Assembly: GCA_903813345.2 (NCBI GenBank)
Contig: CAIIXF020000009.1
Location: 16,705,759 to 16,769,758 of the forward strand
From: Owenia fusiformis
Taxonomy: Eukaryota; Annelida; Polychaeta; Sabellida; Oweniidae
Reading direction: 5' to 3'
Length of the DNA: 64,000 bases
Positions 1 to 64,000 of the stretch are shown here, piece after piece. Under the pieces are notes generated by a model that was given only the letters and a program-made list of their open reading frames with translations, was not told where the DNA came from and made no database searches. Position numbers and translations under genes: made by a program. Each line of letters opens with the position of its first letter. Position 1 is the stretch's first letter.

Positions 1-477
1 TATGATATCTTGATCAACATACAAAATACATCTTCACATGAAATTCAATATATATCCTTGCAACCAAGGGATTTTCGGGGACTAACTAAACAATTGTCAA
101 TCTCTCTATCCGGTCAAATGGTAAAAGTGTATACCTCGACCTCCAGTCTCAGTCAACAGGTTCTTTCAAGGTTTACAGTGTCGGGTACAGTGTCTACGAT
201 TGTATACTGTTCATTGTTAAAAGTCAGAATTCGAAAATGTGCAGTATATTATTTGCTGTAAATCAAGAATCAAAGTCTTTGTTAAGATTCTGTCATGATA
301 AGAATATGCCATCATAACAGACATTACATATGTCATTAGAAAAAAACCTTTGAAAAACAATTGAAAAACATTTTTTTTTTAATTTAAAAGATTTAATTTT
401 GAAAGTTAAAAAAAATTGAAATTCATTTTGCAGAATAGCTAAAATCGTTGAAAGTTTAACGGGTGACGCATATTTAT

Positions 478-611
478 TAGCAAATCGAACACTCGTTTCT
501 GGTGTTGCTCACCGTTTAGTATAAAAGGCCCGATCCTGGATATCATTTAGCAAATCGAACACTCATTTCTGGTGTTGCTCATCGTTTAGTATAAAAGACC
601 CGATCCTGGAA
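478..611. repeat. 70-bp tandem duplication carrying two TATA-like boxes
   Basis: Two adjacent copies of a 70-bp unit (about 478-547 and 548-611) differ at only a few bases. Each holds TATAAAAG (520-527 and 590-597) followed by GCCCGATCCTGGA or a close variant. The boxes look like core-promoter TATA elements, but no open reading frame or exon is visible just downstream, so a promoter role is unproven. It could be the edge of an LTR or a copied promoter fragment. Confidence 0.6.
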
Positions 612-1917
612 TAATACTCAAGGGTTCATAGGCTTGACGTCGTTGTGTCAACACCTCTAACTGTTATATAGCATTAGTATATTATAGATCGTCACACATT
701 TATAAAAGGGAGATTTTTATTTTGACAAATTTTGACAATTTCATATTTATGGGTGAAGTTTCGGGATCTTCTATTTGTAATAAAGAAAAATTGACATCTA
801 AATTTCCCCATAATGTATTAGTACACAGCTGGCTTATGAAATATCCATATGAAACAAGGCAGATCTAATACAAGGATTTATATTGGCTGTTATACAGTAC
901 ATGCATTCTTTGAACAATCACTCTCTCAATAATGTTTTCAGAATCATTATAAACGGATAACTTTATCTCCAAGACAATTTCAATAAACTGGATTTTACAA
1001 AACTCCCCTTATTTCTTAAAAATGGACTGATCCAGTTGACTCGCCTGGAGCCGCCATATTGTTTTTTTACGGGAAGCTTATCAGAACCCTTTAAATGAAA
1101 GTAACTAATCAAATAAACCCAATTAAATAAGCCCAATGCAAGTAGGTAGTTACCAGTTTCGCCACCAGGTGGCTGATTCGGGGGAAATAACATGGCAGGG
1201 TATTACAAAATTCCTTTAAAACTTGAATATTCATCAGTTTTAGTGGTTCACTTTTCACATTACCCTTATGTATGTGATAAATATACAAATTAAAATATGT
1301 CCAGTGAGAGAAAATATTATCTGCCCAACACAAGAAAAGATATTTCACTTTTTGTGGTTTTACAATATGGGGTCTATGGGGATTCCCCTGACCTAGAAGT
1401 CACATTTTCAAAGAAAAATAAATTTTCATAGTTGATAAACTCTTTGCAAAACCACGTTTCTAGATGTAGTTTTACATGTAGATTCCAAATATGACATCAG
1501 TTTGACTGAATTGTGAATATTTAACGTCGTAAATCAAGATTATTTCTACTCGCATCTAGGATATTATAGACCAGTAAATCAATTGTTCTAGTTATTTTGG
1601 CATCACATATAGATCCCAAGTTTAATGTCAGAATGTTAAAGATTTAATTTATTGATTGTGTGACATATTAAGCTGGATGGTATCAAACTCATTTTGTGAT
1701 GATTTAAAAGTTGGAAATAAAACAAGTTGCTGATAAGTTCAAAAACAGTTTTTAAACATTTGCCACAATGAAAGTGTTTATTGGACTCTTCTCTCTTTAC
1801 TTTGTTCATATCAGATATTATTTAGAGATCACAAGGTGTATTGAAAGCACATTATTTTGTACACTTTAAGAACTCTTAACACATACCATGCTTGCTTACA
1901 CATTTTTCTTCTTTCAG
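612..1917. other. Intronic or intergenic DNA with a dispersed repeat at 1131-1420
   Basis: No exon is supported here. The stretch 1131-1420 (starting near GTAGGTAGTTACCAG, with CACTTTTTGTGGTTTT near its end) is a dispersed repeat: a diverged direct copy lies at 14713-15000 and a short piece at 30650-30700. If exon 1918-2011 is internal, this is its upstream intron. Confidence 0.5.
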
Positions 1918-2011
1918 TGGTACCCAGGCTTATCCAGTTTTCAGCCTGTAGATGCAAAAGCTATGGGCATAGGGAAACACTTCATTGAAACTATTCAGCT
2001 TCCACTCATAG
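1918..2011 (+). CDS. Exon A of the left-edge gene
   Basis: The acceptor is a pyrimidine tract ending CTTTCAG at 1917 and the donor is GGTAAAC after 2011. The exon encodes 31 residues (WYPGLSSFQPVDAKAMGIG... to IQLPLI) plus one base, so it ends in phase 1. The chosen frame is open throughout and joins exon B without a stop. Confidence 0.75.
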
Positions 2012-5000
2012 GTAAACATTCAAAATAATAGATAAAAATTAAATTGTTAATCTTCAGATTTCATTTTTACCGATTCTTACATGCTACTTTTTTATATGAC
2101 ATGAAAATTGCTACAACTGAATGATTTACTTAATTTTGAACACACATGTATGTACTGCCTGAGGTGGTTCCCATGCTGCTAGTCACTCAAGGGACATTAT
2201 ACACTTTAACATTATTTTCCAGGGGACTGGAACTATGACAACATAGTGCTGAATTATGAGCTCCCTAACCACATCAGCTTTATGTCTGACTCATGGTTGA
2301 AGTTTGTTGTAAAAATGTCTATTGTACGAGATAATGGCAAGACTAAGCTGACATACCAACTATCTAGCAGACACCGGAGCTACTTGTTTTATGTAAGTAT
2401 GACTACAAAAAATGGTCTATTTGGACTCTTAATTATCCAATCAAAAAAACTTTAGTGAGTATAGAGAATGCCTTCATCCTTGTACTTGCACAGTATGGAA
2501 TGGTTGCCGAACTGTTTACAACAGGAGCACACCTATATATATAACTGTAAATTTCACAAAATAAAAACAATTTCTCAAAATATGATTCAACTCAGAAATC
2601 TTGGGGAACCAGTACTCATGGTACAAGGTGGTAGTTCTTAGAGAATACAGTTTGCACATGGGTAGTTGCTTGGTCAGAAAATGATGAATGTTAAAAGATA
2701 AGATTGAATAAAGAGGATCACTTGGATTTGGTTATCGAGCCACCAGGAGGCTGGACAACTTTTGCGAGACTTTTGGGGGACTATATTGAGTACTCTTAAA
2801 GGGGAGTTAACCTCAAGAAAAAGTATGATTTTTCCAAATTATAAGTTCATTATCAAAAACATAAACTGGGTGAACAACGATCATCAAATGTATTGGGAGA
2901 TATGTTAGAATTAATTTTGAGATACTGGATCTTCATGTGGTTCATGGAAGTTGTCATAACCTGGCTTTGATATTCATGAATCGTGTCACGTCGACTCAAC
3001 AAATTTCAGCATTTGGATTGGCTCAAAAATGGGCATGCGCTAATGTAGTGCGGTCATATTGAAGCTACGAACTACATGTATATACGAATGTAACCCGAAA
3101 GCTAGTTTTCATACCTTGATTATCTTCGTAACCCCCTTCAATGTGCAGTCCACTCGACTTCCATGTGCCGGAAAATTCTAAAGTGAATACAATTCCCGTA
3201 CACTACCTGCGCCAATAATGAATTCGATGAATTCTCTGATCGAACTGAGCTGTCTTCATATATAGTCCAAACAACCACTTTAACTACGCACCAGTAAAAA
3301 TCACCAATTAACCCACTGTTATAAATGTCAATGAGACATATAAGTAAGTAAAATACTGGAATCAATACATCGGAGTAGGAAGAATACTCAGGATGTATCA
3401 CTAAACTGGTGGTAAAAGTGTAAGTAAAACGGCCTAAATAAAATAAGAAATAGTTCGGCAGAAAGTGAAGACCAGAAAAAAAACGGTAAAAACAACAACA
3501 ATTTAAATCGTAAATATCTGCTCAAATTCACAAATTAATCTTATGTGAAAATATAGAGGATGTGATATCCTCCTTAAGTTTCCTTTTCTTTGGCCCCTTT
3601 GGGGTACACCCCGGCATCAGTACATAGCTCCTGCTCAAAATCATCTTGACTGTATTTGGAACAAATAACAACTCTGGACTTGTATTTTTGAAGGAGCTGT
3701 CTGTCCATCCTGGTCTAACATGTCTTATATTTGTCAGCTAGGCCCTTTCAAGTTACAATATGTCTTTTTCCCTTCGCCCACTTCAGATCTTGAACTAGGT
3801 AGAAACTTATCCATAGCTTAGCCCTATCCATTGAAATATTGTATAGTTCACCACACCACACATAGGCATTTTTCTATGTGTTTGGATGCTTTCAAGATGG
3901 TGGCTACCTCGACGATATGTCTACGTCACACTTCTGGTCCACATCCGGGTCTCTGGAGATAAGATGGCGATCCCCGTCTAACAGACAACTGTGTCACTGG
4001 GTCAATTTATGATTTTTATTTTCAATATTACACCAAAACTAACATGTAACAAGATTTTTATCTTGTTGAATTTGATTAAGTAGTATTGTAACTACATATT
4101 AAGATGATTAGAAGACCTGACATTATTTCTGCTTGAGACACCTGCTCTCCTACATTTTGGAGTTTATTTAGGAGCAGAATTTCAACACTGCTCTTCCAGG
4201 GGGGGGGGGGCTTTCAGGGCAAACTAATAAGGGTAATAGTGACTTATAATGCTTTTTAATAATGCCAGTACTGAGTTACATTGTATTGTTTTTTAGTTTC
4301 AGGTGACTTTACCTGAATTATTTTGCATTGTTTGTTTCAGGTCACTTTTCCAGCATTGTTTTGCATTGTTCTCTGTGATTTTGCTGTAGCAATTAATATT
4401 GAAAGACCTATTTGAAACATTTGACTTAATTTTTTGGTCTTTTATTTTTATTTTGATTAGGTTTTAACGTTTTCAATCTAATTTTCGTGTAAGAACGACT
4501 TGTTCTATGAGACCCACATACGACAAGCAAATGTCACGATGCTCAATTCTTTGTTCCATTCAGTATATGCCATTACATGCATCTCTGGTATAGAAGTTTA
4601 TAAAAGTTTATATAAAATATTTTACCTGATTATTGTCAAGCAAAAAACATTTCTGTAGAAAAAATTCAAAAAAGTGATTGCCAAAAACAGCAAAAAAATG
4701 AATGCCAAAAAAACGCATTTCGTTCGGACGTTTAACGCGGATACCGTATGTCATACATTTTCATCGAAATATTTCATACCTCCCCCATTCATTCAGATTT
4801 TATAGCATGATGCCCTGGAACAATGAAGCTCTGCTCAAGAAGAGATTTTCAAGATGGCCACTGGATTTTAAAATGGCCACCATTTTTCATTAAAAAAACG
4901 TAATCTTTGATAGCTCAAATGCATATTAAGTTTTTCATTTCAAACCAAAGTAATAAATATTATTGTTTGAAATTTTGGTAGTATATAGACAACATCTATC

Positions 5001-8000
5001 TATTTCATATGTAAAGTCTGTAAAGTCTTGTCTATGCATTTTCAGGTTAACTATTTGAGGGATCAATTTCAAATTTTTAGGAATGATTCTTAGTATGAAA
5101 ATGTATACTGATTACTTTTTCGTCATTCTGCGTAAATCTTAAGTTGGCCATTCTGGCTTTTCCATCCTTAAATTGTGTCTATATGCTGTCTATCCTTAAA
5201 TGGTCACCCAAATGCTTTTAAAATTTGTAGAAATTCTGATATATCTCTAATGTTTCCAATGTTTATATTTTGATATGTTGATAAATACAGATTCACATAT
5301 GTTAAGAGTGTTGGGATTGGACTTCTCCGTCGAGTTGCCGTTTTCTAGGTCTAGTTGTTCTAGGTTACTGTACCAGTAATAAGTTATTTAGGTGATTATG
5401 CCACTAATGAGATAAGTTGCAATATTGTTTCAGGTGATCTAGCCAGTGATGAGTTACAACTTTTGTTGCAGTGCTGTTTTAGATGACTATGCCATTAATA
5501 AGTCTTGTTTTTATTACCCAGCCCTTTCACTGAAAATGTGAATTCGTTGTCGTTTAGACCTCCCCCTACCACATTTTCTGACGCCCATTCACTACCATGT
5601 TAATAATCATCTGAAAATTGCAGAAAGTGTCATTTTCATCATGTTTGAGACCCATGTTCTACCAAAGGCACTTCAGTGTTCTTCATTAAAGTCACCTAAA
5701 ATGCAGAACAATATGTCTTTGATTTATGACAAAATCTGTTGAGATTGTTCATTCCTTCATTTCAGTGAAAATAATTATTAAATCATTGATTTATAAGAAT
5801 ACGATATATACTGGTAATCCTAATCTACATCGTTTTTTAGCAAGATTCAGGTATCAATGGAATGAATTCTAGAGGACCTATGATCCTTAAAATTACAGAT
5901 GCAGCAGATCAGGCTATCAAGTTTCACCTACTTAAAAGTCCAAGACTCTTCATGTTCTAATCATGTAGATATGGCCCCCTAAAAATGGCAAAAATCCATT
6001 GTGCGTGAGGCAATTTAAAGTCTCTTATCATTTTTAGGGGAGCATTATTCGATGATTAAGATGTCCAAAGAGCTGATTGAGGTTAATGAGATTTTGTTGC
6101 TTTCATGAAACAGTGCCTTTGGTAGAATATAGGTCTCAATTATGATGAATGTACAGGGTGTCCCGAAAGTATGTCCCCCCCCTAGGCAGACATATACCAG
6201 TGTCATCATAGTATGTGTCATATATCATTTTAAAGCTTTTTCAAAGTTACATTGATTCGCCAAGTATCATTGTTCAACTCTAAAATGTGAAAAAATTTAC
6301 AGGCATTTTGAAATTTAGTGTTTGGTCAGAATTAAGTTCAATTTTACACCAAGTCAATGTGTTCTCCCGGGCCATCTTACAGCAGCAATATTTTTTTGGG
6401 GTCGGAGGGATATTGAGTTGGAAAAAGAGAACAGTGAGGGTAGAAACTCTAAGGAAACTCTTCTAAAGTCCCTTAACAGGATTAAGAGGATTATAAAATT
6501 CCACATGCCTATTTGAAGGGCTTTTAAGGTCACATCTGAAAATAATTGCTGCTGTAACATGGCCAAGGGGGGACGCATTGACTAGTAATGTGGTGTAAAA
6601 TTGCACTTTATTTTGACAAAACACTAACTTTTAAAATGACTGTAACTTTTTCCCATTTTGGAGTTAAACCATGATACTTGGCAAATCAATGTAACTTTGG
6701 ATAAGCTTTAAAATGATATATGACACATACTATGAGGACATTGGAACATGTCTGCCTAGGGGGGCCCCATACTTTCGGGACACCCTGTATATATTTATCC
6801 CATGGATACTAAATATATATGGGGATAACAACACAAGATAATTTTGGTATACGCCACTGAAATCATATCCGATCCATATGACGTGATATCTAATCGTATC
6901 CAACGGATACTATTTTTTCATAAGTTTTGAATTTACCGCCTAAATGGTTTGACAAATAACAGCCTTGCCTGATTGAACTGCCAGAATATAGTTCCAAGTA
7001 TTATCGGGCTTATTAAGATGATTTAGATGTCTTCATGTAATCACTTTGTATAAAACGTGCTCGGTTTGAGTAAATTCTTCACACATTTTAAATTAAATGT
7101 TGTTTTAAAATGTTGTTTCTCAAAAAGATAACACTCATGGATAAAAATGGTATCCCTCAAAAATCATAGGATATCCTCTATATATATTAATTCATTACTG
7201 GCATCATAACATGGAACAAAAATGCAATATTGATAGCATATTCAGGCCTCCAAGACTTTTATCAATGCGAACATCACTTCTGACCTCACAAACTACGTTC
7301 CTTGTGCTCGAACCATGATTCTCATGTCCCGAACAAGAAATCTTATGTTCTGCACCACTATTTCTTCTTTCCCGAACATATTTCTCCACTCATGAACAGA
7401 GATATGTGCTCGCGAACCACACAACTAAAATGCCAACAAAGTGTTTTTATTTGGATTTCGGAAGAAATACTTTCCCAGTTTTACTTGCGTGTTAATGAAT
7501 ATCCACTAATTGAAGATAACAGTATCTTTAAGCTCCAGGAAACACAAAACATTAAGACTTAGGGAGGCATCAAAAGTTCAATGTCTGATGGGAAACTAAA
7601 TAAATCTAGTTTTGAGTTAGACCCCCCCCCTCCCCCTCCAAACTAAATACAATGAAACTTGATGGCGGACTTTTCACATGTTTTAGCGACTCAATTTGGG
7701 GGCAGTACTATAACTTATTTATAATTCTTAAAACATTTGCCAACAACAATAGGCATAATATTCCATGTTGCATGCATCTTGGTGAAGAAAGCATCTGGTA
7801 AAGTCTTTATTTTTAAACCATTCCAAGGCATTTCGAGTCGAAATTGCAAAAAATTTAAATGTTGAAATTTTTCCGATAGAAAACTGAAATAGCTGTGACC
7901 CCCTCCCTCCAAACTAGATAAATTTAGTTTTCTATCAGACATTGATCTTTTGATGCCTCCCCTTAGGGTGTTTCACTTTTCAACTTTTTTTCCGAATCTA

Positions 8001-9150
8001 GATGGAGTTCTGCCCAGTTCAGAAATACTCGTTGCAATAAGTCGTGCCCTCAAAACCCGGGTTTGCCGTCATCCAAATCCGCCTTTGCAAAAATGTGAAC
8101 GGTTCATAATTAGAGTCGTTCGTGTTATTTTCGGGAGTTTTCAAACCTGGATTTAATTGCTTTTATTAGAAGGGTTCCTCGTTATCAATTTTAATATCGT
8201 AAGATTTTGACCCAGACTGACACAACAGAAATTGTCAACACTGGAGAATGGTAATAGCTCGGAATTGTATTTAAATCAAATATTATCCATATTTATGAAT
8301 AAAAATAAATGTGTTTCAAGTTTCTCATCTCTACTGGTCATTTTCCTTGCTTTAGTAGCCGTTGTACTGATATATTATCTTAGGAACGAACGAATATAAG
8401 GGATCTTCTAGCTTTGCACATTTTAGACCAATCATAATACATACCTTTTTCTAATATGGTTAATGTCTTGGTAGATACAAAATAACACGTATAAAGTTCT
8501 AATAAACCTTTTATATTTCGTGGCCTCATTAAACACTTATTTCGTTTGGAATGGCCTTAAACTCTGGTCCGCGAAACACACATTTAAATAAGGGCTTGGC
8601 ACACCCGGGTCTGACTGTAAACCTCCTGTTCACTGTTGTATGAATTATGAATGTAGTTTCACATAGTTGTCAATGGAAACAAACAGTGGACCCTGCTTTC
8701 CCGAACCCGGGTTTCCAGGATTCGCCTCGCATGCCTTCGACTCTTTCTCGCGTTGGTCTCATGGTAGAGGAAAACAAGCACAAAATATTTCAGTCAAATC
8801 CATTAACATTTAGACCTCCCCTACCACATTTTCTGATGCCCATTAACTACCTTGTTAAAAATCATCATGAAAATTGCAAAAAGTGTCATTTTCATCATAT
8901 TTGAGACCTATATTCTACCAAAGGCACTGAATAATTTTCATGACTTGTATATGTTCCAGATGACTATGGCACCAATGAGTTACATTGCATTGTTCTTTTA
9001 GATGACTACAACACTAATAAGTTCTATTGTATTGTTGTTCCAGGTGACTATGCCAGTTATGAGTTTCATTTATGGACAGAAGACAACCCAAGGCTTGATT
9101 ACCATGAGGAGTATTCTCTCAGCAACACAAGGCAACTGACTAGACCCTGA
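1918..9150 (+). CDS. 3' part of an unrecognised plus-strand gene entering from the left (partial)
   Basis: Two well-formed exons, 1918-2011 and 2223-2392, splice in phase 1 into one continuous peptide running WYPGLSSFQPVDAKAMG... into ...GDWNYDNIVLNYELP... and ending RHRSYLFY at a GTAAGT donor in phase 0. A likely last exon lies at 9044-9150 (GDYASYEFHLWTEDN... ending NTRQLTRP and stop). It needs phase 1 on entry, so a linking exon must lie between; a 10-nt candidate at 5841-5850 would fit. The peptide is hydrophilic with many aromatic residues and no membrane segment, and looks like a beta-rich domain. I do not recognise the family. The 5' part is outside the window. An AATAAA at 9443-9448 could end the transcript. 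Exons A and B are solid; the link to the last exon is inference. Confidence 0.6.
2223..2392 (+). CDS. Exon B of the left-edge gene
   Basis: It begins after TTTTCCAG at 2222, completes a Gly codon with exon A, and encodes 56 residues from DWNYDNIVLNYELP to RHRSYLFY. It ends at a strong GTAAGT donor (2393) in phase 0. Entry in the other phase hits a stop within eight codons, which supports the phase-1 join to exon A. Confidence 0.75.
2393..4200. other. Intron sequence of the left-edge gene
   Basis: No coding signal is visible. The stretch is AT-rich single-copy-looking DNA with a G homopolymer at about 4200-4210 and a short patch near 3895-3975 carrying AAGATGG/GATGGCG motifs typical of local invertebrate repeats. 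Confidence 0.35.
5548..6140. repeat. Repeat with inverted ends, also present at 8811-8930
   Basis: The segment starting TTAGACCTCCCCCTACC (about 5555) and running to CTACCAAAGGCACTTC (about 5670) recurs in the same orientation at 8811-8930. Its distal end recurs inverted at about 6108-6140 (GTGCCTTTGGTAGAATATAG). This fits a foldback element and a partial copy, both inserted into the exon-derived minisatellite. Confidence 0.5.
5841..5850 (+). CDS. Candidate 10-nt microexon of the left-edge gene
   Basis: CAAGATTCAG sits between a good acceptor (CGTTTTTTAG) and a weaker GTATCA donor. Inserted between exon B (phase 0 end) and exon 9044-9150 (phase 1 start), it restores the frame exactly as Y-QDS-GDYASYEF. 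Ten nucleotides is very short, and chance occurrence is a real alternative. Confidence 0.25.
6154..6787. mobile_element. Foldback MITE, Tc1/mariner-like ends, TA target duplication
   Basis: The element starts CAGGGTGTCCCGAAAGTATG and ends with the complement CATACTTTCGGGACACCCTG. It is flanked by TA at 6152-6153 and 6788-6789. The inverted similarity continues inward with gaps for roughly 250 bp on each side (for example TGTCATATATCATTTTAAAG against CTTTAAAATGATATATGACA), so the 634-bp element is almost wholly palindromic. It has no transposase. TA duplication and CAGGGTG termini fit the IS630-Tc1-mariner group. Confidence 0.85.
6795..7190. repeat. Dispersed repeat shared in inverted orientation with 10600-10800
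   Basis: ATGGATACTAAATATATATG near 6800 and the following GATAATTTTGGTATACGCCA recur as the reverse complement at about 10690-10790. The AGGATATCCTNTATATAT end at 7168-7190 matches 10678-10700. This is probably a mobile element; its exact ends were not resolved. Confidence 0.45.
7990..8770. repeat. Dispersed repeat family copy 1 (others 23395-23720, 50545-51455)
   Basis: Landmarks include ACCCGGGTTTGCCGTCATCC, TTTTGACCCAGACTGACACA, GGTCCGCGAAACACACATTT and CACACCCGGGTCTGACTGTA. The same order appears at 50545-51455, and part of it at 23395-23720. No coding capacity was recognised; the family looks non-autonomous, about 0.8-0.9 kb. Confidence 0.6.
9044..9150 (+). CDS. Probable terminal exon of the left-edge gene
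   Basis: After TTGTTGTTCCAG at 9043 the phase-1 frame encodes GDYASYEFHLWTEDNPRL, then an acidic/aromatic stretch, and ends NTRQLTRP and a TGA at 9148-9150. The other two frames are less protein-like. Joining directly to exon A would also keep frame, so exon B and this exon could be alternatives. Membership of the same gene is inferred from strand, phase and proximity. Confidence 0.5.
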
Positions 9151-10034
9151 ATCAACAGCTGAGGTCATGCTCAACATACCCACAGTGCAATAACTAGCCT
9201 TTAGTCCAACCAAGCATTCCAGGAACAACCTTAACGCATTCCTTAAGATGTAGTTCCTAACAGACTTCAGGAATACTAATGCATATATGAGCAAAATCAA
9301 CTGGTCTTTTTCAAAAGTAACCTGGCAATGACTAGTGGACTAACCCTTGGCTCAAGACCTGCATATTTGTAAATACAGAACATGCTGTCAGGTTTTCTTA
9401 ACTACTCATACTCATGCTGATGAAAGAAATAATTCACTTCACAATAAAGACTCATGGAATGCATAATATTTAAGTTACACTCTAGGAATACTCACTTAAC
9501 ACTTATGTCATGACACTGGAAATAATCTCATAAAAGACATCAAGAGCAATCTCAAGGAAGGATCAGAGCAAATCTTCATGTCAATTCAATTGAACAATTT
9601 CAGACAGATATAATGCAAAATATGTCACAAAAATTCAAAATGGCCTCCAGCTTTATTGCAGAAAAATCTTGAATAGTATGCTTGTGAAATTCCTGTTCCA
9701 ACTTTATTGTGGAAAATATTTAAAAACAGACTTGTTGGACAGTTTTTTGAAATTTGCCATTTTGACCAATCAGATCACAACATTTTGAATTACACCCACT
9801 TTTTGCCACACACTCCAGATTACGTTATTGAACTTAGGAAGAATAAAATACAAACTGATTTGGCCTTCCCCAAATCAAACTTTAGACTGCCTTTGAATTC
9901 ACAAAACATTGTAGATTTGCTCAACTGTGTGATAATGAAATTGTCTAGAATGTAGTTCATTACTTGTGCAATATTGTATTTACTGAATTTGACTTGTATG
10001 TATGTAAAGGTACATGTGTCTGTGATGTATTTTT
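9151..10034. other. Putative 3' UTR and flanking DNA of the left-edge gene
   Basis: No further splice-linked coding segment is visible. AATAAA occurs at 9443-9448, about 295 bases past the stop. The rest is unremarkable AT-rich sequence. Confidence 0.35.
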
Positions 10035-12003
10035 ATGTCACCACCAAAAAGTGGTGACATATTCATTGTTATGGTCTCCGTTTTTTTCAAGGCGCTTGGT
10101 GGTTCAAATCTGACTTTACATTTAAAGGTCCACTCTGTGTATTTTCAACATTCTTTGGCAAAATAAAGTCTTATTTTTGAAATTCATAGTATTTCCAATA
10201 GATTAATAAGTATTTTATCTTTCATTTGATACCAGAAAAAGCTAAAATGGCCCACATGAAATATTTTGCTCTAAAGTTTTATATATCAAGCTTTTACATA
10301 TCTCATTGAAAGATGGCGTAGTTGTTTGTATCACATAATCCATTAATATACATAGAAGTGCCGCCATCTTTTCAATCAAAGGTTTTTTAAAACATGCACT
10401 TTGTCAAAAATGTGCATGCACTACTAAGGATCTCTGAACTTCACATGCTGTTTTCTTTGTGAGTTATTTTTTTCTTGATTTAATGTTAATGCATATTTTT
10501 TCAAAATTTTTTTTTCCAAATTAATTTTCAATATTTTTTTTCAAGAAAAATTTATTTTTCAACATCCTATGATTTTTTTCAGAATATCATTTTAATCTAC
10601 TCAGTGATATTGATATATGCATTCTCTCGTGTAGATATCAATATCACCTCGTAGATAAAAATGATATTCCTCAAAATCATAGGATATCCTATAAATATGG
10701 ATCAAATACAATTTAAGTGGCGCATACCAAAATTATCTTGAGACTATTATCCCCATATATATTTAGTATCCATCGGGTAAAATTAAGTATCCAACATGTC
10801 TTAGTTTATGAAATATCACAAATTCAACTATGAATGTTGATATCTGCACCATCCACACATGATATCTGCACTGCTTGTTTTCATATAGCATACTCTGTCT
10901 AGGGTGTGAGGGCATGTGCCACTGAAACAGATTACTTTGTGAGGATACTGTATCCTATATGGCTTTATTTTGAACAAATCTTATGACTTGTGAAAGAACA
11001 GTAATGAAAATTATTAACATAATTAGATTACTTTTGTTCTATGTATTGTATGTTTTGATTCTTTAAAAAAATTGTATCAAAAACATGGGACTTATTGTTA
11101 CTGCTGTATTCGTCCCTTTTTACTTGTCAAAAGTTGGGTTACTTATGTAAAGAAACATAACCTGACCATGCATATATGGAATATTTCTTTTTGCACTCCC
11201 ATTTTTGAAAAATCTAGATTTTGTATTTTATAATTGTTTTATAGGCTCATTGTTGTAGCTAGCATCACTTTTGTGATTACATATACAATGTTCCTGTGAA
11301 TTATAAGTATATTAGTAATTTTTAGTATAGAATTGAAATAAAACCATCCGTCCAATAAATTGTTTTACTGTTAATTAGAGTAAATAGATAGGGTGTGAAA
11401 TAAAAAAAAATAAACTTGTAATTTCTCACAGAAGGTTGAAGTTGTTTTATTCCCTTAAATATTTGCATCTCGGGTGTTCAACCTATATCCTATCAATAAA
11501 TAGTATCTAGTACTTGACTGAATAATAGTACAATAACGTCATTTCGAAGGGCAATATTGTGAAATATTGGACCAAAGGCCAAAAAATGGTCAATTTGAAA
11601 AAGATGAAAAAACACCTTTTTGACCTTGAGAATGTCATTGAAGGTCAAATCTTTCTTGACTCTGAGAATGTCATTGAAGGTCAAATCTATAGTCAGATTT
11701 GAACTGTTGAGAACTTGTAGATGATTTTGAGAAAAAAATTGGTCAATTTGAAGCAAGTTGAAAAAAGACCTTTTTGACCTTGAAATTGTAGGTCAAATCT
11801 ATAATCAGATTTGAACTGTTGAGAACTTGTAGATGATTTTGAAAAAAAATTGGTCAATTTAAAGTTGAAAAATACCTTTTTGACCTTGAAAAGGTCATTG
11901 AAGGTCAAAGTTATTGGAAGTTGTAAGAATTTGTAACAGACGCCAGCCGCCATCAAAAAAACGGAGGCCATAACAATATGTCACCACTTTTTGGTGGTTA
12001 CAT
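10035..12003. mobile_element. Non-autonomous element with about 70-bp inverted termini, each containing a hairpin
   Basis: The left end reads ATGTCACCACCAAAAAGTGG...ATTGTTATGGTCTCCG and the right end is its complement (CGGAGGCCATAACAATATG...CCACTTTTTGGTGGTTACAT). Within each terminus CCACCAAAAAGTGGTG is itself a small palindrome. The interior has no ORF of note but holds an internal tandem array (11580-11930, separate entry) and the repeat shared with 6795-7190. No target duplication was identified with confidence. Confidence 0.7.
11580..11930. repeat. Tandem repeat, about 100-130 bp unit, inside the 10035-12003 element
   Basis: Units contain TTGACCTTGA, GTCATTGAAGGTCAAAT, CAGATTTGAACTGTTGAGAA and TTGGTCAATTTGAAGCAAG. 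Two and a half to three copies are visible. Diverged relatives lie at 14080-14300, inside the next element of the same general style. Confidence 0.6.
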
Positions 12004-12679
12004 AATAACAAAACCAAACACTGAGAACAGCTTCTCTGACTGGGGAAAGAAGATTTTATCACATGGAACATGCACATTAATTGAGCTGAAAACAAACTGA
12101 ACTGAAAGCAAACCTAAAATATTGTCTCAATTTTTAAATATTTTCGGCTAATATCATGTCTATTTGCTAAAAATCCTGGAGTTGATTGCAATCACTTCCT
12201 TCACTTCACTTTTTCGAAAAGAAGCAACATTAAAATGTATACTACATATTTGAAAAATATTTATTACATCAAAATATTCAAGTATAGAACTGCTGCAAAT
12301 GCTCTGACACACACTTGACTTTCAAATAATATGCTGAAAAGCTAGAGTTTTCTCGCGGGTTGGGATTGAAAGATTTGTCCACTGAAGAATATTTATATGT
12401 TTTCAGTGTAACAGAAGGTTTTAATGGGATCTAGATGTATAAGGGCATTTTAATCATTTTTCTTAAAAATTAACTTTTTGTCCACTGTGGGGGAACAGTT
12501 TCATGGAGGGTGTTACAACTTTATTTTAGAAGAATGTGTCAAACCCCTTTCTCAAATTGACAAGTTCTCTCCTCAAATGTAGTTGTGAAAGATATGAAAG
12601 GAATCTTAATGTATTTCACATTTGAAAGTTCCCACAGTGGACAAATCTTTAGATCCGAAACTGCGATTCTGTACATCAA

Positions 12680-13485
12680 ATACAAACTAGAAAATGGCAA
12701 CTCCACGGAGTAGCAAATCCCAACAAACACTATATAAATCATCAATCTGTACAGTCACAATGTAATATTTACCATCTACTCTTACCTTCAATAAATATTT
12801 TAAATCATTGTAGTATCGTGTTACCATACTTTCAAGATAATTCTAAGTAATGGCGAATTTCTGCTCTAGTCAGCCATTTTGAATTTTCAGAGGCGCAAAT
12901 CAGAAAAACAATGCCATAATTGTGATCTACTCTGAAATACCTTCAATTTGAGTATAATATAGCCATACTTTTAAGAGATCAGAAAATAATTGTGAAATCC
13001 CGCATTAGGCGGCCATTTTGAATTTATGAGACCCGAATCAGAAAAACGCTACAATATTTACAATCTACTCTAAATTGCCTTTCTTTGAGTATAATAAAGC
13101 TATACTCCAAAAACATCTCAAAATTAAAGAAATCTCTGTTTTCCCAATTTACCAATTTACAGCCCCTGGGGGTCAGGGTGAAAACCGGGGATATACATAA
13201 AATACATTAGATAGATGTTGTTAATATACTACCAAAATTCCAAATAATAATATTTATTATTTTGGTTTAAAATAAAAAACATAAGATTTTTGCGAAAAAT
13301 TCCCGCCATTTTCAAACTGGCGGCCATCTTGAAAAAATTTTTTGCGTAAAACTTTTCACCAATACACATCTTTCCACCAAATATGAAGAAAATCTGTTGA
13401 CTAGTATTCAAGTTATCTTCCGGACTGACGGACGGACGGACGGCTTCACTATATCCCTACAGAACTTTGTTCGTTGGGATAATTA
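12680..13485. mobile_element. Element of the ATGGGATAA-ended family, copy 1
   Basis: It begins near CACGGAGTAGCAAATCCCAA and ends with GACGGACGGACGGACGG followed by ACTTTGTTCGTTGGGATAAT. The ends TCCCAACAAAC and GTTCGTTGGGA are short inverted repeats. The interior carries blocks such as CGGCCATTTTGAA. Related copies lie at 16765-17370, 23735-25085 and 26392-27388. No coding sequence is seen. Confidence 0.6.
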
Positions 13486-13839
13486 CAATATTCCATCCCT
13501 GAATTTTCAGCCACATATCTTACAAACTTATCAGTATATTATAAGAGATAAATGACAGCAATATTTACAGTAATTTTATATATTGCATAATGCATAAACA
13601 TAAGACATTTTTCGTCTTATCATTATAAAAATCACAAAAAATTAATAATTACAAAATTAGTTGAGCAATATATGCACATAATCTTCAATTCAGCACTGTA
13701 CTCATATATTGTATGATATGTACAATTGGATTTGGATTCTGAGATAGAGTAGTAGAGGTGGAATGATGAGCAGCATAATATAATTATTTATGAGAAAATA
13801 TTCATCAAACTTATACATTCTACAAAATAAGCTTTAAAG

Positions 13840-15135
13840 CTTTTCTATACATCACATATCACTTTTTACCAGGGCCAGGGTCTATGTACACATTTACATT
13901 GTGGAAGCATTCATCTTCAATATCATCAATAAAGGACCCACGGTCCTGTGCTCACACAGTTTGGAACCTTCAGAGGAATGTATATCCTGACTTTCAAATA
14001 AAAATATTGATTTGGATTTGTAGTCTCGAACTTTGAGAAACATAGCACAGTTTTGTGACCTAGTTTGATGACCTTTGACATTTGAAAATTGTACTTATTC
14101 AGAGCTCAGTAAGGTCTTTTGTGATTAAGCTGACCAAAATTTACATCCAAAAATCAATTTGAAAAAATAACTTTTTGACCATTCGAAGGTCACTGAAGGT
14201 CAAGTAAAGGTAATGTCAGATTTGAACTCCTGGCAACTTGTAGTTGATTTTCAAAACAAATTTGGTCAAATTGAAGCAAGTTGAAAAATAACTTATTTTT
14301 ACTGTTTTTTGACGTCAAATATCTCAAAAATGGTAAAAATTTGATGCTAACATATATTGAGCAATATGTAGGGAATGATTAAATCTAGTAATGATGTAAT
14401 TCATTGCAAGAAATGATCAAGTATAAGGCAAACTTTGAGAAACTTGTCAATCACAAAACCTGCCATTGATGATATACATGAGAAAGTTCCCTGAAAATGA
14501 TTAAGTCCTACTTTTTGTCAAATTTTATAGAGTAAACACCGAAAACTGTAATTCCAAGAGCTTTGAAATCTTCAGAGGACATAAGTTGCATATACAGCAA
14601 CTACTACACGTTATTTGAAAGTTCTACTTCAACAAAGTGTCTAGTATTTACAGAAAAGTTGACTTTTTGACGTCAAAATCAGCAATTTCTCGGAAACCGG
14701 GCAAACTAATGCAAATGCGAGTAGGTAGTTACCAGTTTCACCACCACGTGGCTCGCTCGGGTCAGATAGCATGGTGGGTATAGTAGAAAGTTCCCTTTAA
14801 CTTAAATTACATCTGTTTTAGTGGTTCAATTTTCATATAGCCCTTATGTATCGAATAGTTATGCAAATTAAAGTATGTCCAGTAAAAGAAAATGTTATAT
14901 GTCCAAAACAAGAAAAGATATTTCACTTTTTGTGATTTTGTAATATGGGGTCTATGGGGAATCAACCTGAACTAGAAGTCACATTTTCAAAAAAGATATG
15001 CATAAAATGAATGTGGATATGACTCAATCCGAATAGCAGTTTTAATTTGTGCACCCAATGTTGACGGACGGATGGACCAACGGACGGACGGACGCCTGGT
15101 CAATCCCATAGGCTCACTGTGTGAGCCAAAAAGTA
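13840..15135. mobile_element. Related non-autonomous repeat ending in a GGACGG tail
   Basis: It opens near CAATAAAGGACCCACGGTCC and TGTGCTCACACAG and ends with ACGGACGGACGCCTGG, CCCATAGGCTCACTGTGTGAG at about 15065-15125. CTCACACAG and CTGTGTGAG form short inverted ends. It contains GAAGGTCA blocks like those at 11580-11930 and a copy of the 1131-1420 repeat at 14713-15000. Confidence 0.5.
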
Positions 15136-15742
15136 CAAAACCAGTAATACTTTGATGGTGAACAGCTAATACAAGCTACATATGCATACAAAGAGAAATC
15201 CTTGTAGAAGAATCTTTAGTTGGTAGTCTACCTCTAAAGAAATCTAGTAAGAAATCGAAAAACTATTGCAGAACAAGGCACATGATGTGAACGAGATCAC
15301 AACATCGAAAAACCTTCAAAATGGCCACCAGAAAACAAGATTGCACCCAAAAGGTAATCAGCTCTAGAACTTGATATCCTCTATCATGTGTGCAAATTTG
15401 GAGAAAATCTGGTAAGTGATGGCACAATTTATCAAAAACCTTCAAAATGGCCGCTAGAAAACAAGATGGCCACCCCAAAGTTAATCAAGGTAAGCTAGGA
15501 AAGTGAACAATCTTCGTCCTGTGTTGATTTCCCGTATAATCATAACCAGGTAATTTTTACCATTGAAATTGAAAATTACTATTAGATATACTTTGTAGAT
15601 GTTATTTATGAAGCTATTGAGTGTATGTATCAATCAAATGGCTCAATTTTGAACATATAAAAAGCATTTGTCTTTTGTTTCCTCGGGAATTATATTCCCA
15701 TGTAGTACACACATAAATAGTGTACATTATGTAGTACATGTA

Positions 15743-16634
15743 CAGGTTGACAAAAAAAACTGAAACCCATAAATCATCAAATTTCTCGGAAAGTATTATA
15801 CCTACATTCTTCATTTCTTCAGGGTAGAAACTAGACTGAATGCATGACAAAATGACACCATAATGAGTACTGTAGCTTAGATATTAATCATGCCATGGAC
15901 GACAGAAGAAAAAAACTTACATTGTGAGAAAGTATATTGAGGCAAAATCCTATAAAGAGACACAAACTGCCTATAGGAGAGATCACATGGCAAGAAGAGC
16001 CCCTTGCAAGTCACAGATCTTTAGGCTTGTACAGAAGTTTGATTCAGAAGGAACTGTAAAACCATCAAAGAAGAAAAGTGATGGTATATCAACCTATTCG
16101 GGGAGAGAGAGGTCTGTCATAACTCAAGACAATTCAACAGTCAACTCAGAATGTTACATCCCTAACGTTCAAAAGTTTTGGAGAGCGCTGGGTAGACGAC
16201 ATGACTTGAGAAGGGACCAGCAATGGATCCGGCAAGATGGTGCCACACCCCATTCCTCAAATGAGTCCATTCGATGGCTTCAGGCTCACTTTGGTGATCG
16301 ATTAATCTTGAAGTTTGATTCAGAAGGAACTGTAAAACCATCAAAGAAGAAAAGTGATGGAAGACTAATTAGAGAGATAGACAGAGATGAATGCAGTCGG
16401 GTCATTGACAATTTTGCAAGAAGAATCCAGCTCTGCATCCAACTTCGTGGTGCACATTTGGAGCACATTATCTAAACGTGCCTCATTTGGAGACTAATTG
16501 AGCTAGAATGCTCAAACTTTATCATATTGTCATACATTCAGTTGACTATACATGTACCAAATAACTAAGCTCAATATGCATAATTGACGAAGTTATTAAG
16601 ACTCAAGTGGGTTCCAGTTTTTTTTGTCACCCTG
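15743..16634 (+). mobile_element. Mariner/Tc1-type element with terminal inverted repeats and TA target duplication
   Basis: The ends are CAGGTTGACAAAAAAAACTG (left) and CAGTTTTTTTTGTCACCCTG (right), with TA at 15741-15742 and 16635-16636. Total length is 892 bp. It carries a rearranged transposase reading frame (15924-16475). It is non-autonomous: the catalytic core is mostly missing. Confidence 0.88.
15924..16475 (+). pseudogene. Internally deleted, scrambled mariner-type transposase
   Basis: An open frame of 183 codons starts like a helix-turn-helix domain (residues 1-55: IEAKSYKETQTAYRRDH... RRAPCKSQIFRLVQKF). It then jumps to part of the DDE catalytic domain (QDGATPHSSNESIRWLQAHF followed by GDRLI) and finishes with a C-terminal tail (DNFARRIQLCIQLRGAHLEH). 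Family transposases are about twice as long. The first and third acidic blocks are absent, so it cannot be catalytic. A perfect 50-bp direct repeat (16035-16084 and 16311-16360) places the same 17 residues (KFDSEGTVKPSKKKSDG) on both sides of the catalytic fragment. The frame stays open across the scrambled joints. Confidence 0.8.
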
Positions 16635-16764
16635 TACATGTACTTATTGAATAGCCTGGTATAGTAACACCGTGTTTATATAATATTTAAGGGCAAGCTG
16701 ATTGTACACATGAGTACATGCATGAAGGCCTGATATTGATATAGCTTGCATACCTAAATAAAAA

Positions 16765-17370
16765 ACTAGACAACAGCAATGCCAAAGCGTAGCAAATCCC
16801 ATCGAACTGCCATGGCTGACATTTTTACAAACAAAGTATATAGCAAAAATGGCAGCCATTTTTCAAAATGACCACCTTCTACCACAAGTGTCATTAGACA
16901 GTATGCCATGCTTATAGTATTCACATACCAAATATGAACAAATCACTCCACTACTTTTCGTAAAATCGTAAAATAACGAGTAAAGGCCGCCATTTTTCAA
17001 GATGGCTGCCATGTGCTTCTTTTATATCAACATTTCTAGCTTTATCAAAGCATGGTTGAAAGCCCATGATCAAAGTCCTATATAATTTTTTTACATTTAA
17101 AACATATTGCTATTACAGTTTTACATATTGCACTTAAATTACTGTAAAATTGGAACTAAAATGGCCGATAATTTTAAATGAGTGGCCATTTTGAAAATTG
17201 GCTTTCGAGCAGAACTTCTATATCCATTGGGTATATGCGTACAAAATATGAACAAAATCGGGCCAACGATATTTGAGATATTGCCTGGACAGATGGACAT
17301 ATGTACGGACGGATGGACGGACGTAGGCGTTCCCTATATCCCTCCGAACAAACTCTTCTAATCCTCTAAT
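16765..17370. mobile_element. ATGGGATAA-ended family, copy 2
   Basis: It starts with GCCAAAGCGTAGCAAATCCC followed by ATCGAAC and ends in GGACGGATGGACGGACG and CCCTATATCCCTCCGAAC. The interior has ATGGC/GCCAT blocks. It resembles the 26392-27388 copy most closely, sharing its terminal segment with AACAAAATCGGGC and TTTGAGATATTGC. Confidence 0.6.
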
Positions 17371-17585
17371 GTAACCATGGCGGTATACGTCGCCCGATTC
17401 ATGGGGCACTTTAAAGCTGACTGAAATAATATTAGTACAGCAATGTTCACTAAATACATATAACTTACATATATCATAAAAATTTTAACTTAATAATTAG
17501 TCCAAACTCCCATCAAAGAGTGGGATTCTCTGTTATATCATGCAAGAAATGTTAATTTAATAAACATGAGAAATCATATATAACT

Positions 17586-17591
17586 TTTATT
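17586..17591 (-). terminator. Polyadenylation signal AATAAA for the minus-strand TMEM243-like gene
   Basis: TTTATT on the plus strand gives AATAAA on the minus strand, about 32 nt downstream of the stop codon at 17623-17625. The position is plausible for a short 3' UTR; not proven. Confidence 0.45.
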
Positions 17592-17622
17592 GACATCTTG
17601 TCACTTCATAGGCCATCAACTC

Positions 17623-17865
17623 CTATCTCCCTGGTATGGGGCTTTCTGTTATGTCATACAAGAAATTCTCCATTTTGTGAGGTGTAGTAATGTTAAATGC
17701 TGATGTGATATTTCTGGCTGGGATTGTCCTGTTCTGGAAAGGAGGGGGTGTAGATATGCCAGTAGGAGGTACTACCCTAGCATGGAAGGCATAAATGTCT
17801 GTGGTTAAACACTGGAAGATAATGACGGCACACACAAGGATCAGGAACCACCATTTGTCAGATGT
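17623..17865 (-). CDS. Exon 6 (last) of the TMEM243-like minus-strand gene
   Basis: On the minus strand it follows ATACTTTCAG. It encodes 80 residues: helix 3 (KWWFLILVCAVIIFQCL), then a tail with ARVVPPTGISTPPPFQ and three N-glycosylation sequons, ending PIPGR and TAG. The tail has no counterpart in the plus-strand neighbour, which stops just after helix 3. Confidence 0.8.
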   Translation of the reverse strand, partial: TSDKWWFLILVCAVIIFQCLTTDIYAFHARVVPPTGISTPPPFQNRTIPARNITSAFNITTPHKMENFLYDITESPIPGR

Positions 17866-20800
17866 CTGAAAGTATAAACATAGCATGAAAACCAGTATCC
17901 AAAAAGAGGTGGTTAAATTGGTAAGTCAAAAAGGACATGACACTGAAAATAGTTTTCACAATGTCAGTCTAAAAGCATATATTTTCAGTAATTTTGACGT
18001 GTAACTACATGAATGCCCTTGTCATGTCATTTGTCTCATATATGTAAAATGCTAACTGCCAGTCACCTTCCTATCCAGGCTGAACAACTTAGTACATATT
18101 GAACTAGAGTCCAAAAATCTCAATCAATGTTATATCTGAGGAATTCACTGTTTTTTCTAAAATGTAATCTTGGTTTGTCAAATTTATTTAAAAATAAATA
18201 GTACCATAGGTACTGGGTTCACATGGTGTTGCTCAAAAATGAATGATGGCTAAAAAGGCAGAAAATAAAAATAAATGGATGTAATTTTTGCCAATTTTGT
18301 AACAAAATAATTTCATATGTAACTACTCTTTACAGTGACATGGCTTTTTGCAATGCAGGACAGCTGAAATTATTTGTAAAGCTAGGAAATGGGCCAAAAG
18401 TGAATCTCGCAAGACAAAAATGACGACCATTTTGAAAATAGGCCAGCTTTTGAACCAGGAGTCATGGGGGAGTTTTCTGTATTGATGGTGAACAAAAATA
18501 ACTCAAAACGGAAATCCTATCAACACAGGTTTTAAGGCAAATGGTCCAAAAGTGGATTTCGCGTGAGAGATGGACATATCAATGTTTACTAAAATGGCTG
18601 AAACTAAATAAAACAGATTTAACTTTTTGCCGATTTCTTGTAACAAAATTATTACATACAACTACTCTTTACAGTGACGTGGATTTTTACAATGCAGCAT
18701 ACCTGAAATTTGTTGTAAAGCTAGGAAATGGGCAAAAAGTGGTGACCATTTTGAAAATAGACGAGCGTTTGAACCAGGAGTCATAAGGATCGAGATTTCT
18801 GTATTGATGTTGAACAAAATCAACTTAAAACAGGAATCCTATAAACACAAGTTTATGCAAATGGTCCAATGAATTTCGCGAGACAAAAATGGTGGCCATT
18901 TTGAAAATAGACGAGCTTTTGAACCAGGAGTCATAGGATGGTTTTCTATATTGATGTTGAACAGTGGATTCTAGATATTATTTGTTAGCTTATACATGTA
19001 CAATTAGCTGCCAGTAAAATTTCAAGCAAATCAATGTTACAATACTTTTGAATTTATAATAAAAAGTTATATTTTAACAATTGGCAGCAATTACGGATCT
19101 TTGTGAGATATTGCCGAAACTTGTAGACAAGATTGTTTACCTACATGTATAAAGAAAGGTACATATAAAATTTTAAGCAAATTGATAGAATACTTCCCGG
19201 GGAATACTTGTGGAGTTCTTACCAAAAAAGACCTGAAACCTGATTTTTCAGCAATAAAAATTTCCGCCATTTTGAATCCGCCATTTGAAGTTTTACGTGA
19301 TATTTTGCCAAAGCTTCTATACATTTTTGTTAACCTGGCTGTACAATTTCAACATATCAATTTGATATTTTGGATTTAAACATAAAAAGTGATATTTCAG
19401 CAACAAAAGTAGTGGTGGCCATTTGTGGAGTTAAAACCACAAAAGACCTGAAAACCTTATTATTCTGCCATGAAAATGGCCAGCATTTTAAAATGAGACA
19501 AGCTTTTGAGACGCCACTTATGCACAGGTAGTGATCAAACAGCACTCTCCTGTAAAAATTGCTATTCCGTACATTTCACCACACAACTTATACTTATACT
19601 ATACTATATATTACTTATTAGTAAAACTCTGTAGATTTTGTCAAAATGAAGGCTCTATATTGTCAGTGCATAGACCTAGCAGACTGTGGGTACATACACA
19701 TGGTCATCGCCAGGGGGTCGCGTCGGGTGCGCCTATATCTTCTGGCAATGAATATTCAAGGCATATAAAACCATAAGCATCATCTAATTCATTTGATATA
19801 TTCAACATATTATATTGTTTTATTTAGCAAATAACCCTTTTCAAAATCTTAATTCACAATCAGGGCCAGTAAGGGCCTTTAAAAAGGGGGACCATAATCC
19901 CCCTTTTTTACCTCTTTCAAGGGCTTGGTAAGTAAAGCAAGCAATCGGCTTTTGAAAGAGGTATATTTGGGCTCAAAAATTTTGTATGGCCTTAATTTGT
20001 GGGACTTTTAGGCATAATTACTTGGCCTATTTGGGCCTTATTTATTCATTTTAGTTCAAATTATCCGAAAATATGGATGGGCCTTAAATTTTCAAATTTG
20101 GGCCACACTTGGATTTTAGGGGCTCAAAAATTTTTTCTTACTTGAAATGTGGACCCTGCCCATGATATGTGTAAGACTAACTATTTGTCTTTCATTGACA
20201 TGCTTTGCTTCCCTGGCCCTTTTGATTTTTGCCTCTTACAAAGAAAATTTTGCCTCGTTAATCTGAAAAATTTGCCTCATGCACCCCCCTTGAGAAATCC
20301 TAGCTACGCCATTGTTACATATGAATAGGTTGTTCCTGAGACTGCAAACAAGTTGTCCCCCTGGTGGTTCTCGTTAAGTTGTGTTTATCTTCAAATGGTT
20401 AGGAATATTATACGAGGGAAACCAAGGATATTTTCTTTAGCATTTACAGCAGCTTTTTAATCATATGTGGTATATGGGTGAAGTAATACAAACATGCCAG
20501 TTTATGAGAAAACTAAGATAAACTGACATTAGCCATGGGTAAATAGGGTTGGTAAATACATGTATGTGATTAAACTTACTAAACTTTTGTACCATAATCT
20601 GATCGGATAAAAATTGTAAACTGTGATTTAGATGCAGTTTTATAAACTACCTGTGTGTGATTTGTATCCCAGAGTGCCATTTTTACCTGATCTTGCGGTG
20701 AAATATACCTATAAAAGCATTTTTTATCATAGGAAAGTGCTGTTCGATCCCTACCTGTGTTATGGTGCAATTGAAAACTTTATAGAGACACATTTTAAAA

Positions 20801-23800
20801 GTGAAACCATTTCAATTGTCATGGAGGATTTCAAAGTAATCAGCAATGTGTTAACAGACAGATGAACAGACGGGTGGACAGACTGACAGACGAACAGATG
20901 GACAGATGGATGGACAGACAAGTGAGTGACAACAACAGCGCACGCTATGTGAGCTAATAAAAATATGTTGAATGCCTCTTTGGTGTGCATAGAATGTGGA
21001 GAATTCAATTTCAATCTAGTAGAATATAGCATTGCAAACTTACCAGATCACCGCCTCTGTACCACCAAGACTGAAACATAAGCAATGGACTTCATTTAGT
21101 TAAAAACATCACATTAGATCTATGCTCTATTGGATGGTCAATAAGTTTTGCAAGTGAGCCTCTATTTTTAGTCAACATTTGTTATGAAACTGGGCAGAAT
21201 TTATTGAAGTTCCGTATGTTCAGAAATTTTAAGGGGTTCCTAATTGGAGCCCCATCTTATTTTCAGGAACATATAACTAATTCTATGCCGAGTCTACATG
21301 TTTTAGATTTTCACAAAGAGTGCATTAAACATACCTAAATTATTAGTTGAGGGTTAGTAAATAGATATGTATAACACTAAGGCATTAACATGAAAAAGGA
21401 GAAAATACAGTGACCTACATTTTATGTACTTTAAAAAAGTAGGTCACTGAATTTTCTGAATTATCATACATTATTGAAAATTGTTTACCCTCAACTAATC
21501 ATCTAAGGATGTGTACTCTTTGTGCAAAATTGAAAGATGTAGACCAAGTATAGTACGAGTTATGTCAAGGAGATTGGCTCTCCGGGTTCCAACTCAATAT
21601 TTGATCTTGAGCTTGATTGATGACAACATTGAAAATGTTGTTATTTTCTGACTAGAAATTCATAATCAGCGATCCAAAATATTTGAAATAATATCTTGAT
21701 TACTTCTTGTGTTTTTAATTTTTTGTGTGGAAATAAGACACGTGACCAACCATGACTATATATGCCAGAATATTGAGGTGGAACCTTGGGAGCCAATCCT
21801 CTTTTAGTTACGTATTCCAGAAAATAAGATGGGATGGATGAGGAAGCCATTAAAATTTATAATAAAAACATACAGCATTACCTTTAAGTAATAGTTGACA
21901 AAGTAAAAGGAATATTCCTTGCAAGCCCATTTCTCCCTTGACATGGTAGCTACATATGTATAACCATTTATATACTATCCATATTTAGCCAACTATTTTT
22001 CTCATTCTATCTAAAAGAGCAGATACACTGTATGAACCAAATGTCATGAAAATAAAGTTTGAACATTTCTGATTGTGGGCGCTTATATGTAATTTAGCGA
22101 GGTATTTTGAATTAGAAAAGGTCGTTTCTGAAAGGTATTGTTAAAATCCAAACTGTGTTTTTAGTTGTTTAAATAATCTAAGCTTCCCCTCATTCCCACA
22201 ATAAGATTCTTCCAATATAAAGTTACTTCATACATGAGGGGAAAGTCTACCCACCTATACACAACCTACCGCCGAGTAAATACTAATATATAATACTAAT
22301 ACTGTCAATCCAATGTTTGGTAAACTAACATCTCATTAGAAAATAGACAATAAAGGTAATATCCATCCTTTGGATGGTTAGAATCGTTACTAAGATGTTC
22401 TAGCAGGCGGAATTGGCCTAGAATTATAGTTGAAATATATTTTTTATGTCCAAATTAAGAGATAAGTAAAACGTATAATGGTTTTTGGTTTCTTTTCTCA
22501 GTCATATTCACTTTAATTGATAACGAGCCATACATAAGACATACCTGGGTCGGTAAATGCATGTCATATGCATAATATATTAAGTGTCAAACTATTAGGT
22601 CAAAATAGCACTTTTGAATAGAGCTGGCATCGAATAGGATTTTAATGTCGACATGTCGGAGCTCTTGATCAACAACGATATCGACATTGTCGGGTCCAAT
22701 GATATTCGAAAAATGAAAAAAAATTTGAAGAAAATCCGTCTGAATTTTAGATTTTCTAGGCTTGTAATTAGAAATACGATGCACAATAGTCACCCTCAGT
22801 TGTATGTTTTATATCTACCTTACAGGTAAACCATGTTCAAGTATCAGACTTTGACGAAAAAGCAATAAATAGACATAAAACTACGATTTCTGTTGTTATT
22901 TCCGGGCAGCCATTGAAAATAAATCTCGAGGGTAAATCTCGAGGGGCCCGAGACCTAATTTGAGAGCAGGAAGTCGATCAAAACAAAAAAGAAAATTTGA
23001 AAATGTAGGCGGAAAAACTTCACTAAAATACACCATACAGCAGGTAGTAACAAAGATTTTAATTCATAGGGAAATAGCTTATTATGTTGTGAGTTCCGAC
23101 TGTCGATCAAGAGGCGTTGTGTCGACATGGGTGTCGCAGAGAGCATTCGACTGACAATTGACCATCCCGACATTTGATGCCAGCTCTACTTTTGAACAGC
23201 AAAATCTTCACATAAACTTTGTCCTAAAAGATCCGATGTTATCGGACATCGGACCCGATGTGATCGATGAGTAATATTATAAAGATCCAAAAATATCTTG
23301 AGTAAAGATCTCAAAATCCGAACATTACTTGAGTTTAATCTGTTTAGATCCAATGATATTGTTGAGTTAATGATGTGCTGATGATGAAATAGTGTTAGGG
23401 TTACATTTGGGAGTTTTCGAACCTTGATTTAATTGTCTTTATTAGAAGAGTTACTCGTTATTAATACTATTGTAACATTTTGACCCAGAATGACACAACA
23501 GAAATTAGGCTATCAACACTGGAGGATAGGAATAGCGCGAAATTGCATTTAAATCAATTATTATCCATATATATGGATAAAAATGAATATGTTTCACGTT
23601 CCTAATCTCGACTGATCAACCTTTTTTCATTTTAGTACCCATTCTACTGATATCTTATCTTATTCAAAATTGAGAGCGAATGAGCATAACGGGTCTTTTA
23701 ACTTTGCACATTTTAGACCAATCAAATATTATAACTAGAAAATCAGCAACTCCACGGAGTAGCAAATCCCACCGAACAAAACATATTTAGATTATTAGTG

Positions 23801-26800
23801 GCCATCTTGAAAATTCCTTCTTGAGCAGAGCTTGTTTGTCCCTAAGCATCAACATATAAAATGTAAACCATATCCATAAATTAAAATTTGAGTTATCAAA
23901 GATTACATTCTTTTTTACTAAAAATGCCGGCCAATTCTGCAGTCATTTTGAAAATCTTTCTCGAACAGAGCTATAGTGTCCCTAGGTATCAGCATATAAA
24001 ATTTGAATAAAAAAATGGCAACCATTTTGAAATTCAGCTGCCATTTTGAAAATTCTTCCTCAAACAGAGCTACTGTGTCCCTACTGTGTTCGCTGGTATT
24101 AGAGTTATCAAAATTTTATGTTTTTTTTACGAAAAATGGCCACCATTTTGAAATTCAGTGGCCATCTTGAAAATTCATTTTTGAACAAAGCAACTGTGTC
24201 CCTAGCCATCATCATATAAAATTTGAACCAAATCCGTTCACTGGTATTTGAGTTATCAAAGATTGTTTTTTTAACGAAAAATTGCCGTCATTTTGAAATA
24301 AAGCGGCCATCTTGAAAATTCTTTGTCGAACATAGCAACTGTGTCCCTAGGCATCATCATATAAAATTTGAACCAAATCCGTTCACTGGTATATGAGTTA
24401 TCAAAGATTACGTTTTTTTACGAAAATTGGCCGCCATCTTGAAATTCAGCCGCCATCTTGAAAATTATTTCTTGAACAGAGCTACTGTGTCCCTAGGCAT
24501 AATCATATACAATTTCAACCAAATCTGTTCACTGGTATTTGAGTTATCAAAGATTACGTTTTTTACTAAAAATTGCCACCATTTTGAAATTAAGCGGCCA
24601 TCTTGAAATTTTTTGTCGAACATAGCTACTGTGTCCCTAAGCATCATCATATAAAATTTGAACGAAATATGTTTGCTGGTATTTGAGTTATCAAAGATTA
24701 CATATTTTTACAAAAAATGGCTGCCATTTTGAAATTAAGTGGCCATCTTGAAAATCTCTTTTTGTGCGAAACTCCTTTGTCCCTAGGCATCAGCATATAA
24801 AATTTGAACCAAATCCGCAAACTAGTATTTGAGTTATTAAAGATTACATTTTTTTACGAAAAATGGCGACCATTTGAATTCAGTGGCCATATTGAAAATT
24901 CCTTCTCGAGCAGAGGTCCTACACCCATAAGGCATAAGCCTATAAAATTTGAATCAAATCCGTGAAACGATATTTGAGTTATCACCCGGACAAACAGACG
25001 GATGGACGGACGGACAGACGAACGGACGGATGGACGGACGGCTTTCCTATATCCCTCTCGAACTTCGTTCGGTGGGATAACTATTTTTCATATGTTTACC
25101 GTCTTGGTAGATACAAAATAACACGTACCAAAATCATTGGATGATGAGCATAGTCAGATAGAAGTGATGATATCATCAACATTGAAAACTATGGTGGTTT
25201 GAGTGAAAGCATGAATTCAATGTTTTAAAGAACTTTGCGGGACACAGACGACCGTATAGTGTAGCGGGAATTATATCATATGATATTAACAGGAATTTTT
25301 GTGATATACTTCATGTTACTATATGATCATCCGAAAGCTTACTCACTACCTCATCGGGTTTTACTCACGATATAATCAGAATACTCAGGCGGTAGCATCG
25401 GGTCCTATAGAATCATACTCTTGGTATAATCGGGTCTTTCATTTTCAACGTTCACCGGTGATATCAATGATATGCAACGTATGGCAGTGAAACAAATGTG
25501 ATATATATTTGCACCTATTATATCTTTGAATCAAAAGGAGTAAATACAGCCATGGTTCTTTCTTATTTAAGATGTAAAACATCATTCTAGTATTAAGAAG
25601 TTGAATTAGCAATTTGATAATATAATATTGCATTTAGTACTCATTATTCTGCAAACATGAGTACCTGGAACAACAACTACATCGGTTACAAACAATTCTG
25701 TGTTTTATCTATTTCTCAATATATAAACAGGAGTTTATTAACTTCCCCCTACATTTTCAGACATCTTCGGGTCTTTGCTCGGCAGTAGGTTGTATATAGG
25801 CGGGTAGACTTTCCCCCGTGTGATACCTCTTTATTAATTTCTTTTTGACTGTAATAGCAAGCTCATTAGCATTCTTCTCTATGTTAGCCTTATCTTCAAG
25901 GGTAAGTTCACCAGACATTTTTATCTTAATATGGCACAGTATATTTCTGAGTTGTTTGTGCCATGTAAATGTGTTGTTTGTTATGTCAAATGTTTTACTC
26001 ATAATTAATGAATCGTTTAGTAAACTCCCATCTGTACTAAACTCTAAATGCCCAAGGTGTATTTTATAATATTAACTGCCAAAGGAATTCTTCAAAATTT
26101 TTACTTGAGTGGAAGATTTCCCGTATCACACAATATGTAAAATTCCAGTCATTTGATTGGTATGTGGCTACTTCTCATTACATGGCTTAAGTTAAATATA
26201 CATTTAATTTATAGTTCCTTTATAGCAGACTTTAATCAAACTTAGAGTCTTCCTGGTCTGTAATCGGGTTTGTTTAACCTTGTCAAATTGTTTTTGTTTT
26301 GTTATTGTATTAATAAAGTTTATTCAGACGTACACATCCTTTAAAGCAGACTCTAAATCAAACAGAGAGACTGAGTCTTACTGTAACCAGAACAATGGCA
26401 ACGCCAAAGCGTAGCGAATCCCATCGAACAGAAATGGCTTGCATTTTACAAACAAAATATATAGCAATATAGTTTAATTTGACAATGTGCCATGCTTAAG
26501 TATTCCAATATCAAATATGAACAAAATCGCTCCAATACTTTTTGAGTTATAGTAAAACATGTAAAAATGACAGCCATTTTTTAAAATGGCCACCTACTAC
26601 GCGAAGTGTCATGAGACAGTGTGCAAGGCTCAAAAGTATTCACATATCAAATATGAACAAAATCGCTCTACTACTTTTCAAGTTATAGTAAAAAACGTAA
26701 AAAATGGTGGCCATTTTTCAAAATGGCCACCTACTACCCAAAGTGTCATTAGACAGTGTGCCATGCTTATAGTATTCACATATAAGATATGAACAAAATT

Positions 26801-29800
26801 GCTCTACTACTTTTTGAGTTAAAGTAAAAAATGTAAAATAACACACATAAAAATGGCGGCCATTTTTCAAAATGGCTGCCTAATACCAAAAATGTCATCA
26901 GACATTGTGCCATGCTTAAAGTATTCACATACCAAATATGAACAAAATCGCTCTACTACTTTTCAAGTTACAGCAAAAATCGTAAAAAGCCGTGCGAAGG
27001 CAGCCATTTTTCAAGATGGCTGCCAGGTATTTCTTCTGTATTTAAATTCCTAGCTTAATCAATGTCCTATATAACTTTTTTACATTTAAAACATATTGCT
27101 ATTACAGTTTTATATGCAGTACCTAAATTACAGTAAAATCGGCACTAAAATGGCCGCCATTTTTAAATAAGTGGCCATTTTGAAAATCGGCTTTCGAGCA
27201 GAACTTCTACCCCCATTGGGTATATGTGCACAAAATATGAACAAAATCGGGCTTACAGTATTTGAGTTCTTGCCCGGACGGACAGACGGATGGACAGACA
27301 GACGGATGTACGTACAGATGGATGGACAGACAGACGGACGGAGGGACGTTCCCTATATCCCTCCGAACTTCGTTCGATGGGATAATCAGAGTTTTCCTTT
27401 TTGAAGTTAATTGTTTATAGACATTATTTAAGACAGCCTGTAATGTCTGATTGCATTTTCTCTAGATATCAAATCAATAAACCCAAAAATATTTTCAGAT
27501 TTATTTATTTATTCAGAACTACGCTTTTGTATCAGCAGCACGCTTTCACAGGTGCGTCTTTACAATAAAACATAATATATCTAAAACTGAGTCTTAAGAA
27601 TCTTTAAGATTGCACTAAAACTTTTTACCATAAATTGACGTCATAAATTTGAGAAATCCTATACTCAGCAATGTGCTCAAGAAGGAGATCTTCTGGGACA
27701 TGAAGTTTAGAGGAATATTCCATTTTAAAAAGTCTTCAATCCAAAAAAAACTCGTGAAAAATATCAGTTAAAGAATGAAATTTGACTAATTACAACCATT
27801 TTGTAATAGAATTCCAGGTAATATGCTTCAGATCCAGAGTCTCTTCTCAGTTCGAAATTAGGGGTAGGGGTAACATAAATTACAATAAATTTGAAATTAT
27901 AAGATCATTATAACCTTTAATCTTTCTCTCCAAACTTTATGTCAGATGAGATGTATAAATGTGTTTATTGAGCAAAATGGTTACATCTCAATCCTTGGTC
28001 ATCTCAACCCTTAGTCAACTCGACACCACCATAAAAACAAATAGATGTACCTTTCATGGTATGATATTGATGTATTTTTAAAGAATGAGGGACTAAAATG
28101 CTAATTTTCCGAAATAAAATTATCAACTAGTGAAGTTAAAGACATTTATAATTTTATGTATAATGTATAATTTATGCTAAAGACATTTATAATTTTTATA
28201 AATATGAGATCAAAGATAGGAAACTGCATAGATATCAGTGAAGGAAGTATGCTAGAGTCCAAGGAGCCCTGGATGCTGCATGGAGATGCTACGAAGAGGG
28301 AGAAATAACAACTTCGAAACTTCTTCAACTCTGCAGCAAGGTTGTGCCCAAAACAAGAACTTCCATGTATGGACGCTATAATTCCGCTTCCTGGTCAACT
28401 CAACCCCAAGTCAACTCAACCCAAGTCAACTCAACCCTTAGTCAAGTCGACCCCAAGTCAAGTCAACTCTTAGTCAAGTCAGCCCCAAGTCATCTCAACT
28501 CTTGGTCAACTCAACCCTTAGTCAACTCGACCCCAATGATTTTACTTGTTTTCTAGTAGGTAAGAATACATTATTCAAACAAAATTGTATCATTAATTAT
28601 ACCACTCCAAGTCCAATTACAGTTGTATAACATGGGTCTACATGTATAACAACGATATACAGTGGAGAGTGGTATATCGTCATCGTATACAACTCCTCTG
28701 TATACACTCCAGCGTATACCACTGTAGAAGTGCATTCTGGGAACTAATGAATATAGACCGAAGAACAAGGTGTGTGTTTTGTTATACAGACTGTTGTGTT
28801 CCCCGAATGAGCGGAGCGAATGAGGAGTTCCGACACTTCAAAATTGTCATGATTTCCTAGAATCTAGTGACGTCATAAATGGTTCCGGCATGATTTGCTA
28901 GAATCAAGCCACGTCATAAATGGTTCGAGATCAACATCGGCATTGTTGAGTTGGCTATGGGATATTTTTGTGGATATCGTGCATTTTATATTCTCGTGAT
29001 AATATAATATATTCACTCGTTCGCATATATATCATATACTCACTCGAGTATAAACACGATATACAGAAAGAACCATTATATAACCTCATAGTATCATCAG
29101 TCTACTGCGCTAATAATTTTTTTATGAAAAATATAGAAATAACATCCAAATTAAATTTTGGATATTCAAAAGAGGACATTTAAATCTACAATATGTAAAG
29201 ATATAAAAATCTCCAATCAAGGGTAACATGCAGTAGTCTGATGAACTTCGTTCTCCAAATCGAGACTAGTCGTTTTATACAAAAATCATGAATCCCGTTG
29301 TTTGTGCAGTCTTGATTTCAAATCTTACTTAAAAATATAAACATTTCTTTGGCGTATAGATTCTGTTATTTTGATGAATAAATATCATATAAATATACGA
29401 ATATAATTTAAAATTTTCGAATTAATCCACCCAACTTTTATACAACCTATAAATTCGGAAAATTACTTAACAATTCATTCATATATCTTTTTCATTTTTT
29501 CATAATTCTTTAACATCATAATGAAAGGCACATCTAATTTTTTATAGATATTTAAATATGGTGGGGTCGATTTGACTAAGGGTTGAGATGACTTGGGGTT
29601 GAGTTGACTAGGGGTTGACTTGACTTGGGGTTGAGTTTCCTAAGGGTTGAGTTGACTTGGGTTGAGTTGACCAGAAAGCGTTTTATCAATGTTCATTTCA
29701 AGTTTCCAGTCATTACAAAAAGACTGGAGAGTGTTTAATTTTAGTTGCATTCCTTCTTTGCTAGTATCAAATAAAACTAAATCATAAGTCGCTCTTGCTT

Positions 29801-32800
29801 TTTTATAAAACATGCCTGCTCTTTTGGTATACATGTGTAACACATGGTTTGTCTGTGTGATCTTAAATACATGTACTTCTAAGAATGAAGTGTCCAATCT
29901 TTTATTGCCTACCCTGTAGACACTTGTAAAATTTATTTCTCATCATCAATAATCTATTATTACCATAATCAATATCACTATATAAGCTTTGTATCATAGT
30001 ACTGATAATGGCCGACTGGTAAGATTCCTTTTTAAACTCAAGGTATAGGGTAAGGAACTTTTTTAATTGTTACTTAATATATTTACTAGGAAAATATGAG
30101 AAATAAAACTTACAATGACTACTCCAACAAATGTGCTGACTGAAAAATAAAATATAATGCGTTTAATAGCAAGAGCAGAATAGAAATCAATTAAACACAT
30201 TATGATCATAATTACATGATTCATAACGATGAACATTCAATACAAGTATGAGTAATGTTTAATTAGAATCTGTGCCTAAAAATAGGAAACTTTCGCTTTT
30301 AAGTAGTTTTATTTGCTTGCGTATTGACTGTATTCTCACAGGCTCAGTCTTCACTTTGTAGAATTGACCGATGGGAGCTGATCGAGTGAAGGAAAATGTT
30401 TGAATTATGCAGGTCAGTGCTGCATATACTTATAATACATAATAATGAAAGATAGGTAAATCTTTTCTCAGATGAGTAGATGTTACAACAATTAAATTGA
30501 AAAGTTATTAAAATTCATTTCATCTTCAACTGCTTAAATTCCTAAATCATTAGTTTTATACAACATATGCATCAATAATTAGCACAAAAACAACGTTTTT
30601 ACTCATGAAAATGTTCATTTTTAATAAATAAATAATAAATAATAAATAAATGCCAGTAGTTAGTTACCAGATTTATCACCAGGTGGTTAAATCAAGCTAT
30701 ATAACATTGCAACCATACAAAAAGTTAGGTTGAAGGGGCAACAAGGACTGTAGAGAGAAAATTCGAACATAAATTGGGGCCTGGTGCTGCATAGTGCATA
30801 CCATAGGCCCTGGAACATGTATAAAATAATTGAGTCAAATATACCAAGTAAAAAGTCCCCGGGACTGACATAATTCCAACAAGAACACAAATGTGTACAA
30901 AATGTCCACACCAATGGGTGATCCAGTCAAATGGTTATTCTGAAAATGAGTAGACAAGACTTTACCGACACAATTTGAGGACGGAAAATCCAAAATGGCC
31001 ACCTTAAAATTTACCCTGAGTGCCAAAAAATTAGTCAGTTCAAGATTTTCATACTAAGAACTAGTCCTGAAAACGCGTAGATACATTGTAAGACTTTACA
31101 GACAAGATTTTAGGATGGAAAATTCAAAATGGCTGCCTTGACATTTACCCAGAATGCCAAAAAACTTATGGGGATGACAGAAGTCCATGTGTCATGTTGA
31201 GCCAAATCTCTTTCAATCTTTTACTGATCCCAAACTCTAAATTATCAATGATCTAAAATGGGGTTGATGAAACTTGAAATTCAGTTCTTAGCAACATATC
31301 TCTACACATCACATCAACTAGACATCATCAGACGCCAGCAGCAGCTAAAATCAACATAGGAAGAACGCCCCTTACCCTCAGCCAACGCAGGCAGGTTGGA
31401 GACCTTAATACATCTTTCAAGATGTTACAACAAAGTCTAGCAACCAAGTATGGAGTCGGCTTTGGAACAGTCAATCAATGCCCAAATATATACAAATATA
31501 GTGCTTATTCGGCAACTTTGAGTTTGCTGAAAGTGCGGCCCCTCTTTATAGGGAAAACCTCTGAACAAGGAAACTTTCCTTCAGTCCCAAGAGCATTCCC
31601 TGTTCACAGGTTTTACTGTATATACTGTACTCCCAGTTAATTTCGCGAGTTTTAATTTTGCGAATTTTTAGAAATCGCAATTTCGTGGCTATTTAATTTC
31701 GCGGTTTTCACAAGTTCAAATTTCATTATTCTCTGAATCATCAAATTTTGTAAACTAAGTTACCTTTTATACCGTAGTTACATCCAATCCAGTGTAATAT
31801 TTTGATAAAATTCATAATTACTAAATCTTGGACAATGGCATGCTGTACCCCGTTATCTATTACAGGGATTTAATTTGCAAATTTCGCTACGATTATCTTT
31901 CACGATTATACTGCGCGCAATCACAAAAACCATGAAACTAAATTTCACGCAAAAATACCGGGAGTACAGTAAAACATTAAAGACTTGAAATGAAGAGGTT
32001 ATATGTGCTAAATATGCAGTCATAATAGTCAAGTAATTGCCTCTGGCCACTATACCAAAGGGTTAAGGATCGACCATTCTGAACATTGTGTTAATGTGCA
32101 AGCTCGTTCAAAATTGGTGCACATTTTCATTATAACCATGAGCACTATATATAAAAACAAAAGCCATGAATAAACACTTACTGATTAGATTACAGGCTAA
32201 TAGGTAGTTTGTGTGGTTCTCTGATCCCTTCACCAGGCAGAAGACAAAAGCCAACTGAAAATAAATTTTACCACAATTATTGTCAATTTGGATGTCTTTG
32301 ATATTCATTATATATATAATATATATATATAAAACGAGTATATGTGCAATAATTTTCTTTTTCCACTTCAAGCATTATTTTACCTGGTAATATGCATGCA
32401 TGATGGGAATAGCATGTAAGCTGTAAAAACAAAAATGTTATGTCAGATTACATCACCAATTTCAAATTGTAGTGGTAAAGATGAGCCAAAATGACTAAAG
32501 TTGACTTTATCTGACCAGCTTAGCTGTGATATAGAATAGCTGAGCTCATATACATAGCCATTTCTCTTCATACATTACATAACCATTCGAGGGGGCATAA
32601 AAAATGGGTCATACTTCAGCATCTGATATCTCCCTGACCCTCTTACCTCTTCTAAAAACTTGCACATGTGAAACTGGTTATCTCCCTAATACACACTACC
32701 CTACCTCAATCGCGCTTGCGCAAGATTTTTGGCTTTCAACCAGGTTGCTTTTGAGTATATCAGTTTCGCTGGTTTTATACAAAAACCAATTCTTAGATAG

Positions 32801-35800
32801 TCAATAATACACTTGAATCATGTTTTGTATTATAGTGTGATAGTATATTTTTGAACCACTAAAATTAATTGATCTAATCTTTATTTTCAGACGAGTACAA
32901 TAACAACGTTCATGCACCAATCATTAAAATGAATATAATGAATAATAGAAGGAATGATATGTTTCATTGGAGTACATTGATGCACGAATGCATACAAGGG
33001 GCGTCATTAGAATGTTTCAAAAATCCTGAATATATGGAGATGCTTGCCTAAAACTGCAAAATAACTTTGTGATACTCCCTAGAACTGTTTGTTGTGAATT
33101 GAACAAAACATATTCATGTTGGATGTAAATAATATTATAATCTATATTTCTATTCATAAGTTGTGTTTATAAAACTGTGGGTATACTCAGGCCTGTCAAG
33201 GGGGGGTAGGTAAGAGAAATTTCGAACAGAATGCGTGACATATAGGTGATTCTCGTGAAAAGTCCGAATGGAATGCGTACATTTTTTTCGGCATTCATAT
33301 TTTTGCTGTATCGCAAACTTTTTTAGAATTTTTTTATAGAAATATTTTTGCTTGACAATTATTAAGTAAAATGCGTATTTGCGTGACATTTTCTGTCACG
33401 CAAAAAAAACTGGCGTGACTTCAAATTCTTCAGCAAATGCGTGACAAATACGCAAATTGCGGGGCAGTTGACAGACCTGGTATACTAGACAGTGCTGTAC
33501 AATTAATGTATTTGTAGGAAGTGGATTCATAAAACTACAACTGTATGCTTAACCCATACTTTTAACTCTGAAAACTATTACCAGATAGATGTAGTCTTAT
33601 ATGACATGATGACTGTCAGATGTTTTTGATGGTATCTGCTCCAGTGATTTTGCATTTAATCATGGACGCTCACCACCAGACACCTCAAAACAAACACTAG
33701 AGAGGCTAAGCTACACATATTTAACACAACTTGAATGTGAACTTCAATGTGCACGCAGATAAATGATGTTAGATTTGTTTATCTCCTGTGGGCCAGCGTG
33801 AAGTTTACAGGTTTTTACATGAGATTATCATATTGGTGCAGTTTACAGAAGTGTATTCAACAAAGCATGAACTTGTACTTCTATTTTTCAGAGAGTTGGA
33901 TTGATATTTTACTATCATAGGTAATTCACTTGAAAGAAAACATATTGTTTTAATAATAACTAGACTTTGGAAATTGAACAAGTTCAATTTCAGACTCCAG
34001 ATGACAGATTCGTTTACGCTGAGTCATCTAGAATAAGCCGAGTCATCCAGAATAAGCCGAGTCATCCAGAATAAGCAAGTCATCCAGAATAAGCTGAGTC
34101 ATCCAGAATAAGCCGAGTCATCCAGAATAAGCCGATGGATGGATGAATGGATGGTTTGATAGGATAGGAAGGATAGGACAGAATAAGAAGGAAGGATAGG
34201 ATAGAATAGGAAGAAAGGATAGGAAAGGATAGGAAGGATGGGAGAGAAGGATAGGATTGGATAGGATACGTGGGATGGATATAGCCGAGTCATCCAGAAT
34301 AAGCCAAGTCATCCAGTCATATCCCTCTTTCCTATCCTTCTTATCCTATCCTATCCTTCCTATCCTATCCTATCCTTCCTATCCTTCCTTCCAGAACAGG
34401 AAGGAAGGATAGGATAGAATAGGAAGAAAGGATGGGATAGTATAGGATAGGAAGGAAGGATAGGATAGGAAGGATAGTAAAGAAGGATCGGATTGGATAG
34501 GATAGGCTAGGTGGGATGGATATAGCCGAGTCATCCAGAATAAGCCAAGTCATCCAGAATAAGCCAAGTCATCCAGAATAAGCTTAGTCATCCAGAATAA
34601 GCCGAGTCATCCATAATAAGCGGACGGATGGATGGATGAATGGATGGATTGATAGGAAGGATAGGACAGAATAGGAAGGAAGGATAGGATAGAATAGGAA
34701 GGAAGGATAGGATAGGATAGAATAGGAAGAAAGGATAGGATAGGAAGGATAGGATACGATAGAATAGGAAGAAAGAATAAGATAGGACAGAATAGGAAGG
34801 ATAGGATAGGATAAGAAGGAAGGATAGGATAGGAAGGATAGGAAAGAAGGATAGGATAGGATACGTGGGATGGATATAGCCGAGTCATCCAGAATAAGCC
34901 AAGTCATCCAGTCATATCCCTATCATATTGATTTTTTTTGAAAATTCAAAAGGTCATAACTTTTGAACCGGAAGTCGGATCGAAATTTGGTTTGCAGATT
35001 CGGATTCCTGACAAAATTCTACACCTAATTCACAACTCATACGTTAAATTTGGAAATTTTTTTATTTTGACCTACTTTCTGGACGCCATATTTAAAAATC
35101 GGTAAGAGTAATCAAAAATCTAATGTCATACCTTTGCTTCGGCTTTTTCTAAGCTACATGATAAAACAAGATTTAGGAGTTACGATAAACAACGACAAAG
35201 ATAAATGACAGAATGTTGAAAATGTAAGATTTGACCTAGTTCTTGACCTTTGACCTAGATAAAAATTTGACCAAATTTCTGAGAAACTAAATCTAGGACC
35301 TAAATGGACCATATATAGGATTTGACTCAATATTTTCTAGTTAACGAGAAAACTGGGAAAGAATAATAAACAAAGAATAAGAATAAGAATACTGACGAAA
35401 AAAATAGACTCCAGATTTACATCTGGAGTCTAATAAAAAAACACTGTATTTATGCCCAGAAAGTACTCATGGTGAAAGATATGACTGTCTAAAATCACTT
35501 GCCATACTGCACGTCTGAGGCCTGCTGCACGTGGTCCTTTAGAAAAAATGGCAGACCCCATGTAAACCAATAGGAAATGGTTGGGTTACCATTAGTCATA
35601 TGAGGACCGATCAATCCATCCAATTACTTTCAAAATTAGAATTTAAAGAGACAATTAAATTTGCTTAATTGTCCACTGGACAAAAATATGATTTAATTTT
35701 CCAGGTTTTACAAAAGTTAATGGTTTCAAATTCAACAATTCTTTTAATGATCCTCTTATTGAAATAACACAGATGGTCAGTGAAGTGGTCAAAATTACTT

Positions 35801-38800
35801 TGAAGCTCTGTATCGCTAACTTAGACTAGAATCATATGATGATAAAAGCCTCTAGAAAGTGCGTGTACTTATATTTTAACGAGCAGGCAAGAGACCTATA
35901 TCAAAATACTCCCTTATATATAACAAAAAATTAATGAGAATTATCATTGTGAATGAGGTGTCAAAAGGCACTAATTAGACAATTAATTAAAATAATATTC
36001 TTCATCCCTTAACTAGTTCAAACAATACAATCAGTGTTGATTACCAAATAAATAGTTGTGGTCAACTTGTCATTGTGCCAGGTTGGAGCTCTGCCAGCCA
36101 ATCTAGTGTTATGATAATTGTACTTTTTCTGGTTTGATTGACTTTATTGAACTAGTACGGTCTGGAACCAATAATCACCACTCACAATCATCTCCCTATC
36201 AAAATAGACTTGTTACCCTCTATCACACCAAACTAGTTCTCACTACGTTCTCGAAAACAGGCTTCAACTGTGTACGAACGGACTAGACGTACTAAGAACT
36301 GTTTGGGATCTATTTACAAACGTCATCGAACGTACTCGAACGGGTAGGTCCTCTAGAACTTAGACAATGCTCAAAATGTTTTCGTGGTCATCACATTCTA
36401 CAATTAGAACGAGTGACAACGTACTAACGACGAGCTGGACGTACTACGAACGGAACCGTCGTACTTCAATCCTACTAGGGACGTTTTAACAACGAGTGGA
36501 ACTGTCTGAGGACGTGTTGAGAACGAGGTAGAACGCATTGCAAACGGGTTTAAACTGATTAAGAACGTATTTAACACTGCTTATGAACGAGTTAGCAAAA
36601 ATATAGCTATCACACCAAACAAGTTGCCACTGCGTTCTTCAAAACTGGTTCTAAACTGTGTGCGAACGGAATGAACGTAGCTGCAACTTTCTAAGGTCTA
36701 TTTACGAACTTTATGAACGTTTTCAGACGGGAATGTGATTTTAGAATTTTGAATCGATTCAAAATTCGATTGCGACCATACCGTTCTGTTATCAGGTCAT
36801 GATGACCTTCTAGACTAAGGGACGCGTTCTACGGCGTTGCACACCGACGTGGTGCGACCTGAACGAACTGCGAACGAGATGGACGTATTGAAGACTGTTT
36901 AAGAACGAAGAAGCTAATCATTTCAGACATATTTCCCGACCACAGCCAGTTTGAGCCCGTTTTACGACGTTTTCGTAGGACTGGCAAGAACGGGTAAGAA
37001 CAAGTTTGGTGTGATAGGGGGGTAAGTCAATGGTTCAGACAGTGGGGTCTATCACAAAGAAAACAGTATGCAGTTTCTGTACTAAATCCAGAAGGACAAA
37101 AGTTATAAAAAGTTTAAAAGAAACAGTTGAACACAATACAGAGAACCTTGAAAATACAATTGAGGCATATCATCCAAACAGGATCTCTACAGATAATTGA
37201 CAAATCATATGATATAATTTCAACAATGGGGAAGGTACAACGCCACAAAAGTTAAAATGGTACAATACATTTCTGACATACCAGTATAGTACACAACAAC
37301 CAGTATTATATAATTCTCGATAGTACCAACAATATCTATCATTGGAATTGGTATCACCTAATGTCTATGAAATGCAAAGATCATTGAGACTATTTTTTCA
37401 AAATTCAAACGTGATACAACATCAGTAACTATTTGTCATACAGCATTCTCTCACAAGTGAATTATCTTCTGCTCATGCTAAGGATGAATATGTTCTTAGT
37501 TGTCAGATGTGAGAGAAAGATACTTTCTATTCGCTAATGGTCATGCCTTCTGCAGTAACATCATATTGGATCATAAAAGGTGTGAGACGAATATCTACCA
37601 GGAGCACATTGTCATTATTTGTGCTGGTTCATTTAATCCGCTTGCTTTTCATTTTAGTAATAAATTGTGTGGAACATTGAAACTTGTAAAATCAACCTGG
37701 TATACCCCATTGTTCAAAATGGCTGATGACAGCCTGTGGTGATGATACTGAAAATTAAAAATATGTTTCCATATAACATTGTATGTATCAATGTCAGTTT
37801 TATAGTGTTATTTAGTAAACTGGTCATTGTGTTTGCAAAGGTTTTGAATATATTAAAGTATGCTTTTTTGGTATGATTTTCTTCACTTTTATGAATATGT
37901 GAATAATATAACTGAAGGAGTATGACAGAATGTAGTACGGAATAAAATTGAATTAGAATATATTGTTTTCTTGGTGAAATGCTAATTCGAGTAGTAAACC
38001 TAAATATTGTCTCTATTAGTAATGCAAAAAAATAGTATTTATTCCACTATACACATTATGCCAACCACTAGAGCAATCTCTTAAAGATTCCCCAAATTGA
38101 TCAAAAATGGTTTATTGTTTTCACTTTTTATTAAAACTCCCCAAAATCACCAAAATCAATCAAAACTGATTTATTTTCACTTTTCCATAGTCAACCAGAC
38201 TACATTTGTATATTTACTGAAATAAAATTTCTATTTTTTTTTAATTTTAAAAAAAAATTCTGCGAAAAACACATTTTTACGCCAAAACACAGTGAACATG
38301 ACTTGCCTGCTCGTCAAAATATAAGATGTCATTATATTTTCAACCCCCTGATTCTAGTCTAATTTTAACAATATAAGCGAGACATTTAGCATGTCAAATG
38401 TAAAACCATTCGATTTTCTACTCAGAAAGCATTTTTAACAGATGTATTACTGAATAGATATTCCAAAATTTGAATTGCCCCAAAGCCACCATTCCCCATT
38501 TGTTTAACATGGTATCTGCCATTTATGTTAAATTTCATGACACTCGTCAATTTTGACATCAAATTTTGACCTATTGCAATGGAGATATAATATTGAATTT
38601 TGCAGACTTAATAGAGAATAGAATCAAGATACGGATTTATTTACTTTATCAGGTTTTCTTTTGTTCAAAGCCTAGAAAATAGACGTTCAAACAAATATGG
38701 AGCTTATCATGTAAACCTATGAGGAAAACCAATGGTCCTTAACTTTTTTTGAGGAGCATGCGTTGTGAAACACACTATGCATGTACTACTAGGTAGAGAT

Positions 38801-41800
38801 TGGCAGAGAGAAAGAGCAGATAAATTGGAAAAATGTTGTACAGGGTAATCTTAAAGAGATCGGGTCTCCTAAAAACACAAAAGAGTAACTCCCTGATTTT
38901 TTCGTGTTATTTGGAAAAATGTTGTACAGGGTAATCTTAAAGAGATCGGGTCTCCTAAAAACACAAAAGAGTAACTCCCTGATTTTTTCGTGTTATTTGA
39001 TGTAAAACAAGTTTGTTTATCAACTTATCAATTCTGAGGCTTGAATTAATTCGTTAACTGTATCAATTCTATGATTGTTCCTAGACATGAATTTCCACTT
39101 ACATCAATAGAAATTAAAATTAAAGTTCAAAAAGCCTGCTGAAATTTGTTCCAGTCTGATTGGCCTTTTCCTTCAGATTATTTTGGCTTAGAGAAGCCAT
39201 ATTTACTACTTCTGAGGGGTTACAATACAGATAAATCACCCAAAAACATTGTATTCTGTTTTCAACTTATTGTGTTCAATTCTGACAGTTGGTTGTTCTT
39301 TTGGTTGTCCTGTTGATATCCTCAATAAATTGTCGATATCGTGCTTGTGATTTGGTCTCAAGATATATCTAAGGTATATATGATGTTTTATGAGCAATTA
39401 TATTAGGACATTACTGATTGTCCAGAACAGAAATCTGGATGACTCGATCTCTTTAAGTTACAACCTAAAAATACATCAGTTACTGAAGTCAAAAATGTGA
39501 AAGCCAAGGTCGAATCTGTTGGTAGTCTTGATACATTACTGAAGAAACATGAGTCTGTATTTGATAGAAATAAGGTAAAATGAAACATATTAAAGCAGAT
39601 ATTGAACTGCAAGATGATGTAACACCCGTGAGGTCTAAAGCATACAGGATGCCATATGCTGTAAAGCCAAAGGTTGACATGGAACTTGAAAGATTACAAA
39701 AATGTGGTGTTCACACCCCAGTTAGCCATTCTGAATGGGCTACAGGGATTGTCTGTGTTCCAAAGTCAGATGCTTATGTACGGTTGTGTGGGAACTAGAA
39801 GACCACAATTAATCCAGTGCTGAAGCACATGGCACCATCCAATATAAATGTAGATGATATTTTAGCAAGTTTGTCTGGAGGTGTCTCGTTCTCCAAGTTA
39901 GACTTTGCTCATGCTTACACATACTCGTTTCCCAGTTTGATTTTCAATCACATTGGTATCAGTAGCCATTTTTTCTATCCAAAAAACAAACAAATCATCT
40001 GATTGGTGCACAGTAAATCCAGCGCACAATCAGATGATTTGTTTGATTTACTCTAGGATCTCATTGGTCAGACTCTTTTTAACCATAGTTAATGGCCCTT
40101 AATTGCTTACTCAGTGATCTCCCCAGTATTGAAGCAAGTGGGCGTGGCACCCCCCTGAGATTTTGAAAATAGGTTTGCACCCACCTGAAAATCCATTTGC
40201 ACCCACTTGAAAATGAGAAAAATCTTGAAAAATTGGCATATTTTGACCAATTTTGGTCTGAATTGTGAAAAAAAGAATTTTGCAGCCACCTGAGAAAAAA
40301 TCCTGGGGAGATCACTGTTACTAATGAGGTTGACTGCTCAACTTCTATTTATCTAATACATAGGAATTAGCATAATGTAGGCTGGATAAGATGATATCTC
40401 ATTCATCAGAATCCTCAATCTTTGACAAATTAATAGGGTTTTTGACAGAAAGGAGCACTTAGGTTATCGCAAACAATTTCAGAAGTTTATATCTTGGATT
40501 ATGACTATTTTCTGGCAATGAAGACAGGTTTATCTTTTAGATCAATTCATTATCTCAAAGAAAAAAAATTATATACAGTAATAATAAAGTCAAACAAACT
40601 CTGAGATATTTAACTAGCAATCAACCCATTAACACATCTTTTCAAAGATGTTGACCCCATTTTCACCAAACATGCAATCATTTTTTACAATGTTTAATGC
40701 ATTACTATTCTTTATTTTGATGTATCAAATAGTTATTGAAAGAAAAACTTAACTGCTTTAAGATAAGTGTTCCCCATGTTATTTCTCCATTGAAAAATCT
40801 CATGCTATCCATTGGTTTCAATTCATTTTGGTCATCCAAATTCAGTATCTTTAAAGTCCCTGGAGCAATCAACTTTTCCTTTTAATAAATCGAACATGTC
40901 TCAAAGCACATTCTAATTATGCATTCAACAATATAATAAAAGGTTGCATTTTTGGTGAAAATCACGTCAACATTTTGAAAAAGTATGTTGATTGGTCCAT
41001 TGCCCCTTCAATATTACTTCAGTCTGATTAACTAAATTATCATTATATATACTTTTCTTGAAGCAGTGCTTTCAGTAGGCTTGTCCAAAAGTGCTTCCTT
41101 GGAACGGATTGATTTTCCAAAATTGCGTCCCCCCTCAAAAAAGTGTGTCCCCATGAAAAAAGGTTCCCGGGAATTCAAAGTCACATTTTTGCACTGAACG
41201 AAAAAAAATTGATGAAAAGTTTGCATCAGTTTTGTTATTTTTTGGCCCAGATCAGTGTTCTACACACGTCTAGTAGGTCATTAAATGATGCAGATACCTT
41301 CATTTGAAAGAGGTAACTAATATTCAACCATAAATACCATTTTACTTCGCGTATTTCAAAGCAATTTCCTATTGATTTTGATCGCTCAGAAAGTTTCATT
41401 AGGAGCAATCTCCGTGAGGTTCTATTCTTTGGTTCAGTTTTTTGCGCATGCGCAATAAATCCAGCAATTTGATTAGTTAAAATTATCAAGATGCATGCGC
41501 GATTAATAATCGCGGCCAATCATAGGACTCGTAACGATTATCGCTCGGAAATCAACTACTAGTGATTGTCCTATCACATACCTCATACTATATTGATCGG
41601 AAATCAACTTCCGGGAAAGAAACTCCGAATTTAGGAATAGAATATCCTTCGTTTATTTAGCGGATTTTGACCAAATAAAAGACTGAAGGTAAGATCTTTA
41701 TCAATCCATTCATCCAGAGATGATTTTTTGATATGACCTGCACTGCGTCCAAGTGACCCCTCATTTTCATTGTTTGGGGTCCCAATAATAAAAACCGGGT

Positions 41801-44800
41801 CCTCTCCATTATGGGACGGCGTTAATGAAAGCACAGTGAAGATAATGAATGGATCTAAGATACACCCATGTTCATGATCAGAAAATATTAATAGTTCAAG
41901 TTAGAATCATTTGAAATTGTTTGCAATAACCTACGTGCTCCTTTTAGCCTGATATTCCAAGGTATGAAAACATCATCATGATGCTTACAACCAGATGGAG
42001 TTAACAGACACATCCAAGCAATACTTGACTCTTACTACTCATAAAGGTCTGTTCATGCAAAATAGACTATGGTATCATTTCTGCCCCAACTATCCTTTAG
42101 ATTGATTGTGTTCTGTCATGCTTGAATGAATATGGCTTAAAATGTAAGAAATCGAAATGTGAGTTCATGAAAAGCTCAATATCTTACCTCGAACATGTCA
42201 TTAATAAACATGGGGTCCACAAATCGGAAAAGAAAGTGGAATACTCCAAGTTAGTCAGCCAAATGATGTCACTAGTCTCCATACCTCGGTAAATTGAATT
42301 ATTACCCTAGTTTCATACCAGACTTAGCATCTGTGATTGCCCCTTTCAATGTGCTATTAGAGAAAAAGAGGTTTGAGTGGAATCAGAGTGCCAATGATGT
42401 TTTTGAAAAATCCAAGAGAAAACTCATTCAGTCAGACATCCAGTCAATTTAACGTTCCACATATCATTTACATGACCAGGATCACAATCTACATGGTCAG
42501 AATGACCTTAAACATGATGAAATAAATTTTTCAGCCCTCTGAAAATGTGACTGAAAAATTGTTAAAATTTGGAGCTAAGGAAAGGTCACTGAATAGAATC
42601 TTTTGAAGTTTTCAGAAAATGTGCCCAATATATTGCTCTAAATGATACATGGACTAAAATAGGTGAGTTTTCATTGATATAGGATATATTGATACACTGT
42701 TTTAAATTTTACAATTCAAGGATCATTTGCGACAGATCATCTGTATATTTTGGTAACTTGTTGGTGATACCATAATGTTACTCAGTATAACTTTTCCAAA
42801 CATTCTGTTCATCCATTGCTGAGAAAATAGTCAAAAAGCCGCTCTTTTTTGAGACAGTAATCTTCTTACAATTTAAAAACACGAACTACTCACCAAAACC
42901 ATTATTAAAGTGACACCTCCAAATAATCTGTAAAACGTCACCTGGAAAAAAAGAGAATTTCATGGCGAATTTTGGAATGCACATATAAAGTAGAGTTACT
43001 AACTTTATCCTACCAATACTTATATAGTCTGTTAAAGGCATATTGTAACATACAGCCGACAAAATGGTTCAAAAAGATTTTTTAGGCTTGGAGTCAATTT
43101 CATGCTTTAAAACCTTCTCTGATGATTCTATTTTTGAACTATGCATGCAGGTCCATCCAAAGTCTACCCTTTGCATTCGTTTGACTTCACTTCTTAAAAG
43201 AGAGCTTCGTCTTCACTCTTTCAAACTAAAATAAACCTATGAACTCACCGCGCCAATCAGTGTTCGTCGGCCAATTTTGACCGACGTTCTTTATATGGTC
43301 ATTCATTCTGACATCATCGTTGAGTCCGGAATTGACCAATGACATGCGCATAATTAATTAGAACGCATTTGGCGTATGTTTCTTCAAGCTCACTGAGTGG
43401 TGGAAGGTCAGCGCGTAGGTCAAAAGTGATTTACCCAAACTGTCACTGGTACCCGTCGTGGGGGCGGGGCTACTAAACTGTAATATGGTCTCTACTAGGC
43501 AGAGTGTAGTTTAACTAGACTCTGAACGCAGGGTATCCAAAGTCGTCTATTAAACATTGAAAAGTCATATTTAGACCGAGGATTGAAAGGTGTTCACGAC
43601 AACTTTTAGCTCATCTGTATTACAACAGACCGGAAGTGAATTTTCCAGTTGAGTAAATGGTGATAATGTTGTTTTTATGAACCGGTGAAGTCAAAACATT
43701 ACAAATAAAAATCATTGTAGGCATTTGTAGATCATTAAGAAGCATTTAAAATCGAATCCATGGCAAAATCTGAAATAATTTAAATATTCCTAACGGATGT
43801 CAGAGAAAACACTTCCGTTTTAATAATCACTGTTAATTGCGTCAGTAAAAGCTAAAAGAAATCAAAATATCATTTTGCAATAATATATGGAAAAATATAT
43901 TCCTATTGTACATGAATGATATTTGTATATCTTGGATTGCTTCTAGTTTGGCTTATAAAGTGTTTGGCCTCTTATATTTGGATGCTTTGCTGCCATGTTA
44001 CATGTATTTTCAATAAGATTAACATGGCTGAAATTCTTCAAATTACAAGATGGCACAGGCTTATTGCACAAAAAATAAAAAATCTTAAATATACAAATAT
44101 CAATCATGTACAAATCATGTACATTATGAATATACCTTTCCATATATTATTGCACAATGGTCTCCCAATTTCTTATTTTTTCGAGGTCTCCTCTGTCGAA
44201 GGCAGCGCGAAGTAGGAGCGTAGCGACTACTTTGCGGGAGACCTCGAACCATTGATCACGTTTGCTCCTGTAATTATTCACTTCTTCACCTCTTTAAAAT
44301 GTGATTTCAAACAGTTGATCAAATTTTCGGACTTTGACATCAAATTCAAATATTAATATTTATAAAAAAAAATACTGACTCATTATTATATTTTTAAAAG
44401 TCTTTCAAATAAAGTGAAATGAAGCCAAAATCAGCTAAAATTATGCAATGTCGTAAAATGGCGTGACTGGAATATGATGCAATCAACTGTGACGTCAGCC
44501 ACGTATTGCCACATCAACAGCTAAACAAACAATTAATATAGACTTCACTGATTGGTTTAAAGATTCTTCGCATCATTTGTGACGTCATAAACATGTTACC
44601 CAACCAACAACTAAACAAATAACAAAAAGGAATATAGGTTCGTTCAGTGCCACGCTCTTCATGCTCTTGAATCACAATCTCCAAGCCTTTCGCCCAGTGC
44701 AATCAGTACCTCCTGTGCCTCAGGTAGTGAAGGTACGCAACGAACGAAATTAATTTTGAGAATGCTTGAATCAATTATAATTAGAGGTTATGTCACTATC

Positions 44801-45456
44801 GTGGCATATATGCCCGAGGTCTCAGTGATATATGGCCCGACCTTGGGAGGGACATTGATCTCTGAGAACCGAGGGCATATGTGCCACGATAGTGACATAA
44901 ACGATTTATAACATACCTATGATGATGTAGACTTGTCAGAGAGTACCGTTTTCTTATAGAATTGACAAACAAATGGTTTGAAAATGATTGAAATGAGTTT
45001 AGAAAAATTGCTCGCGCAGTTTTATCTTCGACTGATTGGTTATGACGTCAGCGCCTTGACCAATCAGAAAGTTAGCGGGCGCGGGCTTTTCAAAACTTAT
45101 ATTGGCCCGCTGTCTTGTGTACACTTTGCACTATACATCATCATAGGTATGTTATAAACAGGGATAATCAACAGATATATGAGAGGGTCAAGCATTTTTT
45201 TGACTTGGAGACCTCGACTCGAGGAGTTTGCTGCATTTTCTTGTTTGCCGTGACGCAATGAAACAGTGAAATGGACTCTAATTTAGAGAACCTCGGGCCA
45301 TGGCCTGAACATATTCCACGGGTTTTCAACTATAAACAATGATTACAGTATATTTAATTTATTCAAATGCACGACACTTACTATATTTGGAGACACATCA
45401 TAGTACAAAGCAGATGTATTAGGAGAACTTGCAGTACTTGTAATTTTATCCGCCAT
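17623..45456 (-). CDS. TMEM243-like multi-pass membrane protein (divergent paralogue), six exons
   Basis: Exons on the minus strand are 45456-45382, 42941-42894, 32254-32182, 30139-30114, 21070-21044 and 17865-17623. Together they give 163 residues. Three hydrophobic segments lie at about 28-49, 58-76 and 88-107. Residues 76-83 (WWYRGGDL) match the TMEM243 family signature between helices 2 and 3. The N-terminus starts MADKITSTASS; exon 2 (VTFYRLFGGVTLIMVL) equals in length and phase exon 2 of the neighbouring plus-strand gene. The core is normal for the family, but a Pro/Thr/Asn-rich tail of about 56 residues follows helix 3. Sequons N54-H-T, N128-R-T, N135-I-T and N141-I-T would all lie on one membrane face if the N-terminus is cytosolic. 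Molecular function of the family is not well established. Exon choice rests on splice signals plus phase; assignment as a paralogue is inference. Confidence 0.75.
18380..18970. repeat. Tandem repeat of about 150-300 bp units in intron 5 of the minus gene
   Basis: Three units share TTTTGAAAATAGACGAGC, TTTTGAACCAGGAGTCAT and TATTGATGTTGAACAAA (near 18430, 18745 and 18896). Two of them also share CTACTCTTTACAGTGAC. Confidence 0.55.
19000..21043. other. Repeat-rich first part of intron 5 region, no exon supported
   Basis: The stretch is mixed AT-rich DNA with GCCATTTTGAA blocks (19250-19500), a GGGCC/AAAATTT patch (19860-20150), and a tandem tetranucleotide-type run of GACAGACGAACAGATGGACA near 20855-20925. 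No open frame with splice sites is convincing. Confidence 0.4.
21044..21070 (-). CDS. Exon 5 (27-nt microexon) of the TMEM243-like minus-strand gene
   Basis: On the minus strand: acceptor TTATGTTTCAG, nine codons SWWYRGGDL, donor GTAAGT. Both ends are phase 0. The peptide is the most conserved signature of the family, which makes a chance match unlikely despite the short length. Confidence 0.8.
21071..22610. other. Part of intron 4 of the minus gene
   Basis: A diverged inverted repeat is visible: GGAGCCCCATCTTATTTTC (about 21247-21265) and CAGAAAATAAGATGGGATGG (about 21820), with related blocks between, including AAATTCAGTGACCTAC-type segments near 21405-21460. This is probably a decayed foldback element. 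No exon is supported. Confidence 0.4.
22611..23196. mobile_element. hAT-like MITE with 8-bp target duplication
   Basis: The element proper is 22619-23188 (570 bp). Its ends are TAGAGCTGGCATC and the exact complement GATGCCAGCTCTA. It is flanked by CTTTTGAA at 22611-22618 and 23189-23196. Eight-base duplications and TAGAG ends fit the hAT superfamily. There is no transposase; the interior has GTCGACATGTCGGAGC and similar CpG-containing blocks. Confidence 0.85.
23395..23720. repeat. Dispersed repeat family copy 2 (5'-part)
   Basis: TTTGGGAGTTTTCGAACCT, TTTTGACCCAGAATGACACA, CAACACTGGAGGATAGGAAT and AACTTTGCACATTTTAGACC follow the order seen at 8100-8440 and 50680-50960. The copy is cut by the next element at about 23735; its continuation (TTGGTAGATACAAAATAACA) resumes at about 25104. 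Confidence 0.6.
23735..25085 (+). mobile_element. ATGGGATAA-ended family, copy 3, inserted into a copy of another repeat
   Basis: It begins near AACTCCACGGAGTAGCAAAT and CCCACCGAAC and ends GACGGACGGACAGACG...CTTCGTTCGGTGGGATAA. CCCACCGAAC against GTTCGGTGGG gives inverted ends. The host repeat (7990-8770 family) continues on both sides, proving a later insertion. The interior is a tandem array (23800-24950). Confidence 0.75.
23800..24950 (+). repeat. Tandem array of about nine units, spacing about 145-150 bp in its regular part
   Basis: The landmark GGCCATCTTGAAAATTC recurs near 23801, 24160, 24300, 24445, 24595, 24742 and 24885, with weaker copies near 23940 and 24040. Each unit also has TGTGTCCCTAGGCATCA, TATAAAATTTGAACCAAATC, GGTATTTGAGTTATCAAAG and an ATGGC-GCCAT palindrome. 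Confidence 0.8.
25757..26002 (-). CDS. Small hypothetical reading frame or transposon fragment
   Basis: The minus strand encodes 81 residues with unusually protein-like composition for this region, for example MSGELTLEDKANIEKNANEL (from residue 29), AITVKKKLIKRYHTGESLPA and a C-terminus QPTAEQRPEDV. No family was recognised and no splice links were found. It could be a relic of a transposon ORF or an internal gene in intron 4 of the minus-strand gene. Confidence 0.3.
   Translation of the reverse strand: MSKTFDITNNTFTWHKQLRNILCHIKIKMSGELTLEDKANIEKNANELAITVKKKLIKRYHTGESLPAYIQPTAEQRPEDV
26392..27388 (+). mobile_element. ATGGGATAA-ended family, copy 4
   Basis: It starts ATGGCAACGCCAAAGCGTAG, CGAATCCCATCGAAC and ends CCTCCGAACTTCGTTCGATG, GGATAATC. 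The ends TCCCATCGAAC and GTTCGATGGGA are exact inverted repeats of 11 bp. Before the right end is a GGACAGACGG/GGATGGACAG tract (27277-27345). The interior holds four to five units of about 135-150 bp with CTACTACCCAAAGTGTCATT, TGTGCCATGCTTA and AATATGAACAAAATCGCTC. Confidence 0.75.
27405..28385. other. Intron 4 DNA with no recognised feature
   Basis: The stretch is AT-rich and has no exon or defined element. Short TATTTATAATTT-type repeats occur at 28140-28200. CATCTCAACCCTTAGTCAAC at about 28000 is an outlying unit of the array that follows. Confidence 0.35.
28386..28535 (+). repeat. GTCAACTCAACCC minisatellite, forward array
   Basis: About ten imperfect units of 13-16 bp (GTCAACTCAACCCCAA, GTCAACTCAACCCTTA, GTCAAGTCAACTCTTA). 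An isolated set lies at 27990-28025, and a reverse-complement array lies at 29570-29675. Confidence 0.8.
29570..29675 (-). repeat. GTCAACTCAACCC minisatellite, inverted array
   Basis: Units read GGGTTGAGTTGACTAG and GGGTTGAGATGACTTG, the complement of the 28386-28535 array. The two arrays form an inverted pair 1.0 kb apart. The right end abuts the coding part of a LINE reverse-transcriptase relic. Confidence 0.75.
29676..29900 (-). pseudogene. LINE reverse transcriptase fragment
   Basis: The minus strand encodes TYDLVLFDTSKEGMQLKLNT followed by LQSFCNDWKLEMNIDKT. This matches the non-LTR reverse transcriptase region just after the catalytic Y-x-DD box, here degraded to YDLVLF, with the LN.LQ.FC..W.L..N..KT motif of CR1/RTE/Jockey-type elements. 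Only about 70 residues remain and both ends are cut. Confidence 0.75.
30114..30139 (-). CDS. Exon 4 (26-nt microexon) of the TMEM243-like minus-strand gene
   Basis: On the minus strand: acceptor TTATTTTTCAG, then TC AGC ACA TTT GTT GGA, GTA GTC ATT, donor GTAAGT. It enters in phase 1 from exon 3, completing an Ile codon, and leaves in phase 0, encoding ISTFVGVVI in helix 2. Confidence 0.75.
31260..31620 (+). pseudogene. Pogo/Tigger-type transposon relic, DNA-binding domain fragment
   Basis: In one frame around 31340-31470 the translation reads RTPLTLSQRRQVGDL, then LQQSLATKYGVGFGTVNQ. This is the pattern of a CENP-B/pogo helix-turn-helix (R..LTL.Q...I.DL......Q..LA.K.GVS..TV..). The downstream CCTCTGAACAAGGAAACTTT and GGTTTTACTGTATA resemble Tigger-type ends. 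The rest of the transposase is missing. Confidence 0.5.
31625..31969. mobile_element. 345-bp MITE with TA target duplication
   Basis: The left end is CTGTACTCCCAGTTAATTTC and the right end is the complement of CTGTACTCCCGGTATTTTTG. It is flanked by TA at 31623-31624 and 31970-31971. Inverted similarity continues around TTTCGCGAG and AATTTCACG. It is Tc1/mariner-like and non-coding, and sits directly against the pogo-type relic on its left. Confidence 0.8.
32182..32254 (-). CDS. Exon 3 of the TMEM243-like minus-strand gene
   Basis: On the minus strand: acceptor TTTATTTTCAG, 24 codons LAFVFCLVKGSENHTNYLLA, CNLI, plus one base, donor GTAAGTG. Direct joining to exon 2 (phase 0) aligns MVL-LAFVF with MVL-ISIGL in the plus-strand neighbour. 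It holds the end of helix 1, the sequon N-H-T and the start of helix 2. Confidence 0.8.
32430..33180. other. Intron 2 DNA of the minus gene
   Basis: No feature is supported. The sequence is AT-rich and without clear inverted or tandem structure. Confidence 0.35.
33180..33487. mobile_element. hAT-like MITE with 7-8 bp target duplication
   Basis: The element is about 33188-33479. It begins CAGGCCTGTCAAG and ends CAGTTGACAGACCTG, whose complement is CAGGTCTGTCAACTG. GTATACT is duplicated at 33181-33187 and 33480-33486. The interior holds GCGTGACAT blocks in both orientations. It has no coding capacity. Confidence 0.75.
33992..35431. mobile_element. Element with AGACTCCAGAT ends carrying a composite satellite
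   Basis: AGACTCCAGAT occurs at 33992-34002 and its complement ATCTGGAGTCT at 35421-35431; another copy of the terminus at 35405-35415 makes the right end a hairpin. Between are the GGATAGGAT/GAGTCATCCAGAATAAGC arrays, then about 500 bp with AACTTTTGAACCGGAAGTCG. No ORF is credible. Confidence 0.6.
34013..34916. repeat. Composite satellite: 19-bp GAGTCATCCAGAATAAGCC units and GGATAGGA microsatellite
   Basis: Units of GAGTCATCCAGAATAAGCC form blocks at 34019-34135, 34286-34316, 34527-34622 and 34878-34910. Between them are runs of GGATAGGAT/GGAAGGATA (34150-34270, 34390-34510, 34640-34865) and one run in the opposite orientation (CCTATCCTTC, 34322-34395). The long minus-strand reading frames here (repeats of Ser-Tyr-Pro-Ile-Leu) come from the microsatellite and are not genes. 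Confidence 0.85.
35432..36212. other. Intron 2 DNA, includes a repeat shared with 62265-62520
   Basis: The segment 35560-35830 (CCCATGTAAACCAATAGGAA, then AATAACACAGATGG, then AAGCTCTGTA) is a diverged copy of the central part of the 62115-62770 foldback. Otherwise nothing is recognised. Confidence 0.45.
36213..37025. mobile_element. Element with TTACCC inverted ends and a GAACG-rich interior
   Basis: The left end is TTACCCTCTATCACACCAAA and the right end TTTGGTGTGATAGGGGGGTA, followed by A. The interior contains dozens of GAACG/CGTTC steps (for example GTACTACGAACGGAACC) and is far richer in CpG than its surroundings. A second head (TATCACACCAAACAAGTTGC) begins near 36609, so it looks like two tandem copies of one unit. 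No open frame longer than chance was seen. Confidence 0.7.
37026..38770. other. Intron 2 DNA upstream of the gypsy relic
   Basis: It may contain decayed 5' parts of the gypsy element, but no gag or protease motif could be read. A short frame at 37500-37742 (MSDVRERYFLFANGHAFCSN...) is not recognisable. Confidence 0.3.
38825..38996. repeat. Perfect 86-bp tandem duplication
   Basis: Copies 38825-38910 and 38911-38996 are identical as read. Each contains 26 bp of gypsy flank, the TTAA site, and the first 56 bp of the MITE. The duplication is therefore younger than the MITE insertion. Confidence 0.92.
38851..39456. mobile_element. TTAA-flanked MITE
   Basis: AGAGATCGGGTC after TTAA (38851-38854) is mirrored by GACTCGATCTCT before TTAA (39453-39456). 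TTAA duplication suggests piggyBac or Kolobok-type mobilisation. The same left end (TTAAAGAGATCATGTCTCCT) occurs at 46865. Non-coding; 598 bp including the internal tandem duplication. Confidence 0.75.
39986..40046. repeat. Hairpin inside the 2.06 kb insertion
   Basis: AACAAATCATCTGATTG and CAATCAGATGATTTGTT form a near-perfect stem of about 20 bp around a loop containing CAGTAAATCCAGCG. Confidence 0.75.
40449..41944. mobile_element. Foldback element, second copy of the 57005-57682 family
   Basis: The left end AAAGGAGCACTTAGGTTATC and right end AATAACCTACGTGCTCCTTT are inverted. Its interior (40610-41040) is the reverse complement of 57120-57560, for example CATCCAAATTCAGTATCTTT against the complementary AAAGACACTGAATTTGGATG. 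A further segment (about 41050-41880) with a TGCGCATGCGCA palindrome at 41443-41454 is an extra insertion relative to the other copy. Confidence 0.65.
42461..42893. other. Intron 2 DNA between the gypsy relic and exon 2 of the minus gene
   Basis: Nothing coding on either strand could be supported. Confidence 0.35.
42894..42941 (-). CDS. Exon 2 of the TMEM243-like minus-strand gene
   Basis: On the minus strand: acceptor TTTTTTTCCAG, 16 codons VTFYRLFGGVTLIMVL, donor GTGAGT. It is 48 nt with both ends phase 0, exactly like exon 2 of TMEM243 at 50452-50499 (KRLQYAFVGIVVIMVL). The shared F-x-G-x-x-x-IMVL supports common descent. Confidence 0.82.
42942..44780. other. Intron 1 DNA of the minus gene
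   Basis: No exon is supported. A short inverted motif GAGGTCTCC...GGAGACCTC lies at 44184-44246 and flanks a CpG-rich patch (GCGCGAAGTAGGAGCGTAGC). Confidence 0.4.
44788..44901. repeat. Long hairpin
   Basis: GTTATGTCACTATCGTGGCA with TATATGCCCGAGG is mirrored by CCGAGGGCATATGTGCCACG with ATAGTGACATAAAC, a stem of about 35 bp with few mismatches around a loop of about 40 nt. It lies in intron 1 of the minus-strand gene. Confidence 0.75.
44907..45160. mobile_element. Short element with 23-24 bp inverted ends
   Basis: TTATAACATACCTATGATGA (from about 44907) and its complement TCATCATAGGTATGTTATAA (ending about 45159) bound about 250 bp. The interior has CTGATTGGTTATGACGTCAG and GCGGGCGCGGGC, CpG-rich and promoter-like, including a TGACGTCA CRE-type site. 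It abuts the hairpin at 44788-44901. Confidence 0.6.
45382..45456 (-). CDS. Exon 1 (coding start) of the TMEM243-like minus-strand gene
   Basis: ATG at 45456-45454 on the minus strand opens 25 codons (MADKITSTASSPNTSALYYD, VSPNI) to a GTAAGTG donor in phase 0. The context CAAAATGGCGG is a good initiation context and also a YY1-type core. The SP near the exon end matches the SP at the end of exon 1 of the plus-strand gene. Confidence 0.78.
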
Positions 45457-46098
45457 TTTGTCCAAGTCACATGATCATATGATTCGGAACTCTTTATATC
45501 CAGGAGGAGTGAGTAGCTCCCATAATTCTTTCATATTCTATCGTATTCGGGGATTCCCCATTACATCATCTCTTGCATCATCTCCAATCAAATTGCAGGA
45601 TTCGATCACGTGAACAATCATGGGCACATGCTCTCTCAGTGCTGCGCATGCGCAGAGTTAAATTTGAAATCGTGAGAATGGCGTTTACATCAGTTCAACA
45701 TCGTCATTTCAAACCTACGGTAATACTATCGAAGTTACTCGATCCATACTTGTAGAGAATACTCATAAAACTACAGTGAACATTTAAAGATCCATTTCAA
45801 CGGCAAATTGAGGCATGTTTATAAAATTTGTTTTCGAACATGCTAATATGATAGGGCATCTTTGGGAAATCTCCCCCCCTGCTTTATATCTGTCTTTATA
45901 TTCACGAAATCACTAAACTTCAGCAAATAAAAGATATAAATTGTAATTATAAGAAATAGCGATATTATAAAAATACTTATTATATCATATAAAACTTATT
46001 TTACCATTCAATATGAAAAATAACTCCAAATTTGAAGTAGATTTGATTCACTTGAGTTTTCCATACAGAACCTGATCTTGTGATTTGTAAACAAAAAA
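45457..46098. promoter_or_regulatory. Putative bidirectional promoter between two TMEM243 paralogues
   Basis: This 642-bp gap separates two divergent start codons. It contains TGCGCATGCGCA at 45643-45654, a perfect NRF1-type palindrome, CACGTG at 45607-45612 and an AAAATGGCGG YY1-like core at the minus-strand start. No strong TATA box lies at a fitting distance from either start. NRF1 and YY1 sites with no TATA are typical of housekeeping bidirectional promoters. Transcription start sites are unknown. Confidence 0.55.
45643..45654. promoter_or_regulatory. NRF1-type palindromic site
   Basis: TGCGCATGCGCA matches the NRF1 consensus fully on both strands. It is about 190 bp from the minus-strand start and 445 bp from the plus-strand start. 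Confidence 0.55.
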
Positions 46099-46194
46099 AT
46101 GGAAAAGGAAACCAAAAGATTAATTGAAAGTCGTCCTGCGCCCGATTCAACGTCTGCTCCTCTGTTCCATGATAGCAGTCAGTCTCCAACTGCA
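46099..46194 (+). CDS. TMEM243: Exon 1 of TMEM243
   Basis: ATG in the context ACAAAAAAATGG is followed by 32 codons, MEKETKRLIESRPAPDSTSA to PLFHDSSQSPTA, and a GTAAGG donor at 46195. The upstream transcript start is not defined. Confidence 0.75.
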
Positions 46195-49100
46195 GTAAGG
46201 CGTTCAATATAATCAATTTAGGCCCATGACATGAGGTCAATAGCTCGGAGAAGTGAATATTGAAATTGGCTAATCATTTTACTTCCGGGTTGATCATATT
46301 TGGACTCTTACTTTATTTGCACAAAGTCATTAATCTTTAAATCAGAGGCCAAGGGAAAAGTAGTAGTAAGCTGTATCATGGGCCTATGCTTTAAATAGTA
46401 TGTACAGTCTCAGATACAGTCCTTGAAGGGTTCAATTTTAAAGATTTTTAAATCTCAAAATAGCTCTAATTATTAACATTTCTACAATTCCGGCTTTATT
46501 TAATGACTAGACGGATGACAGATCCATAAATAAAGGCATATGGGTGCATTATAATGTGTAATGACCCGAGGGCGCCCCAGGGAAATAACTAACTAACGAC
46601 CGCGAGCATAGGTCCAACAAGCCAGATAAAGAAATTGAAGAAAGTGTGCTAAATTCGAAGTTTATCTTGTCTTCTTACATGTAAGTCTCCTTCTCTAACA
46701 GAAGTGAATCAAATGTTAGGCATTGAACTTTATTAATAGATATGACAAAACATTTTTTGCTGACTGACAATATTACATTATGATTTGAAATACCGAGCCA
46801 CATGTACATCAAACCATTGGAAAGCTTGTTTAGTGTTCTTTAATCTCATTCATAACAACATTGAATTAAAGAGATCATGTCTCCTAAAAACACAATTAAA
46901 GTAACCCCGTATATATGTAGGGTTTGCAGGCCCCTAGCCAGGATTTCCGAAGGGGGGTTTACTTTTTAAAAAATTCCAGGGGGTTCACTTGTGACAATTT
47001 TGGTCCAAAAATGGCCAAAAGCACTTAAAAAGTGCTCAGAATTGTAAAAATGATTTTGAAAGATATTTTGTCCAAGGGGGGGGGGGGGTTCGCTAAACCC
47101 ATTGAACCCCCCCCCCTGGCTACGGGCCTAGTTTGATATCAGTTCTTAGGTTCTACTTGCAACTAGGTGGTTTTTTTCTATAAAATCATGCATACAATTA
47201 GATAAAATACAATTATAGAAATTTCAAGTAACATTACATCTTTCTGATCATTATTTCATTATCAAAAATAGCTTTTAAATTACTAGCTGTATTGACCCTT
47301 TTTTAAAATCATGTATAGCTTTTTTAATTACCAATGTTTTAAGTAAATCTTTTTTAACAATTGCATTTTCAATTTTTTGATCATTTGTAACATTTACATC
47401 ATTCCAAATTGATTTAATACAGTCACAATTGATAAAGAAGTGGTCAATGTCATCTTTTACATGTGCGTTACAAAAGTTACAGATGTCAGAGTTTTCTATG
47501 TTACATTTCTTCAAATAAATATTTTGAGGGTAAATACCATGTAAAATTTTCCATTGAATTACCAAAAGGGTAGTATCGGTTGTACATTCAAAAAATTGAG
47601 ACCAGACTTTATCGTTTAGAATCTCACCATTAAATTTTATGTCACACTTTCTCTCTTAAACAATTTTTGTTCTCACATTTCTTGAGTTTAAAAGATGGCT
47701 CTCAATGCCTTTAAAAAATAATTTTGTACAAGGTGTTTCCATTTCATATTTGATAAGGAGTTCTTGTGTTAAACATGCTTTAAGTGCATTATATTGAAGA
47801 ATTGTTTGGCCATTTCTCCCTATTTTCTGGACAATGTTATCATATGCTAACATTTCCCTATCCTGAACAACATCTGAAATATATGTAATGCCCTTTTCAA
47901 TCCACCATGTTGAAATGGACCATGGCCATACCATGGTATACCATGGTATGGCCATGGTATACCATGGTATATGGCCATGAAATGCAATGAAATACCATGG
48001 TATTATCATGGCCAATCATGATCGTTAAATGGCACCATTACATTTCATGGTTAACAGCGTGTTTTTAACATGGAGTTTTCCATTGAAAAAATACTGCCGA
48101 TTCGCAGTATTTCGTGGTCAGAAACCATCAAATGCAATGATATCATGGTCAAGTTCTCGGCCATGATATCATTGCATTTGATGGTTTCTTGACCATGATA
48201 TCATTGCATTTGATGGTTTCTGACCATGAAATACTGTGAAACGGCAGTATTTTTTCAATGGGAAACTCCATGTTAAAAAAGTGCTCCCGACCATGAAATG
48301 CAATGGTGCCATTTAACGATCATGATATACCATGGTATACCATGGTCAATTAACATGTAATTTTGTATCTAAAAAATACCACCGATTCACAGTATTACAT
48401 GGTCAAATACCATCAAATGCAGTGATATCATGGTCTAGACATTCAACCATGATATGCAGTGGAGCCATTTAATTACCATGATCTACCATGGTATACCATG
48501 GTCACTATTACTTAAAATTTTGCATTTAAAAATACTGTTATTTTGCAGTATTTCATGGTTGCAGACCATCAAATGCAATGATGGATGCAATCCATCAAAT
48601 GCAATGAAGTACAGTCAAGATGTTTAATCGAAGACTGGAGGTTGGACTTACAAAATATTAAGTTTATTTCCTATTTTACTGACAAAAGTCAAATAAAAGT
48701 AAAGCATATTTATTTACCAAAAAAATTTTGTTTCTAGGGTTATTAACTTAATTGTTCATCATAGAAATTAATTTATTAAATAAATGAACAAAAGTATATA
48801 AGGTTGTGATTTTGATGAATATCAGAATCACTAATTATAATAATTTGGTTATCTAATTAACATTTATTAATAAAGATATTTCATGTAAAAATACTTTTTG
48901 AACATGGTCTTTCATTGTATTTCACTGCATTGCAAGAAAGACCATTGCATTTCATTGCATATCATGATCAATCATTGCATTTCATGGTTAAATGTGGTAT
49001 TTCAATGCATTTCATGATCCATTTCAACTCTGACCAATTTTAGACTTGACACTCTTCTTAGAGTTCTTTTTAGCAATGAAATACCATGGTATTTGATGGT

Positions 49101-52100
49101 CAGGTTTGACAATGAAATGCTATGAAATACAATCAACCACGAAATGCAATGATATGCCATGATAAATGATAGTTATGATTTTGGCAATGAAATACCATGG
49201 TATGACCATAGTATTTGATGGTCAGGTTTGACAATAAAATGCCATGAAATACCACCAACCATGAAATGCAATGATAAAACCATGATAAATGAGAGTTATA
49301 ATTTTGGCAATGAAATGACATGGTATGACCATGGTTATTGATTGTCACACGGTACAATGAAATGCCATGAAATGTCATCAACCATGATATACCATGGTAA
49401 TACCATGGTAAATGATGGTCAGGTACATAACAATAAAATACCATGGTATGACCATGGGATTTGATTGTCACATCGTACAATGAAATACCATCAACCATGA
49501 TATACAATGGTAATACCATGGTAAATGATGGTCAGGAACATGGCAATGAAATACCATGGTATGACCATGGTATTTGATTGTCACATCTTATAATGAAATG
49601 CCACCAACCATGATATACCATGGTAAATTATAGTCAGGAACATGGCATTGAAATACCATGGTATTTGATTGTCACACCTTACAATGAAATGCCATGAAAT
49701 GCAATCAACCATGATATACCATGGTAATACCATGGTAAATGATGGTCAGGAACATGGCAATGAAATACCATGATAATACCATGGCATTTGATGGTTAACT
49801 TTGAACATGAAATACCATGAAACATGGTATAACATAATATACAATGGTATACCATGGTCAAAAATTGACCAAAAAACATCATTGCCACCATGGTCAGAGT
49901 TGATGGTAATTTCATGGCCAATCATGATAGACCATGGTAAACCATGGTATACCATGGTATCATGGTTTACGTTTAAACATGGCAGTTTTCAAAAAATAAT
50001 GGAGAATTATTGAGAGTTACATTTTCATTGTTCCAAATAATGCTCTCATTTTTAAAATCATTGTGTTTTAACCATACATGTAATACATTTTTAAAAAAAT
50101 TACTTGATATTGTTCCTAGTTTGTACCTAGTTGTACCTTTAATTCTATCAAAATCTATGTTTGAATTAAAAATACTGAGTCCATTACCCATTTTTCCATA
50201 CATGTACATGAGTAAGCCTCTCCAGTGACCATTGCCTCTTTCTTGCATTTTTTTAACCCATTGTGTTGTATAAGCTATTTGTAAATCTTTAGCATTTATC
50301 ATTTTTAACCCTCCATATTTATATTCTTGTACCATTACATCCCTTTTCACTTTGTCAGGAATCTTTTTCAATTCATCCTCTTTAAATCTGCCTTTTGCCC
50401 AAATAAATTTAAACAACTAGGTATAACTATTGTCCTTTGGTTTGTTTTCAGAAGCGGTTACAGTATGCCTTTGTAGGAATAGTAGTGATCATGGTCCTTG
50501 TAAGTACTGATATATTGGTTGTCACAAATTCTTTGTGTAAGATAAGTATGCTTTCCCAGTAAAGCCAGAAGCACTCGTTGGCATAAGCTGCTCCCTCAAA
50601 ACCTAGGTTTGCCGTTATCCAGATCCACCTTTGCAAAAATGTAAATGGTTTATAATTAGAGTCGTTCATGTTATTTTAGGGAGTTTTCCTCGTTATTAAT
50701 ACTATATTGTAAGATTTTGACCCAGACTGACACAACAGAAATTGTCAACACTGGAGGATGGTAATAGCGCGGAATTGTATTTAATCAAATATTATTCATA
50801 TTCATAGAATAAAAATAAATATGTTTCACGTTCCTAATCTCTACTGGTCAATCTTACTTTGCTTTTGTAGCCGTTGTACTGATATATTATCTTAGTCGAA
50901 ATAGAGAATGAATGAGTATAATGGGTCTTCTAGCTTTGCACATTTTAGGCCAATCAAAATACATTACTATTTTTGATACGATTAACGCCTTGTAACACAT
51001 ATGTAATTCTATGTAATTCTAATTAAACAAATTTTTATATTTCTTTGCCTCATCACTTATCTCGTTTGGAATGGCCTTAATCCCTGGTGCACCTTGGTCC
51101 GCGAAACGAACATTTAAATAAGGGATTCAGGGGTGGATCTGGGAACCAACAAGGGGGGGGGGCAAATTTCAGGTCAGAGAAAAAAACGTCTGGGCCCCTA
51201 AAACCCAAAAGTCTGGGCCCCTTAAACCCAAAAGTTGGCCCAAATTTAGAAATTTTGAGGCCCATTCTTCAAAATTTGGCCTGAAATTAAAAAATAAGGC
51301 CTTAAAAGGCCCAGTAATGATCAAAAAATTTTTTGGACCCAATTTTCCTTTTCTGGGGCCCCCCCCCCACCCCCCCACCCCCCCTAATGCGCCAGTGGGA
51401 TTAGCACACCCGGGTGTGAGTGTAAACCTCCTGTTCACTGTCAATAAATTATGAATATAACACAGACGATTGCCCTCTGGTGTTTACATTTACCACTGAC
51501 TTACCATCTGTACAAGGTTTTAGCCTCCATATTGATCCATCTTTTTAAAAGGGTCAATAACACCAGCTATAAGAAGATACGGACCCTGTTAGACTTGGAC
51601 TATTTATCCGGCGTAAGATCTCCAGCGATATAAGTGCTAGGGCAATCGTGAAAGTTTATTTTATTAGAAAAAAAATTTGGGCCCCTAGAACCCAAAAGTG
51701 GGCCCAAATTTTGAAATTTTGAGGCCCATTTTCTTCAAAATTTGGCCTGAAATTAAAAAATAAGGCCTTAAAAGGCCCAGTAATGATAAAAAAGCCCACT
51801 TTTTGGGGCCAATTTTTTTTTGTGGGCCCACCCAAGGGGGAGCCTTCCAAGGTCGGCCTATACTAGTATAACCTCTTACTAGCACAATTGAATATGTGGT
51901 TACATTGGGAATATTTGATTTTCAAATGTTTTAATTATTGAGAGTGCTTAATATGCTTGTATTTTTTCAGATAAGCATTGGTCTGAGTATATACAGGGGA
52001 GCTGTGACTGGAGTCAATAATGGTCTCTACTTTATGCTGGGCATAAGTCTTATAGGATTTGTTGTCATAGAAATATTTCTTGTAAGTATAAAAGTTGATG

Positions 52101-52397
52101 ACTGGTCATGCTGGGTATACTTGTAAGTTTTATAGTATTTTTTGTCATAGAAATATTTCTTGTAAGTATAAAAGTGTACAGTATGGTTAATGAGAACTCA
52201 TGATTTTGATTAGGTTCATGACAAATGAACATTTTAGATATTCTATATTTATAAATGATTTCTTATATGTTTTCCAGATCCGGTTTATAAGAAATGAAGA
52301 TCTTCCTAAAGAAAAGTCCTGGTTCTTATACTTTGTTGGAGCATGTGTTATATTAGAAGCTATCTTTACAAATGTTCTACTATTTGATGAGAATTGA
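46099..52397 (+). CDS. TMEM243: TMEM243 (DUF2678) three-helix membrane protein, four exons
   Basis: Exons 46099-46194, 50452-50499, 51971-52081 and 52278-52397 join in phase 0 throughout and encode 124 residues, close to the roughly 118 of vertebrate TMEM243. The N-terminus (MEKETKRLIESRPAPD) is hydrophilic, and APLFHDSSQSPTAKR resembles the PLF...A-K-R region of the family. Hydrophobic segments lie at about 37-56, 67-87 and 100-119. RFIRNEDLPKEKSW between helices 2 and 3 corresponds to the family WYRQGDL region. It ends LLFDEN shortly after helix 3. I recognise it from memory of the family, not from a search. The family is a small multi-pass membrane protein of unclear molecular function. 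Intron 1 contains a LINE fragment with a large palindromic satellite. Confidence 0.78.
46195..47200. other. 5' part of TMEM243 intron 1
   Basis: At 46863-46910 lies a lone left end of the TTAA-MITE family (TTAAAGAGATCATGTCTCCT, AAAAACACA) whose right end is not visible. At 46930-47130 is a GGGGGGTT/AACCCCCC inverted pair (CCCTAGCCAGGATTTCCG against CTGGCTACGGGCCTAG), a small foldback with G and C homopolymers. Confidence 0.45.
47240..50420 (-). pseudogene. LINE (L1/Tx1-like) ORF2 C-terminal region, interrupted by a 2-kb satellite
   Basis: On the minus strand from 50416: FKFIWAKGRFKEDELKKIPD, MVQEYKYGGLKMINAKDLQI and AYTTQWVKKM, the end of the reverse transcriptase/thumb region of L1-type LINEs (FIW...GGL...W...). 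After the satellite it resumes with TWWIEKGITYISDVVQDREM (about 47915-47860) and then MVIQWKILHGIYPQNIYLKK, CNFCNAHVKDDIDHFFINCD (47565-47430), the terminal Cys/His box region. There is at least one frameshift near 47646. Its 5' truncation point lies about 30 bp upstream of TMEM243 exon 2. Confidence 0.85.
47915..49982. repeat. CCATGG-rich palindromic satellite inside the LINE
   Basis: About 2 kb is built from ACCATGGTATACCATGG, CATGAAATGCAATGATA, GGCAATGAAATACCATGG and TGATGGTCAGG modules in both orientations. In 49080-49800 a higher-order unit of roughly 110-120 bp repeats about six times. Two inverted modules at 48060-48300 carry AAATACTGCCGATTCGCAGT type stems. An internal gap (48640-48900) is ordinary AT-rich DNA. 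The minus-strand frames here (repeats of His-Gly-Ile-Ser-Trp) are by-products. Confidence 0.9.
50452..50499 (+). CDS. TMEM243: Exon 2 of TMEM243
   Basis: After TTTGTTTTCAG at 50451, 16 codons KRLQYAFVGIVVIMVL, then GTAAGT. Both ends are phase 0. It begins helix 1. Confidence 0.8.
50545..51455. repeat. Dispersed repeat family copy 3, in TMEM243 intron 2
   Basis: It follows 7990-8770 in order: CCTAGGTTTGCCGTTATCC, TTTTGACCCAGACTGACACA, CTTTGCACATTTTAGGCC, TTGGTCCGCGAAACGAACAT and CACACCCGGGTGTGAGTGTA. It is interrupted at about 51130-51385 by the GGGCCC-type segment listed next. Confidence 0.65.
51171..51858. repeat. Direct pair of GGGCCC/AAATTTTG repeats
   Basis: Copy 1 at about 51171-51370 and copy 2 at about 51663-51858 share GGGCCCCTANAACCCAAAAG, CCCAAATTTNGAAATTTTG, GAGGCCCATTNTTC, AAAATTTGGCCTGAAATTAA and AAAAAATAAGGCC. 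A short relative with GGGCC motifs occurs at 19980-20150. Confidence 0.7.
51971..52081 (+). CDS. TMEM243: Exon 3 of TMEM243
   Basis: After ATTTTTTCAG at 51970, 37 codons from ISIGLSIYRGAVTGVNN to FMLGISLIGFVVIEIFL, then GTAAGT. It ends helix 1, forms the first loop and most of helix 2. The corresponding part of the paralogue is divided into exons 3 and 4. Confidence 0.82.
52049..52175 (+). repeat. Tandem copy of exon 3's 3' end and donor site
   Basis: GTTGTCATAGAAATATTTCT followed by TGTAAGTATAAAAGT at the exon 3 boundary (52061-52095) is repeated as TTTGTCATAGAAATATTTCT, TGTAAGTATAAAAGT at about 52140-52175, 79-80 bp downstream, preceded by a related CTTNTAG context. The copy supplies a second GTAAGT donor. 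Confidence 0.8.
52278..52397 (+). CDS. TMEM243: Exon 4 (last) of TMEM243
   Basis: After GTTTTCCAG at 52277, 39 codons (IRFIRNEDLPKEKSWFLYFV, GACVILEAIFTNVLLFDEN) and TGA. An ATTAAA at 52449-52454 is a possible polyadenylation signal. Confidence 0.82.
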   Translation: MRFIRNEDLPKEKSWFLYFVGACVILEAIFTNVLLFDEN

Positions 52398-52754
52398 TTG
52401 ACTCTGTGAAATTGAGAGAAGGAAACAATGGATACTCTGTTAATACATATTAAACACTATGGATTTATATTCTTGTAAATACGTATATATTTCAGTTGAA
52501 AATAGAATGTGTATATCATGTTATGTATATTTTTGGAAATTATTTTAACTATACTTATAGTGTTAAAAACATTTTGGTGTGCCATTGTACAAGCAAATGG
52601 ATAATACCAAGAGCATAACTCTTAAAATATATGGATAAAGATATGTATGTTCTTCTTATTCATTAAGTTACATTGTTAATGTAACTATACATGTTGGCAC
52701 TGTAATGCTGCCTTTAGACATTTGATACAGTCTTTCCCTAGATACTATAACACT

Positions 52755-53250
52755 TATTATCCCAACATGAAGTTCGGTAGGGATATAGTTAAGCCCTCTG
52801 TCCATCCGTATGTCTGTCAGTCCATCCGTCTGTCTGTCCATCCGTCCTTCCAGAAGATAACAAGAATACTAGTGGACAGATTTGCTTCAAAATTGCTGGA
52901 AAGATGTACGTATATTGGTGGATAGTTTTATGCAAAAATATATTTAAGATGGCCGCCGCTTTTGAAATGACGTGAATAGGAATTTTACTTTAATTTTGAG
53001 ATCTTTCTAAAATATAGCTTTATTATACTCAAATGAAAGGAAATGAAAAGTAGATTGCAAATATATTATCATTTTTCTGATTCAGGCCTCGTAAAATTCA
53101 AAATGGCCACTTAATGTAGAAAATTAGCAATGGTTCACAATCTCTTCAAAGAATGACCATATTATACTCAAACATAGTACCATGAAGCAATGCAGTGTGT
53201 ATGTCTGCGATTAAGAATCAGATGAAATAAATGTATGCTCATTTAAAGAA
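52755..53250 (-). mobile_element. Partial, inverted copy of the ATGGGATAA-ended family
   Basis: TTATCCCAACATGAAGTTCG, then CCATCCGTATGTCTG and TCCGTCTGTCTGTCC are the complement of the family's right end. The GATGGCCGCC and AAAATGGCC blocks follow. The other end is not identifiable. Confidence 0.55.
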
Positions 53251-53371
53251 TGAATAAGGGCTTCATTAATGAATATTTATGTCCCATTTTGTAAATGTTT
53301 ATATAGTATTTTATACTCCGTTTACTTCATCTACCTCCGGAAAACATTCTTCATCAATATATAACTCAAAA

Positions 53372-53560
53372 ATGGGTTTCTCATTCAATAACCACAGTAT
53401 TGAAAGTGTTATGCAATACAAATATCTAGGATGTAAGATTAAACAGCAATATAAATAACGACATCCCAGTTAGTATCGAATTGCTCCTTTTTGACTCTTT
53501 AGTTGAACCAATTTTAACTTATGCCTCAGAGGTGGATCCCGGAGGTTGATAATTGAAAAA
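53372..53560 (+). pseudogene. LINE reverse transcriptase fragment (3' part)
   Basis: The translations NGFSFNNHSIESVMQYKYLG and LLLFDSLVEPILTYASEV (with a frameshift and stops between) match the Y-x-YLG and LFDS.V.PILTYGSEVW segments near the end of CR1/RTE-type LINE RTs. It may belong to the same family as 29676-29900. Confidence 0.65.
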
Positions 53561-53904
53561 AATCTCAAGTCAGTTGAAACAATGGATTTATTTTTTCTTA
53601 ATGTGTACTTGGTGTTAAAATATCAACTGCAGTTTATGGAGGATTGGAACATTTATAATTATTAAAAATATGTTTTGAAATCAAGCTCATCAAATATTGG
53701 CTCCGTTTACTCCACTTACTTCTTGAAAACATGCTTTACAAAGCATACAGGCAAATATGATAATTGATATTTTCAAATAACAAATTCTGTTATTTTACCA
53801 AAGCCTGTCCCATGTGTGTATTATTAAGCCTAAATATCAACATCATTTAATTGTGCTATTTTACAACTGGTTATTATCATGCAATATATACTGAAAATAT
53901 TGCT

Positions 53905-54210
53905 ATTATCCCATCGTACGAAGTTCGGAGAGACATAGGGAACGCCTCCACCCTTCGTACGTCTGTCCAGGCAATAACTCAAATACCATTGGCCCGATTT
54001 TGTTCATATTTTGTACACATACACGGTACGTCTAATGGCACGCCTGACACCATGCCACGGCGTCGACATGCCGCCCGAATTTCGTGGTCAACTCGAACGC
54101 GTTTCGTGGTCACCGCGGGCGCGTGGGGTCAACCCAGTTGTCCGAAACCCTGTTGTCCGAAACCCAATTCTCCGAAACCCAGTTGTCTGAAACCCAGTTC
54201 TCCGAAAATT
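53905..54210 (-). mobile_element. Partial, inverted ATGGGATAA-family end plus 15-bp minisatellite
   Basis: TTATCCCATCGTACGAAGTT and GGAACGCCTCCACCCTTCG are the inverted right end. It is followed by a CpG-rich segment and then five units of about 15-16 bp, CCCAGTTGTCCGAAA with variants, at 54128-54208. Confidence 0.6.
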
Positions 54211-54244
54211 AGGGGATCTTATCAAAAAAATACAATTTCTTAAA

Positions 54245-55300
54245 ACGAATCTTTTTGCAACCTCTGCGAATCACGACAGCATAACATTTGAATCACGTTG
54301 ACATCATTGCAAAATTAGGCTAAATATGCTAACAGGCTAAGTCAAGACGTTAATTAGCCCACGAAAGTTCATGGGTAACTTGAGAACTACAAAATACAAC
54401 CAAATACTTTTCGAACGTACAATAGCAATATTTCTCACGTAACCACGATGCCCATGTCCTAGGCACGCAGTTTGAGACTCTGATAAACTGCGCGCATATT
54501 TCAAAATGTGAGACGGGGAGGACACGACTCCCAAAAAGAGCCAAAATACGAAAAATACAAGGTTAGTCTCGTTCTAAAGATCGTACCATTCTGTGAAGAT
54601 GAACTTAATTTACTCATAGTACTCAATGTTTTTCCCGATGTAAACCTAGTTATCTCAATAGTCAATATAAGGGTCTTAAGTAACGTTTGTGTTCAAAATT
54701 TACAGTGTAAAGTTATATCTATGTCTTTTTATCGTCATTTGCCGTTTATTCAGCCATTGTGTCTGTGTATGCTAGAATATATAGGATCACTCCATCTGAT
54801 TAAATCAGCAAAGTTTGTGTTCAAAACGATAATACGCCATAAACGTGATTTAAACATTTTTCTTGTCAAACTGCGCGCCTATATTCACATGTATTTCCCA
54901 AACTGCGTTCCTAATATTTCCAAACTGCTTGCCTATCCAAGCTTGTTTTGTATTATTAGAAAACATAAGCGCCATACACGGCACATATGTGTCTAAAAGT
55001 AGAACCCCATAATTGAAACACTATGAGAGTCCATCCACCAAGATGGTGATCTGAAAATAAAAGTTTTTTTCGTTCCCAACTTAATTGTCACTTCTATTAT
55101 ACATTTTGACTTTCAATATGAAAATCTCATAAAATCTGACGATAAAGCAAAATTTCCAAAGCTACATGAAAAACACCTACACGTGCCTCTGTAGAAATTC
55201 CAATGATAATATGTAGTTTTAATAGTGTATGCGCACAGTTTGTAATTTCTGGCTAAAATAGGCGCGTAGTTTGTGATTTATTTCTTTTTAATCTCCTGAT
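54245..55300. other. Intergenic DNA with GCGCGC-containing short repeats
   Basis: Motifs of the type ACTGCGCGC(C/A)TAT recur near 54488, 54872 and 55260. A 163-codon plus-strand frame (54508-54996) lies here but looks non-coding (see rejected list). Confidence 0.35.
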
Positions 55301-56144
55301 TATTAGATAGGTTCCAAATCAAATAATTCAAGTTTTTGAGGCATTTTTTAGAAAAAGCAACAGACCTATTTTTACTAGATCAGTTTTTTATGCTGATAAA
55401 GATATTGAAAGATGACAGCTCAACGGGGTGGTCACGACACTAAATTTTGGCATTTTTACCCCCCTAGGAAAATATTCTAGGGGGTACTATGAAACTAGTT
55501 CATAACTCAAAGGATATATGAACTATTGTTCTGAGTTTTACACCATACATTGCTAGTACAAATATGAATACTATCCTAAAGTTATGGGTTGATACCCTTA
55601 TTGGTCTCAGAAAAATACAAAAAACAGGATAAGATACACAATTTTTGTCTTGCCAATTTTATATTTGTAGCTTCAAGCACAATATGACAGCTTTAACAGC
55701 TCATAGTAGTATTTTAAAAACATTTCTAAGCTATTTGTGGTATTGTAATACATCTATTTTAGTTATGAAGTACTATTTTGTAATTTTAATATGACTTTAT
55801 AGTGCCCTACCCCTAGAAAATTGAAGAAAGTGGATGTGGTGAATTTTATCATTTTGCAGCATTAAGTCAGAGACATGTATTGATAGACACCAAACCAATA
55901 AATTCATACCATCATCAAATGTTAGGTGACATTCTAATTCATTTATTACTAGAATATAGGACTTAAGATATTTTATATGTACGTTTTCAATTAAGTACAT
56001 GTATCATAATGAAATCTAGTGTAATCACATACTAGAGAGGTTGGCATACAGTCTGGACATTGACATACAGTCTAAACATTATAATCATCAATTGATCTCA
56101 TTTGAGCAACTAGACTATGGTGGTCATCATGCACAAGTAATGTA

Positions 56145-56984
56145 CAGTAGAACCTGTTAAGTGGAACATCTCTGTAAGTGGAACACCTCCCAAGTGGAAC
56201 GCCTTTTCAAAGTCCCGTTTTAAAAACCCATTGACTTAATGTTAATTGAACCTCTGTAAGTGGAACACCTCCAAACTTGAACAGTGAACACCCCATATTG
56301 AAAAATTAACCTGTTAAGTGGAATAGTCAATTTCCATAGATTTCAATATTGATATATGTAAACAGAATTAATCTCCTTCAATGATATCTGGGTATGAAAA
56401 CAGGTAATACTGTGATAATTGGCAAATTAAGATTTTAATGGATTTTAATGGATTAGCCTCCTGTAGAGGTCAACATGTGATGCAACCAATAATTAATTTG
56501 ATAATCAGCAAATGAGGATTTCATAAGATTTTCATTCAGAAAATTGGATTAACCTCCTGTAGAACTGGACATGTTATGCTACCACTAATTAATATCCCTT
56601 GCTGTTTGTTTCAAACTTAATAAGTAAGATTAAAAATGTCATTTAAAAACAATTGAATTATTAACAGTAGGAACAAGTCTTTAAAACTTAATTGCCTAAT
56701 CCTTGTACCTGAGACTGGCACAATTAGGAGGATTAAGAATGTCAGAAAACATTTTTGGCAGAATAAGGAGGATTAAGAATGTCAGATACCTTTTTGAGTT
56801 AAATAAATGGATTATTAATGGTATATACCTGCCCTGTAATGAAGGGAGAATCATATTTCCAATGATACATATAAATCTTATACTTGATCTTGTATGTTCC
56901 CTGCCAACCCAAAACCTCCGTAAGTGGAACATCTTCTAAGTGGAACGCAGAACGGAGAGTGTTCCACTTACACAGGTTCTACTG
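56145..56984. mobile_element. Tigger/pogo-like MITE with TA target duplication
   Basis: The left end CAGTAGAACCTGTTAAGTGG and right end CTTACACAGGTTCTACTG are inverted, flanked by TA at 56143-56144 and 56985-56986. Sub-terminal units AAGTGGAACACCTCC are repeated several times on the left and inverted-matched on the right. CAGTAGAACCT termini and TA fit the pogo/Tigger group. It is 840 bp without a transposase. Confidence 0.82.
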
Positions 56985-57004
56985 TATTTACATAATAATG
57001 TTAT

Positions 57005-57682
57005 AAAGGAGCATGTAGGTTATCGCAAACAACTTCAGACAATTCTAACTTGAATTATGAATATTTTCTGACCATGAACATGGGTATATCTTTTAGATCT
57101 ATTCATTATCTTCAAGAAAAGTAAATATAATGATTAATCAGACCTAAGTGATATTAAAGGGAATGGCCCAATCAACATACTTTCATACTTTTTACTAAAA
57201 ATGTTGACCTAATTTTTTACCAAAGATGCAACCTTTAATTATATTGTTGAATGCATAATTAGAATATGCTTTGAGACATGTTCTATTTCCTAAGAGGAAA
57301 AGTGGATTGCTCCAGGGACTTTAAAGACACTGAATTTGGATGACCAAAATGAACTGAAACCAATGGATAGCATGAATTTTTTCAAAGGGGAAATAACATG
57401 GGGAACACTAATCTTAGGGGAATTCAGTTTTCTTTTCAAGAGCTATTTGATACATTAAAATAAAGAATAGTAATGCATTAAACATTGTTAAAATGATTGC
57501 ATTTTTGGTGAAAATGAGGTCAACAACTTTGAAAAAATATATTGATGGGTTGATTGCTAGTGAAATATCTCCGAGTCCGATTGACTTTATTATCCCTGTA
57601 TACCCATCTTCATGGTCAGAAAATAGTCATAATCAAAGATATAACTGTCTGAAATTGTTTGTGATAACTTACCTGAACCTTT
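57005..57682. mobile_element. Foldback MITE with AAAGG ends
   Basis: The left end AAAGGAGCATGTAGGTTATC and the complement of the right end, AAAGGTTCAGGTAAGTTATC, start inverted arms that run about 85 bp (through TATTTTCTGACCATG). The next parts are also inverted more loosely (GTTGACCTAATTTTTTACCA against TGGTGAAAATGAGGTCAAC). A second copy lies at 40449-41944. No clear target duplication. Confidence 0.75.
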
Positions 57683-59190
57683 CCAGGTCAAATCAGGAGT
57701 GACAAAATTATTTCAACCAAATTTTTGACATGTCTTCAAATACGATAATATTTTCTTCATAAGATAGAGTGTCACTTGTGAAATTTATTGATTGACCTGA
57801 GATCGTACCATATCTTTATGACAGAGAAGCGAAATAGCCATATTGAACTTTAATGATGTTTGTTTAATTGTTGTTTGCCACTTTTCGACAATTGTCAAAA
57901 TTTGGGGGTTTTGGGGGAGGGGTACAATTAGGTTAAAAAATTCACCTGATTCAGACTATCCTTAAATGAGCACTGATTCACCCGAGAGCATAACTTTTTC
58001 AAAACATGTAAGTGTTATGTTTGGACCACTCACATTAATGTTTCGTCTAATTTTCCCTTAGAGTTTCATCATCATTGTCCAAATCTTTGTTGAGATATTT
58101 GAGATATATGAATGTTCATTATTAAAATCTTGCCTTCCTTTGCAGTTGGAAAAGATTCGGCATTAGGTGTTATAAGTCCCAGAGCACGATAAATAAATAA
58201 AATAACAACAAAATGACATAGAACTGATAGACGTTGAAGAGAATGACAAAACCTCTTAAAACACATTTCTTAGGAAACAAATAGTGTCGTATTCTTGTTA
58301 CTATGGCAACAGAGTTTTTTCTTTTTGTCATTTTTGTCATACAGATTACCTATCATACCAGGACCAAATCCTGAAAATTTGAGTTCAGTATCTTCATTAT
58401 TTAGTATCTTAGATATATAGGTTTCTTATAGTGTCCCCTGCAGATTTTATCGGATTATATAAGGAAAATGCTATGAAGAGGGTTGCCCAAGGATGCCACT
58501 TAATAGTTGGTATTTTTGAGGTCCCAACCCTCTATTCATGGGAATAGTTAACCATTGTAAAGCTTCTCATGGTTAACTGACAGAATTGATTGTATCTTCA
58601 ACTAAGAAGACAATAAAATGTTAAAACCAGAAGAAAACCACACCAACTTTCTTCTATTTACCAGGAGTAGGGCACTATAAAGTCATATTAAAATTAGAAA
58701 ATAGTACTTCATCACTATAATAGATGTATTACAATATCACACATAGCTTGGGAATGTTGTTAGAATACTACTTTGAGCTGTTTAAGTTATCATATTTTGC
58801 TTGAAGCTACAAATATAAAATAAGCAAGAAAAAATGACAAAAATTGCATATTTTTTTCTAATTAATTGTATTTTTCCGAAACCAACAAAGATATCAACCT
58901 ATAACTTTAGGGTAGTATTCATCTCTGTACTAACAATGTATGCTGTAGAACTCAGAACAATAGTTGATATATCCTTTGAGTTATGAACTAATATTATAGT
59001 ACACCCTAAAATAATTCCCTAGGGGGGTAAAAACGTTAAAATTCAGTGTCGTGACCACCCCGTTGAGCTGTCATCTTTTAATATCTTTATCAGCATGAAA
59101 AACTGATCCAGAAAAAATAGGTCTGTTGCTTTTTCTAAAAAATGCCTCAAAAACCCTTTCCCTTGAGATATTCTGAAATTGGAACCTGTC

Positions 59191-60320
59191 TATATCTGTT
59201 TTATCTCGAAATATTTTGAATTATACATGACATGGGCACCGTGGTAATAGTTTCATAGTTTTAGGAACGTTTTTTAAACGCATGATAGCCAAATATATCA
59301 AGATACTATATCTGCCTAAATGAAGTTATCTAGTGTTGACAAAGTTTTGAAATATATTTTATCCAGATCCATCAGAAATTAACTTATCCAATACATTACT
59401 TTACTAGTTCTAGCTTTCGCTCACCATTCGTGCCACATTATAATTTCATTTAGTTAAGTTATTAGATTCCATTTACTTACCCGATGGGCGAATGGTAAAT
59501 CAGGTTTAAAACCATTATTATCTTTCAACGTTAAATTACACGATCTTTCATTCCCAGAGGATATTTAGTTCCCGGGTTTAGTTCTCTTCTTCATCCCGAT
59601 AAACATCTGATGAATGTAGATGTTTGCTCTCCATGTACATCACATTATATTATACAATTTAAGACTCTAAATAAGACGCTTTAGACGAAAACAAATAATT
59701 TAACAAAGTGTTTTTCGAAATTCTTTTTGAATCATCTGTTCCCATTTAACCAAAGTACAGTATAAATGCACATATATTTATTGGATCCTGAATTTAATCA
59801 ATGCGATGAATTTACATGAAATAAACAGATACTGCATGCAAACAATCCCAACAATTTATCAATGAAATTGTTTTCATCAAAAAAGGCCACACGTTAGCGT
59901 ATCTACATCGTGAATTCTGAAAATTTCGTCCTGAAATGACAAATTAAACTCTTGCGCCAGGCTGGTTTTCGGGAATGGTGACTTAGACAATGGCTTGAGA
60001 CATCACCCGTCGTATAAACACGCACATGTCATGCAGTCTGTGTTAATGGTGAGAGGTCTCGGTCGAGGGGTCTGGGAGACAAGGTCTAGTAGCTAAGCTT
60101 CCCCAAACCACCGTCAGTATTTATGTGACAGGTAGATTGGTTGATCCTAGGGTTATGACATCTGTGTGTCATTTCCTTTCTTCATTAATGTAGAGAAAGG
60201 CCGGACATCCCGATCATTCAGTTGTGTTAGAGATAACTTTTGGTTAAGAAAAGTTGTGGTTTGGTTCTGTGTTTAAGTTTCATGTATGGTGGTGTATCTT
60301 TTATGTTGATGGTAGATACA
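59191..60320. other. Intergenic DNA, nothing recognised
   Basis: Ordinary sequence, somewhat richer in GC between 59980 and 60220. There is no exon with consistent splice signals, though a non-coding first exon cannot be excluded. Confidence 0.3.
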
Positions 60321-60329
60321 GAAATTGCT

Positions 60330-60960
60330 ATATCTTGAAAAATACTGGTTCAATTATGTTCATTTTTTCAGGAAAGAAAGAAGAGACTGTGTATGTATAG
60401 CTCATGTAGTTGGTTAGTTGTAAAACATGATGCATTGGACACCTGCTCCGCACCACAAAAAAAATTAAATAACTTCCTAGCCATAGTGTTTTGGCTCTTC
60501 AAATTTGGCACAAATCATCTTCATTCACTGTATGGTGAATTTGTAAACCCAAAGTGAAATTAAAATCACTTCAGGGAATTTACAGTTATGGTTGAAATGC
60601 TTTCAAATCGCAGTCAAACGCCCTGGTTCCAGCAGACTTCAGAAGGCATTTTGACCATGACTGTAAAGTCCCTGAAGTGATTTTGATGAAACTCCACAAA
60701 TTCACCACACATTGAATGAGGATAATTTGTGCCAAATATGAAGTGCCAAAACACTATGGTTAGAAAGTTGTTAGGTTTTATTGCTGTGGCAGTCACATCT
60801 GACTGCGTTTTTCGTATTTTCCTAGAACAACTGTCTTTTGGGCAGGTGTCCAATGCATCATGTTTTACAACTTACTAACAACAGGAGCTATACATACACA
60901 ATATCTTCTTTCTTTTCCTGAAAAAATGAACATAATTGAATCAGTATTTTCCAAGATATA
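60330..60960. mobile_element. Near-complete palindromic foldback element
   Basis: The left arm (about 60330-60602) and right arm (about 60642-60960) are inverted copies with a loop of about 40 nt. Examples are TTGAAAAATACTGGTTCAAT against ATTGAATCAGTATTTTCCAA, GATGCATTGGACACCTG against CAGGTGTCCAATGCATC, and TTACAGTTATGGTTGAAATG against CATTTTGACCATGACTGTAA. The right arm has a small insertion near 60785-60840. Non-coding. Confidence 0.82.
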
Positions 60961-62110
60961 TATATTCAGTAAAAGATTCACCGAAAAATATTTTGATGCA
61001 GAAAATTAATGATAAGTTGTCTGACTTTTTTGAACGCTGCCTGTTTATTTTACTTCGTGATCATTAAAGATACAAAGCTACAAGGTCATTTTTGAAAATC
61101 ATTTTTACGTCCTGTGTTATTTCAATGGGAGGGGTTTCTTGATAAAGGCTATTACTTTCAGACTTTGCTTAATAAAGACATCATTTTTTGTTAAATAAAA
61201 TTCAAATCCAATTTTCTACTTAACTTAAAGGGGCAACAAAGACTGTAGAGAGAAAAATCGAAATTTTTTATTTTTTCTGAGCTATCAGGTCAATATTTGG
61301 CTTAACATCTTCCTTGACATACCTATTTTCTTAAAATGTATGGATAAACTCTCAATTTCAGCATTAAGAAGTGTAAATTCATTTCAAAGGTTCTATAAAA
61401 GGGAGTCCCACTTATAGATTTTTAAGATTCATCACGTTCAAGAGGAATATCAGCTGAAATAATGTTCATCCAGGGGGTTTCTTTGTAGATAATAAAAATA
61501 CATGTTAGTCTTGATGAAATATCCAGACTTAAATATATTTTGACACTGGTCGATGATCGTTGTATGGCCCCCCTGCACTAATTGTTGAACCTTTAATGAA
61601 GGTATTAAAATGAATTATATTTCCCCTCCCAAAATATTTTTTCTTTACAAATTATGCATATAAGAATTCAAACTTAAAGATGCTTTAATACATAAACCAA
61701 TGGGTTAGTTAGCATTGCCAAACTTTTGGAGGGAATGTAATTGTACAAATTGCACAAAAATGATTTCATTTGAGGAACCCTAACCTAATGAAGGGGGGGG
61801 GGGTATTTGTAAATAACATAAAATTAGAACCCCTGGTCACCAAATCCTGGTTACGCCACTGGACATTCATATTACATTGAACATCTTAAAAAACGTGTCG
61901 CTTCGTTTTATACTCTTTTATACCTAGGTGAACCTTTTCTGAAGTTAATGCATCTATCAAATATACACGTTTCTAAACATATGATCAAATATACACTCCC
62001 CTCCAAAAGTTTGTCAACCTTAGCACCCCCCTCCCCATTGAACTACGTGTTCAAACCTCTTTATATTTTAATTTTTATTTACATAACCTACGAGGAAAAT
62101 ACTTAATATG
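60961..62110. other. Intergenic DNA
   Basis: A short repeat AAAGGGGCAACAAAGACTGT (61230) also occurs at 30735. A G homopolymer lies at 61795-61803. No gene signal was seen. Confidence 0.35.
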
Positions 62111-62114
62111 ATAT

Positions 62115-62770
62115 TGATGGAAATGTAAATTGACTTTATTTCCTATGCCTCCAAATTTTACCATTTTTTTCCTCAATTACAATAGGTTGAAAATTGATGA
62201 TAAATCAATTGAATTTTTGAAAATCGACATTCCCATGTAAACCAATGGGAAATGGTACTGTAGGTTTGCCGCAAGTCATATGACAGAATATTCATCCATC
62301 CGAGTTCTTGTAAAAAATACAAGTTAGGTAGTCTATTGAATTTGCTAACTTTATTGAATAATAAAATTGATACGTTTCTTCAGGTTTCAAAAAGTTAGAG
62401 ATCTTCAAAGTCAAAATTATTATTCAAAAAACTCCTCCCATTGAAATAACACATAAGGCGAAAAGGATTTTCAAAATGACTTTTAAGCTCTGTAACTTTA
62501 GTATTCAAAAAGTAAGCTGAACAATTAGCGTGCAAAAAGTTAGATAATTCAATTTTCTATATAAAAATATTTTTTTGGTGAATCCTTTACTGGACTATAT
62601 ATCCTGAAATCAGATTTGCCCCGAACACACCATTTCCGATTGGTTTACATAGGAATGACGATTTTCGAAAAGTCATCAAAATTATCAATTTTCTACCTTT
62701 ATTGTAATTGAGGGAAAATTTGGGAAAATTTGGAGGCATTGGAAATGAAGTCAAGTTACATTTCAATCAT
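62115..62770. mobile_element. Foldback element with about 150-bp arms
   Basis: The left arm (62120-62262) and right arm (62610-62765) are inverted, e.g. TTTCCTATGCCTCCAAATTT against AAATTTGGAGGCATTGGAAA and CCTCAATTACAATAGG against TTATTGTAATTGAGGG. The middle part matches 35560-35830, so this family has at least two members in the window. Confidence 0.75.
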
Positions 62771-62984
62771 GTATCTTCCACAAAAATGACTGACATCTGT
62801 TGACTTTCCATAATTTTATTAGTTCTTTGTTAATAAAATCAGACCAAAATCAGAAATATTTACTTGACCAAAGCATGAAAAGTGTAAAAAGCTAAACGTA
62901 ATATTTCCAATAAACACGGCTTTAGAAACGGGCAATCTATTTTATTTAATAAGCAACCAAAGTAGTATTATCCGTTGTCGAGCA

Positions 62985-63095
62985 TCCTTGGTAGATCGGT
63001 AGATCGGTAGATTGAGCAGGAGTATGATATAATAGGGAGTATGATATAATAGTGACGATATAATAGGAAGTATTAGATATAATAGGGAGTATGTG
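62985..63095. repeat. Short tandem repeats beside the tRNA gene
   Basis: About three copies of GTAGATCG (62990-63015) are followed by about four imperfect copies of GGAGTATGATATAATAG (63018-63093). They lie just downstream of the minus-strand tRNA gene. Confidence 0.7.
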
Positions 63096-63106
63096 GATAA
63101 AATTTA

Positions 63107-63177
63107 GGAGACACCCGGATTTGAACCAGGGACCTATCAATCTGCAGTCGATTGCTCTACCACTGAGCTATATCTCC
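63107..63177 (-). tRNA. tRNA-Cys (anticodon GCA)
   Basis: The 71-nt minus-strand sequence folds fully: acceptor GGAGATA with TGTCTCC; D-arm GCTC AGTGGTA GAGC; anticodon arm ATCGA CTGCAGA TTGAT with anticodon GCA; 5-nt variable loop AGGTC; T-arm CCTGG TTCAAAT CCGGG. A-box (TAGCTCAGTGGTAGAGC) and B-box (GGTTCAAATCC) are intact. A TTTT run 4 nt past the 3' end can terminate RNA polymerase III. The CCA end is not encoded and there is no intron, as normal for a eukaryotic nuclear tRNA-Cys. Confidence 0.96.
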
Positions 63178-63387
63178 ATCCTTCTATTTTGATAAAACAT
63201 GTATAACTTGATGGGTTTTACATGATTTTGATCTAGCAAACATAATTCATTACTAAAATGGATTCAACCTTGCATAACATGTCCAAGAATAGCCTCCTAG
63301 AGAAAGAAGTGATATAACAGTGGATTTAACCTCCCGTGCAAGATCTAGAATCGGATAAGATCTCGACATACTCGAATTAAAAGTTCA

Positions 63388-63395
63388 TATATAAG
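63388..63395 (+). promoter_or_regulatory. TATA box of the intronless gene
   Basis: TATATAAG stands 71 bp before the ATG at 63459. A start about 30 bp downstream would give a 5' UTR of about 40 nt. Confidence 0.6.
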
Positions 63396-63458
63396 GTTGC
63401 TCATAGTTTTTCCTGGCATTTTCCTACTCGTTCGTGATACTTATAGCATTACAAAACC

Positions 63459-63824
63459 ATGAAGCTTGTACCCTATGTAGACAATGCAGAAAATTGGCAC
63501 ATGTTAATCAAAGAAGTCGGAGAGAATAGAGTGTTGACGCAAGTAGGGTTTGGAAAAAAGCGTACACCCATCAGCGCCATTAGAGAATCCATCCAGGTGA
63601 TATCCCCAGTGCAAGCCATCGTCGAAAGAGCTAAAGCCCAAATCGAGCATCAAAAGAAGGTGGAAGAAAATGATCCTAATCAGAACAAGGTGTCCAAACT
63701 TAGGCAATCGAGAACGAAAACTGGACAACAAGCTGTGTTCAAGAAGAAAAGCATCGGAAAACCCAGAATGAACTTGTATAAACCACCAGGTATCCCAGCG
63801 TATCCGGTGAGGGGCAGGAAATGA
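63459..63824 (+). CDS. Compact intronless gene for a basic 121-residue protein
   Basis: ATG (context AAAACCATGAA) opens 121 codons to TGA. The N-terminal third is ordinary (MKLVPYVDNAENWHMLIKEV). The centre is helix-prone (SPVQAIVERAKAQIEHQKK) and the last 50 residues are strongly basic (KKKSIGKPRMNLYKPP, ending YPVRGRK). There is no membrane segment or signal peptide. A TATA box and AATAAA bracket the frame within 490 bp. I do not recognise the family. Compactness, lack of introns and a basic tail would suit a gene from an integrated virus or Maverick-type element, or a nucleic-acid-binding protein; this is inference only. Confidence 0.6.
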   Translation: MKLVPYVDNAENWHMLIKEVGENRVLTQVGFGKKRTPISAIRESIQVISPVQAIVERAKAQIEHQKKVEENDPNQNKVSKLRQSRTKTGQQAVFKKKSIGKPRMNLYKPPGIPAYPVRGRK

Positions 63825-63870
63825 TTATGTACTGATACAATTGACATTTTCTATGTGATTTGAACATGAC

Positions 63871-63876
63871 AATAAA
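63871..63876 (+). terminator. Polyadenylation signal of the intronless gene
   Basis: AATAAA lies 47 nt after the stop codon and is followed by TTTTCTGGGTTTGTT, a plausible downstream GT-rich element. Confidence 0.55.
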
Positions 63877-64000
63877 ACAATTAAAGATATTTTCTGGGTT
63901 TGTTATATCATTAAGGATAGCAATATAGTATAGTGAGTAATATCGTAGCATAGAATTGGAAACATAGCATTGTGGTATAAATGGTACACTCTTCATTTCT

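Follow-up and report, generated by a model that had tools for sequence, protein, structure and literature searches.

TMEM243, which also carries the aliases C7orf23 and MM-TRAG, appears as a paclitaxel-resistance gene in a section of PMC12841848 and is counted, in an extract of PMC6390002, among several sea cucumber genes under positive selection; neither passage mentions paralogues. Head-to-head paralogues as such are already known: an excerpt of PMC12141075 describes the collagen IV pairs COL4A1/COL4A2, COL4A3/COL4A4 and COL4A5/COL4A6 as paralogues in this arrangement whose products assemble together, and a bidirectional promoter for collagen IV appears in reference titles quoted there. Paralogues of TMEM243 in invertebrates, or a duplication of the gene, were not found in the open-access literature, nor was any paralogous head-to-head pair described there as sharing a bidirectional promoter after an inverted duplication; these searches are consistent with an earlier interpretation made from the DNA alone (hereafter the sequence-only reading), which had called a head-to-head TMEM243 pair undescribed.

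The window, i.e., the whole stretch of DNA that we analysed, comprises 64,000 nucleotides from the polychaete Owenia fusiformis (contig CAIIXF020000009.1, positions 16,705,759 to 16,769,758). It holds two small membrane-protein genes placed head to head and, as judged from their rebuilt sequences, the pair is confirmed as two diverged TMEM243-like genes. The minus-strand gene has 6 exons and encodes 163 aa, the plus-strand gene has 4 exons and encodes 124 aa; both reading frames are open and free of internal stops, GT/AG is present at every intron, and all exon joins are in frame (Table 1). These rebuilt models agree with the sequence-only reading in counting ten exons and in their outer limits (17623-52397). 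The predicted start codons flank 45457-46098, as expected from its divergent starts 642 bp apart, and its further observations hold as well: exon 2 counts 48 nt with phase 0 at both ends in either gene, the motif F-x-G-x-x-x-IMVL is common to the two proteins, and both contain a three-helix core. WYR-GDL, to which it had seen a corresponding loop in both, is literal in the minus protein (WYRGGDL) and is reduced in the plus protein, which has RFIRNEDL, to R-x-x-DL. A 52-bp segment that takes in the donor of plus exon 3 and the last part of this exon (52044-52095) is repeated with 94% identity at 52124-52175, 80 bp downstream; since the repeat includes the donor, the intron that follows contains a second donor-like site.

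Table 1. Predicted exons of the two TMEM243-like genes and the gap between them (window coordinates).
Feature	Coordinates	Strand	Remarks
Minus gene exon 1	45382..45456	-	Start codon; 25 aa; ends in phase 0
Minus gene exon 2	42894..42941	-	48 nt; phase 0/0
Minus gene exon 3a	32182..32254	-	73 nt; phase 0 to 1; picked by eye
Minus gene exon 3b	30114..30139	-	26 nt; phase 1 to 0; from the short-partner scan
Minus gene exon 4	21044..21070	-	27 nt; SWWYRGGDL; phase 0/0
Minus gene exon 5	17623..17865	-	Third hydrophobic helix; tail of 52 aa bearing three N-glycosylation motifs; stop codon
Plus gene exon 1	46099..46194	+	Start codon; 32 aa; ends in phase 0
Plus gene exon 2	50452..50499	+	48 nt; phase 0/0
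Plus gene exon 3	51971..52081	+	111 nt; phase 0/0
Plus gene exon 4	52278..52397	+	Stop codon
Gap between predicted start codons	45457..46098		642 bp; candidate shared promoter

The family that we take to be that of TMEM243, PF10856, is named DUF2678 in Pfam, where its function is listed as unknown; its curated cut-off is 27.8 bits and its profile length 118. A minus protein of four exons, lacking exons 3a and 3b, reaches 18.9 bits against this profile and slightly more, 20.1 bits, against EamA. For a single phase-0 exon 3 the minus gene offered no candidate under strict rules; looser rules gave 14 one-piece candidates, all rejected as unsuited in unchanged form, one of which (32123-32254) contained exon 3a but with the wrong donor. 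In the model, exon 3 is instead divided into 3a and 3b by a phase-1 intron. Exon 3a is a hydrophobic stretch with a good phase-1 donor that we selected by eye for its family look, and exon 3b, 26 nt long and with strong sites, is the better of 2 short phase-1 candidates between exons 3a and 4; 19 stretches pass the same scan on both strands of the window, and only exon 3b reaches its score. Adding the two exons raises the PF10856 score from 18.9 to 28.0 bits, a rise that is partly circular because exon 3a was chosen for its resemblance to the family, and lowers that of EamA from 20.1 to 11.0 bits, upon which an EamA identity of the minus protein was dropped.

The complete minus protein passes the PF10856 cut-off narrowly, by 0.2 bits (28.0 bits, E 2.3e-6, profile positions 31-114 of 118). 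The plus protein remains below it at 17.8 bits (E 0.0034), with a match that runs along the whole protein and takes up positions 18-115 of the 118 in the profile; PF10856 is the top family among the 7 listed for this protein, with DUF805 near at 16.2 bits. In 10 shuffled versions that keep the hydrophobic pattern (5 per protein) there was no PF10856 match at E up to 10. The sequence-only reading had named the lack of a PF10856 match to the minus protein as its refutation; a match exists, if only just above the cut-off. Its wider claim that both genes are diverged relatives of PF10856 type is supported; in view of its score we term the plus gene TMEM243-like, as a relative and not a filed member of the family.

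An orthodox gene of the family lies on another contig of the same genome (C5:39444848-39447882), which makes the window genes extra copies. It has four exons encoding 117 aa, the first three each ending in phase 0, and its exon 2-4 part, with boundaries read by hand, scores 132 bits to PF10856; its exon 2 is 51 nt long and not 48 (17 codons versus 16 in the minus and 16 in the plus gene). A search of the genome with PF10856 returned six places, none of them in the window: two above the cut-off, both on C5, and four further weak ones of 15.3-18.6 bits. The window genes were missed by this profile search because their single exons are too weak. With the orthodox protein as query we recovered the four exons of the orthodox gene and, at a different site, a weak match of 17.6 bits, while the plus protein, and the minus protein taken without exons 1, 3a and 3b, each found only their own exons in the genome. 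Further diverged copies could escape detection in the same manner, since the orthodox query missed the window genes. In viral contigs, 106 stretches fit a search pattern and none encodes a relative.

The best sign of common descent is the matching of intron places, for which the comparison was confined to the orthodox copy in this genome: all three genes are interrupted in phase 0 at three corresponding points, two of which follow exon 1 and exon 2 while the third precedes the loop. Following the last of these, the final core exon begins IYWYRQGDL in the orthodox gene, SWWYRGGDL in the minus gene and IRFIRNEDL in the plus gene. Two additional introns interrupt the minus gene, one within exon 3 and the other after GDL. 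In pairwise local alignments, for which the minus protein was cut at residue 112 and 2000 shuffles of each type were made, the scores were 110 for minus-plus, 74 for orthodox-plus and 65 for orthodox-minus. Under shuffles keeping the hydrophobic pattern the respective z values were 13.3, 7.0 and 6.7, and none of the 2000 reached any of the three scores; under shuffles in windows of ten they were 8.5, 5.1 and 5.2, the scores being reached by 0, 1 and 2 of the 2000. Protein identity across the three is 17-32%, varying with the pair and the alignment. The Pfam match, the corresponding intron places and the scores relative to shuffles speak against a chance likeness, and a common descent of the three genes is well supported.

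The descent of the two window genes from each other is a finer matter. A set of 86 columns without gaps, taken from exons 2-4 and so excluding exon 1 and the minus tail, has 18 identities for orthodox-minus, 19 for orthodox-plus and 23 for minus-plus. When this set is bootstrapped 5000 times, minus-plus is the closest pair in a fraction of 0.76 by BLOSUM62 and of 0.67 by identity. Since the minus and plus proteins are more similar to one another than to the orthodox protein, the two genes are likely a sister pair born by inverted duplication. The interval 42500-52500 contains 10 inverted pairs of at least 40 nt, and in no case does one arm fall in the minus gene and the other in the plus gene, so no trace of a duplication is left in the DNA of this interval. 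The head-to-head arrangement of the sequence-only reading is supported; its inverted duplication stands as a likely event. An unlikely alternative, though one to be taken seriously, is that the two genes derived separately from TMEM243 and became adjacent by rearrangement without being sisters. It would fit the modest bootstrap values, the lack of inverted pairs spanning both genes, and the unequal number of introns (5 versus 3), but it sits poorly with a minus-plus score exceeding that of either against the orthodox protein, and with a 48-nt exon 2 and an IMVL motif that, among the three genes, are confined to these two.

The two first exons are the least certain of the ten. We compared 46 plus-strand and 47 minus-strand candidates by similarity, and the chosen pair are mutual best matches, scoring 24 where the next candidates reach 21 (plus) and 20 (minus); this evidence is partly circular because each first exon was scored against the other. 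Against the orthodox exon 1, plus exon 1 scores 18, level with two other candidates, and minus exon 1 scores 16 and is beaten by at least one candidate at 18. The figure of 642 bp depends on these exons and falls if either is wrong; the genes would even then stay divergent, their second exons lying at 42941 and 50452. The gap shows a moderately raised CpG observed/expected ratio, 0.94 against a window mean of 0.55. As 87 of 634 sliding windows are equally high, this lends weak support to the shared promoter of the sequence-only reading, for which the gap is a candidate.

Several features of the surrounding sequence deserve mention. Within plus intron 1, an open frame on the minus strand (47275-47565) matches zf-RVT with 32.9 bits and is a remain of a reverse-transcriptase element. 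The same intron includes a long stretch, at about 47930-49980, that by eye is rich in CCATGG-type words and contains 8 of the 10 inverted pairs of 42500-52500. An open frame at 15924-16475 (+) matches the DUF4817 helix-turn-helix family with 30.9 bits and perhaps is what remains of a transposon, and another at 63459-63824 (+), of 121 aa, matches none of the Pfam families at E values of 0.1 or below.

Strong divergence, the open frame with the zf-RVT match in plus intron 1, and the tandem copy of the 52-bp segment at 52044-52095 might be taken to indicate that one of the genes, or each of them, is decaying or is not transcribed. We hold this to be very unlikely, given ten exons that are all open, in frame and bordered by GT/AG sites, including those of merely 26 and 27 nt. 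A similarly improbable reading, in which the minus gene alone is related to TMEM243 and the plus gene encodes an unrelated small three-helix membrane protein head to head with it by chance, can point to the 17.8 bits of the plus protein versus a 27.8-bit cut-off and to its want of a literal WYR-GDL, but is opposed by a minus-plus alignment that outscores both other pairs (z 13.3 and 8.5, reached by 0 of 2000 shuffles each), by phase-0 introns matching those of the orthodox gene, and by a 48-nt exon 2 matching that of the minus gene.

We now consider how the products of the pair may work. The orthodox, minus and plus proteins each have three separate 19-mers with a mean hydropathy of 1.3 or more. 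According to the positive-inside rule, basic loops of membrane proteins face the cytosol; applied to these proteins, the rule suggests a cytosolic location for the basic segment that joins helix 2 to helix 3, which in turn would place both the loop that joins helix 1 to helix 2 and the C-terminus on the outer or luminal side. In the predicted topology the chain thus begins in the cytosol, which the WYR/R-x-x-DL loop also faces, and ends on the opposite side of the membrane. The minus protein carries five N-glycosylation motifs, four of them (residues 54, 128, 135 and 141) on the predicted outer or luminal side and one (residue 13) on the predicted cytosolic side; the orthodox and plus proteins carry none. 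Three or more motifs in the 52-aa minus tail arise in 1.05% of 20000 shuffles of that tail. In our view, the minus product would be a TMEM243-like protein to which a displayed, glycosylated tail was added.

In the reading that we favour, and which we consider probable without being confident of all its parts, the locus is a working pair of diverged TMEM243 paralogues that arose by inverted duplication, is transcribed from the gap, and serves one complex. A duplication in inverted orientation would have yielded the two diverged paralogues, both of which would be transcribed outward from the 642-bp gap; each would encode a small three-helix membrane protein resembling orthodox TMEM243, and the minus product would display its glycosylated C-terminal tail outside the cell or in the lumen. 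Co-expressed, the two would then act as subunits of one small membrane complex, the plus product being the plain and the minus product the tailed subunit. That the two products form a complex is our conjecture.

TMEM243 is little studied, and extra, diverged copies would reveal which residues its fold needs; adjacent diverged copies, moreover, provide a pair whose co-expression can be tested. A bolder and rather improbable proposal regards TMEM243 as the plain one in an older family of three genes, of which many invertebrates keep the head-to-head pair as obligate partners in a single membrane complex, one subunit bearing a glycosylated outer tail; if true, it would give a first handle on the role of TMEM243.

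Compared with TMEM243, including the orthodox copy on C5, the window genes share three hydrophobic helices, three matching phase-0 introns, and an R-x-x-DL loop. The minus gene differs from it by two more introns and by the 52-aa tail with its three N-glycosylation motifs, the plus gene by having no literal WYR-GDL (WYRQGDL in the orthodox protein) and by its score below the Pfam cut-off. The likeness to the collagen IV pairs is one of arrangement, paralogues standing head to head in both cases, and no sequence relation is suggested; joint assembly of the products is published for collagen IV, and for the pair in the window it is what we infer.
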